Assembly: GCA_950022655.1 (NCBI GenBank)
Contig: OX465580.1
Span: forward strand, 4,325,122 to 4,389,121
DNA length: 64,000 bases
Direction of reading: 5' to 3'
Origin: Alentia gelatinosa
Lineage: Eukaryota > Annelida > Polychaeta > Phyllodocida > Polynoidae
Shown here: piece by piece, positions 1-64,000 of the stretch
How positions within the stretch are numbered: position 1 is the first letter of the stretch
Layout: the number at the start of each line of letters is the position of its first letter
Translations under genes and position numbers: made by a program
The notes under the pieces: model-generated
Told to the model about the DNA's origin: nothing
Database searches by the model: none
What the model saw: the letters and a program-made list of their open reading frames with translations, nothing else

Positions 1-453
1 CTTGACATTCTTGTGGCTTCCACTCCACTCACTTGACAAGACATGGTGGATACAATCCAGTAATTGATTGTCAGTATGGCTTTGATACTCAACAACAAAG
101 AAAATACTGTGATACATCATTTTCCGACTAGATATACCTTTTTATATCATTTTGCTTATTCAAGTTATTGACAGTGTGACCGTGGTTCAGTTTTGCCGAC
201 GCATCGATCACATTGTTTATTTACATTCTGATGCCCCCACATGCACTAACAAAATTAGTCAGAAAGCTGACCAATTTCATCGGCCTCGACGCCTAAGACC
301 TTTGTGACACATGGTGACCACAGAAGCGAGAGGGTAGACCCACTCGCTATTTAGGATGCAATTTAGGCAGCAATAGTGACCGGACATGTTGTTTTGAAAT
401 GGGACAGTCACTGTTGGGGTCTGTCTCAACGTCAGTGTCCCTAATTGGGTTGT
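1..453. other. No gene recognised
   Basis: I see no coding region, RNA gene or clear repeat here. A stretch near 413-425 (GGGGTCTGTCTC) resembles the arm of the foldback at 804-1080, so part of this segment may be a decayed member of that family. Confidence 0.4.
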
Positions 454-557
454 CACGAAAACACTGAAACGCTACCTGCCACTATTGGGTCGCAGGACCC
501 AATAGCGGCCGTCCTACAGACTATTGAAACGGGTCCCAGTTTCAGTAGTTTCGTGAC
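452..557. repeat. Foldback (hairpin) repeat
   Basis: The outer arms 452-470 and 539-557 are inverted copies around GTCACGAAA and TTTCGTGAC. Inside them, CTATTGGGTC and GACCCAATAG (about 482-505) form a second short hairpin. The outer arm sequence recurs in the 869-940 hairpin, so both belong to one family. No coding capacity is seen. Confidence 0.7.
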
Positions 558-803
558 ATTAGGCCTAGACAGACATCAACAGCGGCACCAACAGTGCAAG
601 CAACAGCGGTAAAAAGATTTGTCTGGTTTCAAAACGCATGTCACAGTTGATGTCAAATATCAGCGGATCAGAGCGGCCTATTTTCTTCATATTTGGACCG
701 ATTACAGGTTATTTGTATTCCTTACCTGTGTTAAAGGTTCATTGCTTAATTCTTGCAGGAAGTGAGTGAAATTGTCTAATACTTTTGAAATCGGAGACAC
801 CCT

Positions 804-1080
804 GTTTGGGGTCTGTCTTGTCCTAAGTGCCGCAACCTGTGTTGATCTGTCCGTATGGTGTCACAGACGCCATCTAGACATGTCACGAAACTACTGAAAC
901 AGGGACCTGTTTCACTAGTTTCGTGACATGTCTAGATGGCGTGACATGTCTAGATGGCATGTCTAGATGGTGTGTCTGATTTCATAAGAACTATACATTA
1001 AACTTCATTTTGTGCGTTCTTGCTTGCACTGTTTCGTGAAAACACAGGTAGCTGCCCTTAGGACAAGACAGACCCCAAAC
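804..1080. repeat. Foldback element with nested hairpin
   Basis: A perfect 24-bp inverted repeat bounds this element (804-827 and 1057-1080). Inside it, 869-904 and 905-940 form a near-perfect 35-bp hairpin built on GCCATCTAGACATGTCACG. A further partial copy of the arm (GTGACATGTCTAGATGGC) follows at 941-958. It looks like a non-autonomous foldback DNA element. No transposase is visible. Confidence 0.75.
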
Positions 1081-1327
1081 ATGTGTGTCCGTTTTCATAA
1101 GAATTAGGCATTAGACCTTCGGTTTGTCTGTTCTTGCTTGCACTGTTGGTGCCGCTTTTCATGTCTGTCTTCACTTTTGTCACAAAATTAGTGATGTTTT
1201 GATGATAAAAATAATTTAAGGGGGCGTTCATTATTTATGGCAGGAAGGATGTGGGTGTTGCTTGGTGAATCCTCCAAAATAAATTGCCTCCCTCCTCTGA
1301 AATACATATTATTATGTTGTCATTCTG

Positions 1328-1362
1328 TACCATACCATACCATACCATACCATAGTATACCA
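1328..1362. repeat. ATACC pentanucleotide microsatellite
   Basis: About five tandem CATAC/ATACC units are present, the last ones degenerate. Confidence 0.85.
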
Positions 1363-1689
1363 TACTTATGATTCGTTATGTGCATATAAGTAATAAAGTA
1401 TTAATACTTGACTAGATGTGTTCTGTTAGGATTTATTATTATTATTATTATTTTATATAGTAAATACATATATGATCTTAATCTTAATCTATACATTATC
1501 TATCAATATCCATATTATTAACCTAATTATCTAATACGTGTCATATACATACTTGTACTCTATTATGTTTACAGGTGAATGGGACTGATGTTAGGTGAGG
1601 CGTACTCACCTGTATGTGGTGGCGCCACTAGTACGGTGTAGTACGTCCGATACCAGAAGGTGGCGGTAGTATATTTATATACAAATACT

Positions 1690-1945
1690 TGGTTGTTGTT
1701 GTATTTCTTACATATACATATATATATATACATATATTTACTATATATATAACATTTATATACATATACATATATACATATACATGTGTACATATTACAT
1801 ATATACATATATATATAATACTTATATTCCTTAGACTTAGTGTTATCAATTTAGTTCGATACCTCACCTACAGGAGGGGCGCTCATAAGTTAAACACCTT
1901 GTTGATCATACATACATACATACATACATACATACATACACAGAG
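1690..1945. repeat. AT-rich and ATAC microsatellites
   Basis: A TATATACA-type tract runs from about 1708 to 1822. A (CATA)n tract of about eight units lies at 1909-1940. The open frames across them read only Tyr, Ile, Thr and His codons produced by the repeats, so they are not genes. Confidence 0.85.
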
Positions 1946-1999
1946 GCTTTCTAGTTACTTGCGCTCCACCCTCCAGTAAGAGCTCTCTCTAATCACGAT

Positions 2000-4490
2000 C
2001 GGTCAACATCTTATATATCAAAAGACGTGTTTACCTGACACAGGCCTCCCTAAACTAATTTCGGACGGTAAACAGCGCACCCCTCTATGTATAAGTTAAA
2101 CACCTTGGTTAAACTAATTACTGTCGGTAAACGCCGCACCCCTCTGAGACGTGTTTACTCTGCAGCTCTAGGTGCCCCCAAATGTGTGCTCGGCCGTGTT
2201 TGCCCCTGCGGACTAATACGCTCCGCTGAACAAGAACAATGCCCGAGATAATCCCTTGAGGTGACCCGGCACTGACTTCCCGGCACGGTATGCTCACAAT
2301 GCAAACAACCTCGACCCGAAAACAATCGATTGGGCAATAAACAAACAGAAGAACAATCTGCGGAGTACCACGCCTGAGTGACTTTGAACAATTCATTTTG
2401 CGGTCTATACAGCTATGTATACTAATGTTCTTTGATAATATAATACCTTAATGGAAGTGATTAAGCTACTCATAAACATAATATTAAAAAAAAACTAAAA
2501 AAACTTGAGTGTCTGTGTGTGTAGTGTGTGTGTGTGCTCAACACCGGTGAGTTGTGTTCTGTCCCCCCTAACCGTAGTCAGGTGGGGTGAGCGTCGCAGT
2601 GGTGAGAAGCGGTGTTGGTGCCCTCTGGTGTCGTTGAGTATAACTGCATCCACCTAAGTTGGATGCTCGTAACAAACTCTAAAATCATTGCAGTTATCTT
2701 GTGCGGAAAATATTCCTGGCTTGTTTTTCATATATTTGAAGTTTTATTGTTGAGCCAATATGAATGTTAAACCCACCAAATTGTAGTTGGAATACCATAG
2801 AATACGATGGATTCAATGTATTGTGTCTAAACATAATCTAAACATAATCTACGAACATATTACCCTCATACACACAGTCATCCAATGCTAAAGAATACGT
2901 TGCCGGGTCAATATTTGGCCGCATGCATATAGATAAGGCGCGTCGCCAGCCTGCGGAAAAAGGCCTATTAAGATAACAAAGATAAGGACACATCTCTTGG
3001 TACGTGATATTGACTGGCTGTATTTACCACCAGCATTGTGCCGACTTCAAGTGGGTCAAACACACATCTCCGGGCACATGATATTGACTGTTTTGTTGGT
3101 CTGTATACCAAAGGGTGTATAAGGAAGTAAGGAACAAAGTGGATGATATGGAACTTCCATACTATAAACTATTTCATTAATAGTGAACATTGTCTAATGG
3201 TCATCGATGATCTGATGAAAGAAGTAGTTAAGACTTTAGAGATTCAGAACTGTTCACAGTGGGATCGCATCACATGGGAATTAGCTGTTCTTTATCTCGC
3301 AGAACATTTTCGATGCAGGGAGACATGCATGCACAATTTATCTCAATACAGAGTATAATATGATATTTAAAAATCATAGAGATGGAGGTCGGGTTTCATA
3401 TGATAAATAACTCAGATAACACCATGCCTATTTGGATATGACTCAAGGGTGTGAAGATAGTTTCAGCATTAGAATGAGGATATTTCCCAAGCAGTGCTGT
3501 ATTGTATATAACGTGGAAGAACTGGTGAATATCAACTGGTGCTCGACCATTAACTTCCTCAGGTTTATAGCATCCACCAAATCTTAAGACCTTAAGAATG
3601 AGAATGACATTTTCAAAAGACAGTATGAGGCGTTGACACGAAATGAAGAAGGCTGTAGCGAGATCAGCGGAATTACGTAGGAGAGTACATATTGATTATC
3701 AGTGATTAGCATTTAGCTAAGATAAAGCCATCCTTTTCAAAAGACTACAACTTGAAATGGTGCAGTGAAATATCTAAAGTGTTTAGTTCCACGGTATGTT
3801 ATGGTATTAGAGTATATTATGTTAGAGACTTACGGGGGGAGTTAAGGGTACTTCTCGATACACCAGATATGGAAAACTCGCATTACAGAGGAAAAACTTT
3901 ATCAGTATGAGAAAGTTTTGAAAAGGAAACCAGTTCATAATAGGATTATTACTTTATTAAGTGAGCATATGACTCTGAGACAGTTAATGTATGGAGTGAT
4001 CATAGATTGTATAAGAAACTGTGAAAAAAGTGTCACTTTAAAATAAAAAGGTGATCCTCTACTATTGCACACACACACACACACACACACTCACACACAC
4101 CTACACACACCACACACACACACCCACACTCACATACTTGCATATACACACAATGTATAACTATCTGAAAAGTTCAGACAGTTCATCATACTTTCCCAGA
4201 AACACTATGGTGAAATTTACGTTGAAACTACCTCAGAGAGTTATATTGCAAGTTCCCAAATGGATGTGTGGTGTTCACAATGTGGGTATTTGTAACTTAG
4301 AGGTAACTGAGGTGAACTAGTTTTACATGGTATATGATATTCTAGATTACACTTCAACAGGTTGTGGAAAAGCTCTGGTCTATACAAGCGATATGTTGTG
4401 TTACAAATAAGATGTATAATGTTAGTGGCACACCTGTCCGATATGTGCATGTGAAAGTATCTGATTGTACTGATTTTTCTAAAATCCTTT
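2000..4490. other. No gene recognised; one (CA)n tract
   Basis: The only clear structure is a CA-rich microsatellite at about 4067-4152. A 71-codon open stretch at 3143-3358 has a non-repetitive composition but no family I recognise. Confidence 0.4.
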
Positions 4491-4922
4491 TTAAAATTTT
4501 TTTTTAAAATTCTTTATTTTCATTGGGACGATCGTCAGCGGTTAGCTGGTATGAGTGAGTCTCCCAACATTGGGGATTTACATCGGAGTTTTACCTTCTA
4601 TATATATAACAAATTTAGGGACCTGAATAAATAAAGGCCCACAGTGATTACACAATTTACAGTCCATATAAGTGAGTGGTTATATAAAGTCATTTTGACG
4701 ATTCTTATCCACAGTACAGGTGTGGTTTACTGGTTCTATGTTGATCAAAGTATAGAATGTACTTTGTTGAATCCATAGCATCAGGTAGGGTCCAATCTTT
4801 GTCAAGTTAAATTATGGTTGGAAGGTCCGCAACAGGTGATTTACATCAAAATAAGTCACAGGCTAGATATTAGGATATTTGATGTAGTACATATGATAAT
4901 TGAAGGGTTGTTCTGCACATTC
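4490..4922 (-). mobile_element. 3' untranslated end of minus-strand LINE
   Basis: This segment follows the reverse transcriptase C-terminus of the LINE at 4923-8020. It ends in an A-rich stretch when read on the minus strand (AT-rich run at about 4486-4520 on plus). I read it as the 3' UTR and tail. The exact end and target-site duplication were not resolved. Confidence 0.55.
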
Positions 4923-6795
4923 CTAAACCGGTGGCCAGTTCTTAGATAATGCCCATTTCTTTTGGTGCACCTTAAACTGTTTATAGTCTTTAAGTTTTCT
5001 TATCTCTGGGGAAAGACTGTTCCATTCTTGAGCACCACGATACAAAGTATTTTTCTTATAATGTTCTAGTTTGGGTTTACAAATCTCAAACACAGTGGCG
5101 CTTTGTTGTCTAGTTATATTTGGTGTGACTGTGCTTATTAGATCTTTGTCACCCTGTTGAGTATACATATAATTCCTAATGTGGGCTAGTCGCCTAGCTT
5201 TTAAGTTTGCTGTTTTCGTGACTTGGTGTAAGTTTATGACAGGGGTTCGATTATTATCATATAAGCACACTCGGAGACAAAGATTTTGTATATTTTGGAG
5301 TTTTCTTAGCAGAGTAATTGAGGCGCAGTCATATAATATATCCCCATAGTCTGCATACAGTAACACCATGGTTTTGTGCAACATTGTAGCTGCCTTAGTA
5401 TCAATGTAGCGACGAATTTTAGACAATAGATAAGATTTGTGAGGTACCATCTTTATGACATTTGATAAATGTTTGTTCATGTTCAGGTTCGGATCTAAAT
5501 GTATGCCTAAATATTTAAAATGGTGTACCCTGTCGAGTACTGAGTCATGTAATAATTTTTGGACATTTCTTCAGTTGTTGATTGGTGCTGAAAACCATAA
5601 ATTTGTTTGTTTTTTTCATTGATAGTTATCTTATTGACAGAGCACCAGTTTACAACTTTGTCAAGTCCCACCTGAACATGTTCTACTATTTCGTTGATAT
5701 CTTTTCTGGAGCCATAAACCACCGAATCGTCTGCGTATAAGCGGCACTTGCAGTCTCCTATAGCCATGGTTAAATCATTTATGAACACTAAGAAGAATAG
5801 AGGGCCCAGTATAGAGCCCTGTGGGACTCCACACCGCACCCTCCCCTCCTCTGATAAAATCCCATTGGCTATAGTCTGCTGTGACCATTCAAGTAACTAC
5901 ATATCCAGTCAATCAATTTTCCAGTTACCCCCAATTTTGTTAGTTTTTCTAAAAGAATATGGTGATTGACGGTATCGAACACTTTTTTCTGATCAATGAA
6001 AACTGCCACGGTTAGCTCCTGATCATTTATGCCTCTGTAGACATCATTCGTAAATCTAACATTGGTGTCGATGGTAGAATGCTTAGGGCGAAATCCCCCT
6101 TGTAAAGGTGACAGTAAGTTGCCATCCTCGAGGTGTCCCGTGATACGTCTGTGAATTATTCTTTCTAATAGTTTACAAACAACCGGGAGCAGGAAGATTG
6201 GTCTAAGGTTTGTGACCAATTCCCTGTTCCCTTCTTTTTGTATAGGGACAACTGTTGCTTTTTCCAGCAGTCAGGGAAAACACCCTGTGCCAAAGAAAGT
6301 TTATATAGACAAGTTAACTTTTCAGGGGTCGCTATCAATGCTGCTTTAAGAAATTTGCTTGATAGTCTCGGTGTTCCAGATGATTTCCACACATCTATGC
6401 TGTTAATGAGCTCTATAATTTCATTTTGGTCAATTATTACTTCATCTCTCAATTGGTCTGAGTGATTGTCCAGATACTGTTATTATCAGAAGCTAAAACC
6501 GGACCTATGTTGATGAAGAAATTGTTTATGTAGCTGGCTGTGTCAGCTTCAGAAACTGGTGTATTGGTTTCAGGGTCAGTTAGAGATATTATATCATTAT
6601 TACTTTTTTTTAAAAATAACTTGTTGATTTCAGCCCAGAACTTTTTTGAATCAGATTTATGATTTTGAAGATTTGCTTTAACATAGTCTGCTTTAGCCCT
6701 TAAGATCACCTTCTTGCAATAATTTCTTAAATATCTGGCTGTTCCCCAATGATCATCTTGGTTGGTTTTATGTGCTTTGCGTAAAGCATTATCTT
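4923..6795 (-). pseudogene. LINE ORF2 remnant: reverse transcriptase without endonuclease (CR1/L2-like)
   Basis: Five overlapping minus-strand frames together make one decayed ORF2: 6709-6449, 6452-6165, 6219-5869, 5839-5507 and 5480-4923. In order they show the linker upstream of the RT (reads NALRKAHKT, then LRNYCKKVILRAKADYVK, starting about 6795), the fingers, the palm motif A (KVFDTVNHHIL), motif B (GVPQGSILGPL), motif C YADD at 5737-5726, and the thumb and C-terminal region with YGDILYD. The wording of the motifs points to the CR1/L2/Jockey side of the non-LTR tree, not to L1. The apurinic-type endonuclease that should precede the linker is absent: the linker abuts the NADAR of ORF1 out of frame. 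Several frameshifts make this copy dead. Confidence 0.88.
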
Positions 6796-7986
6796 TGATT
6801 TGTGTTCGGCTATGTTATAACCACATCCCCAGAACTTGTCGAGGGTCGCTTCGTAGATGGGGCCTACTGTTTTTGTCAGTATATCCCTAAGACTGTCATG
6901 TTGATCAAACTTGGTTTTGACTATGGTTTTCATGATGTCTCTTTTTTGGGGGTCCCAGGTATTAGTGGTGTTTACTTTTTTGGCAAGTCGCTTGGCCTGA
7001 TAGCCGTCATCACTATTTCTGATTTTTGTTACGATGTTTTGTGCTCCGTTTTCCATGGCTTTTGTGTATGCAAAAATGTGCTCACTACAGTGCCAGGTTT
7101 GTAAGTTAAAGTGGATGTCGCACGACATATTTGAGAGATATGCGTGGTGAGATTGAAATATTGTTCCCTCCTGGGTGGTTATGCTTTTTGCAGATTCCAT
7201 ATCGACTCCTTCTGGGAGTTTGTCGATGTCCTTGTAAGAATATTCATCACCATCCACTATCAGTTTTGCACCTTTCACCTTAGCATCTAGTCCTCTTGCC
7301 CTTGCGACAGCTGCCAGACAGTGTAGTTCTTTTCTTTCGTTGATTATTTCATTCGACAAGTCGTCTAAGATGTAGAAGTTCTTCCAGGTGTCTAGCCCTT
7401 TCATCTTGTTAATGTTTTTATACAGGCTACTTTTTGCGCTAACTCCATTTAGCTTGGCCTGTACACTTCTTGGGCGGGTACTAGTTTGTCTTTTCATGCC
7501 TATGCGGAAAGCCAGTACTACCGTATGTGTGTCCCCATCTGCTACTGCTCAGATATCAACCAGTATCTGCGTCACAATCTTCTTAAGGTTTTCTCCATTT
7601 ACTTCTGTCACCCCCTTGATAACTATGTTCTGTCGTCTTTTCTCGTCTTCCAGAAATTGTATGCGATTTTCTAGTTTTTCAATCTTGGATAGCATCTTGT
7701 TAGAGGTTGTTTCACGAAAATCCCATTCTAGGCCTGTTCCTGTTAGTAGAGCTTCAAAATCATCCAATCTTTTTTCTGTTTCCTTCACTCTATCTGCAAG
7801 TTCTTCAACAGTTTTGTTTATGCCTTTCAGAATATTTTCAAATTCAGTATTCTTTTTGTCTATTCCTTGGTTGATACTGTCTAATTTTTCATTCAGTTTG
7901 GCCTGGTCTTCCTTGTTATTTTGTGACATCTCCTCAAGCCTAGCCAAGATGGCAGAGCTCTCTTCCTTTCCCTCAATATCACTCAC
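6727..7986 (-). pseudogene. LINE ORF1 with C-terminal NADAR (YbiA-like) domain, one in-frame TGA
   Basis: Reading from ATG at 7986, the frame runs 420 codons to TAA at 6727, broken only by a TGA at 7551-7549. The first 145 residues are acidic and coiled-coil (EEMSQNNKEDQAKLNEKLDS) and end in an ORF1-type RRM start (RRQNIVIKGVTE). After the TGA the same frame continues (AFRIGMKRQTSTRPRSVQ) through the rest of the RRM-like and C-terminal domains. From about 7170 to 6811 comes a NADAR domain: AYLSNM, WHCSEHIFAYTKA, AKRLAKKV, KFDQHDSLRDILTKT, IYEATLDKFWGCG. The Glu of the SEH motif and the Trp of the FWG motif, expected near the active site of YbiA-type N-glycosidases, are both present. The domain's last strand is missing because ORF2 linker sequence follows directly. 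NADAR proteins bind or process ADP-ribose-like glycosides; the role in an RNA-binding ORF1 protein is unknown. Confidence 0.82.
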
Positions 7987-8019
7987 CTCTGACTTGGATT
8001 TACGTGTAGCAGGATTTTA

Positions 8020-11000
8020 GGCGGCATTTTCCTGGTGTTATCGGGCAGCAGCCTCAGAGATCATTCATGTAAGTGTACCTACGTTTTATGTGTGCCTTCA
8101 CTAGCTAGTGACTGATTTTAAGTACATGTGCTAGGAGTGACTGGTGGTGGTGGTCTCTACCCTACAGCGCCATTTGTCAATCTTAAAGGTGATGAACTGA
8201 AACAGTTAAAGTTGGATAGAATAGCACATACTGAGCCACCACCATAATGAAACCTGTATTGTCTTGCATTCATTACATTTTTAACAGTTATATAATGGAG
8301 ACGGAATAGTATGTAATGCTTAAGGCTGATGACCTCATGGGAATATTCGCGCAGAACACACCTAAGAATGCTTTAGATGAAATGAGTGTAGGTAATCACA
8401 ATCATCACCTTGTTAGAACATGTAAGTTCAGAAACGGATGTGATAGGTTGTTAATTGTAATTGTGGTAGACAGAACCAGATGAAACCCTGTTCTACTTCT
8501 ACCTGTGATTTTTCATCACATAAACACAAGTCACAGAACAAGCAAAGTCCTCTCTATCTGTTGAAACAGATGCGAGGGGACATCACCTGAAGAAGTTAAG
8601 GGGATACTTGTGATGCCAGCAGAAGGCACACCCCTTAAGAACAAGTCTTCAATTCCACACCTGTCACTCTCACCAAACACCTCAACAGGTAAATTCAAAC
8701 ACACACCTCTAACCGCAATTAAGCTGGGAAGCAAGCCTTTCAAGAGAAAGAAAACGGAATACCAAAAAGGACATACTCTCGTAAAGAATGGGTAAGATGA
8801 TTTCAGGATTCAACTTCAAGTCTGAAGAGGCTCATTATATAGTAAGCCTGACTGTCCACACATTGAAATGGTGTTTGAAAGTAAGATCTATTAGAAAAAC
8901 AATAAAAAAACATAATGCAGGGTTTACTATGTGTAATTAATCAATTTATACTCAATTAGGTTTTATAAAGGTTTTTTATAAAATAAATTGGTAATATAAG
9001 AGTGCAATTCTTACAATACAGACTTGAATGATGAATGGGGAATGAAATATGATACCAGTAGTATCCCCAAGTGGCAGAGAATGGAACTATTTGATAGTGG
9101 CGTATATACAACAGAATCAGGCGTATATATCAGTGTATACGTGAATCAGGCGCCTACAGATGTGGCGTATACACACGGGGAATAGGACGACCTTGTATAC
9201 GCAAAAGCATACCTAAATACGCCGGGCGCATTCATATATAAAGCGGTAAGTTTCGTGCAGTGAAGGTAGAGGGACGAAGATGGTGAAGAAGAGAGAAGAG
9301 AGAGAAAAGAGAAAGATCAACATCATATTCTACATAAAAAAAATGACATACCAGATATCAACCACAAATGTACGCAGTAGGTTAGGGATAGGCGAGAGTA
9401 TGAACTTATTTCAACTACCCAGTGTGGATGTAGGGGTAGAATAAGGATGATATGTATATATCCAACCGAAAACCCAACTGAATAGAGATTTTTGGCATGG
9501 AATCCTCAGGCGTACATAATGTTGTCCGATTTGGCATCATGCATACAGTTCTTCTGATTAGGCGTATATGTGAATCCCACTATGTTACAGGGAAGCAAGT
9601 TTTCTTGTGTATTCCCTATATTGCAAATATTTAATATGGGAATATAACCACTGTACTGTAGAAACAAATAAATAAGTAGCTTTGTCAGTGCAGTATAGCT
9701 GCGTTGCCAACATGACAGGAGCAACTGTCACACAAGTACCGGAATTTCTCTACCTTGAAGGGACATGTGTTATTCAACTGGACAGGCCTACTATCCTACA
9801 AAATATCTTCCTTGGGCTGACAATTCTCCCGCTTCTGTTCCATTGTAGTACAAAAACTATTCATCAAGCCTCAGCGTATGATTAAACATGGCGACTTAGT
9901 TATACATATTATTATATACCTATGAGTGTATGAGACGTATTTATTACTATACACCTATAGGCGAACGTCTATGGGTTACTACCCGCTGCTAGGCATATCG
10001 TATAAATAACGTTCGGGCCCGCCGAGCAGTAGGACTTATGGATTCCCATAGGCTTAAGCATTGCAAAACGTACGTCCCGCTGCTACAGACACTACGGCCC
10101 GCTAACGTAAAATATCGCGATAGCGCGAGAGCAGTGTCCGTGTCAAAAACAAACAAACAAAATGGTCGTTCTCTCCCATTCATAACTTGAGAGACATTCT
10201 AAGACCTACCCGTAACAATTGGGAATGCGTACTGTCCAAATATCGAGGTAAATAACGTGTACGTTTCATCGGTTCGTTTTATCATCAATTTTACCGCGTA
10301 TTTATCACGTACAGCCACAGTAACCCTGTTTCCGTATAGTCCACACGGATACGGCGCGACACCGACTCCGGGTAGCTTTTTTTGCCCGCTTGTACCCACA
10401 CAGATGCGGCCGCGGTGTGGTCAGTTAGACAGACTCCAGATATCCCTTTTTCCCTGCTTGTACCCACACATACAGGAACTTTACCCTGTATACTAAGAAA
10501 ATATTATAAAACTCTATCCCATAGCTGAAATCAAATGCTGACACCATTATTCTGTATTCAATCTTCATAACTTGTCAAATAAATTATCATTATAAGACTT
10601 TCAGAGACTCATGGTGCTCCAGCTTTTTGTAGAATGGTGAAAGTTTTTCAATTTCTTTTTCTTTCAAATTGTAATTTTTGTATGTATATATGTTAACCCT
10701 GTTTGCTATTTGTTATTCTAATTTTATTCCTACACTTGCTGTTCTACCACCGCCCCCCCCCCCCCCCCCCCCCTGCGGCCGGACTACTACGGTACGGTAC
10801 TACCGACTTTCACATGCTCATCGACACTTCACGCATGCCGCCTGTGGGCGGGTATAGGCGGCCGAGCTTCGACGGGGGGAGAACGTGACCGGGTGATTGT
10901 GGGGCGGGTGATAGTGACGCGTATCCGTGTGGACTATACGGATGCGAGACCGATTAAAAACAACAAGTCCGATCGCATCCCGTTACGCTGCTCCGCGTTG

Positions 11001-11390
11001 TCGACGTCATAATAACGTTGGCTACCAGAGTTCCAGATCGTCCTGTGTCATACATTTCATAGTCCGCTCCACGTCGACCGTTGCCGGGTTTTTACCGCTA
11101 GCGGGTCGTAGTGAAAGGCATTGGTTTGTACGGGAATGGGTGGGTGAATCACAGCCCAGGAAAGTTATTAAAATGGCATTTTAAACGAGTAGGATACGTG
11201 GATAGGTCAATTTTTATTTCACCTCACCCCTGTCCTCCGGACGTTTAAACCTCGGTCTACGACCTCGGGTAAAACGGCCGGGGACAGGGGTTCGGTAAAA
11301 TAAATATTCGCCCACAGGGATACAGTTTTCTCATATTACTAGCGACTTCGTCGAGTCCGAGTTAAAGGGAAAAATATTGAAAAACGAAAC
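8020..11390. other. Mostly unassigned; possible exon and a poly-C run
   Basis: A plus-strand open stretch at about 8551-8795 follows an acceptor-like TCTATCTGTTGAAACAG (ending 8570). It reads CEGTSPEEVKGILVMPAEG and then basic residues, with a donor-like GTAAAT at 8689. I do not recognise it, and it could be a decayed exon or transposon piece. A 21-C run lies at 10753-10773. Many copies of GCGTATAC-type words lie at 9100-9240. Nothing else is supported. Confidence 0.3.
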
Positions 11391-11397
11391 ACCGGAG

Positions 11398-11470
11398 CGC
11401 CTACAGCGGAAATCGAACTCCCATCACTCGCATTCCCAAGCAAGAGCTCTGCCGACTGCTCCACAGAGAC
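11398..11470 (-). repeat. tRNA-like sequence (SINE head or tRNA pseudogene)
   Basis: On the minus strand this reads TGGAGCAGTCGGCAGAG (near A box), then a possible anticodon stem CTTGC/GCGAG, then GGGAGTTCGATTTCCGC (B box and T arm). The T stem is imperfect and no matching acceptor stem is seen, so a working tRNA is unlikely. No SINE tail was resolved. Confidence 0.45.
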
Positions 11471-12909
11471 AGGTGACCGAAACAGGCCAAATATTTAGTC
11501 TGTTGGTGGGTGGGGGGAATCAGCGGAGTTTTAATAGGGCTATCAGTGTGTGTACGGGCAACCAGCGCAATAGTCTGACAGACCAATCTCATGCCAATGA
11601 GATTGGAAAAGTACAGTTCTAAATTATGTTTTCAGTACAGCTAGCAACAAATCTTAAGGATGGAAGTACATCTGTGTAAAGAAACACAAAAAAAATAGCA
11701 GGATTTAGTTAAGTACTGCACGAGAATCTCACTCTCGTGGCCCTTCAATCTCCAGCCCTAGCTCTGGTTCACTATGTCTCTATGTGCGGGAGCAACTTCA
11801 AGCAGATACGACGGAATTCTACCGTTTTAAATATAGTAGGTAATAACACTGTGTCCGCTGTCACTCCCCACAGATGTTGTTCTCACAGACGTATAGGCAC
11901 ACTTTGAGATTCTTTAACATTTGTTATGAAACAAGTGGCATGAAAACAGTTGAATCCAACAACTTACATCACAATCTTTAGTCTGGCATTATATAAGCAG
12001 CAGATGTCAGCCTTTTCTTTATCGATTCCAACTTTGAATCCCTGAATGGGCATCCACCATTTTAATGAAAATGACCGGTGACAGCGGCCATTTTGACTAG
12101 GATTTTTGCCTAGATATCTCGTGGATAGGTCAATTTATACTCATGATCTTCGCCAGGCATCTATCCGCAAACATTTCTAACTTGCCTTAATTAAAGGTAG
12201 TGTCCTCTAAAGCTTGGAGTAATCTGACTTTTCACTGCCTGGACTTAGGACATATATATCATCAGGCCGTCCTACTGTGTAGCCATTTTGATATCGTCCA
12301 AGCGACTTGTGTGACTGTTGACAGTAGATCGATCTACTTAATGTGAGCAGCTCTAAAGATAGGAGAGGGCTTTCCTATCTAAAGTCCAACCTCCCTTTAA
12401 TAACGAAGTGGTCATGCGAATCAGGTTGTTGGAGTACTTTAGAGTTTGATACTCACAGTTGTGCAAAGGTTGTCCCCAATGTTCCAGAATTCGATTGAGA
12501 TGGACGAGCATGAGAGAGCTCGCAAGAAACAGTGGCAGTGGTGGGTGCGGAAGGAAGTGAAGCATGCGCATTAGGTAGAGCGCAGCTTTCCGGTTAGGCT
12601 AACTGAAACGCTCTCTCTTAGGAATGGTACCAGACTATCGCGCCATCTTGTGGTACTCCGGCTGGTTATATTTTTATAAACGTTCCTTTATATAATCACT
12701 AAAAGAGAGAAAGTTTGGCGGAAATAATATTTATTACAACAGAGTATAAAAGAGATAACAATGATAAACAAACCGCTCTATTAATGAATAAAGAAACATT
12801 TTCCGGTTCTGCCTGTTCAAAAGCGGTATCAGAGTGACCGTTGGAGGTGGTGAAGAGCGGCATCCGGAGATTTACCGGGATCCGGTGATCCGGCGTCATT
12901 ATCCCGCTC

Positions 12910-12976
<67 letters not shown>

Positions 12977-14290
12977 TATTTGTATTCAAAGTCTCAGCTT
13001 TCTAATAATGTTTTGTTTATAAAAATCGACCGGTTTTTCTGACACATTGTTTGAGTTAAAAAAAACCTGCTGCTCTTGTCAATTTGATTCACCAACGGCA
13101 TCCCAGGGGGTGTCGCCCTCCAGGAGAGGTGAGAGCGACCGTGGACGATGTGTGTCAAACCCACGAAAAATTATAAAACCCAAATGGACGATACCTCATG
13201 GGACATCGGCTACAACTATCCTTTCCCACCATACATTCAATAATTAAACCAGAAACCTCGGACTTTATACTCTCGTTGGCGTAGAAAATAAAACGGGCCC
13301 GTGGGGGCCGTTGAATAATAATTCTACGATAAGAAGGTATCGTACAAGTCTTGTTATTGCAAAAACGTAGCATAAAACAATATATCTTCGGTGAACGAGC
13401 CTTTGATGATAGGAGAACCTTAAAGGTCGTAGGTGGTATAGCATAAAGATCGTTCATTTTGAAAATGTCGTTCATTTGTCGTCCCGTAATAGTCCAGTCA
13501 AAATAAGGTTTGCCCGGCCACAAAAAGCAATCGATTTCATCTCGGAATGCCCTATGTAATGCCAGAATGAAAATCTAAATTAATCCAAGTGGTGGAAGTA
13601 GGTAAAATTAGCATAAATCCAATGTGGCTGCCTCAATCTATGAAATTCTCTATCTTTGGTTTGAATGATGGTACAGACATGATTTGAAATGCTAAATATA
13701 TGTTTTCTAGGCTATGCATAACCGTGGCATACAGTGACACCATATCATAATGGTGTTTGAGATGGGACTGGTTGCATAAATCAATCGTAATATTCTGTAT
13801 CATGCCAGCAAACATTTGAATTGGCGCTTTGAGTGCAACCGGGACGCTGATTGGTTAATTTGTGTTATGTTTTTAGAGACGTAATGTCATGGTCTGCCGC
13901 ATAACACTTGCCTATGTTATGCCTATCGCAGTTCTTTTTTATTAGGGGTAGGATAAACACATTTCTCCTAATTGACTTGATCCCCAAAAAATAAGAGGAT
14001 TTGAATTGTTCTACCAAGTATCTTATTTGCATTATATGATTTAATTCCACAGAGATCAGCCTGATTCATTGTACCCATATTAATTATACTTATTTATGAT
14101 ACTCGGAGCTACCCCATGCACCGAGTTCCACGTGGACTTTGTCTATTATCTTAGCCTGGAATAAACGTCCAGAGGCTTAACATTAGGAACTCGTTCTGAA
14201 CAGGCGTGCGAGTACAGTAACTCGTTCTCAATGGGTGATAAAGAGATAAATATTTCCGGGCTAAGATGAAATCAGAAACATATTCCTGCT
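11471..14290. other. No gene recognised; (TA)n microsatellite
   Basis: A (TA)n tract covers about 12918-12970. A 122-codon minus-strand open stretch at 13155-13523 is not repetitive but matches no family I know. The rest shows no structure I can name. Confidence 0.4.
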
Positions 14291-14586
14291 TTTTATCTCA
14301 CCCCAGATATTTTTTCTCCATAGACTTACCATTGGGAACTCGTATCCAATGCCCATGAGATATTTAGGAAAAATATCCAATGGGGGATTATGTCACAAAT
14401 ATTCGCCCATTAGTCAATGTGAAGGGTGAGGTAAATTCAGAAACCTATTCAAGTTTAAGGTCAGAGCTCGATCCCATCTCATTTGAATCGCTACATGATT
14501 CACGCGGCTTCGCCTTGTGAATTACTACGCGATTCAAACTCGATGGGATACAAGCTCTGACCCTAAACTTTCACGGGTTTCCTCTA
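14291..14586 (+). repeat. Foldback element, copy A
   Basis: This 296-bp segment opens with TTTTATCTCACCCC and carries a long hairpin at 14440-14581. The arms, each about 65 bp, run from GAAACC to GGGTTTC around a loop near GCGGCTTCGCC. An inverted copy of the same length is at 39868-40163. The TTATCTCACCCC end also recurs at 35149, 36221 (as GGGGTGAGATAA) and 40150. It appears to be a non-autonomous DNA element; no TSD was assigned. Confidence 0.8.
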
Positions 14587-15599
14587 TAGTCTATATCGTG
14601 CTCTAATAAAGAAACCCCAGGTGTGATGAAAAGTAGCCGGAAATCGTATATTTCATCCAATATAAATACAGACAGTGATTGTTCCTTAAGTTTCATAGTG
14701 TGATATACCTGTCGGCCATGTTTATTCAGCGATGTACATGTTCAAAAGAATGTTTGTTAGCTTCTCAACAGAGAAGGGAAAAGGAGCAAGACTGTTGGTG
14801 ACAGCCTAAAGTATGAATGTGATGGCCCTGGCGAGGGAGAGACTGTTCCTGAGAACACAGATATCGCCTTTTTTTTAAATTTTTAAATTTTTTATTCAGG
14901 TTCATCAACAGTTACATTCGCCAACATGTAGGCGTTCTTCCATGTAGCCTAGGGAAAAAGAAAAGAAAAAAGGAGTATGGAAATACAGTTTGAACTTTCA
15001 GCAACCCGCATTTTGCTAGGTAGCTTTGTTTTAACCCTTATTACAATAAAAACACATTTCAATACAACATATATACAAGTATTATATATAACATAGCAAG
15101 TTATGCAAAAAAGGTTGTGGGATGGTATAAATTATATTAACTTATAATTTTAGGGTTTTCCGAACGCCCCGGCAAGCACAGTGCACGCTTTTCTGAGTTT
15201 GTGCACATAAGTCTCCCATTTCTTCAAATAACTTGAGCAGAGAGCCAAGTCAACAACCACAAAAGAAGATATCAGTTACATTTTGACTCAGGGATTCCAA
15301 CGGTTGGTGTCTTAACAAACAGAACTTACATTTAGCTGCTTAATTCTTTCTGCACAATAACGTCAGAGTCGAAAACGGCGGGCGATAATACGGCAAACGC
15401 CCTAGGAGCGGGAGCAACAAGCATAGATGGGTCATAATGCTATATATAGATTCCCTGGGGGCGTTCGTAAAGTGACAAAAACAGTTCAGCTCTGAGAAGC
15501 ACAATCACAGCCAAAAGCAGCATACATTCTGGTACAGACGATAATACAGGGAATGATATCAGCCGGCTATATTCTACCATAGTTGTGACTTTAAACGTC

Positions 15600-15760
15600 A
15601 AATAATTTTTTTTTTTTTTTTTTTTAAATTTTTTTTTATAAATTTTAAAAAAATTTTTTTTTTTTAAATTTATAAAATTTTTTTTTAAAAATTGTTTTTT
15701 TTTTTTTCTTTCTTTTTAATTTTTTTTTTTTTTCTCTCTTTTTCTCTTTTCTTAAGAAAA
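15600..15760. repeat. T-rich low-complexity tract
   Basis: About 160 bp of nearly pure T with short A interruptions lies just upstream of the LINE ORF1. It could be the A-rich tail of a minus-strand retrotransposed copy inserted next to the LINE, or an expanded simple repeat. Confidence 0.7.
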
Positions 15761-15860
15761 ATGGCTACCTTGCGTAACTGAAATTAAGCACTGACCAATC
15801 CGATAACATCTGCCCATTGGGAAACCTTGGCTAGAGACACGGAATTAATGAGAAGAACAT

Positions 15861-17363
15861 ATGGGGAGATCACAGCAAAAATCCTCAAAGAAGCATCAAC
15901 ATAGTGAACACAGAATAAACAAAGGAGGACAAGAGCTCAGTCAGCTGAATCCCAGTATCAATATGGCAGATGAAAGTGAATCGGAGGGAGACTTTCCAGT
16001 TCTGCGATCTTCCCAGACATCGTTATGTGTGGATAATCTAGAGCTACGTAAGGGTAAGGACACAAAGAAAAAAGGGAAAAAACTGACTCTGACTGAGATC
16101 GTGACAAGCCTATTGTCAGATGTGGATGCCATCAAGGAAAGGCTCGTCCAGGAGGAGTCAGAACGTCAGAGCATGACAGGAAAAATTACTATTCTAGAAA
16201 GTCACATTTTGACACTGCAAGAAGAGAACAATGAGCTAAAAAACACTCTAAACGATGTTCAGGCGGCAATGAGTTTTGCTACTACAGATGTTGTAGAACT
16301 CAGTGATAAAGACAAGGCACAGAAGGAAGACAGCTGGGCATACATACAGGGCCTTGAGAAAGATCTAGAACAACTAGAAAATACGGTGAAAGGATTCCAA
16401 ACAACAAGTAAGGATCTAGAAGTGATAAGGAATGAAATGAGAAAGAAGAACCTTCTGGTTAGTGGTGTGGAAGAGAGACAGGGAGAAGACATCAGAAAAA
16501 TTGCCCATGAAATTATCACAGCAACAGGATCAAAGTTGCCGCCACAGGAACTAGACATCGTGAGGCGTGTAGGCTTGAAGAAGAATGGTCGGCATCGTGA
16601 CATTGTAATATCCTTTGTTCATCAGGCAGCCAGGAATCTGGTTCTGAGGAGTAAGAGAACTCTCAGAAAAGATCCAAGGGCAAAGAACATTTGGATTTCT
16701 GAGGATGTAACTCCACAAACTAAAGAAACAAAAGCAGATCTGCGGCAGATGGCGGACAAGGCAGCAGAACAAAAGGTTAACACTAGATTAGTGAGCAACG
16801 GAGAGAAGATCGTAGTTGGAAATATTCTTTATGGTCAGGAGAATCTTCATAACCTTCCACAGAAAATAGGATTGGAAGCAGCATATACACACGAAGATGA
16901 CAGAGGCACCTACTTCCAGGGTAAGCACACTTCCCTATCCAACTTCAAGAACTGTAAGCTTGTTGTTGAGGGGGAACAGTTCAACTGTGTAGAGCAGGCT
17001 TATGCAACTAGGAAAGCGAATGACAATGGGAGTAAACACCTTGTCCCACTTATAAAAAATTCCACTGACCCCTTTGTGATAAAGGGAATTTCAGGCTCAA
17101 TTACGGTCGATGAGGCATGGCTGAGAAAGGAGGAGGAGGTCATGAAAGAGTTAGTTGAAGTGAAGTTTCAACAAAATGACCACCTTAGACAGAAGTTGCT
17201 CAATACAAGTCCTAAGACAATATACGAGGCTACAAACGATAAGAAATGGAGTGCTGGTATCTCACTCAGGGAAGCCAGAAAAGGTGCCAAAGTCATAGGA
17301 CAGAACAGACTTGGACTGATATTAATGCAGGTAAGGACGGAACTGATGCCTGACAATGCCTGA
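15861..17363 (+). CDS. LINE ORF1 protein with C-terminal NADAR (YbiA-like) domain, intact
   Basis: This is an unbroken 500-codon frame. Residues 1-75 are polar and basic. About 76-195 is heptad-rich coiled coil (ILESHILTLQEENNELKNTL). About 196-290 is the RRM-like core typical of LINE ORF1 (KKNLLVSGVEERQGEDIRKI, IVRRVG, then DIVISF). About 290-330 is the C-terminal domain. About 345-495 is a NADAR domain: SLSNF (358-362), NCVEQAYATRKA with Glu378, KFQQNDHLRQKLLNTSPK, IYEATNDKKW with Trp463, and the closing IGQNRLGLILMQVRTEL. LINE ORF1 proteins usually stop after the C-terminal domain, so the added enzyme-like fold is unusual. The putative active-site Glu and Trp are kept. The L1/Tx1-like ORF2 lies 2 kb downstream on the same strand with foreign sequence between them, so membership of one element is likely but not proven. 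ORF1 proteins bind element RNA as trimers. Confidence 0.9.
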   Translation: MGRSQQKSSKKHQHSEHRINKGGQELSQLNPSINMADESESEGDFPVLRSSQTSLCVDNLELRKGKDTKKKGKKLTLTEIVTSLLSDVDAIKERLVQEESERQSMTGKITILESHILTLQEENNELKNTLNDVQAAMSFATTDVVELSDKDKAQKEDSWAYIQGLEKDLEQLENTVKGFQTTSKDLEVIRNEMRKKNLLVSGVEERQGEDIRKIAHEIITATGSKLPPQELDIVRRVGLKKNGRHRDIVISFVHQAARNLVLRSKRTLRKDPRAKNIWISEDVTPQTKETKADLRQMADKAAEQKVNTRLVSNGEKIVVGNILYGQENLHNLPQKIGLEAAYTHEDDRGTYFQGKHTSLSNFKNCKLVVEGEQFNCVEQAYATRKANDNGSKHLVPLIKNSTDPFVIKGISGSITVDEAWLRKEEEVMKELVEVKFQQNDHLRQKLLNTSPKTIYEATNDKKWSAGISLREARKGAKVIGQNRLGLILMQVRTELMPDNA

Positions 17364-17617
17364 ATGATAGGCTCTACACAGTTCCACTCATGGCTTGTGG
17401 GTGGCAAGCGGGGTCAATCAAATCAAAGGTACCAGCTCGATTACTATACATCTAGCAAGAGCAGACAGGAACAGTTGGTTATTTGCATTTCCTATTTGAA
17501 CACTTTACCAGCAGTACCGCCAGGAGACCCGCAAAACAAACATAAATGGGATAAATGATGTCACAGCTAAGATGGAGATCAGCGGAAGGTAGAATGGAAG
17601 ATTGTTTCGCACAGGTT

Positions 17618-18010
17618 TTTTTTTTTTTTTTAATATATTTTTTTTATATTTTTTTAAAAAAATTTTAAATTTTTTATAAATTTATTTATTTTTTTATTTA
17701 TTTATTTTTTAATTACACCGGTCTTCCACCGATCATTATACACATGTTCTCACAACAGACAGAAGTGTTATGAATATAAAGGATGAGATGAGATTACCGA
17801 TACAATACCAATCATCAACAATCAGTGAACTTAGTCATGACACTCATCTCCAATCATACACCGAGAAAATCCTTTTAACCTCATTTTTAAAGTTGTCCTA
17901 GCTCTAGTATCTAGGTTAGTTAGGTTTTTTGATTGTTTAAACATTATATTAAGAATTTGGATATTTCTACGAGCATCTAAAAAATCATTGCATTCAGCTG
18001 CGTCATCTCA
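17618..18010 (-). mobile_element. Minus-strand LINE 3' fragment with T-rich end
   Basis: A T-rich block at 17618-17712 (an A-rich tail on the minus strand) is followed by minus-strand coding remnants near 17990-17850. They read NDFLDARRNIQILNIMF and then RARTTLKMRLKGF, which resemble the last part of a CR1/L2-type reverse transcriptase. It appears to be a 5'-truncated LINE insertion between ORF1 and ORF2 of the plus-strand LINE. Confidence 0.5.
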
Positions 18011-19411
18011 ATCTCGAGGGGAAGACTCAGTACCTAATAGAAACTATCAACTAAATTAAGGAACAGTGGGCAGTCATTTGTGGTGACACTGACTTGGCCT
18101 TAGGCCTTATAGTTGGTCTGGACAATGTAAGCTGTACCAGGAAGCGCTGAGACGAAACATGCACAGAACAAGACATAACTGCCAAAGCAGGTATATTGCT
18201 GAATCAGCGGATTATGAGGGTTAACGTGGACAGCTCCTTGCGGACTATCGGTGAGCCAGAACTGTCCAGAGAAGGAAGAACAACAGAGTCAAGAACTTTT
18301 ACACCCCAATAACAAAATGCTCTAGTACTGGGGTACTGTAATAGAGGAGTTCTATGAAAAACTATCTATCTAGATCAGGTAACATAGTTAGTTGGCTGGA
18401 TGGTTGGTTGGTCAGCATTGGTATGTAAGTTAGGATGATTGCCACGCTTGTAAGCCTCACAGTTGAGGGTTTGTGTTAGAGGTCGGATTGCTTAGGTTAT
18501 GTATGTGGAAGTGGTGTAAGTGGTCATGCTCCCATTGGTTAAAGGAATAAACATGTAAAAATTGGAAGAAGAATAGGGGTCACACATTGTGTACTTGCAA
18601 GATAGGTTCTCATGCCCAGCTGGGACTTTTTGGGGGGCGAGTTTTGCTTCTGGTTTTGTAGAGGAATTATCTCATGTTGCCGTTGCTGTTAATGCCTTTT
18701 TTTGTATTGGAAATAGTGTGTTGGATTACGTAGATACATACAGAAAATGTGCGTTTTCAAGCCCTAGATAGGTTTATACTTTGCACCATGTCTGCAGATA
18801 TATGTGTATGCTTACGTGGACAGCATAGATTGAGAAGTTGTAGGTTAAGAGGTTAAGGTCTGTCCAATAAAACTGACAGTTAACAGTGTGCAAATTATGT
18901 GCAACAAGGGAGATAGTTTTTTTTTTTTTTTGTTTTTTTTTTTAAATTTCGACTCCCCCCTTGAGTCTTGATTGGTTGTTTAACTTACCATGGAGAGTGT
19001 AAACCTTGCCCTCCAAGGTTATTTAACTGCGATGGGGTCGGTCGATGCCCTCTCACCATACTGAAGGAATCTGTTTGGAATGTTTTGGGAAGGAAATAGT
19101 GTTCCTTTCACGGATGTGTTTTTCTGTGGGTTTCTTAATCAAGGGTCACGGATTGGTCTAAGCTAGTTACGTAAGGAGTTATATGTTTGCATATCAGGAG
19201 TATACATGTTAAAGTCAGATACTGGGTTGCAGAGTCAGAGACCTGCAAGGATTATGTGTAATACATGTTTATGTGTTCTGTGTTTTTTGGGGGATTTTAT
19301 GTATACCACTTCCAATTCCACTGATATTTCTGAACAGACTTGTCTTTATGCCAAACTGTTGTTGGCATTTGAGGTGATCACAAACTGGACTAGTTCATAT
19401 GTTATGGTGAT
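18011..19411. other. Region between LINE ORF1 and ORF2, unassigned
   Basis: About 1.4 kb with no domain I recognise. A T-rich run at 18917-18944 may mark another minus-strand insertion. Inter-ORF spacers in LINEs are usually far shorter, so most of this is probably inserted DNA. Confidence 0.4.
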
Positions 19412-20246
19412 TTGCGGCTAGGGTCATGCAATGCAAACGGGTTGGGTGACAGAGTCAAGAGGAAGGCATTGTATTCCAGGTGGAGGGAGCTATATGACAT
19501 TACTCTAGTACAAGAAACCCATAGCGGTCCTTCTAGTGCCCACATATGGAGAAGTGAATGGGGAGGACACATCATATTTTGCTATGGAACCACTAACTCC
19601 AGAGGGGTGGCCATTTACTTTAGAAAGAATTTAGACTTTACAATCAGTGAAACAGTTATGGATCCAGAAGGCAGGTTCATTATTGTTAGATTGACAATAG
19701 AATCAGATGAGTTGCTCTTGGTGAATGTGTATGCTCCAACACAGAATTATGAGAATGATCAGATTGAAAATCTATCCAGGATTTTCGGCAGGCTGCTGAT
19801 GTTTGTAGACTTTCCAATATTGATAGGTGGGGACCTTAACCTCCCACTAGACCCGAAATTAGACAGGAGGAATACCAATACACCATTCAAAAACCTAAGA
19901 TATCAGTCTAAACTCTTATTGTAATTCTTCGTTAGACCTGAGTTGGGTTGTGGCCCCTCTGGTCTTTGGAAAAAATTGATTTGTGATATTTCTGCCTCGT
20001 CTACTGCATATATCAGTCTAAACTCTTCTCTGTAATTGAGGCTCTGGAACTGACAGACATCTGGAGAGAGCGTAACCAGAAAAGCCGTAGGTTTACATTC
20101 CACAGGAAGGATCAGGGTTCTAGAATTGATTACTGGTTGGTCTCTAATACGATTAAGAATAGAATTAGAAAGTGTGAGATAGAGTTGGCCTTCCTCTCAG
20201 ACCACTGCTCTATATATTTCAAGGGAAAAGAAAACTCAAGAATGTA
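19412..20246 (+). pseudogene. LINE ORF2, endonuclease domain (L1/Tx1-like)
   Basis: Residues read as an APE-type endonuclease: LGSCNANGLGD, LVQETHSG (catalytic Glu), RGVAIYF, VNVYAPTQN, LIGGDLNLPLD (Asp and Asn), then after a break RIDYWLVS and LAFLSDHCSIYF (the SDH motif). The frame is interrupted at 19918 by about 110 bp lying between two copies of ATATCAGTCTAAACTCTT (19900-19917 and 20010-20027). A further shift near 20225-20290 separates this part from the RT. No ATG is visible at the N-terminus: the frame opens after a TAG at 19391, so the native start seems lost or lies in another frame. Confidence 0.85.
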
Positions 20247-20281
20247 AGGAAAAGGTTGATCTGGAAAAGAGACTTAAGAAA

Positions 20282-23104
20282 TTGGTCACAGAGCAGGATG
20301 GGAACACAGCTTTAGGGAGCTCTGAGGAAGGGGTAGAAGAGATTCAAGTAATCAAGAAGGAGTTAGAGTTCTTAGCCAGGAAGAAGGCAATTGCCACTAT
20401 TTTTAGATCTAGGGCAAAATGGCTAGGCCTAGGTGAGCAGCCAACCAGCTATTTCCTAAACCTTGAAAAGAAGAATTATAATAACAAGCTATTGACACAG
20501 GTCTTAAATAGAGAAGGTGTTATGGTAGCAAAACCTGAGAAGGTTAGGGAAGTTCTGTTTACATTCTACAAGGACTTATACTCTATAAAGGAGACAGAAA
20601 TTGGGACGGAAGATTCTGAAAAGGAATTTGCCAGGGTTTTGGAAACTCATGTCAAACAAAACCTACCTTCACTAGATGTCTTTGAAAGGGAGCTTATTGA
20701 TAAGTCTATAACCAAAGCAGAGCTATTGCAGTCACTAAATGAGCTCAATCTGAAAAAAACGCCAGGCTCAGATGGCCTGACCGTGGAGTTTTATCGGTGT
20801 TTCTGGGAAAGTCTCTCGGACCCTCTATATAACTCAATAATGTACTCACTCCATACTGGCGAATTGTCTACTGAACAGAAAAGGGGAGCAATCACACTAA
20901 TGCCAAAAGATAAGGGAGCTAAAGAAGACTTGAATAATTGGCTACCAATCACCCTTCTCAATACGGATTATAAGATACTGACAAAGCTTATGGCTATTAG
21001 GCTAAGACCAATACTGTATAAAATAATTAACAACGACCAGACTGCCTATGTGCGGAATAGGTACATCGGCACTAACTTGAGAAAAATAGATGATGTCTTA
21101 ACACTGGAAAACTTGGATATGGACGAGGGAGGTATAGCCTCACTTGACTTTAGGAAGGCTTTTGACTCTGTCACCTGGCCCGCGAAAACTAAATCTCTGC
21201 AGCTTTTCGGGTTTGGTGAAGAATTCATTGGATGGGTCAAAACCATATATAATATGCAGGAATGCTGTGTACTGAATAATGGGTATACTACAAGGTATTT
21301 TCACCCCCAGAGAGGGGCAAGGCAGGGTTGCTGTGTCTCACCATATCTGTTCATTATAACCACAGAGATTTTGGCGACCATAATAAGAAGCGAAAAGGAA
21401 ATAGAAGGGGTGGTGACTGAGTGGGGTGGTATTAAGTTGTGTATGTTTGCAGATGATATTACTGTCTTTCTCAAAAACCAAAGGTCAATGGACAAGCTCC
21501 TCTCTGTTATTCAAATGTTTACCACCTTTTCAGGGTTGTCTTTGAATGTAGACAAATCAAAGGTTTTAACATTCAACCCACAGCATAAGGGCAGAATTAA
21601 GTGTAAATTCAAAGAGGTTGATAAGATTAGGATACTGGGTGTGGTGTTTGCAAGGAATATGACGGAGGAACAGTCTGTGGCATGGAATTTTATGGAGAGA
21701 CTGGAAAGGTGTAGGACTATTGTGGGGGCTTGGATCAAAAGATCCTTGTCCTTAAAAGGGAAAATCTGTATTGTCAATTCCTTGCTTATTCCTGTTCTTC
21801 TGTTTCCTTGTTCAAGCATCCACACTCCACCTAAAGTTCCGAAAATGTTTAAGGACATAGTTACATCGTTCATATGGAATGGTAGAACATCAAAGATTGC
21901 ATATAATACATTGATATTAGATATCCAAGATGGTGGTTTAAAACTTCTAGGCTTAAGTTTGATGATAGAAGTGGCAATGACACAATGGGTTAAATGATTA
22001 ATCAATCAAGAAGGTCGCAATTGGACGTTCCTACTCAAAAGGGAGCTTAAGCTAGATACATCCTTCTTCATTTTTTTTCTACAGAAGAATAAAAAAGCTA
22101 AACTGGATATGAAAAATAGGTTTCACAAGCAACTGCTTATGAGTTGGGACTGTCAATATAATATACAACCCAGAGAAGACTCACAATTTGTAAATGAATC
22201 CATATGGAATAACATGTTTATACCCATTAGACTGTCCAAACCTGTCAAAGCTCATATGCAGATGGCGGGGATATGGCAAGTGCGACATTTCTTTAAAAAG
22301 GGAGAAATGTTGACATATGTAGAGATGAATGAAAAATATGGTACTCAGTTGACTTTTCTTGATGTTCTGGGTCTCAGGGCATCCATTCCCTGGCTGAGGT
22401 TGTTAGAACCAGAGGAAAAAGATCTGGAAGGTGGGAAAAAATTGATCTATCAAATTCCAGGAAAAGGACCTGTGGATATTATGAGGTTAACCAGTAGAAG
22501 AATTTATATGATTGTAAGGGACAGGATAGCTAGAATCCCGAGCTGTATGGGTAGGTGGAAAAAGGTTTTTCAAGATTTCGAAATCAACTCCAAGGAGTGG
22601 GAGACTATATATCGAATACCATTTTCCTCTTCTAGGGACACAAGATTGCAATCGTTACAGTACCGGGTTTTAAATGGTACTATTACATGCAATAAATATT
22701 TAGCCCAGAGAAAGGTTGTTGATTCCCCAGAATGTAACTATTGTACAAAAAGGGATGACTTAATGCACTTCTTGGTAGAATGTCCAGAGACAAAGTTTTT
22801 CTGGGAAGCCATAACAAGATGGCTGAAAAATGTCCTTAGTGACAACTTCTTAAAGATTACTAAAAAAGAGGTTATATTTGGAAGATATGGTGTTGCCTCC
22901 TCAACCAGGATGGTCAATTATGTAATTTTACAAGCTAAATCCTTTGTGCATCGGCAGAAATTATTTTATGCAAATGATTTAGATATTATGGCTTTCATGG
23001 TGGAACTGAAGAGGAAATTAGAGACAGAGAAATATGTATATATGAAGGAAGGTCGCATGCATAAATTTAAGTATTTAGCTCAACTGTGGGAAACAATCCA
23101 ATAG
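20282..23104 (+). pseudogene. LINE ORF2, reverse transcriptase and C-terminal region (L1/Tx1-like)
   Basis: One frame of 941 codons, interrupted only by a TGA at 21995-21997. Order of motifs: FLNLEKKNYNNK linker, KTPGSDGLTVEFY, SLDFRKAFDSV (motif A), GARQGCCVSPYLF (motif B), FADD at 21446-21457 (motif C), LSLNVDKSKVL. After the TGA comes the long C-terminal region, with a CCHC-like zinc knuckle at 22733-22783 (Cys-X2-Cys, His, Cys). The style (CCVSPYLF, FADDITVFL, long C-terminus with CCHC) fits the L1 group, Tx1-like. Enzymatically this domain would copy element RNA at the nick made by the endonuclease. Confidence 0.9.
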
Positions 23105-23473
23105 GGGGGAGTGTGGACCTTTGGGGGGTGGGCAGTACTAACTGCAAATACTGTTTTTAGGTGTCTGTCATATTGTCTTGTTGTGTTTTGTCCTGTATGA
23201 AAATTTAAAAAAATCAAAAAAAATCGGGAGAAGAAATAATATTCCATGGGTGAGATGTGACACATGTATTTCGAAAAACTGTAGAAACAGGGTAGATTAT
23301 TTTTCCAGTGCATGACAACCCTATAACATTTTAAAATGTATCTGTTTCTTTATGGCTGCTAGAACAGTTGTGTGTATATATCCTGTACAATTCACATTGA
23401 AACATGATTTTCATGACTAGTTGACAATAAAACATTCTCCACAATAAACAAAAAAAAAAACAAAAAAAAAAAA
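23105..23473 (+). mobile_element. 3' UTR and A-rich tail of plus-strand LINE
   Basis: This follows the ORF2 stop. It contains AATAAAACATTCTCC and ACAATAAAC just before two A runs (about 23449-23473), consistent with a polyadenylated LINE end. Confidence 0.75.
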
Positions 23474-24130
23474 CTTATAATTTTATTAAATATAGACAGC
23501 ACCTGTTTTAGAAGGAGAGAGGTATGATGTTATTTTACGAGAAGAACTTCCAGCGTCATATGACTGCATGTACTTTACGTTTATATATCGTAATTTATGT
23601 TACTTAGTTTCTTGATATGATTTTTAAAAGTGTCTGTATTTTCTATTAGTTGAATCTCTCTAGGGAGTTGGTTCCATCTACCCAGACGTTCCTGTACCCA
23701 TCTAAACCAGGTAATGTCGCTTCTTGTCTATTCCAAAGAATAGTTCGCCAACCTTTTTTTTTTTGGAATGAGCAGTTTATTTCCATTCACATTCATTGAT
23801 TACGATCATAGATCGACGCAATCTCAAGTCTTTACAATGGACCATATCTTTATCTTTAACTGTGGTTCATTGCCCTCATTTTCTTTTTGGTATATGGAGG
23901 AATAAATATTCGAACTTTCTAAGAAACCTAAATAACCTCTATTCTGAGGCTGCCTCCCTTAGTTCATTACTCATAGCACACATGCTCATAAGTATAAAGT
24001 AATGTTCCAATCCATAGCTGATAGACGTAGGTCAGTCAAGTAGTCCTATTACATTCATAACAGTATGAAGTAAAGTCAGATGTAATCAAGATGGTAAAAA
24101 AAAAAAGAGAGAAAGCTTATGGCTATCATC
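23474..24130. other. No gene recognised
   Basis: Nothing identifiable. A short stretch near 23660-23710 has words reminiscent of the minus-strand end of a LINE RT (CTAGGGAGTTGGTTCCATCT), which is weak. Confidence 0.3.
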
Positions 24131-24545
24131 GTAACAAAAAAATTGACATGAAAAATGAAATACATAGACAATAATCGATGGTTTTGTGGACAGGCGGCCC
24201 TAAACCACGAGAGGTTGACGCGTAGTAATACACGAGCGCTAGCGAGTGTATTATGAGGTCATCCGCGAGTGGTTTACAGAGCCGCCTGTCCACAAAACCA
24301 TTGTTTGTTGCATTTATTATCCATCTTTTCGAATAAATTAAACTCAGTAATTGCCATATTAACGGGTAAAACGATAGGAACTATTTCTATAGCAAAAGGG
24401 ACTATTTTTCCCGTATACCATGGTTTTGAGGCCGTATACCACAGGTTTGAATCCGTATACCACAGTTATGGTATCTGACAGGTTTTATACAATGGATCGT
24501 GGTTTACTGAGTCTCCATACATTTTAAATGGGGGCTTTGTATACC
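24130..24545 (+). repeat. Dispersed repeat with foldback, copy 1
   Basis: A hairpin at 24179-24302 runs from GGTTTTGTGGACAGGCGGCC to its inverse, around GAGCGCTAGCG. It is followed by about 240 bp (GTTTGTTGCATTTATTATCC, GTATACCATGGTTTTGAGG) shared with the copy at 38265-38650. Part of the right arm has diverged (ATTATGAGGTCATCC here against ATTACTACGCGTCAA there). Confidence 0.8.
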
Positions 24546-25159
24546 ATGGATAATAAAATATCAGACAGTACAGTGGAGGAGGTGATTTGACAAGGCAGGG
24601 TACCAGGTGAGGCCCTAGGGCAGGACTGCAGAGGAGGATATCAGGTTCTGACAGAATTATTTCCAGTGTCTCTAGAAATCTGAATCTACGTCTTTGTTTC
24701 AGGTACATACAGGTTGTTTTTCCACTTTAACTTTCTGTTCGCTTACAAAGAGGATAATTACAAAAGCAGGACTGCCATTTTAGAATATTTTATTTCAGAG
24801 TAAAATACAAGGCTGCCTATTTTATTTCGTCAGCCAGAATTTACCACAATATATTTCAAAATGTAAGTGTATATGTATAATGATAAAATTGCTTTTATAG
24901 CAATTTGATAAGAGTCAATAAATATTAGCATAGTTTTCGATTTTTTAAAAATGATTTGACAATTGGATCGATACAACATTAGTGACTGCTGGAGTACTGC
25001 GGCGATTGCTGACCCTGATCAGAGGTGAAGTCTTGTGCATCATAATTTATCAGCGAGCAGGTGGGTGGGTGACCGTGCAGCAGGCTGGCCTGTTGAGAAG
25101 TGAGGGCGTCATCGGTGTTGCGATCCGGCAGGGCACGTGTAAGATCTCGAATTATTCAG

Positions 25160-26096
25160 GAGCTGTAACAAGATCTTAAACAAGGAGTGAGACGGGAAGG
25201 TGAGTAAGGTGGGGTATGTTTCAGAGATAATGAATGTTTAAAAGAGAGCAGCGTCCTGCTAGAAATTAAATATAATTTACAATTATTTACAATGTGCAGG
25301 TTGTTATCATGGAATAGTCTTTGCCTGTGGACAAACCATTTACCATACAACAAGAGAAAGTTAATAAGTTTGTCCCTGTCATTCAACTTCACACCAAGTC
25401 TTCCTAACAATTTGTGCTTGTTATCCACTCTAAAAACTCTATCCAATTCCGTAGAAAGCATTCCATGAAGAAATGCACCAGAGAGTCCTCTTTAATACAA
25501 AAGTTACATTCTCCAGATTCAATAATCTTCCTTTGTTTCAGATATTTGTTGCAAGTGATGGTGAAATTAATCAGTCGGTACTGGAAGGATTGAATATGGT
25601 TTCCCTAGATATAACATGAGGTTGAGAATATATCTGTTCCTACTCTTTTGAATCATACAGAAGTTTCAGGTACAATCTAGTCCACTCACAGTGTGTTTTG
25701 GGCAACATTGCTTTTCTATCTGACAAGAGTAAATACATTTTCTTGCTACACATCTAGAGCATATCCACTGGGTTCGGACCTTAATCTCCTAATCTCCTCA
25801 GCTTCTAACAATCTGAGCCGAACTTATGAAAAACATTTCCAAGAAGGTAATGTGAGTTCCATACATCTGATTCAATTCCTTATTTGACACAAGTACCCCG
25901 TTTTTAAGGAGCTGCTTTCCTGGGAGAACTCCAGCTTATTCTAAATGTTTCTGTATTTATATTTGTAGCCCTGACCAAATAAAAATGTTTTCCCATATAT
26001 ATTCATTGACACATTCAACATCATCTCTAGAGAGACTGTTATAATTTGAGTCCCAAATTGACAGAACTTCCCTATCGTTTTTGATAATTTAAATCT
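25160..26096 (-). pseudogene. Decayed L1/Tx1-like ORF2 C-terminal fragment
   Basis: Minus-strand pieces match the end of the plus-strand ORF2 at 22109-23104: VNEYIWENIFIW (there VNESIWNNMFI), ELNQMYGTHITFLE (there EMNEKYGTQLTFLD), TITCNKYLKQRKIIES then CNFCIKEDSLVHFFMEC (same CCHC knuckle), and KWFVHRQRLFHDNNL. Frameshifts and stops are frequent. The 5' side stops at the MITE beginning at 26097. Confidence 0.8.
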
Positions 26097-26215
26097 GGGA
26101 GCTGTTTCAAAAGTCGAGTGAAGTCTCTCCAGCGGCACGGCGCATTTCAAAGCAAGAGGCCGCAACAGTGGGCGGCACTTTGGCGGTGAGTACTCTCGTT
26201 TAGCACTCTCCCGAC
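26097..26215. repeat. Partial MITE, GGGAGCTGTTTCAAAAG family
   Basis: It starts GGGAGCTGTTTCAAAAGTCG and matches, over about 100 bp, one end of the complete element at 57234-57466 read in the other direction. The second terminus is not seen here. Confidence 0.7.
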
Positions 26216-26575
26216 TATATTGTTACGCAGTGAGATCAACTTTATTTAAAAGATAAATAGATACTGTTCATAATGGAGTTTGTACCTAATGCTAATATTT
26301 ATGTCAGGAGTATCATTGCATACAAAAACTTCACTAATTTGCTATTCATCTTTATTCACAAAGCTTAGCAGAAACCTTTAAAACATGGTAAACAGATTGA
26401 AAATATAATACCTCAAAATGGAATACGTAAGTGTGTATTGACAATTAGAGTATCAGTTAAGTAATTAATTATCAATGGCCCGCACAGCCAATTGTACTCT
26501 GGATATAACAGCATATTTCAAATACTAATCTTCAACCTAAAATGTAAAACCAAGTATTAGGAGAAAACAACCTTA

Positions 26576-26697
26576 CTGTGGCTAAACTATGTCTTAGTTC
26601 GAGGTCACCTATCGCCGACATTCGCCCCGATGCTGCAGGCGGAGGGGCGAACGTCAGTGATAGGTGACCGAGAACTAAGACATAGTTCTGGCCACAG
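26576..26697. repeat. Long perfect-looking hairpin
   Basis: The arms, each about 54 bp, start CTGTGGCTAAACTATGTC and end with its inverse GACATAGTTCTGGCCACAG, with a loop of about 15 nt (GATGCTGCAGGCGGA). Mismatches are few. It is likely a foldback element; no coding. Confidence 0.85.
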
Positions 26698-26699
26698 TC

Positions 26700-28087
26700 T
26701 GGACGTTTTCTTTTTATTACATAACTTAATTCGATTATAAAACACCTTTTTTACAAAGATGTCGAGTCGCAACCACTCCATGTTGACACTGTCTGCTACA
26801 AACCAGAAGTTGCGCAGGATGTGGGCATTGCGCATGTGCGATAGGCCGTCACTCGCCTAGCCGATTAACAGAGAATGTGCTTGGAGAGCAGTAGGAGTAT
26901 TGCCCAGGAATCAGCGTAAGCGTGTCTGTGCGTCGCCTGTTGTGGACTGAGTCGAATGGCTTGTTGTTATTATCGATGGATTTTGCATATTTGATCAGTT
27001 TAAACTGTTTTAGGTGAGAGCCACACATTAGCTACCTCATGAATGGTCATTATGCACTTAGACTTGTTATGGGGGGCGTGTATCATATGTTTAAAGTCTC
27101 GATTCGACATCGTTCGCCATGTTGTTTTTGGCTGCGATGACGTTGAATACGCACGCCTATCGAATAGCACAGACTAGGCAAGACGCACTTTAGAATCCTG
27201 CAGTACGACGAAGCGCACCATAGTGGGCCGTAGTTGCGATATACTACACCCCTGTGAGAGTATCGTATTTGAATGACATTTGCACATAGGTATGTAATAA
27301 TATTTCCATGTATACTTGTTGTTTATATCACTAACAGAGACACTTCCAGAGAAACAGAAAATTCCTGAGGATAATCAGGCCGTCTGTATAGGTGTAGGGT
27401 TGGTACCCGAACAGGTGGATTAACCTTAGTGGCCGACTGGTGTCGCCAATGTCTGTAGAAACCTTACCAGCGGCCCCTCTAGCGGTATCTGAGTAATATA
27501 TACCTGACCAATAGTTATACCTCTTAGTCTACACATAAAACCTTGAACATCGTTTTATCAAATGGCTCTGTCAAGGACACATTGCAGTGAATCATAGGGA
27601 GAATAACAATTGTGTATGAGATATATCATCGAATGTAGTATTCATTTGACACCTCTAATATCATCCATGAATAGCAGTTTAATGGATCTATCAGGTAATG
27701 TATTTAACCTACGAAAAACTGTTTACTTTGGTCATTTATAAACCTTAGAAACGAAACCAGTTTATAAAACATGAGTAAATCGTCATTCAATATGGCATCA
27801 GTGATACATTGTCACTCCATTTGAAATACTAATAACTATCTGGATGGTAATGAGAGTTTAAAAAATATTTGATCATGTAGTGTTATAAGTAGGACACTCT
27901 TCAAGGATCAATGCCAAGGCAAACGGAAGACCTCCCTGTCATAACAAAGCTAGGTTTCATTGCAATGATATTTATTTCAAATTGTTGTTTACTTCTTATG
28001 GCAGCTATATCAATTAGTATAAGTCAAAAGCCTCTTCTCTTCTGGCCACAGAGGCCGTGAGCAGTGGGTGGTAGCTCATATTGGTTC
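26700..28087. other. No gene recognised
   Basis: Non-repetitive sequence without recognisable coding or RNA features. Confidence 0.35.
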
Positions 28088-28815
28088 TTAACTCTTTAAG
28101 GGTGGATACCTGTGGCATTAGTATATGGTTAAGGGAGGGTATACTAGTGCTAATTCATACCGCCAGGGGGCGAGAGGTATCAGGCCTATTGTAATAGTTC
28201 AGTAGTTTAGGACATGATGTGCAATCATTAACCTTATTGTCCATTTCACCAATAATCGTTACCTGGGTGTTGCATCTATATTCTGTGAAAATATCATGAT
28301 TATAAATCCAATATATCCTATTTTTTTCCACAAAAACGACATTTTACACATTTAAGAAAATGATGCCTTTTGACATCACCTGCCCCAGCACAGATGATGC
28401 CACATGGCATCTTCCCACCCCAGCACGGTTGATGCTATATGGCATCTTCCCGCCCCAGCACAGTTGATGCTATATGGCATCTTCCCGCCCCAGCACAGTT
28501 GATGCTATATGGCATCTTACCGCCCCAGCACAGTTGATGCTATATGGCATCTTACCGCCCCAGCACGGTTGATGCCATATGGCATTTTCCACCCCAGCAC
28601 AGTTGATGCTATATGGCATCTTCCCACCCCAGCACAGTTGATGCCATATGGCATCTTACCGCCCCAGCACGGTTGATGCCATATGGCATCTTACCGCCCC
28701 AGCACAGTTGATGCCATATGGCATCTTACCACCCCAGCACGGTTGATGCCATATGGCATCTTCCCACCCCAGCACAGTTGATGCTATATGGCATCACCAG
28801 CCACAAATGGGTTAA
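28088..28815. mobile_element. TTAA-flanked non-autonomous element with tandem array
   Basis: TTAA occurs at 28088-28091 and 28812-28815, directly beside loosely inverted ends (CTCTTTAAGGGTGG on the left; CCCATTTGTGGCTGG when the right end is reversed). This resembles piggyBac-type target use, but the ends match poorly. It carries the 35-bp array at 28376-28795. Compare the clearer element at 53831-54227. Confidence 0.5.
28376..28795. repeat. 35-bp tandem repeat with palindromic core
   Basis: About 12 units of 35 bp. Each has CGCCCCAGCACAGTTGAT and a core GATGCCATATGGCATC (a perfect 16-bp palindrome), or variants GATGCTATATGGCATC. Units adjoin with no unique spacers, so this is not a CRISPR array. 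Confidence 0.92.
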
Positions 28816-29285
28816 ACGACTCTAGCAGTTTATTTAATCTATGGTATGATCAAGCCCATCAATGACCTGATTTTTGCTATTCTACAGTCTTTTGGTGACC
28901 CACCGGAATGATGGAATGATGGATCCACCTACTCATGTATCTAATAAAGTCATCGATGTACAAACTGCTTCTTAAAGGAGAGACGTAGAGGTTGACTTCT
29001 CCCTACCGCTATCACGACCACAATGCAGTGAGCTTTGCCAGGCGCGTTCGAGTCCCGCGCTAAAGCCTTGCGACCCCGTTTCGTCGATTCCTATTGGTTG
29101 GTGTGTGTGACTTGTTTGAGAGATGGCTTGTCATTGGTCCTGTCCCCTTCCTACTGGTCCCTGTGCAGGTACCAGTCTGTGTTTTTTCCAAATGCTATTA
29201 CCCATAACGGAGAGGGCGAATGAAAAAAATTACCTCAAATGCTTCTTAAAACTGAACCCCAGGCAGCTGTAGGTAACAGAGAACA

Positions 29286-29426
29286 TCAGACAATGTCAAC
29301 CCGCTGAGGTGACCTGGGACGTGTGATTCCGGGGAAAAAGTAAAATGGATGGAAAAGACCTGATTCTACGCAGGGCAGCTGCTTCTCTCGGATACCAGCA
29401 CCTTCAGTGGCAACACATCTCCTCAC
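29286..29426 (-). CDS. Caspase exon 12 (terminal, end of p10)
   Basis: Acceptor ATTCCAG precedes 29426. 47 codons ending in TGA at 29288-29286. It reads VRRCVATEGAGIREKQLPC and then LFHPFYFFPG, the usual caspase p10 ending (KQ.PC...YFFPG). A possible poly(A) signal, AATAAA on minus, lies at 28834-28829. Confidence 0.9.
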   Translation of the reverse strand: MRRCVATEGAGIREKQLPCVESGLFHPFYFFPGITRPRSPQRVDIV

Positions 29427-32400
29427 CTGGAATATGAAGAAAAAACATATCAATCACAAATGTATGTAGATATATTGATAACTATATAGGGATCAGGTCA
29501 GTCGAGTGGTGGTGTGTTCCCTAGAGGATGAGGGGCACCAGTCCCTGCTGTGTGGTGGTTCGGGTGATTTTCAATCTAAATCGTCACATGGACAGGGAGA
29601 GTAGAAATAAACACGATTCTCCTACAAGCATTGAGATCACAATAAAAAAAAGCAGATGCAACACATGGTTTTACCAGACTAGACAAATAAGACTAACAAG
29701 GTTACAAGACTAGACAGATAATAAAAATACAAATACAAACAAGACAAAGGTATAGCAGTAATCTCAACTAGATTTAGGCATATAATTTGCACAGTGTTCA
29801 AGACACAGGACTGGTATCTCCCGGAAGTAGTTTGTGGGCAATCACATCTCCTCAACTGCCTCAACATTACCCTTTTTCAAAACTGCCTTAACCTTATCTC
29901 TATTTCTCACGTGATTCATACTCAAGGGCAAAGCATCCCATAGAAGCTTACCACTGTACAACGGGGACTTCCTAAACAGCTCGGTATTAGGCCTTTTCAG
30001 TTTTAGCTTTACTTTCCCAGTGTTACTGGTGGTTTGTATACTATCCCATACCACATTATCCTCCTTACTCACCCACCAATGTACAAAAGATAGGATTTGG
30101 ATAGTTCCTCTCTCATCCATTGGTTACACATATAATCTCATTAATAAGCCAGATTACTTTCAGTAACATAACTTAAACTATATTTAGTAACATGTATTTG
30201 GGTCATAGGCCCAAGTTGTTATAGGATTCAATTAGATGTAGGATTTAGTGTGGCATATAGGATTTAGTGTATGAATCTCTCAATAAATAAATGAATAAAT
30301 CTGTGTTTCACCTCATCCATAAGTTCATTCAGGCTTTTGGTTGCTGCATGTTCCTTGAAGACTTGGACAAGGGCTTGAATGTATATGGTTCCAAGGTCAG
30401 CACAGTATGCAAAGGTCCCTAAAAGAGCAGATAAATATTCATCTCACTCCTGGTATATACTCCCCACATGATTTGAATGTACACATTTTTCCCTACATCA
30501 AAAAAACTGAGATGTCAGGGAGACTGAGTGCCCAAAGAAATTTAAAAACAACAAATATACTTCCCACATGGACTTAACATTGGGAGCTTGTATTTCCCTC
30601 GTTCCCATAGAGTAATGTAAAGTCATTCTCACTGGGCATGTACATCACAAACATTAGCCAATCAGTCATTGATAGGCATGAGATAAAATCTGAACCACGC
30701 ACATTGGGATTTACTATGTAATCTCATCCAGCTTTGCCTCGTGAGACTTCTCTACAACCAAAACTCTTGGCATATTTTAGCAGGTATCGATCTCAATGCA
30801 GTTCCGTAATTGTCTGAATATGAATGATGATATAATCTTGCTGAGTAATGTGCATGATTTGGACAAAGATTAGTGGTGCTGTTGCAGGCTGGCAAAATAA
30901 CAGCATCTGTCCACAATAACATAGTATCTATTCCACACCCCTTTAGAAACATTCTGTTTGATTATTTTGAATTGAAATGCAATTTTTTTTTTAAATTCAG
31001 GAAAAAAGACAATGCAGTTCACCGCATGTGGGCGTTTTTAAATGTTTGTCCAACAAAACAGATTTTACATAAGCCATTTATATAGGAATTCTTTTAGGCT
31101 ACAGCCTGTAATTCCGTTTACAGATCATTAGGTAAGGTCATAACAATTATGTTGTAATGGAGACTTTTACAGGACAATGATAGAGACTATGACAGGACAA
31201 TACAGGACATGCAAGACGGCACAAACAGTAAAACAATAAAACAATGTCATGTGTGGTGGTTGGTGGTTGGAGTGTTTTCTGTTCATAACCATAAATCTGG
31301 GTGTTAGTCCGGAAATAACTTTACCTGTAACTTGTACTGCGTATTCTCTATCAGTGATTGTGTGTTGTAAGGTAAGTTTTCCCATAGTTCTACTCCCTGG
31401 TATAAGGGGGGAGTTTTGGTATTTCTGGGTTTTAGGTCGGTCTAACTTAACATTTATTTTGTGATCCCTACGTGTTAGCTGCTTGTCTTTCACAATTATA
31501 TGTTCAGGGTCATGTGACCACCATAACATTAACATCACAAGCTGTACTAGCCATCTATACTTTAATGGTTTTACAAAAAAAAACAATTAAAAAAATTACG
31601 TTCTTAGTGTTACTATCAGGTGTGAATAGTAAGCTGAATGAATGATGACTCCAAGGCTTCGTCCTGTTACAAGTTTTATTGCTGATGTTACTGCAATGCG
31701 CTAAGCTGCTCGGACTGACGAGAATACATCGAGATCAGGATTATATGCTAGCTCCGTCTTACCATGTGGGGGCGACCCTCTTGATTATAACCAAGGGGGT
31801 CGGCTCCAGCGTTTTATTGCGTAGAGCCAGCTTGGTCAGTTAGGCCAAGGGATAGAATCTGTATGTGTCACATACTAGTGTTTTGGATCGTAACATTAGT
31901 ATATGTCAAGGGAAAAATACCTTCTTCACTTGCGAATCCTCTGTAGAAATGACATCCAACGGGAAAAACTTGTGTAGGCCCCCGTGTGTGCACTCTACCT
32001 GTCGAATGGGAATCATATGTTTTTCCCGGATGTTCGTTGGCTAAAAGCAAGAAACATAGAATTAAACATTCCTATTTTTATTTCAAATGGACATCGCTAG
32101 CCAATTGCAGATCAGCTTACGGCGGGCAGTAGTAACCACCAAACAATGAAAATATGGGGTACAACAGACCCCATAATTTACTGCACCCGGCTGTCTGCAA
32201 CGGGATGACGGTTTCTCGACATCGGGAATATATCCAACTAAATCTATGTATATACTGGATCAAAGAACAGCTGCCCATGCCTAATGGAAAATATAGTATG
32301 GCATGGCAGAACTGTCTGTTTTCCCGTAAAAAAAACCCAAATGGGAAAAGTCTGGAAGCCGATTGAAACCAGTGAGCTGTATCACTGACGGTATTATCCA

Positions 32401-35400
32401 CCTTTGGTGCTATGAATTGTAAAAAAAAAAATACATGTAAGTAACGTTTGTGACAATAAAGGAAAGTTTATAAAAAAAAAAAATAAAAAAAACAGAGCTT
32501 GTAAAGAGTTTGAGCTGTCAGTGATGTCAGTGACCGCGTCAATGGAATTCACAAAGTGGGATTCATGTACCTAACAGGGTTCAAAATGTAATGAGATTCT
32601 GTTCCTGTTTAGGTGTAAATGTTGCCATCAATTTCAGGAGAATAACATGTCTCAGGGAAATGAAACCCTAGAATTTAGAAGAAGAAATTATGTCCAGGTA
32701 CAGAATCTCAGCAGGATTTGTCTCAGAGAAACACCACTATATGAGGTACATGAATCACATCATGTGAATCCGAATCTAGCATACACGCCTTTTCCACCTA
32801 CTCATTGTGAATAGATACTTAATGGGTTTTGCATCTACTGTGATCTTCATGAATGTATTTGTAATGGTCACCGATTCGGGTATTTAATCCAACCTTTGGC
32901 TCGAATAAGAGAAACCGTGGTTACTTAGCCCGTACGGGTGGCCATTCGAGGTCATTTGATGCAAAAAATGTTGCTTCAAATGACAGACAACGTCTCTGAA
33001 CTCACGAATGGGTAGAGAACAACCTTGACATGCTCTCATGGACAACGTGAGAAATTTCGATAGTGATCCAAAACGTTGGTCACAGAGGGTGCGAACATTC
33101 AGTGGGTAGGATTTCATAAATCTTCACTCACAGGTTCCCCACGAAAGTACAATGTATGCTTGTATAAGGCCCGGCGTTCACCTACTATGATATGGCTCTG
33201 AAATGGTCTACGATGGTCGTATGATCTATGATATGGATTTTGTATTGTAGGGTCTCTACAATATTTAAACATGTTTAAATGAAGGTGGCTAATTGGGAGC
33301 ATTACAGAGTATTCTATCCGAAATATTCCTAAATAATAATGTATCATATATCTAAAAATGGAGATAACAACGCAGAATATGCACTCATATCCTGGTTGTA
33401 ATGTGGGGTATTTATTTTTTATTTTACTGATCAACCGCTTACGATTTGTGGTGAATTGGCATGTCTAGACATATGTCTACGATTTTGCACCTTCCCGATA
33501 CGTCTCCGATATTTGCTTTTTGTATCGGTGCCATATCAGTAGGTCTAAATTTCTATCGTAGTAGGTGGATGCCAGGCTTTATTGTTCCTCGTTTGTATGA
33601 TTTATTCCCTTTTCACAGTTTGATTTATGTGGCTACCTACCTCCTCGACAGGCTTGAGAGAAGATCAGCTTGGGTTTTTCCATCAGCAAATCAAGATCCA
33701 TAACATTCTCCAGCGTTTTAATCCTCACAAAACGCCCATCTGCCCCCATAATGATATCTCTACGTTGTAGCCTGTCCAGGTCCAATTCTGCTTCTCCATC
33801 TCTGGCCTGTTGTGTGAAGGTTTGAGAGCCATGACTGAGGAGAATCAGCACAGCACACTGCGATGTAGCACCAACCTCTGTTTTGAAAAACTCCTTAACA
33901 TTCCTTTCGATACCCTACATGTGTGAGAAAAGATTTAAACATTATTATCAGATACTGCACCCATTGCAGTATGTATTTACTCTGACTTTGTGCATAGGTA
34001 TATAATAATATCAGATACTGCACCTAATGATATTTCACATTAGCTCTCCTGCATTTTGAGTATAGAAACATTAAAGAAAATGAACATGGTTGACTCCAAA
34101 GATTTAAGAAAGTGCATACTAGGAAAACACTGTCTCCAATAAAAACCAAACACATAGAAACCCGCGTAAGCCTACACCCTCTGTTCCGGGCCAAAGTGTC
34201 CACTTAAGTGGGATTCATACGATGGGACAAATGTACCTGAGACTGGTGTACTTCACACCTTTGCACCAGTCAGCTACTATTTCCAGCTGTGTACAAAGTT
34301 TCACAGATTGGGGTGTTCGACAGTCTCAGGGTAACATGGCGGATTCAATTCACATGGGAAGACTTACCAGGTACATAGTCTCATCCCTACACCCCTACAC
34401 AGGGTACACAGGGAAAACAGGGTGCACATTTTCCGACTCAGGGCACTTCCCTGTGTGAATAGGTATTATTTGGGAGCACTGGGACTCACAGATTGGGGGA
34501 GAACGTGTGAAGTACATTTGTCTCACCAAAATGCCCCTCTAAATTTTAAACCAGTTTAAAGTAAAAATCTCATGAGATTCTGTTCCTTGTTAGGGGTGAT
34601 TGTCGCGAACAATTGCAAGGGGAAAATGTTGTCTCAGCAAAATGGAACCCTGTCATTCAGACGAGGAGATTGTGTTCCAGTACAGATCCGTTTCGAGCAA
34701 AGGTGTCAACACGGGGTGTCCGTTTCTACTGTACACAAATCTCTCAGACAAACACAACAAAACACAAGGAGAAAAAACGAACACAACACCCCTACCCAGA
34801 GCAGACACCTTACAAAAACAAAAAAACAATAGAAATAAATAGGAGAAGAAAAACCAAAACCAAAACAACCAATAATAATATCATGTGAAATCATAGTTAG
34901 GTGGTGAAAATACAGGCTAGATTTATGAGTTGTCTCCTATAAATTCATTCAGAACTCGTTGTAAATAGCTCGTTCTGAATGAATTTATCAACAGTACTAA
35001 AGAAGAAACAAGTTTTGGTCAAAGTCGTCGTTCTCTACGAGTTCGATGCGGTGTGATATGAACGAGGCGACAGCTGAGTGAATATCACATAGCATTCAAA
35101 CGAGTTGGAGAATGACTTCTTTGACCAAAACGAGTTGCTTTCTGTATTTATCTCACCCCTGCATATACTAAAGGAATAGGCAACAAAGAGGATATAGACC
35201 ATGGAGAACGGACTGCAATATTTAAAGGGGAATGGAGAACGAGATCGCAATGGTACAATGGGTAAATTCTTACAAATATCTAGGTGTCATCCTCGACCAG
35301 AACATGTCATATAAATCTCATATTGACAGTATTTGCAGCCAAGCATCACATAAGCTATATCTCCTGAACAAAATCAGACCGTACTTAACCGAACATGCTT

Positions 35401-38400
35401 GTCTGCAAATATACAAATCTATGATCCTACCTACCATTGACTATGGCGATATTCTTTATGCAAATTGTGCTATGATAGACAGAAATAAATTGCAGGTTTT
35501 ACAAAACCAGGCAATGAGAATAATAACCAAAGCTAATCCTAGGACTCATATAAATACCCTGCATAGATCAACTCAGTTACCTTACTTAGAAGACAGACGT
35601 TTTTCACATACTGTAATACATATGTACAAACAATTGCATGACAAGGATGTAATCTATAATGCCAACCGAAATACCCGTGCAACTGACGCCCCACTGTTCA
35701 TAATTAATCGGCCTAGAAATTACACCTACACTAGAAGTGTAGCGTATCATGGAGCCCAAAAATGGAACAATCTACCAACGAACCTAAGAAACTCAACAAA
35801 TCTTGATACTTTTAAGTTGCTCCAAAAATCGATTCTGGAACACCAAATACCCTAAGAATCGGCTCGATCAGTGTATCTATGAATGGACCTCTATCAAAAC
35901 AACTGTAAGATATATAATTTTTTGTGTGAAATGTCTCGTTTTAAAAGGTTTTGTGGAGAATAGCATGTATGGCTAACCTCGCTGCTAAGGGAATGAAAAA
36001 TGTGATCATTACAATGATTTAGCTGCATTTATATGTATTGTATATACGTTCCAATGCCTATCTCAATGCCATGTGCATCGACGAAATCATCATCAAGACT
36101 GTAATTACCTACAAGACTGCTGGACGTACATTGAAACCAGCTCTCTGAGCTGAGTACGACTCCAGGATAAATAAACGTTTCAAAAAAAAAAATGTTAAGC
36201 CTATGGACATTTATTCCAGGGGTGAGATAATTGAGTATCTAGATAAGCCTCCCTGGCTTTGCTTGGCACTCTGGTACCAAGGTACTGCACTTTGGTTGTG
36301 ATCTGAACTGGATCACTTCGAGAAGTGGCACTGATAAACATTCATTGTTTATTAAACAAAATTTAGTCTGGTTCAGGACTGGGTCTGTCTTTATACTTAG
36401 GGGAAAAATCAAACCGACCTATGTAAATGTACGTAGGGTGGCACATCGCCGGGAAGGTATATACCATGTTTCCAAGGGTAGGCTATCCTCAATAAGGCCA
36501 GAGCCGGCGACAGGTACAGTTTGATAAAAAAAAATCACTAGATGCCTCCTTCACTACCCTAAGAGCCGGCCCCCACCTACCACGATTCTGCTCCCGATTG
36601 GCCTTACGATGGCGAGTTAAGCTTAAATCGTGGTAGGTGGAACAGGTTTCTGCGATTCACTCTACGATACCCCACGATAAACTGCGATAGAAAACGCCAA
36701 TCGTAGAGGTCACGATAACTTCCAACATGTTGGAAATTTCGTAGGCTGTCGTAGCCTATTGGAAGTAATTTAACAGGAAAATATCTCTTGTGGATGGAAT
36801 AATTGGTGAAAAATTATGTAATTCTGGGAATAAGTAGGGCGCATGTAGGTGTATAATCGCTGTAAATATGATATTATTTGATGAAGTCTAAGTGTCTGAA
36901 AATAATAGTTTTATATCGGAATTATTATTCTACCACAGTTATATTATTCAATTCGATTGTTTTAGTGTTTGAAAATAATGTCATAATATATCGTAGGTAT
37001 CTGTAGAAAATTATTCGGATTCATTCAATATTTCCAAAATTATAGTATATATCAATATTAAAATCATGCATTAGATCTAAAGTGAATCACCGATTGAATC
37101 GTGAGCCAATCGTGACCATGGTTTATGTTTTTGGTCCTCCCAAGGCATTTCTACGCTCTACGATTTCAAACCATGTCCACGATTTGAAACTATCGGAGAC
37201 CTCCCGATAGGTCGCGATTTGGGCATTTCAAATCGTAGCTATCGGGAAGTATGTCGTAGACCATCGTGGTAGGTGGGGGCCGGCACTAAGGCTGAATCTT
37301 TACATTGAAATCAAACTAAAAGACCTCATAACAATAATAAAGACTGATATACTCCTGCATGAACTGAAAACCAACCCTGAACTAGAACCACCAAAACCCA
37401 ATGGGCAAATATAATAGAGGAAGTAATACACCAACAATGGTCTGATAATATGAATAATAACAATTATTATATACCGATGCAAGTATATCTGACAATTACT
37501 AACCTCTGCTAAGCAAATAGTAACTGTGAGTTATTACCAGAGCGTGCCGTTAAATCCCGTATTTCACAGTGTGCAATACGGCACTGGCGTGGGCACCAAA
37601 ACGTCAGAACATCTGTTTGGAGAGTGAAAAGGTGACGCACCTACCGTGTCGCGATATCGCGATATCGCGATGTTGACACATAATAAATCGAAGTATTTAA
37701 GCAAAGTACAGCGTATATGCAGCCATGGACAGGGAAGAGGTTGTTACGATTGATTTAGATGATATTATATTTGATATTCAAGAAGATATCACTGTTGAAA
37801 AGACAATAGAAACTACAGTTAATCAAGAAACGGTTTTGGATAATGAAAATTATAGAAAAACTGCAGAAAAAGTACTATTGGATTACATAGCAAGTAAACA
37901 AAATCCAGAAACACAAAAGAAAATAAACAGAGAAGCAGGCATCTTCAAGAGTTGGCTACTGGAATCTAAGGAATATCGTGATATTGAGACAATCCCAGCC
38001 CCGACTCCGAACAATCCGGACCCGAACTCGTTAGTTTACTAAACCTGTACTAAACTCGCCTAACGGCTCGTTTAGTACGGGTTTAGTAAACTAACTTGTT
38101 CGGCTCTTCTATCTTGGCACACAATACTAGTATTCCCTAAATATATTACCACCAAAACCAAGTACCTCATGAACAGAACAGAATGGGAAAACAATTGTGA
38201 GATACTGAGGCTATGAACGATGATTTCTCTCTGTCCATATTTATCAGAGTGTATTTTTGTTAACATAGAAAATAATCGAAGGTTTTGTGGACAGGCGGCC
38301 GTAAACCACTTGAGGTTGACGCGTAGTAATATACGAGCGCTAGCGAGTGTATTACTACGCGTCAACCTCGAGTGGTTCACAGAGCCGCCTGTCCACCAAA

Positions 38401-41400
38401 TCATCGTTTGTTGCATTTATTATCCATCTTTTCGAATAAATTAAACCAAGTAATTCCCATATGAAAGGGTATGAAAATAGGGACTATTTTGTTGCTTTAT
38501 AGCAAAAGGGACTATTTTTCCGTACACCATGGTTTTGAGGCCGTATACCACAGGTGTGAATCCGAATACTACAGTTATAGTATCTGACAAGGTTTTATAC
38601 AATGGGTCGTGGGTATGTTTTCAATGGGGGATTTGTATACGATGGATAATAAATAAGGCCACTAAAAAAAACTACCTGTTTCTCATCACCGCGCGCATCT
38701 GCAAAAACGATTTTTTTTTTGGGGTTAAAATAAGATGAACCTCGATAGAAATTATGAAAAGTATGTGTATTTGGTATCAAATTAAAGCTCCCCATGCCAG
38801 GGATGCTTTCAATGTATAAGCAGTATAAATCTGAAACCCAGCGTATGCAGACACCCTGAATAAGCAGACATTTTGGCCCGAAACGGAGGGTGACGGCTTA
38901 CGCAGGGTTTTACTGTATGTGTAAAGCGCATTTTATGACACTTTTAAGCCATCTTTGATCCAGCAAAAAAAACAAAAAAAAGCGCCCTCATCATATTTTT
39001 CATGGCCTAGTGATGAGAAGCAAGGTTTATTTTTGAGTGGCCTAAGAGGAAAGGATACACACCTCTGCAGTGAGATCATGAACATTATGGCGAACTTCTA
39101 CTTTGAAGTGGAGTTGCGTAAACAAGTCTTTGAGACGTATCCAGTCTGCGCCAATGCCTGAAGGATCGTCCGCAAATCCAACATTAATGATGAGACAGGG
39201 TCCGCGAGGCTCCAGATGCATCGGGTAAGCCTGAAATTCACACAGATTAAAACGAATAAGGTTTTGATTTTATCCTACCCCCTGTGAACGATATTTTTAT
39301 GTGAGGATAATAACAAAAAACACGATAAAAACTTTCTGAAGTCCTCCATATAGCTCTCCTTGCTGCTCTGAAGGCGCTTGGAACTACTTTCAGCTGCTGA
39401 TTTCTGATTGGTTCATTTTTTGTATGCTCCTAGGAGCGATTTTTTATCCGTATGCGACATACGGGCGCATACGGAAAGTCAATGTTAAGCCTATGGGATT
39501 TTATATCAGGGGTAGGATAAATTGCGAAGATGCAAAATCGTAGACATTTATATATCTAGAAATGCCAATCCACCACGCATCGCAAGGGGTCTTTTTTGGT
39601 GCCTAATCGCAGAAAACGTGGTCAACTGTCCCGATATTAGGTGACCTTCCGACGCGATTTTGCATTTTTATCAGGAGGTACATCGTAGACCATATCGGAG
39701 CCATATCATAGTAGGTAGACCCTGGGCCTAACTACACTTGCAAGACTAGGAGCAAATACTATGATCATCAGCAGGCAATTATGCATGAATACATTCAGTC
39801 TATGGATAGTTTTCTGTAACCCAATTGCACCCAGTCAACTTGTTCTTTCTACAACTGCCGGATAATATAGAGGAAACCCATGAAAGTTTAGGGTCTGAGC
39901 CCGTATCCCATCGAGTTTGAATCACGTAGTAATTCACAAGGCGAAGCCGCGTGAATTGCTATGTGATTCAAATGAGATGGGATCGAGCTCTGACCCCAAA
40001 CTTGAATGGGTTTCTGAATTTATCTCACCCTTAATATTGACTAATGGGCTAACATTTGTGGCATCATCCCCCATTGGATATATTTCCTAAATATCTAATG
40101 GATGTTAGATACGAGTTTCCAATGTTAAGTCTATGGAGAAAAAATATCTGGGGTGAGATAAAAATATATCTATAATATCTATAAATTATATTCATAAAAA
40201 AACTTTTTTTCAGGAATCGGTCGCGTTCCGAATACGGCTGCATGCTTCGTCCTCTACCATATCTATAAATTATACTTATAAATATGTCATTTAATCTATA
40301 GGGCACATAGCTATTATGCTATGGAGGCGGCAATCTTGCCCCCCCCCCCTGCCATCCAAAACAGGGTTCTATCAATTTTTTAATTTAAATTTTTTTTTTT
40401 GGGGGGGGGGGGGGGGTTGCCATGGAGGAATTTTAGCATTGTCTCAATATCATCTACAGATTATGACAGCAGATATATAATAGTGGTCGCCCTCAAACTA
40501 CAATGGCGCTATCATACGATTTCCTGACGGCTAATGGCACCACTAGCAATCACTCTGTGCCCTATATTGTTATCAGTAATTAGGGTTCAACAACTGGGTA
40601 AATATCATTACCTCTCCTTTGTGTGAATCATAAAACTGTCCATCAGACGTCCTCACAGGTTGAGACTTGTCATACAATGTAAGTTCTTCCCTTGCTCCGG
40701 TTTCTGGATCATATATGTATAGAAATATTCATCAATATTTATGTTATTAATTGTCAGAGGGCGCCACTGGTGGATATTTTTATTAATGTAATACTATTTG
40801 TTTTGAAAAAAGATTCTTTTTTTACTTGTGGTAGCGTTACCGTGAGGTGACCACAGCCCCGTCAACCACACATCATATCTGTAATAATTATATCTTCGTG
40901 AGACGGGTTGTAGAACAAAAGGTTCGCAAGGTATCTTACATGACAAATATAACCTTGTGAAAAATATTTGGATGCTACAGGAATACTTATGACACTGTAG
41001 AGAAATTGAAACAATACTACTTTTTCTTCTTTAGAAAAGTTTTGTTTTTAATTTCCATTTCTTTTTGTAGCTATATCAGGTGATGGAATTAAAGAATTTG
41101 TCATCCCAAGATTCATTGAAGTTAGAGTAACAATCCAGGGAGCTGTTTCATTAGTTGAAAAAACTCTCGTAGTTGCTCTCACTAACCAAATGACGGCACC
41201 TCGCTAACAGCGAGCGGCACCTTGGACCAAAGCGGCACCAACAGTGGTAGTACCCGTTTCAATAGTTAGGCTCTGTAACTCCGCTAAGAATTCATGTAGA
41301 AGTGTCAAATAAAAACTGAAATGTGGGGGGAAATGCGAGGAATAATTTGGAATTATTAAATCATTCGATATATAGTGATTTATTAAATGTCTCGTTTGTT

Positions 41401-44400
41401 ATGGTGGCATAGCTAACAGCAGTGGGGTCTTAACAGCGACGCCAGTTCTGAAACGAAACCTTAGAACTCTCGATTTTAATGCCGTTGATTGCTCACGCTT
41501 TGGCGGTGGCCATTCCCGTTTACTTCTCCCCAGCTTTTGAAACAGGTTTGTTTTGCTGCACCTGTCACCAATTTGTGTTGTGCATTATACCTACCACCAG
41601 ATGGGATGTTAGAATCCCCTCCATCTCTTTGATCAACTCTCCCCTTCGGGCCTGTAATATGAAAACCTAAAGTCAGCATCTCCTGTCAATCGAGGTTAAT
41701 TATGACAAGACCGGACTGACAGTTAAAACACTTTATTACAGTTAAAAGTTTTAAGAAGAGAAAGGATAAATGACAAAATGGTAATCGAATAAAAGTCATA
41801 GTGAGATGTACATTATGTGACCTAAGAGGCCTTATTTACATGAATAGGCTTGTAAATGTGTGTTATAAAATAATAATGTAGGTAAGTAAGTATCACATGG
41901 AGAATACAAAGTTACAGGTTGATGATAGAAACATGTAAAAGGTGTGGGAGGGTGGGTAATGAAAAACGTCTGACCCGGGTGAAAAGTGTATCGCAATACA
42001 GGTGTTGCCGTTCAGCGCCGCCTAACGGCCCACTGTCTCGAAACGCGGCCGCTCGGACAAACACCGCGAGTCTGGCAGTTTTCATATAAAGATATACAGC
42101 AATCACACCTAAAGTGTAAACGGTGGGTGTGATTGCAGTAGTGTTGGTTTTGGACAGATTGGACTGCTAGAACAATAAAAGGCATTGTATCAACCAGTCT
42201 GGACTATCAAAACTTTATAGTTGAGAATAGTTTTCGTTTTAATTTGGAGAAAGATAAGCATATGGTAGCTAGGCCTCACAATGTATTAATGTGTATTCAA
42301 TTTCGGTGATCCTATGTTATCTATGCTACATCTAAAGTATTATTGAGGCAATATGCAGTATGACACATGTGATTTGAGCTGGCTTATCTCTCTATGACTC
42401 GCTATTGTTCTCAAGTTCCCGTTTTTGTCACCAGGGCGGCACCACAGTAGCAGCAGGTAGATTTAACCACAAGAAATCATAGAACTTAAATTCCAACTGT
42501 TCTGAGTAGGTTTTTAATTAGGGAACACAGCTAAATACATAAGCAGGGCCTGGTTAACAGAGAACATTTTTGAAACTCTGACTTTTCACAGGTGAACCCC
42601 CCAAAATCAGTCATTTCTCTGTGGCACCCCCATCTAAAGTCACCCAAACTCTGCCAATTGTTTGGACTCTCCCAGAAGGGCTAGGAATATAATCTCAACT
42701 GTTCTGAGTAGCTTCCACATTGGGGAAGACAGCTAAATACATAAGCAGGGCCTGGTTAACAGGGAACATTTTTGAAACTCTGACTTTTCACAGGTGAACC
42801 CCCCAAAATCAGTCATTTCTCTGTGGCGCCCCCATCTAAAGTCACCCAAACTCTTCCAATTGTTTGGACTCTCCCAGAAGGGCTAGGAATATAATCTCAA
42901 CTGTTCTGAGTAGCTTCCACATTGGGGAAGACAGCTAAATACATGAGCAGGGCCTGGTTAACAGGAAAATTTTTGAAACTCTGACTTTTCACAGGTGAAC
43001 CCCCCAAAATCAGTCATTTCTCTGTGGCGCCCCCATCTAAAGTCACCCAAACTCTGCCAATTGTTTGGACTCTCCCAGAAGGGCTAGGAATATAATCTCA
43101 ACTGTTCTGAGTAGCTTCCACATTGGGGAAGACAGCTAAATACATGAGCAGGGCCTGGTTAACAGGGAACATTTTTGAAACTCTGACTTTTCACAGGTGA
43201 ACCCCCCAAAATCAGTCATTTCTCTGTGGCGCCCCGATCTAAAGTCACCCAAACTCTGCCAATTGTTTGGACTCTCCCAGAAGGGCTAGGAATATAATTT
43301 TAACTGTTCTGAGTAGCTTCCACATTGGGGAAGACAGCTAAATACATGAGCAGGGCCTGGTTAACAGGGAACATTTTTGAAACTCTGACTTTTCACAGGT
43401 GAACCCCCCAAAATCGGTCATTTCTCTGTGGCGCCCCCATCTAAAGTCACCCAAACTCTGCCAATTGTTTGGACTCTCCCAGAAGGGCTAGGAATATAAT
43501 CTCAACTGTTCTGAGTAGCTTCCACATTGGGTAAGACAGCTAAATACATAAGCAGGGCCTGGTTAACAGAGAACATTTTTGAAACTCTGACTTTTCACAG
43601 GTGAACCCCCCAAAATCAGTCATTTCTCTGTTGCGCCCCCATCTAAAGTCACCCAAACTCTGCCAATTGTTTGGACTCTCCCAGAAGAGCTAGGAATATA
43701 ATTCCAACTGTTCTGAGTAGCTTCCAAATTGGGGAAGACAGCTAAATACATAAGCAGGGCCTGGTTAACAGGGAACATTTTTGAAACTCTGACTTTTCAC
43801 AGGTGAACCCCCCAAAATCAGTCATTTCTCTGTGGCACCCCCATCTAAAGTCACCCAAACTCTGCCAATTGTTTGGACTCTCCCAGAAAGGCTAGGAATA
43901 TAATCTCAACTGTTCTGAGTAGCTTCCACATTGGGGAAGACAGCTAAATACATGAGCAGGGCCTGGTTAACAGGGAACATTTTTGAAACTCTGACTTTTC
44001 ACAGGTGAACCCCCCAAAATCAGTCATTTCTCTGTGGTGCCCCCATCTAAAGTCACCCAAACTCTGCCAATTGTTTGGACTCTCCCAGAAGGGCTAGGAA
44101 TATAATCTCAACTGTTCTGAGTAGCTTCCACATTGGGGAAGACAGCTAAATACATAAGCAGGGCCTGGTTAACAGGGAACATTTTTGAAACTCTGACTTT
44201 TCACAGGTGAACCCCCCAAAATCAGTCATTTCTCTGTGGCGCCCCGATCTAAAGTCACCCAAACTCTGCCAATTGTTTGGACTCTCCCAGAAGAGCTAGG
44301 AATATAATTCCAACTGTTCTGAGTAGCTTCCACATTGGGGAAGACAGCTAAATACATAAGCAGGGCCTGGTTAACAGGGAACATTTTTGAAACTCTGACT

Positions 44401-47400
44401 GTTCACAGGTGAACCCCCCAAAATCAGTCATTTCTCTGTGGCGCCCCCATCTAAAGTCACCCAAACTCTGCCAATTGTTTGGACTCTCCCAGAAGGGCTA
44501 GGAATATAATCTCAACTGTTCTGAGTAGCTTCCACATTGGGGAAGACAGCTAAATATATGAGCAGGGCCTGGTTAACAGGGAACATTTTTGAAACTCTGA
44601 CTTTTCACAGGTGAACCCCCCAAAATCGGTCATTTCTCTGTGGCGCCCCCATCTAAAGTCACCCAAACTCTGCCAATTGTTTGGACTCTCCCAGAAGGGC
44701 TAGGAATATAATCTCAACTGTTCTGAGTAGCTTCCACATTGGGGAAGACAGCTAAATACATAAGCAGATCCTGGTTAACAGGGAACATTTTTGAAACTCT
44801 GACTTTTCACAGGTGAACCCCCCAAAATCGGTCATTTCTCTGTGGCGCCCCCATCTAAAGTCACCCAAACTCTGCCAATTGTTTGGACTCTCCCAGAAGG
44901 GCTAGGAATATAATCTCAACTGTTCTGAGTAGCTTCCACATTGGGGAAGACAGCTAAATACATAAGCAGATCCTGGTTAACAGAGAACATTTTTGAAACT
45001 CTGACTTTTCACAGGTGAACCCCCCAAAATCAGTCATTTCTCTGTTGCGCCCCGATCTAAAGTCACCCAAACTCTGCCAATTGTTTGGACTCTCCCAGAA
45101 GAGCTAGGAATATAATTCCAACTGTTCTGAGTAGCTTCCACATTGGGGAAGACAGCTAAATACATAAGCTGGGCCTGGTTAACAGGGAACATTTTTGAAA
45201 CTCTGACTGTTCACAGGTGAACCCCCCAAAATCAGTCATTTCTCTGTGGCGCCCCCATCTAAAGTCACCCAAACTCTGCCAATTGTTTGGACTCTCCCAG
45301 AAGGGCTAGGAATATAATCTCAACTGTTCTGAGTAGCTTCCACATTGGGGAAGACAGCTAAATATATGAGCAGGGCCTGGTTAACAGGGAACATTTTTGA
45401 AACTCTGACTTTTCACAGGTGAACCCCCCAAAATCGGTCATTTCTCTGTGGCGCCCCCATCTAAAGTCACCCAAACTCTGCCAATTGTTTGGACTCTCCC
45501 AGAAGGGCTAGGAATATAATCTCAACTGTTCTGAGTAGCTTCCACATTGGGGAAGACAGCTAAATACATAAGCAGATCCTGGTTAACAGGGAACATTTTT
45601 GAAACTCTGACTTTTCACAGGTGAACCCCCCAAAATCGGTCATTTCTCTGTGGCGCCCCCATCTAAAGTCACCCAAACTCTGCCAATTGTTTGGACTCTC
45701 CCAGAAGGGCTAGGAATATAATCTCAACTGTTCTGAGTAGCTTCCACATTGGGGAAGACAGCTAAATACATAAGCAGGGCCTGGTTAACAGAGAACGTTT
45801 TTGAAACTCTGACTTTTCACAGGTGAACCCCCCAAAATCAGTCATTTCTCTGTGGCGCCCCCATCTAAAGTCACCCAAACTCTGCCAATTGTTTGGACTC
45901 TCCCAGAAGGGCTAGGAATATAATCTCAACTGTTCTGAGTAGCTTCCACATTGGGGAAGACAGCTAAATATATGAGCAGGGCCTGGTTAACAGGGAACAT
46001 TTTTGAAACTCTGACTTTTCACAGGTGAACCCCCCAAAATCGGTCATTTCTCTGTGGCGCCCCCATCTAAAGTCACCCAAACTCTGCCAATTGTTTGGAC
46101 TCTCCCAGAAGGGCTAGGAATATAATCTCAACTGTTCTGAGTAGCTTCCACATTGGGGAAGACAGCTAAATACATAAGCAGATCCTGGTTAACAGGGAAC
46201 ATTTTTGAAACTCTGACTTTTCACAGGTGAACCCCCCAAAATCGGTCATTTCTCTGTGGCGCCCCCATCTAAAGTCACCCAAACTCTGCCAATTGTTTGG
46301 ACTCTCCCAGAAGGGCTAGGAATATAATCTCAACTGTTCTGAGTAGCTTCCACATTGGGGAAGACAGCTAAATACATAAGCAGATCCTGGTTAACAGAGA
46401 ACATTTTTGAAACTCTGACTTTTCACAGGTGAACCCCCCAAAATCAGTCATTTCTCTGTTGCGCCCCGATCTAAAGTCACCCAAACTCTGCCAATTGTTT
46501 GGACTCTCCCAGAAGAGCTAGGAATATAATTCCAACTGTTCTGAGTAGCTTCCACATTGGGGAAGACAGCTAAATACATAAGCAGGGCCTGGTTAACAGG
46601 GAACATTTTTGAAACTCTGACTGTTCACAGGTGAACCCCCCAAAATCAGTCATTTCTCTGTGGCGCCCCCATCTAAAGTCACCCAAACTCTGCCAATTGT
46701 TTGGACTCTCCCAGAAGGGCTAGGAATATAATCTCAACTGTTCTGAGTAGCTTCCACATTGGGGAAGACAGCTAAATATATGAGCAGGGCCTGGTTAACA
46801 GGGAACATTTTTGAAACTCTGACTTTTCACAGGTGAACCCCCCAAAATCGGTCATTTCTCTGTGGCGCCCCCATCTAAAGTCACCCAAACTCTGCCAATT
46901 GTTTGGACTCTCCCAGAAGGGCTAGGAATATAATCTCAACTGTTCTGAGTAGCTTCCACATTGGGGAAGACAGCTAAATACATAAGCAGATCCTGGTTAA
47001 CAGGGAACATTTTTGAAACTCTGACTTTTCACAGGTGAACCCCCCAAAATCGGTCATTTCTCTGTGGCGCCCCCATCTAAAGTCACCCAAACTCTGCCAA
47101 TTGTTTGGACTCTCCCAGAAGGGCTAGGAATATAATCTCAACTGTTCTGAGTAGCTTCCACATTGGGGAAGACAGCTAAATACATAAGCAGGGCCTGGTT
47201 AACAGAGAACGTTTTTGAAACTCTGACTTTTCACAGGTGAACCCCCCAAAATCAGTCATTTCTCTGTGGCGCCCTGATCTAAAGTCACCCAAACTCTGCC
47301 AATTGTTTGGACTCTCCCAGAAGAGCTAGGAATATAATTCCAACTGTTCTGAGTAGCTTCCACATTGGGGAAGACAGCTAAATACATGAGCAGGGCCTGG

Positions 47401-50400
47401 TTAACAGGGAACATTTTTGAAACTCTGACTTTTCACAGGTGAACCCCCCAAAATCAGTCATTTCTCTGTGGCGCCCCCATCTAAAGTCACCCAAACTCTG
47501 CCAATTGTTTGGACTCTCCCAGAAGGGCTAGGAATATAATCTCAACTGTTCTGAGTAGCTTCCACATTGGGGAAGACAGCTAAATACATAAGCAGGGCCT
47601 TGTTAACAGGGAACATTTTTGAAACTCTGACTTTTCACAGGTGAACCCCCCAAAATCAGTCATTTCTCTGTGGCGCCCCCATCTAAAGTCACCCAAACTC
47701 TGCCAATTGTTTGGACTCTCCCAGAAGGGCTAGGAATATAATTCCAACTGTTCTGAGTAGCTTCCACATTGGGGAAGACAGCTAAATATATGAGCAGGGC
47801 CTGGTTAACAGGGAACATTTTTGAAACTCTGACTTTTCACAGGTGAACCCCCCAAAATCAGTCATTTCTTGGTGGCGCCATCATCTAAAGTCACCCAAAC
47901 TCTGCCATTAGTTTGGAAAAATCTAGAAGGGTTAAGAATATAATTTTAATTGTTCTGAAAAGGTATTATATTGGGGGAGACAGCTAAATACTTTAGAAAG
48001 GCCTGATTGAATGCATACATTTTTGAAACTTTGACTTTTCACTGGTGAACCCCTGAAAATCAGTCATTTCTCAGTGGCGCCGTTATCTAAAGTCACCCAA
48101 ACTCTGCCATAAGTTTGGAAAAACCCAGAAGGGCTAGAAATATTATTTTATCTGTTCTGAATAGGTATTATATTGGGGAAGACAGCTAAATAATTCAGAA
48201 AGGCCTGATTGAGTAGGAACATTTTTGAATCTTTGACTTTTCACTGGTGAAACCCTGAAAATCAGTCATTTCTTGGTGGCGCCGTCATCTAAAGTCACCC
48301 AAACTCTGCCATTAGTTTGGAAAAACCTAGAAGGGTTAAGAATATAATGTTAACTGTTCTGAGTAGGTATCACATTGGGGAAGACAGCTAAATACATGAG
48401 CAGGGCCTGGTTAACAGGGAACATTTTTGAAACTCTGACTTTTCACAGGTGAACCCCCCAAAATCAGTCATTTCTCTGTGGCGCCCCCATCTAAAGTCAC
48501 CCAAACTCTGCCAATTGTTTGGACTCTCCCAGAAGGGCTAGGAATATAATCTCAACTGTTCTGAGTAGCTTCCACATTGGGGAAGACAGCTAAATACATA
48601 AGCAGGGCCTTGTTAACAGGGAACATTTTTGAAACTCTGACTTTTCACAGGTGAACCCCCCAAAATCAGTCATTTCTCTGTGGCGCCCCCATCTAAAGTC
48701 ACCCAAACTCTGCCAATTGTTTGGACTCTCCCAGAAGGGCTAGGAATATAATTCCAACTGTTCTGAGTAGCTTCCACATTGGGGAAGACAGCTAAATATA
48801 TGAGCAGGGCCTGGTTAACAGGGAACATTTTTGAAACTCTGACTTTTCACAGGTGAACCCCCCAAAATCAGTCATTTCTTGGTGGCGCCATCATCTAAAG
48901 TCACCCAAACTCTGCCATTAGTTTGGAAAAATCTAGAAGGGTTAAGAATATAATTTTAATTGTTCTGAAAAGGTATTATATTGGGGGAGACAGCTAAATA
49001 CTTTAGAAAGGCCTGATTGAATGCATACATTTTTGAAACTTTGACTTTTCACTGGTGAACCCCTGAAAATCAGTCATTTCTCAGTGGCGCCGTTATCTAA
49101 AGTCACCCAAACTCTGCCATAAGTTTGGAAAAACCCAGAAGGGCTAGAAATATTATTTTATCTGTTCTGAATAGGTATTATATTGGGGAAGACAGCTAAA
49201 TACTTCAGAAAGGCCTGATTGAGTAGGAACATTTTTGAATCTTTGACTTTTCACTGGTGAAACCCTGAAAATCAGTCATTTCTTGGTGGCGCCGTCATCT
49301 AAAGTCACCCAAACTCTGCCATTAGTTTGGAAAAACCTAGAAGGGTTAAGAATATAATGTTAACTGTTCTGAGTAGGTATCACATTGGGGAAGACAGCTA
49401 AATACATGAGCAGGGCCTGGTTAACAGGGAACATTTTTGAAACTTTGACTTTTTACAGGTGAACCCCCCGAAATCAGTCATTTCTCTGTGGCGCCATCAT
49501 CTAAAGTCACCCAAACTCTGCCAATTGTTTGGAGACTCACAGAAGGGCTAGGAATATAATTTGAACTGTTCTGAGTAGGTTGCACATTGGGGAAGACAGC
49601 TAAATACTTAAGCAAGGCCTGGTTGACAGGGAACATTTTGGAAACTTTGACTTTTCACAGGTGAACCCCCCAAAATCAGTTATTTCTCAGTGGCGCCATC
49701 ATCTAAAGACACCCAAACTCACCCACATCCTACATCCCCACATCTCCACATCCATACATCCCTACATCCTACTTTCCCACATCCCTACATCCCCACATCC
49801 CTAAATCACTACATCCATACATCCAACATCCCTACATCCTACATCCCCACATCCCTACATCCCAACATCCCTACATCATTACATCCATACATCCCCACAC
49901 ACCCCAAAATCAGTCATTTCTCAGTGGCGCCATCATCTAAAGTCCCCCAAACTGACCCACATCCTACATCTTCACATCCATACATCCTACATCCTACTTT
50001 CCCACATCCCTACATCCCCACATCCCTAAAACCGTAGATCCCCACATCCTACATCCCTACATCCCCACATCCCTACATCCCAACATCCCTACTTCATTAC
50101 ATCCCTACATTCCCACATCCTACTTCCCACATCCCCACATCCCCACATCCCTACATCCCACCATCTCCACATCTATACATCCTACATCCCCACATCCATA
50201 CATCCTATATCCCTACATCCTACATCTCCACATCCATATATCCATACATCCCCACATCCTACTCCCCCACATCCCAACATCCCTACATCATTACATCCAT
50301 ACATCCCCATATCCTAGGATGTATGGATGTAGGGATGTAGGATGTATGGATGTGGGGATGTGGGGATGTAGTGATGTAGGGATGTGGGTATGTAGGGATG

Positions 50401-53400
50401 TAGGATGTAGGATGTGGGGATGCATGGATGTAGGGATGTAGGGATGTGGGAAAGTAGGATGTAGGATAAATGGATGTGGAGATGTGGGGATGTAGGATGT
50501 GGGGATGTAGGCTGTAGGGATGTATGGATGTATTGATGTGGAGATGTGGGGATGTAGAATGTAGGGATGTAGGATGTAGGGTAGTATAGTGGAGGGGCAG
50601 TATGGTAGAGGGGCAGTATGGCGAAGGGGCAGTATGGTGGAGGGGCAGTATAGTGGAGGGGCAGTGTAGTAGAGGGGCAGTATGGGAAAGGGGTAGTATG
50701 GTGGAGGGGCAGTATGATAGAGGGACAGTATGGTGGCGGGGCAGTATGGTGGAGGGGCAGTATGATGGAGGGGCAGCATGGTGGAAGGACAGCATGGTAG
50801 AGGGGCAGTATGGTGGAGAGGTAGCATGGTGGAGGGGCAGTGTGGTGGAGGGGCAGTGTAGTAGAGGGGCAATATAGTAGAGGGGACAGTATGGTGGAGG
50901 GGCAGTATGGTGGAGGGACAGTATGGTGGAGGGGCAGTATGGTGGAGGGGTTGTATGGTAGAGGTTTAGTATGGTGGAGAGACAGTATGGTGGAGGGACA
51001 GTATGGTGGAGGGGCAGTATGGTTGAGGGACAGTATGGTGGAGGGACAGTAGGCCTATAGGTGGCGGGGTAGTATGGCAGAGGGGCAGTATGGGCCCCAG
51101 GTGTCAAGAATGCTAGTTCATAAATTTACCACTGGGGAACCAAAAGTTGTGCTTCATTGACACTAGGGGCGCCACTAGAAGTCTGGTAGTTCCACAAAAC
51201 GCCACTAGGAGATGTTGAATGCAGCCGAGTCGGACACATCACAGAACAAACACAGAGATAAGCTAGGTTTCCTATCCATAGTGTATAGGTCCGTGCCCAT
51301 ATTCATTATTACTGCGGAGAGTGATAACACACTCTCAACGGCCAGTAGTCCGCTACAAATCGTTTTTGACAAAGAATAATGGAGTAACATTAATGAAATC
51401 TTCACAGAATGTATGTATAATACCCTTATTATTATTTCCATTCAAATATTTAAGATTATATATCATATCACGTGATTAAACAATTGAATTGTGGGTTTTA
51501 ACGACTGTGTGCCCGTCCCCTAGCGGTATAAAGTGCCACCAGCCCCCGTCCTCCAGGTGGTAGGTTGGCCACAGGCACCCATCCTCCATCAAGCCAGTTT
51601 GTTGTTGTCTTGTCTTTGAATAGGCCTCGACAGATGAGTATAGCAGATGAGTATTAGCTCCATTTTCAACTCTTTTTTTTTTTTTTAAGACTTTTGTTTA
51701 TACTGGTTAGGGCTCAGCCCCAAGGAACTGGTCTCAACGCTCTACCAGTTTCTTTTTAGTACAATTTCTCCTTGTTTTTTTGGCGCTATGACGCAACATA
51801 TATATATAACAGTTGGTAACAATAACAATATAAGCAGAGCAATTATAGATTATACATTCTAATATCCGATGTTATGGTATAGAGCACATCTCATGGAGGG
51901 CCGGACCGGACTGACCTTCACTATATCAAGTTAAGATTGTCACTCTTCAGAAGTTCTCTCATAGTTTACATGTGACTTCCCCTCATAGTTTACATGTGAC
52001 CATCCCTCATAGTTTACATGTGACTTCCCCTCATAGCTTACATGTGACTTCCCCTCATAGCTTACATGTACTATCCCTCATAGCTTACATGTACTATCCC
52101 TCATAGTTTACATGTGACTATCCCTCATAGTTTACATGTGACTATCCCTCATAGTTTACATGTGACTATCCCTCATAGTTTACATGTGACTATCCTTCGT
52201 AGTTTACATGTGACTATCCCTCATAGTTTACATGTGACTATCCCTCATAGTTTACATGTGACTATCCCTCGTAGTTTACCTGTTACTATCCCTCGTAGTT
52301 TACATGTAACTATCCTTCGTGGTTTACATGTTATTATCCCTCATAGTTTACATGTGACTTCCCCTCATAGTTTACATGTGACCATCCCTCATAGTTTACA
52401 TGTGACTATCCCTCATAGTTTACATGTGACTTCCCCTCATAGCTTACATGTGACTTCCCCTCATAGCTTACATGTACTATCCCTCATAGTTTACATGTGA
52501 CTATCCCTCATAGTTTACATGTAACTATCCCTCATAGTTTACATGTGACTATCCCTCATAGTTTACATGTAACTATCCCTCATAGTTTACATGTTACTAT
52601 CCCTCGTAGTTTACATGTAACTATCCTTCGTGGTTTACATGTTACTATCCCTCATAGTTTACAGGTATGCAGGTTGATAGAAAGTCTTTTACCCAATCAT
52701 TAGTAGAACTTACCAGCACTTTGGCCTTCCTTGCATTTCCCTTGCTGGAGTTTAGGAGTGACTGCAGAAACGTGCTTGGTTGTGGTTGATGAAGTGGAGG
52801 TGGGTGCCTGTGAAGGGGCACTCTCTTCTGAGTGTGCTGCCTGTGGACCTTGTTCTGTGAATGCCGATCCTGCGGCAGTGGGTGGAGACAAATATGGGTG
52901 TTTAGAGCCATGGAAGATGGGACAGAAGTAGGACATATAGATTATGTACTTACTAGAATGGTATCATTATTACAGTACTGAGAAATAACATTTCATTTCA
53001 AATATTTAGTTTTTTGGTATTTTGACTCTTTCACAATGTTTATTTTTTAGTTTTGAGCATAGCACTCTTTATTTTCATTATTTTCCCAAAGATTGTGTTA
53101 TACATGCGACTATCCCTCATAGTTTACATGTGACTATCCATCATAGTTTACATGTTACTATCCCTCGTAGTTTGACGTGTATTTGATATGAATTACGTAA
53201 TTACCTTGCTCTTATTGTATGAACTGGCTCTATTCTTGTATTTTTTTTGTTTTAATCACAATATCGGAACCATGCATATATATATAGCATGATGATTTAC
53301 AGTATAGGGCACATGTCTCTTGTATGTGATAAGTACTCTGTATTGTACTGTCTTTGTTTACCAACCTCTTTCACGATGTTATAGAAAGTTCATGGTAATA

Positions 53401-56400
53401 TTTGGTTATGACTTAATTGTCTGTTTAGATCCCAATGAAATTTTTATTTTAAAAAAAGCAGGCAAGATTTACCAAATATCTTCCAGCATGCCTTGTTTAA
53501 CATCACTTACCTCCAGATTGAGCACTAGAATCACCTGCAACCTTTTTTTTATTCTTGGAATCTGTAATACGAAAATCCAAAGTTACAATCTACGGAAAAT
53601 TTAAAGTGCTTAATGTTGTTAATATCTTTTATCTAATACCAAGAGTCTATTCTTTGATTTATTTGATTTACGGATGGGCATCAACTTCAAAAGCTTTTAA
53701 ATCTAAAGCCTGAATCCCGCTAAGAGATTTTGGGGCATGTCCAAGGCTTCCGTCAGTGATTAAATGTACACACATTAATAGGAATATGCCATATTGCAAA
53801 GTGTGACTGCAAAAATGCAAAATCATTTAACCCTTTAAGGACGGCTGCCTGGGGCCTAGCTACTCCCATAAGGACGGGTGCTGGTGGCAGTTTGTCTAGC
53901 TAGAGGACGGCCACAGAATAGTTAAAACTAATATCCTAGTTTGAAATCATACAATATGATAAATAATGATAAATATTTTATTTATTTTTGATAGAAATAT
54001 TAAATATGATGTTATATCTACATTTCCTGAAGATTTCATGAATATTGCTCTATTATTTCTTTGTTGAAACATTTTTGTTAATATTGGGACAATGATGCCT
54101 CAAGGTTTCATGCGTCTTTAGTGCGGTGATGCCTCTGGGCATCATGCGTCTTTAGTGCGGTGATGCCTCCAGGCATCATGCGTCCTTAGCACGGTGATGC
54201 CTCCAGGCATCATGCGTCCTTAAAGGGTTAATTCTGTTGCCCTGCTACCAGTGGTGCAGGCATGAGTCACTAACTTGAATACATTAAAAAAAGGCACTAA
54301 CCTCTTGCAATTTGATTTGAAATGTTTAGGCCGCTAGCGAATCAAGGGCCCGTTTAATAATTACAGCTCATACGTGAAGACCCTTTTCTGGGCCCTAAGG
54401 TGATACAGAGAGGATGAGGGTCCACTTTAATGAACACTTATGGACGACCTCATGGACGGCTAGTACTGTCTTAGCGAACGGATTTTGATATTATGTTTAC
54501 GCAGACGTGGCGTTGGTGTTGGCGACTACTGAGGAAGTGATCTGTATCACGATGTCCCGGCGCGTTCCGGGTCCCGTGGTTGACACCGTTTCGAAGAACC
54601 TTGTTTCTCATTGGTTTATATGAGTGTTTGACCTCTGACCCCGTATGTGACTGGCTACATAGCTCCCGGCGGTGGCGGGAACGGTTCATTGACCAATCTG
54701 TGGTGGGGTTCTATATGGTATTGGGAGTGTATCACTAGGGGTGTGTACTAGGGGATTTTGATATTATTAAACGATAATCCTTGTATGAGGTACAGACAAG
54801 GGTCTTCATGTACGATCCTAGATTATTAAATGGACCCAAGGCCTATGAAGTAGGTTCCATACACAGGTTTACCTAGCATCTCCTTCTGGTTACGGATGTA
54901 TTCCATTGTAAGTTCCATCACATCAGTCACGATGTGCGTCTGACCAATTTCATCCACAACAAGGCAGAAATTCAGAAATCTAGGAACAGGGTTGATGAGA
55001 ATTCCATCCAGAATTATTCTCTTCTTGTTGCGAGGAGTGATCTTGTCAGCCTGAAATATTAAAAGTAGTTTCCAGCATTTTTGCATCATTCTAACCATAG
55101 AAATTGGATCTTTTTTATTAACGCTGTCAGATTTTGGTAATGGTTCAGCCATTTCCAGACGAGGGGATGTCATACTGCCCCAAATTAAATGTACAAAATT
55201 AACTCAAGATAGCCCTAAATCTGTTGCACAGTATATTCCTTTGTAAATCGTCTACCTGTGCTTTCAAATCTTGGTGGCAGCATACATTCGGAAGATCTCG
55301 TCATACAGTGTATATGATGAAATTGCCCATGCTATAATATTCACTTTTTCCAGAATACACTTTCCCAGAATTAGGTCTGCTGGGGTGGCCAGCAATAACC
55401 AATCTGCTCACCTTCTTGGTCGCCTCACCTCCTCTTGGTGCAGACCAGATATGCTTGCATTCAAGCATAACAAAAGTGACTGGGGTGGGGAGTTAGCTCA
55501 GTGGTTAAGAGCACTGGACTGTAGTCCCAAGGTTTTAAGACTTTTTTGATTGAAGTCCCACTGCAGCCACTTTTCTCTTTCACCCCCAGCAGTGGTAGAT
55601 TTATTCCTATATCAAAGTCCTTCTCATACCATGTCTATGTGGTGTGCGAAGTAAAAGAACTCTCATCTCGGTAAATGTGTAGGGGTGAGATTTCTACCTG
55701 AACTCATCACATAGATTCTATCACCACCCTCGTGGCGTAAAAGAACCTTGACAAAGTCTGGTAAGCACCTATAATAGTTGACTGGACGTTAAATCAAACT
55801 AAACAAACAAATTCCAGAAAACTATTCCATGTTCACTATGTAGTGATTGATGGGTGGTTTGCTTCTCTCTCGGCAGAGGGTGTGTCATACCAAATTGTGT
55901 CGCTTTTACAAAATGTGTGCTGTACACTGGCTCAACCTTATGGAATAATTTACAACCAGTAACTAGAAATATCGAGACTTACAATATGTTTAAGAAGGTA
56001 TCGAAACAAGGTCTGGAAAACTTGATCCCAAGGGTCAATCAATTGTATGCTTATTGATATCATGTCAGATTGATCTATATTGACGTTTGAGCAGGTTGTT
56101 GAATAATTATAATTTTAGATCTCACTCACCAACAAATCGTCCTTGACATCGTCATCTGTCACACCATGCTTGTAGAGTAAAGCATACAAAGTCTCACCCA
56201 GACCTGTATAAAAAAAAAACAGATGAGGTTTAGCTCTGGAGATTGAAAGGGTGTTAAAGAAATATCACTAATAATGTGTATGAACAATATTTATCTAGTA
56301 TTGATTTAGGATCAACAGGTTAATAATACTGAATAATTCATTTTCATCGATTTATGATAATACCAATTTATAGAGTTGATTGTCTCAAATATCCAAAGGT

Positions 56401-56661
56401 TGACTAAAAGGAATTATGAAATAAGATTATTGATGTGATTATCATCTTATTTTTGGATCTAGGAAAACAACACTGCACTTTACTAAAGATTACATAGTTA
56501 GTGCATGGAAAGGTGAGCTGCCAGGGGCTCCAGGAGTTACACCTGTGTACAAGTCTTCATGTTTCAAATGGGCATTAATCAGGGCACTTACTTAGTCGCT
56601 TGTAAATCTTGTCCCGATAATCTTTTATGAGTTGTTCTACCTTGGTGTCAGTCAAATCCAT
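29286..56661 (-). CDS. CARD-containing initiator-type caspase, 12 exons (whole gene)
   Basis: Twelve minus-strand exons join with matching phases into 1446 nt, 481 codons plus stop. ATG at 56661 has A at -3 and G at +4, and an in-frame TAA four codons upstream. Residues 1-97 form a CARD (helical, with LYALLYKHGVTDDDV, then NKKRIILDGI and IGQTHIVTDVM), which recruits caspases to activating platforms. 108-226 is a Ser/Thr/Gly-rich linker. p20 starts about 227 (YPMHLEPRGPCLIINVG) and holds His310 (LLSHG) and Cys371 (QACRG), the catalytic pair. p10 contains GFASEEG then TFAYCADLGTIYIQALVQVF, and ends KQLPC...FYFFPG. By eye the two S1-pocket arginines are replaced: Pro249 and Cys405. The His-Cys interval is about 61 residues, longer than in common caspases. 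Only about 9 residues, without Asp, separate p20 from p10, unless an exon was missed. Product: cysteine protease of cell death or innate signalling; substrate preference is uncertain. Confidence 0.92.
29842..30120 (-). pseudogene. LINE reverse transcriptase C-terminal fragment (caspase intron 11)
   Basis: It reads KLKLKRPNTELFRKSPLYSG and then KLLWDALPLSMNHVRNRDKV, matching the generic end of CR1/L2-type ORF2 proteins (RPKT..YRKSPLYRG...WN.LP). It lies on the same strand as the caspase gene, between exons 12 and 11. Confidence 0.6.
30312..30418 (-). CDS. Caspase exon 11 (p10 core)
   Basis: Acceptor CTCTTTTAG, donor GTGAAA; phase 1 in, phase 0 out. It encodes TFAYCADLGTIYIQALVQVF and KEHAATKSLNELMDE, aligned with the caspase p10 segment (YVAYR-D-x-x-GSWFIQALC). 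Cys405 falls where caspases have the S1-pocket Arg. Confidence 0.92.
31167..31586 (-). pseudogene. LINE reverse transcriptase C-terminal fragment (caspase intron 10)
   Basis: RRDHKINVKLDRPKTQKYQN followed by SPLIPGSRTMGKL and TDREYAVQV resembles the end of CR1/L2-type ORF2 proteins. Upstream coding is not recognisable; probably a 5'-truncated old insertion. Confidence 0.5.
31921..31998 (-). CDS. Caspase exon 10 (p20/p10 junction)
   Basis: Acceptor CATTCGACAG before 31998, donor GTATTT after 31921; phase 1 in and out. It encodes RVHTRGPTQVFPVGCHFYRG and FASEE. The last part aligns with the caspase DFLxAYATVPG strand. No Asp lies in this exon, so a conventional self-cleavage site between p20 and p10 is not visible. 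It is the least family-like exon, but phase and position fit. Confidence 0.72.
32575..32710. repeat. Dispersed repeat, copy in caspase intron 9
   Basis: ATGAGATTCTGTTCCTG and the following about 100 bp resemble 34571-34690 (ATGAGATTCTGTTCCTTG ... GTCTCAG ... GTCCAGTACAG-like words). Diverged and without coding. Confidence 0.55.
33166..33579. repeat. TIR element, CACCTACTAYGATA family (diverged copy)
   Basis: The ends AAGGCCCGGCGTTCACCTAC and (reversed) AAGCCTGGCATCCACCTAC are inverted copies continuing through TACTATGATA. Same family as 36563-37285 and the partial copy near 39530-39725. Lies in caspase intron 9. Confidence 0.7.
33641..33914 (-). CDS. Caspase exon 9 (p20 with catalytic His and Cys)
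   Basis: Acceptor ACATGTAG, donor GTAGGT; phase 0 in, phase 1 out. It encodes GIERNVKEFFKTEVGATSQ, CAVLILLSHGSQ (His310), a longer than usual segment with QRRDIIMGADGRFVRI, and PKLIFSQACRG (Cys371, with the Gln and Arg of the pentapeptide). This exon alone identifies the family. Confidence 0.95.
34940..35143. repeat. Two adjacent hairpins
   Basis: Arms 34940-34958 and 34971-34987 (TAAATTCATTCAGAAC and its inverse), then arms 35001-35035 and 35108-35143 (AACAAGTTTTGGTCAAAG and its inverse). Followed by TTTATCTCACCCC (35147-35159), the terminal word of the 14291 foldback family. Located in caspase intron 8, just upstream of a LINE fragment. Confidence 0.65.
35232..35855 (+). pseudogene. 5'-truncated LINE, reverse transcriptase C-terminus (CR1/L2-like)
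   Basis: A single open frame of 207 codons: NSYKYLGVILDQNMSYKSHI, SHKLYLLNKIRPYL, MILPTIDYGDILYANC, RRFSHTVIHMY, AYHGAQKWNNLPTNLR, FKLLQKS. These are the post-palm and thumb regions of a CR1/L2-group ORF2; the catalytic core is missing. A 3' UTR follows to an A run at about 36182-36191, after AATAAATAAACG. The long uninterrupted frame suggests a fairly recent insertion into caspase intron 8, opposite in orientation to the gene. It resembles the C-terminus of the 4923 element (YGDILYD). Confidence 0.88.
36563..37285. mobile_element. TIR element with CTAA target duplication
   Basis: Terminal inverted repeats of about 27 bp: GCCGGCCCCCACCTACCACG at the left (from 36565) and its inverse at the right. 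CTAA lies immediately outside both ends (36559-36562 and 37286-37289). 723 bp with no transposase frame, so a non-autonomous DNA element in caspase intron 8. Confidence 0.82.
37649..37670. repeat. 22-bp perfect palindrome of TCGCGATA units
   Basis: TCGCGATATCGCGATATCGC plus GA reads the same on both strands. It lies 55 bp upstream of the Crypton-like start codon. Palindromes of this kind can bind dimeric proteins; nothing here proves it. Confidence 0.75.
37725..38042 (+). pseudogene. Crypton-like (DUF3504-type) N-terminal fragment
   Basis: 105 codons from ATG at 37725. The first half is acidic (TIDLDDIIFDIQEDITVEKT). The second part (KINREAGIFKSWLLESKEYR, DIETIP) resembles the opening of the DUF3504/Crypton tyrosine-recombinase-like proteins of animals, where an FxxWL...RDIExIPP stretch precedes the catalytic core. 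The core is not seen. From about 38022 the frame runs into a hairpin and ends. Family assignment is from memory of the motif and moderate. Confidence 0.5.
38022..38103. repeat. Hairpin interrupting the Crypton-like frame
   Basis: The main arms are 38030-38055 and 38070-38095 (GTTAGTTTACTAAACC and its inverse, one mismatch). Weaker pairing extends them outward to CCGAAC/GTTCGG. The hairpin supplies the stop codon of the preceding frame. Confidence 0.8.
38265..38650 (+). repeat. Dispersed repeat with foldback, copy 2
   Basis: Same element as 24130-24545. The hairpin at about 38278-38404 has longer matching arms here (GGTTGACGCGTAGTAATA and its inverse) around GAGCGCTAGCG, followed by the shared GTTTGTTGCATTTATTATCC tail. 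In caspase intron 8. Confidence 0.82.
38654..39045. repeat. TIR/foldback element beside caspase exon 8
   Basis: Arms 38654-38690 and 39009-39045 are inverted copies (TAAGGCCACTAAAAAAAAC; reversed right end TTAGGCCACTCAAAAATAA, both continuing to TTCTCATCAC). A second palindrome, 38834-38910 (AAACCCAGCGTATGC and inverse, with CACCCT), is nested inside. The element ends 18 bp from the splice donor side of exon 8. Confidence 0.75.
39063..39230 (-). CDS. Caspase exon 8 (start of p20)
   Basis: Acceptor GAATTTCAG, donor GTGTGT; phase 0 both ends, 56 codons. Reads AYPMHLEPRGPCLIINVG, then FADDPSGIGADWIRLKDLF, then TQLHFKVEVRHNVHDLTAE. This is the caspase opening (PRG.cLIIN...G.D...L..lF..L.F.V). 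Pro249 sits where other caspases have the first S1-pocket Arg (R-T/S-G pattern, here PSG). Confidence 0.95.
39530..39725. repeat. Partial copy of the CACCTACTAYGATA TIR family
   Basis: The right end, read in reverse, gives AGGGTCTACCTACTATGATA and continues like 33166. The left part (GCAAAATCGTAGACAT) resembles internal sequence of 33166-33579. The left terminus is not found. Confidence 0.55.
39868..40163 (-). repeat. Foldback element, copy B (inverted relative to 14291)
   Basis: Same 296-bp length as 14291-14586 but reversed. Hairpin at 39873-40014 and terminus GGGGTGAGATAAAA at 40150-40163. In caspase intron 7. Confidence 0.82.
40339..40416. repeat. Poly-C and T/G homopolymer tracts
   Basis: C run at 40339-40349; T then G runs at 40391-40416. 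These are difficult to sequence, so lengths may be unreliable. Confidence 0.8.
40612..40703 (-). CDS. Caspase exon 7 (linker before p20)
   Basis: Acceptor TATGATCCAG, donor GTAATG; phase 1 in, phase 0 out. Encodes TGAREELTLYDKSQPVRTSD and GQFYDSHKGE. Its junction gives HKGE then AYPMHL at the caspase start. The YDKSQ and YDSHKGE stretches resemble the segment preceding p20 in initiator caspases. Confidence 0.85.
41138..41280. repeat. Degenerate MITE, GGGAGCTGTTTC family
   Basis: GGGAGCTGTTTCATTAGTTG, followed by GCGGCACC words as in 26097-26215. A GCTTTTGAAACAG near 41533-41545 may be its far end. In caspase intron 6. Confidence 0.5.
41595..41651 (-). CDS. Caspase exon 6 (linker)
   Basis: Acceptor CATATTACAG, donor GTAGGT; phase 1 in and out. 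Encodes PKGRVDQRDGGDSNIPSG, a Gly/Ser/Asp-rich linker. Exon and upstream intron edge resemble exon 4, suggesting internal duplication. Confidence 0.78.
41700..42489. other. Intron 5 sequence before the satellite, unassigned
   Basis: No coding. ATTCACACC-type inverted words around 42105-42134 form a weak hairpin. Not otherwise recognised. Confidence 0.35.
42490..49720 (+). repeat. 202-bp satellite array with higher-order structure (caspase intron 5)
   Basis: About 36 head-to-tail units of about 202 bp, each with GCAGGGCCTGGTTAACAG, TTCACAGGTGAACCCCCC, TCTCTGTGGCGCCCCCATC and GGGGAAGACAGCTAAATAC. Variant patterns repeat at multiples of the unit: 44965 and 46379 differ by 1414 bp (7 units), and the block near 47380-48389 is repeated at 48390-49399 (1010 bp, 5 units). 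A diverged subtype with GGCGCCATCATC and GGCCTGATTGA occurs inside each 1010-bp block. No long open frame is conserved. Confidence 0.95.
49722..50317 (+). repeat. ACATCC minisatellite, plus orientation
   Basis: Irregular units of CCYACATCC/CATACATCC. Two fragments of the 202-bp satellite are embedded (about 49895-49950, CCCCAAAATCAGTCATTTC). The long Thr/Pro/His/Ile frames on either strand are repeat artefacts. Confidence 0.9.
50318..50580 (-). repeat. ACATCC minisatellite, inverted half
   Basis: The same units continue on the opposite strand (GGATGTATGGATGTAGGG). The switch is at the palindrome ATCCTAGGAT, 50311-50320. Confidence 0.9.
50581..51095 (+). repeat. 16-bp GGGGCAGTATGGTGGA minisatellite
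   Basis: About 32 units of 16 bp with single-base variants. It abuts the inverted ACATCC block directly. Confidence 0.92.
51655..51960. other. T-run and unassigned intron sequence
   Basis: A T run at 51670-51685 followed by AAGACTTTTGTTTATACTGG resembles the start of the foldback at 60745 (AAGGTTTTTATTTATACTGG), so a related element end may lie here. Confidence 0.4.
51965..52668 (+). repeat. 24-bp minisatellite TATCCCTCATAGTTTACATG
   Basis: About 29 units of about 24 bp (unit adds TGAC). Because 24 is divisible by 3, long frames of repeated IPHSLHVT appear; I regard them as artefacts. Three further units lie at 53105-53172, on the other side of caspase exon 5. The array ends 45 bp from that exon. 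Confidence 0.93.
52714..52869 (-). CDS. Caspase exon 5 (Ser/Thr/Pro-rich linker)
   Basis: Acceptor CCACTGCCGCAG before 52869, donor GTAAGT after 52714; phase 1 in and out, 52 codons. Reads SAFTEQGPQAAHSEESAPSQ, then APTSTSSTTTKHVSAVTPK and LQQGKCKEGQSA. Low complexity, as between CARD and p20 of initiator caspases. Confidence 0.8.
53511..53561 (-). CDS. Caspase exon 4 (linker)
   Basis: Acceptor GTATTACAG, donor GTAAGT; phase 1 in and out, 51 nt. Encodes SKNKKKVAGDSSAQSG. It resembles exon 6 in length, phase, the ending (GDS..xxSGG) and the preceding intron edge. Confidence 0.78.
53831..54227. mobile_element. piggyBac-like MITE with TTAA duplication
   Basis: TTAA at 53827-53830 and 54228-54231 flanks inverted ends CCCTTTAAGGACG and CGTCCTTAAAGGG. 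Inside are about four 34-bp units with GATGCCTCCAGGCATC-type cores (54090-54215). No transposase frame. In caspase intron 3. Confidence 0.85.
54347..54836. mobile_element. TIR element with CAAG flanks
   Basis: About 40-bp inverted ends: GGCCCGTTTAATAATTACAG at left, and reversed right GGTCCATTTAATAATCTAGG, both continuing to TGAAGACCCTT. CAAG lies outside both (54343-54346, 54837-54840). In caspase intron 3, 36 bp from exon 3. Confidence 0.8.
54873..55050 (-). CDS. Caspase exon 3 (second half of CARD)
   Basis: Acceptor AATATTTCAG, donor GTAAAC; phase 0 in, phase 1 out. Reads ADKITPRNKKRIILDGILIN, then PVPRFLNFCLVVDEIGQTHI, then VTDVMELTMEYIRNQKEML. Matches the CARD pattern of basic helix 4, a Pro-containing turn, then a helix leading to a GQ-H-L/I motif. 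Confidence 0.9.
55480..55811 (+). repeat. tRNA-derived SINE
   Basis: A box TAGCTCAGTGG at 55494 and B box GATTGAAGTCC at about 55547 mark a tRNA-like head (GTGGTTAAGAGCACTGGACT). A body of about 230 bp follows, ending GGACGTTAAATCAAACTAAAC and AAACAAA. The layout is that of an RNA polymerase III SINE. It lies in caspase intron 2 on the opposite strand. Confidence 0.82.
55854..56057 (+). pseudogene. LINE ORF2 C-terminal scrap
   Basis: YTGSTLWNNLQPVTRNIETY and NMFKKVSKQGLENL match the usual last residues of CR1/L2-type ORF2 (LWNSLP..IR....FKK.LK). Only this end is present. Confidence 0.5.
56130..56203 (-). CDS. Caspase exon 2 (CARD helices 2-3)
   Basis: Acceptor TTTTTATACAG, donor GTGAGT; phase 1 in, phase 0 out. 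Encodes LGETLYALLYKHGVTDDDVK and DDLL, with the CARD-typical LL...GVLT-like turn followed by acidic residues. Confidence 0.9.
56592..56661 (-). CDS. Caspase exon 1 (start codon, CARD helix 1)
   Basis: ATG at 56661 in the context GAACAATGG, with TAA in frame four codons upstream. Donor GTAAGT after 56592; phase 1 out. Encodes MDLTDTKVEQLIKDYRDKIY and KRL. Confidence 0.9.
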
Positions 56662-57233
56662 TGTTCTTCCTTAGAACACTGTTAGGTCAACTGCAAAGAG
56701 TAGTAAAGAACACAGCTTCAGGTGAGGGTTCACAGTTTACAGTTCCAGGCAGGATCCCACCCTATGCAGTATTACGTAGATCGGTTTGGTTTTCGGCAAG
56801 TTTGCACAAACCTAGTCACACACAACATAACTCACAAGTTTAATAAACAGGAATGTTTATTAACAATTACTTCCCGGAAAGATCCGGGTAATGCTGGAGA
56901 GGCTAATCTAAAAGACTCGCCTAACCACCAGGAAGGTTATGAGAACCCGCCTGCCAAGTGAGGGCCCAAGGGTCAGCTCTAGAGGAGAGACGCACAGGGA
57001 CAGCCTGTCAACCTACTGTGAACACTAAGTATATATACCCAGCGTTACGTAATCCCGGTCTCCGCCGCACCACTCTCGTGTGTGGCGTTGCCCGGAACCA
57101 CTACACAGTAAGGATCGGCTCCCTGCGCCACCTTCAGTAGAACGTTCGAACACTGCTGGATTCCCACCCCACTACACATACAAAAAACCTTTGATGAAAA
57201 ACTGCTACAAGAACCAACAAGATGTAAAGTTCT
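56662..57233. other. Upstream of caspase start; unassigned
   Basis: The caspase promoter and 5' UTR should lie here on minus. I see no TATA box in a convincing place on that strand. GC is higher at 56930-57170, with a plus-strand TATATATACCC at 57030. This stretch could be a solo LTR or other element, not proven. Confidence 0.3.
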
Positions 57234-57466
57234 GGGAGCTGTTTCAAAAGTTATGAGGGTGCTAAATAAGAGTACTCAGCGCCAAAGCAAGAGCTAACAA
57301 TGGCATTTGAAGTGTCGCTGTTGAGGTGAAGGTGCTGCTCGCTATTGGGTATTGGTAGCGGTTTTGCTTCCGCTTTGATTCAAAGTGCCACTCGCTGATG
57401 CGGCTTCTCGCTCTGAAATGTGACGTGCTGCTGGTGAGACTTCACTCGACTTTTTAAACAGCTCCC
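57234..57466. mobile_element. Complete MITE, GGGAGCTGTTT family
   Basis: Ends GGGAGCTGTTTCAAAAGT and ACTTTTTAAACAGCTCCC are inverted. 233 bp, no coding. One half matches 26097-26215 (GACTTCACTCGAC reversed to GTCGAGTGAAGTC). No clear TSD. Confidence 0.8.
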
Positions 57467-57482
57467 TGGTCTATACATCCCT

Positions 57483-58245
57483 ATCGTGGCCAAGTGTCTG
57501 CGGCAAGATGACCACCTCTATAATACAATAGCTATGTGCTCTATTGCTGTCTATCCGCATTGTATATCCCACCCCACTCCATCATCAAAATCTTCTGGTG
57601 TTTTGTTTAGGGTCTGCGGCAAGATGGCCAAATCTATAACCCAATACCTATGTGCTCTATTGCTGTCTATCTGATTGTATATCCCACCCCACTCCATCAT
57701 CAAAATCTTCTGGTGTTTTGTTTAGGGTCTGCGGCAAGATGGCCAAATCTATAACCCAATACCTATGTGCTCTATTGCTGTCTATCTGATTGTATATCCC
57801 ACCCCACTCCATCATCAAAATCTTCTGGTGTTTTGTTTAGGGTCTGCGGCAAGATGGCCAAATCTATAACCCAATACCTATGTGCTCTATTGCTGTCTAT
57901 CTGATTGTATATCCCACCCCACTCCATCATCAAAATCTTCTGGTGTTTTGTTTAGGGTCTGCGGCAAGATGGCCAAATCTATAACCCAATACCTATGTGC
58001 TGTATTGCTGTCTATCCGCATTGTATATCCCACCCCACTCCATCATCAAAATCTTCTGGTGTTTTGTTTAGGGTCTGCGGCAAGATAGCCAAATCTATAA
58101 CACAATAGCTATGTGCTGTATTGCTGTCTATCCGCATTGTATGTCCCACCCTAACCCATCATCAAAATTTTCTGGTGTTTTGTTTAGGGTCTGGGGCAAG
58201 ATGGCCAAATCTATAACACAATAGCTATGTGGTCTATTGCTAAGG
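57483..58245 (+). repeat. 115-bp tandem repeat
   Basis: About 6.5 units of 115-117 bp, each with GGTCTGCGGCAAGATGGCCA, CCCACCCCACTCCATCATCA and TCTTCTGGTGTTTTGTTTAG. Middle units (57611-57955) are nearly identical; outer units diverge, as usual for unequal exchange. Confidence 0.93.
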
Positions 58246-58457
58246 ACAATATCCAGAGGGGGCCACTTTAAAAAGGCACTTTATGAGGCAGAGTAACCAC
58301 CAACAATGTGCTTCCAGTGTCACCACCTCTGTCTCTTTGTATTTTTTTGTTTTCTCACATTTAACCCACTTCGGAATACTAATAGAGATTTCTGGACATT
58401 GACCGAGTCATATACTCATAGTGTGATTAATTACTAATATAACTGAGCATGTTTTAA

Positions 58458-58724
58458 ATGGAAGAAGAAGAAGCCCTACATGGTCTGGCTCAGTTACCAC
58501 TAGAGAGAGAAAGAGAACGGGAGGGAAGGTGTACTAGGTCCAGGGAGAAGGAAAACATAGAGTTAGCAGTGCCTAAATATGGGTGCTTTAGGATTTATAT
58601 CGGTTTTAGTATCTGGAACAGTTTGTCAACAGAGCTGCAACTAACTTCATCTAAAAATATGTTTAAAAAAGAAGTGGCGAAGAGAGTAAAGGAATATATG
58701 GAGGCAGATAGTTCAGACCTCTAA
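58458..58724 (+). pseudogene. LINE ORF2 C-terminal fragment
   Basis: After a charged start, VPKYGCFRIYIGFSIWNSLS and TELQLTSSKNMFKKEVAKRV match the WNSLP...MFKK end of CR1/L2-type ORF2. Similar to 55854-56057. No RT core is attached. Confidence 0.5.
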
Positions 58725-58879
58725 CTTGTGGATAGAGGACAGTTTTATTGCTTCGTGCGGATATTGCAACCTGTATTGCATATATTGGTCAGCATGATGC
58801 ACAAGGGCTAAGGTATGTCTAGTATTCATTATTCATGAAAAGAACATGTATATCTGAGAGCTATTAATATAATAATAAT

Positions 58880-60560
58880 TATTAAGTGGAAAAGAGCTCA
58901 GAAAACAGGTAATGTAGAAGACTGGAAACAGGCAAAAACACTTAGAAATAGCGCTAAAAGACTAATTCAAAATGCGAAAAGGGATTATATTACTAGTTGC
59001 ACCACAAAAGATAGTAAAAAATTCTGGATGAGCATGGAGACACTAATAAGATCAAAGAAAAAGTTGTCTACGATTAAAATTACAGACCCCAAGAGTAGAC
59101 CTAAAGAGCAGACCTAAAAGATAATGAAGTGGCTGATCATGTTAACCAATTCTTCTCGTCTACAGGTAGCAAACTAGCCGACAAATTTGATAAGCCATGG
59201 GAAGATGATACTGATGAGACTAAAGCTCTCATGTATGATATTGAAATCTCAGTGGAAGATGTCATTGAAGCGATAAAACAAATTGACATAAAAAAAGCTT
59301 CCAGTATCAAATATGTGTCGTCTGAAATCCTTAGGGACGGGTTCCTCGTTTTACACAGACAACTCCTTTGCTTATTCCGATGCTCTGTCAGAAAAGAAAT
59401 TTTTCCTACAGCATGGAAACATGCATTAGTGGTACCCTTAATGAAAACTAGCTTTAATAACGATGCTGGTAATCACTGATCTCACTGATCAAAACTGAAT
59501 AATATGAACAATGGTGAGATAACCCTAACCACCTTCTTAGATCTAACCAAAGCCTTTGATATGGTCAATCATGAAATATTGATATATAAAATGAAGAAGT
59601 TAGGCATATCCGAACAATTAGTTAACTGGAGCAAAAATTACCTAATAGGTCGATCCCAAAGCACTCTAGCTCACAATGTCTTATCTCAAGCAGAGATCAT
59701 TAACTGCGGAGTACCCCAGGGATCAATTCTTGGACCCCTTTACTTCCTAATGTTCATTAATAATATTGATAGCTCATTGCAACATTGCTCGGTCAATCTT
59801 TATGCAGATGATGCTGTAATAGTAACCTCGGAGCTGATGTCGATAAATTAATAAAGCAAATGGAGACTGACACTCACAATATAAGCAGCTGGTGTGATAA
59901 TAACCGCCTAACAATCAATCCTAGAAAATCCAAAACTATGGTAGTTGGTACCAGCCAAAGGCTAAAAAGGCTACCAAAAATAGAAATCAGTCTAAAAAAT
60001 GATACACTGGAACAAGCCAAAACCTTTGATTATTTAGGGGTAACACTGGATAGCAACCTAACCTACACAAAGCACCTATCAAAAACAATACCTATCTAAA
60101 GAACAAGCTGTGTTAATTTATAAAGCAGGGGTATTGCCATACATAGAATATGCTGATATCATGTATCATAATACCAACGCAGGACTGTTGAGCAAATTAC
60201 AAAGATGTCAGAACAAAGGGCTACGGTTTTGCTGTAATGCAGTTCTTCCTTTGAATACTAACAAACTACATACTGTCTGCAAGATTAATAGGCTAGCCGA
60301 TCGGAGAGAAGCTAACTTGTTGAATACTGCGTTTGTAAGGTCCAAAAAGTGTGTTAGACTCCAAGAAGTAAACCGTAATACGAGACTACACGGAGCGCCG
60401 GTTTTGAGGGTTAGCAACAATATCAAATTACATAAATACTAGGATTCGGTAGAATTCAAGTCAGCCATGTACTGGAATGCCCTGAGTAAGGAGCAAAGAA
60501 ATGTTTTGGATAAGAATACCTTTAAGAGGCTCTTGAAGAAAAAACTCAAGGCTTGATTAA
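58880..60560 (+). pseudogene. CR1/L2-like LINE ORF2, 5'-truncated and internally deleted
   Basis: Begins at the pre-RT linker (NVEDWKQAKTLRNSAKRLIQ). Then fingers (ASSIKYVSSEILRDGFLVLH), palm A (TFLDLTKAFDMVNHEIL), B (GVPQGSILGPLYFLMFINNI), C YADD at 59801-59812, WCDNNRLTINPRKSKTMVVG, FDYLGVTLDSNLTYTKHL, VLPYIEYADIMYH and the C-terminus to about 60555. There is no endonuclease. About 60-70 residues are missing near 59480 (NDAGNH runs straight to MNNGEITLT), and several frameshifts occur (near 59110, 59850, 60100, 60440). Sequence differs from the 4923 element, so a separate family. Confidence 0.88.
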
Positions 60561-60744
60561 TTGTCAACAATTAATTATCAATGACTGTGGACCTTAGCAA
60601 AATAAGATAGGCATCAGTTGCTAAAACCATATTTTGATATGTTTGCTACATTTGTGTCTAAACTGCTCGCATATGTTATATAATTAAGTCTAATAAATGA
60701 GCGTGATTACCTGATGATTCCCTTAGGCCATGTTGAGAAGGTTG

Positions 60745-61495
60745 TTTGTTTTTTTTAAGGTTTTTATTTATACTGGAGTGAAAAACAGCTTGGCATAACA
60801 ACGCCTATCCTCCGTTGGCTCCAGTCAACATTTCCCTTGAATAGCCCGGTGTTCAGATTATGGACTTACATGGCATTTAACAGGTACATAACAAATTTAC
60901 TAAAAGATTGACATTTGATAATCAATATCCAAAAATGCAAGATAATCCAGACCAGCCATGTGGAAGATGATAAATAACACAGGTGCTGCATGGTGACAAG
61001 TTCATTCGCACTAAATTGATCTTCAGAGTCAATCACAAACCAGATTCCATATTCGCATAGCTTACAATTATAAACACTATGGGAAGGAAACCATCGCTCA
61101 ACATCAAATACACAAATATATTATCGGGAGAAATAACTGAGTCATTTGATGCAGTTATTCAGATAACCGGAATTCAATGCGCACATATAACCATGTAACT
61201 TCCCAAACTCATTCCTACGACTATTGTGTAACCTATTATAGGTGAATTTATTTACGGTACTCATGTTTATCTTCAGTAAGTGTGATGATTGACTGTATGG
61301 TAAAGATTTTCATGTTGCTCAATAACTGACCAGCCGATTGGTACTCTTGAATGCATATATTTTTCACTGCCAGTCAGTAATCAAATTTTGCATATTGCTA
61401 AAAGTGATGTGAGACTTTTAGAAGCCATGTAAGTCCATAATCTGGACATAGGTAATTGCTAAGAATTTTTTTAACTGGAGTCAGCGGAGGATAGG
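60745..61495. mobile_element. Large inverted-repeat element
   Basis: Left arm (AACGCCTATCCTCCGTTGGC from about 60803; GATTATGGACTTACATGGC at about 60857) is matched by the inverse at 61424-61490 (GCCATGTAAGTCCATAATC; GCGGAGGATAGGCATT). The arms are about 80 bp and diverged; no coding between them. Confidence 0.75.
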
Positions 61496-61499
61496 CATT

Positions 61500-64000
61500 A
61501 CATTGCAACTTATTAGAAAATCTGCTAGGATGACCTCTATCTAGTAGATATTCCCCAATCAGAAATCTCTCTTTCTAGTTGTTTGAAACTGGAAATGTTA
61601 AATCAAGGTTGGAGAGGGGGGAGATGATTAAACTCAGATTATTGAGATACTATATTCCAGACACAATTAGTTTTTGTAGGCATATCTATTCATCAGATTT
61701 ATAAAAACTCAAATGGATAAATGGGGTGGGGGAAGGGAGGGATAAAAATGGGGAAAAGGAAAAAAAAGAAACTAGTTCTGAAGAAAGGCTGCAGAAAATG
61801 TTTCCTCGGATAGTAATTACACCATAAGGCCAAGTATTTAAGGGAATGATCAATTTTAAGGGGAAATAGAATTAGCTTCATGGTATTATTTTGTAAAACC
61901 CAGACTTCATAGGCTGGTCTCACAGTCCAAAGTTCTGATAACATAGCATCCAGGGAACTGGAGGGGGGAGGGGGACTGGTAAAAGGAAGTGTAAAGCTAT
62001 AGGGAGCGGCTGCAGTTACACTTTACAAGCATTTTAGGGAGTGGAAATCGTGATGTTTTTCTTCCTGAATAGGATCTCCATGTGCTTGGATATTGAAAAG
62101 GATATGGGGCTATAAGTAGCTAAAACATAACATACAGTCCGTAGTGTGTTTTCACTTCCCATTTTTTTAATTTCTGCAAAAATGTTCAAGCTGTAAAACA
62201 ATATAAACCACTTTTGGTAATCTATAGATAGAATTATGTTATGTCTATGAATTTTACTTCTGTATTCTAATATTCTTAAACTATATAATCAGATGTGATA
62301 TTTCTCACTGTAACCCCCTTTGAATATTCTGTATTGGTCATTTTAACATTCTAGATTGGCCCAAAGGTCAGATATAGAAGTTGAATGGACAAATAAAATA
62401 GGGTTACTTTATTGTGCCATAGTGTTTAAAATACATTCAAAGAAATCAAAAAGAATGATATTGGTTGCCATGGCAACTGAAAATGTAAAAGACAGACTAC
62501 AGATTAATTCTACTTATCATATGAGAATAGAATCCCAGGTTTCAAAAGAGTCTAACAAGGCAGCACAAAATAATGAACTTCCGAACTTGACATGTTTTAT
62601 TTACATGTCATATAAGAATAGAAGCCCAAGTTTGAAAAGAATCTAACACAGCATTATGAAATAACAAACTTCCAAACTAGACACATATTTTTACCAGATA
62701 ACCCCATGGGAGGCTGGTTAGGAAAGGGTTAAGCAATATGGCACCACCTGAGGATATTTTAGCTCGCCAATTAAATGTATCTGGATACATTTAATCAGTG
62801 GCAGACTGCAGTTTCACACTCTCAATTCTTCAGTGGTCAACTCATGAAAAAGAGGGCCTTTCCCTATGTAATGATGATTTCTACCATAACACTATTCACA
62901 CATATAAGAACGCCACCAGTTTGTCTATTGGAAATATGTACTCAGCTGTAGCTTAGGAAGGGATTATCTTCAGGTTTCTCTGTGAGATGGAAATTATACT
63001 CCCCAACCAATGAAGTAAGTGCTGAGCAATAAGATGGAAATGGTCTGTTGATGGGGTTGATGATTGTGCACTTAATAAATCCCCAAATGCACCACCTGCC
63101 AACCTTTGTACAGTGCCCATTTCATGGGCAGGTTGAACTCATAAATGTGTTTCATCATATACTTGGAGCAGGAAGATATGGAACACCACCAAAATAGACT
63201 AGGCTAGATGAGATTTATGCTTGATCAAAGTTCAGTCTGCATATGATTGGTTGGTCTAAAATGACAATTACTACAATAAAGTATGGTCTCATGTCTCATG
63301 TAATATCTCCCATTAAAGTAATGGTGTATTGCAGTAGCTTAGTCAAAGATGTAATAAATGTTATGTCATGCTAAATAAGACAAAAATCGGGGGGGGGGGG
63401 TGTTTCAGAAAGTGTGCCATAATATTTTGGGGGTGGTATGAAATGTGTGACAAAGTGAGACAGGGGGGTGGGGGAGGGGGTCCTAAAAATGCCCTAAAAA
63501 AGTGTGACATAATGTATGGACAGCCCCCAAGCTCCTATCTTCCCAGCACAAGGGGAAACAAGGAAAGAGGTTGTTGACTGCTATCAATTCACCGCTGATA
63601 GATCATCTCTATTCCCAAGTTAAGGAGACATTGGACAATAACTGAAAGGAGTATCAGGAACACTGATAGATTGTGAGTACAGCTGCAACCAAGAGGACTT
63701 GTATCAAATGAAATCTTGCAAATACACAAATCAAGAGGTGATTTGCCAGATTATACAATGCCCCCAAAATTCTGCAGGTCGGCTTATCTATGAAAATAAC
63801 ATGGAATACATTGATAAACATACAATTAATGACATGAATTGGAATAACAATTCGTCATAAAAACAATTTGAGCTCAGATAGCCTCAAATATCTCAAGAGA
63901 ATCTTGACTAAAAGACAGCTATGATGCCCCGAAGACGTCTCAGCCCAAGATATATCGAAGATCCTCTTAGATATTTTGTCTATAGCACACTTTGGTGTTA
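61500..64000. other. No gene recognised
   Basis: A poly-G run and G-rich stretch lie at 63390-63482. Other open frames are short and without recognisable domains. Confidence 0.4.

Follow-up and report, generated by a model that had tools for sequence, protein, structure and literature searches.

The window analysed here comprises 64,000 nucleotides of the polychaete Alentia gelatinosa (G000:C2:4325122-4389121 within a 1.23-Gb assembly) and carries on its minus strand, running from 56661 down to 29286, a gene of 12 exons, the 11 introns of which have GT-AG boundaries and compatible phases and the reading frame of which ends in a single terminal stop codon (Table 1). The spliced product, a caspase homologue, is 495 amino acids long. 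The twelve exons proposed in the first-pass annotation are thereby upheld, but its product of 481 amino acids falls 14 residues short, and our guess is that exon 10 had probably been started at an internal AG. A 13-exon model encoding 499 amino acids was also rejected, since its extra exon (30633-30722, minus strand) has a weak acceptor and proved to be an exon-like fragment of an interspersed repeat that has tens of relatives across the genome. Once this piece is dropped, the longer exon 10 joins exon 11, which matches the paralogue PARA2 without a gap. On passing from the 499- to the 495-residue model the score against caspase-7 (1shj) rises from 37.9 to 46.3 bits and that against Pfam from 109.7 to 113, and the score against caspase-9 (2ar9) is slightly lower (48.9 to 47.3). 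The 499-residue model or pieces of it served as queries for the protein-database, paralogue and exon-3 genome searches; the Pfam and PDB comparisons were redone with the 495-residue model.

Table 1. Exons of the caspase homologue and positions of its diagnostic motifs, in coordinates of the window.
Feature	Position	Strand	Content
Exon 1	56592..56661	-	Start codon, MDLTDTK...
Exon 2	56130..56203	-	N-terminal CARD-like region (candidate)
Exon 3	54873..55050	-	N-terminal CARD-like region (candidate); kin exons elsewhere in the genome
Exon 4	53511..53561	-	Linker
Exon 5	52714..52869	-	Linker
Exon 6	41595..41651	-	Linker
Candidate extra linker exon	41460..41525	-	WPPPKREQSTALKSRVL; would give 13 exons and 514 aa
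Exon 7	40612..40703	-	Linker as far as the start of p20
Exon 8	39063..39230	-	Start of p20; Pro249 instead of the first S1 arginine
Motif PSGIGAD	39144-39164	-	
Exon 9	33641..33914	-	p20 with His310 (LLSHG), Gln369 and Cys371 (QACRG)
Motif LLSHG	33828-33842	-	
Motif QACRG	33642-33656	-	
Exon 10	31921..32040	-	Linker between p20 and p10, then the first strand of p10 (PVGCHFYRGFASEE); a single Asp
Exon 11	30312..30418	-	p10 with Cys419 (FAYC) instead of the second S1 arginine; 107 nt
Motif FAYCAD	30396-30413	-	
Exon 12	29286..29426	-	End of p10 (KQLPCVESGLFHPFYFFPG) and stop codon

The block encoding the candidate extra linker exon resembles the WPPA linker block of Mytilus and Aplysia caspases; its addition requires an intron of about 65 nt and leaves the active site unaffected. 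Tandem arrays occupy 42494-49720, 50579-51051 and 51958-52663 in the intron that separates exons 5 and 6, comprising 35.8 copies of a 202-bp unit together with 16- and 24-bp arrays. Long open reading frames, which by eye resemble pieces of non-LTR retrotransposons, lie in the window at 19394-23101, 35226-35852 and 59105-60439 on the plus strand and at 4926-7548 on the minus strand.

The Pfam family Peptidase_C14 (PF00656) matches residues 236-478 of the product (E 2.3e-32), and in the PDB comparison caspase-9, caspase-7 and CED-3 score best among solved structures (E 1e-11 to 3e-11), with caspase-3 found as well. Both p20 and p10 are complete, being encoded by exons 8-12, and the alignment with caspase-7 spans residues 227-480. 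The catalytic His310 and Cys371, as claimed earlier, are present in LLSHG and QACRG on the minus strand, so that the protein differs from pseudocaspases of the cFLIP type, in which the catalytic residues are lost. The CARD that had been assigned to the N-terminal region is at most a candidate: exons 1-3 look CARD-like by eye and hhalign places this region in register with the CARDs of Aplysia and Mytilus, albeit weakly (E 0.008, probability 5%), but PF00619 gives no match to the 495-residue protein in the Pfam search, and among solved structures there is no death-fold match for the region. Matches resembling exon 3 occur at G000:C2:4420179, 4447330, 4557561 and 4602495, the top one being 63% identical, and among the matches listed none has a caspase domain beside it; these could possibly represent genes for a stand-alone N-terminal domain.

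The P1 aspartate of caspase substrates is held by two arginines and one glutamine (PMC10967218), a role likewise ascribed to Arg341 (PMC11121540). In the product studied here Gln369 is kept, and the places of the arginines are taken by Pro249, lying in PSGIGAD as previously reported, and by a cysteine in FAYCAD, which is indeed where it had been placed but is numbered Cys419 rather than Cys405 in the 495-residue model. That both arginines are absent, as the first-pass annotation had proposed from an alignment by eye, is borne out in several ways. In a MAFFT alignment of paralogue segments (p20 from 13 and p10 from 14 of the 18 other caspase loci of the genome, together with Mytilus and Aplysia; some segments were taken from blast matches, and two exon pieces were joined by hand for C1:115M and C11:58M) all 15 other sequences have Arg in the Pro249 column, and 14 of 16 have it in the Cys419 column, where Mytilus P0001 and C15:3.96M carry Ser instead. 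Profiles made without the studied gene similarly set the proline and the cysteine on the two Arg positions. Between PVEADF and SWR the phmmer alignment with caspase-7 contains no gap, and Cys419 falls on the arginine of SWR. In p20 the phmmer alignments with caspase-7, caspase-9 and CED-3 show a shorter loop in the studied protein, the arginine of the solved caspases sitting in an insertion without counterpart, and for this reason the first arginine reads either as replaced by proline or as deleted, never as kept. The intron preceding the p10 segment is in phase 1 in the studied gene and in the paralogues PARA1-3, and since the p10 exon is 107 nt long both here and in PARA2 (110 nt in PARA1 and PARA3), Cys419 falls on the PARA2 arginine without a gap. 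When the 499-residue model was aligned, or when the first p10 strand was left out, the p10 Arg faced a gap or the adjacent Ala; in none of the alignments made does an arginine occupy either S1 place.

Three arginines were considered as substitutes in S1 and rejected. Arg258 of WIRLKD, which we take to be a helix position, is an unlikely stand-in, since relatives have Cys, His or Asn at this position in addition to the canonical Arg; Arg407 of HFYRG stands opposite a Phe in PARA1 and in caspase-7, outside S1; and Arg418, encoded by a split codon, existed only in the discarded 499-residue model. Nor does the DNA offer exons that would restore the arginines, for profiles made without the studied gene found, the PARA1 exons aside, no credible alternative p20 or p10 exon with an arginine in 118 kb: for p20 the runner-up is a 13-residue fragment on the opposite strand (E 0.012), and for p10 the runner-up, which has an Arg, reaches only E 2.4 and lies about 17 kb past the last exon. 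The p20 fragment, at about 14110-14151 (plus strand) of the window, appears to be the start of a decayed p20 exon (YPMHRVPRGLCLL).

The gene belongs to an expanded caspase family. A Pfam search of the genome gave at least 35 exon matches, which were grouped by position into the studied gene and 18 other loci (the grouping joins matches 22 kb apart at C1:125.1M, and at C2:3.8M a p10 match about 8 kb from the p20 exon with the catalytic Cys). At the p20 position all 17 readable loci of these 18 carry Arg, although in C15:3.96M it is read from a weak match (E 0.02); at the p10 position 15 of the 16 readable loci carry it, C15:3.96M (L032, KSFS) having Ser instead. Unreadable are the p20 residue of C6:48.23M and the p10 residues of C9:1.947M and C15:13.39M. 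Among the loci found, the studied gene is the sole readable one without the p20 Arg and the sole one without both, and within the reach of the genome search it is single-copy. The C9:1.947M locus carries a stop in its His exon.

A tandem paralogue, PARA1 (G000:C2:4274025-4283577, minus strand), lies about 70 kb downstream on the same strand, and is identical to the studied gene at 73 of 141 aligned residues. The two genes have in common their strand, the phase of the p10 intron, a long insert after the HG motif and QACRG, but PARA1 keeps both S1 arginines (ERKGTDID in p20, AFR in p10), has LAHG in place of LSHG and possesses an Asp-rich linker; neither CARD-like first exons nor a last exon of PARA1 were found in the stretch examined. 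Both arginines are likewise kept by PARA2 (L030, G000:C12:4.14M; TRTNTEKD/ALR) and PARA3 (L028, G000:C12:20.87M; EPRRGTDID/AHR). These two combine intact S1 arginines with altered catalytic motifs, QCCRG and LAHG in PARA2, and ESCAG (Gln to Glu) in PARA3. The codons of Pro249 and Cys419 are CCT and TGT, each a single base change from the CGT found at both places in PARA1.

Judged by columns in which the other sequences reach 90% identity or more, a cut-off below which the p10 Arg column (14/16) falls and is not counted, the studied gene keeps 12 of 14 near-invariant positions, the losses being the p20 Arg and a change of GS to GT that is also present in Aplysia; the His, SHG, QACRG and the KPK block are all kept. 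By the same test PARA1, PARA2 and PARA3 each score 13/14, and C15:13.39M scores 9/14, so on this measure the gene is slightly below its nearest kin in conservation but not uniquely eroded. The p20-p10 linker contains one Asp, as against 9, 8 and 6 in PARA1-3 respectively, and so poor a linker suggests that the usual Asp maturation sites have probably gone as well.

We favour the reading, at a probability of about 0.45 and hence somewhat short of even odds, that the gene encodes a regulatory caspase homologue which would pair with arginine-keeping caspases. Because two arginines and a glutamine hold the P1 Asp, we would expect a pocket formed with Pro249 and Cys419 to fail to hold this residue, such that the protein would neither mature by cleavage at Asp nor cut normal caspase sites; with both arginines gone, cutting at the sites used by its relatives is probably lost. 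The protein would instead enter complexes via its N-terminal domain and there pair with arginine-keeping relatives, much as cFLIP-L, or in proposals caspase-12, modulate their partners. This regulatory reading is favoured by the intact 495-residue gene with its Pfam match and freedom from stops, by the missing arginines set against the Arg of the relatives and their Asp-richer linkers, and by the case of caspase-12. It is weakened by a dyad, SHG and QACRG that are fully canonical, indeed more so than the motifs of PARA1 (LAHG), PARA2 or PARA3, and that a pure regulator need not keep, and also by an N-terminal domain which is only CARD-like. PARA1 itself is an uncertain partner and may be incomplete, given the first and last exons not found.

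The canonical core can, however, be read differently, and a real if lesser possibility is that the product still acts as a cysteine protease and that its S1 pocket (Pro249, Gln369, Cys419, Ser309) would accept an uncharged P1 residue and not Asp. The best argument for such a changed preference is the conjunction of an intact catalytic core with an Asp-poor linker; most near-invariant positions, too, were retained as the arginines and the linker Asp disappeared. Against it, no new partner in S1, whether charged or suitably shaped, is visible, and we know of no animal caspase with a proven non-acidic P1 preference. That catalysis was kept while S1 and the maturation linker were together freed from Asp, with cleavage after an uncharged residue beside a tandem copy still of the aspartate type, strikes us as less likely than not.

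Alternatively, the S1 losses could simply be the early decay, under relaxed constraint, of a pseudogene in the making within an expanding family, a reading that we consider unlikely. The terminal branch of the gene (0.72 substitutions per site, in a tree of 151 columns with many weakly supported nodes) is nearly twice those of PARA1 (0.39) and PARA2 (0.41), its count of near-invariant positions is one lower than that of each of PARA1-3, one base change suffices for each arginine, and decay within the family is evident both in the p20 fragment of the window and in the stop-bearing C9:1.947M. Yet PARA3, with an equal branch (0.73), has both arginines, the catalytic residues are retained, and the 12 exons have intact splice sites and neither stop nor frameshift. 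The 495 codons are free of stops, against some 18 predicted for a branch that was neutral throughout, an expectation that applies the caspase-domain branch length of 0.72 to the entire protein; by this stop-codon estimate the neutral share of the branch is at most about 0.17 at P=0.05, and within that share a recent loss of function may be accommodated. Least of all can we credit that wrong exons or assembly errors mask normal arginines, for even though the 499-residue model had held a false exon derived from a repeat and the linker exons are provisional, both sites lie within well-bounded exons common to the paralogues, the residual profile matches in the 118 kb are as poor as described above, and two independent errors would be needed.

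Specificity for Asp is the defining trait of caspases, and a gene that has kept the dyad and lost both arginines, near a paralogue that keeps them, constitutes a natural pair on the evolution of S1. The question posed by this pair is whether evolution can retarget S1 or whether an S1 that is lost invariably leaves a regulator. Were the changed-preference reading true, this would be a caspase freed of its dependence on aspartate, next to a tandem copy of the aspartate type. For the present, the gene product would be best termed a caspase homologue rather than a cysteine aspartase. Paracaspases and metacaspases also have the caspase fold without P1 specificity for Asp, but they carry acidic S1 residues suited to Arg or Lys, whereas none of Pro249, Gln369 and Cys419 is acidic.

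The protein-database search yielded only three proteins, one of them a hypothetical STING-caspase protein, and no orthologue. The closest, Mytilus coruscus 'CASP2' (P0001), is similarly without the p10 arginine (SSS for SWR), but keeps the p20 arginine, has QACRE, and combines its caspase domain with a CARD that Pfam recognises. Caspases substituted in S1 have been published from mussels, namely caspase-2 and caspase-3/7-4 of M. galloprovincialis (PMC3037946), and many M. coruscus caspases have substitutions in the P1 pocket (PMC10967218), so that the loss seen here is not new in kind, and the question of retargeting applies to these mussel proteins as well. The text available from these two sources does not spell out a double arginine loss with an intact dyad, and in the portions of the literature covered we met no described case, although the alignment figure or supplement on M. 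coruscus may hold one. The executioners of M. galloprovincialis resemble the studied gene in keeping their catalytic residues despite the substituted pocket, but differ from it in that Arg179 is kept in all caspases of that species (PMC3037946). Caspases without the catalytic dyad exist in oysters (PMC7836458). Mouse caspase-12 was judged non-functional on its p10 residue, Arg341 being changed to Lys (PMC11121540). It shares with the studied gene the loss of the p10 S1 arginine in a full-length caspase, but the available account mentions one arginine only, with a basic replacement. In its general form, an S1 arginine lost from a caspase that is otherwise complete, the caspase-12 type of pseudocaspase is a known type to which the studied gene conforms.
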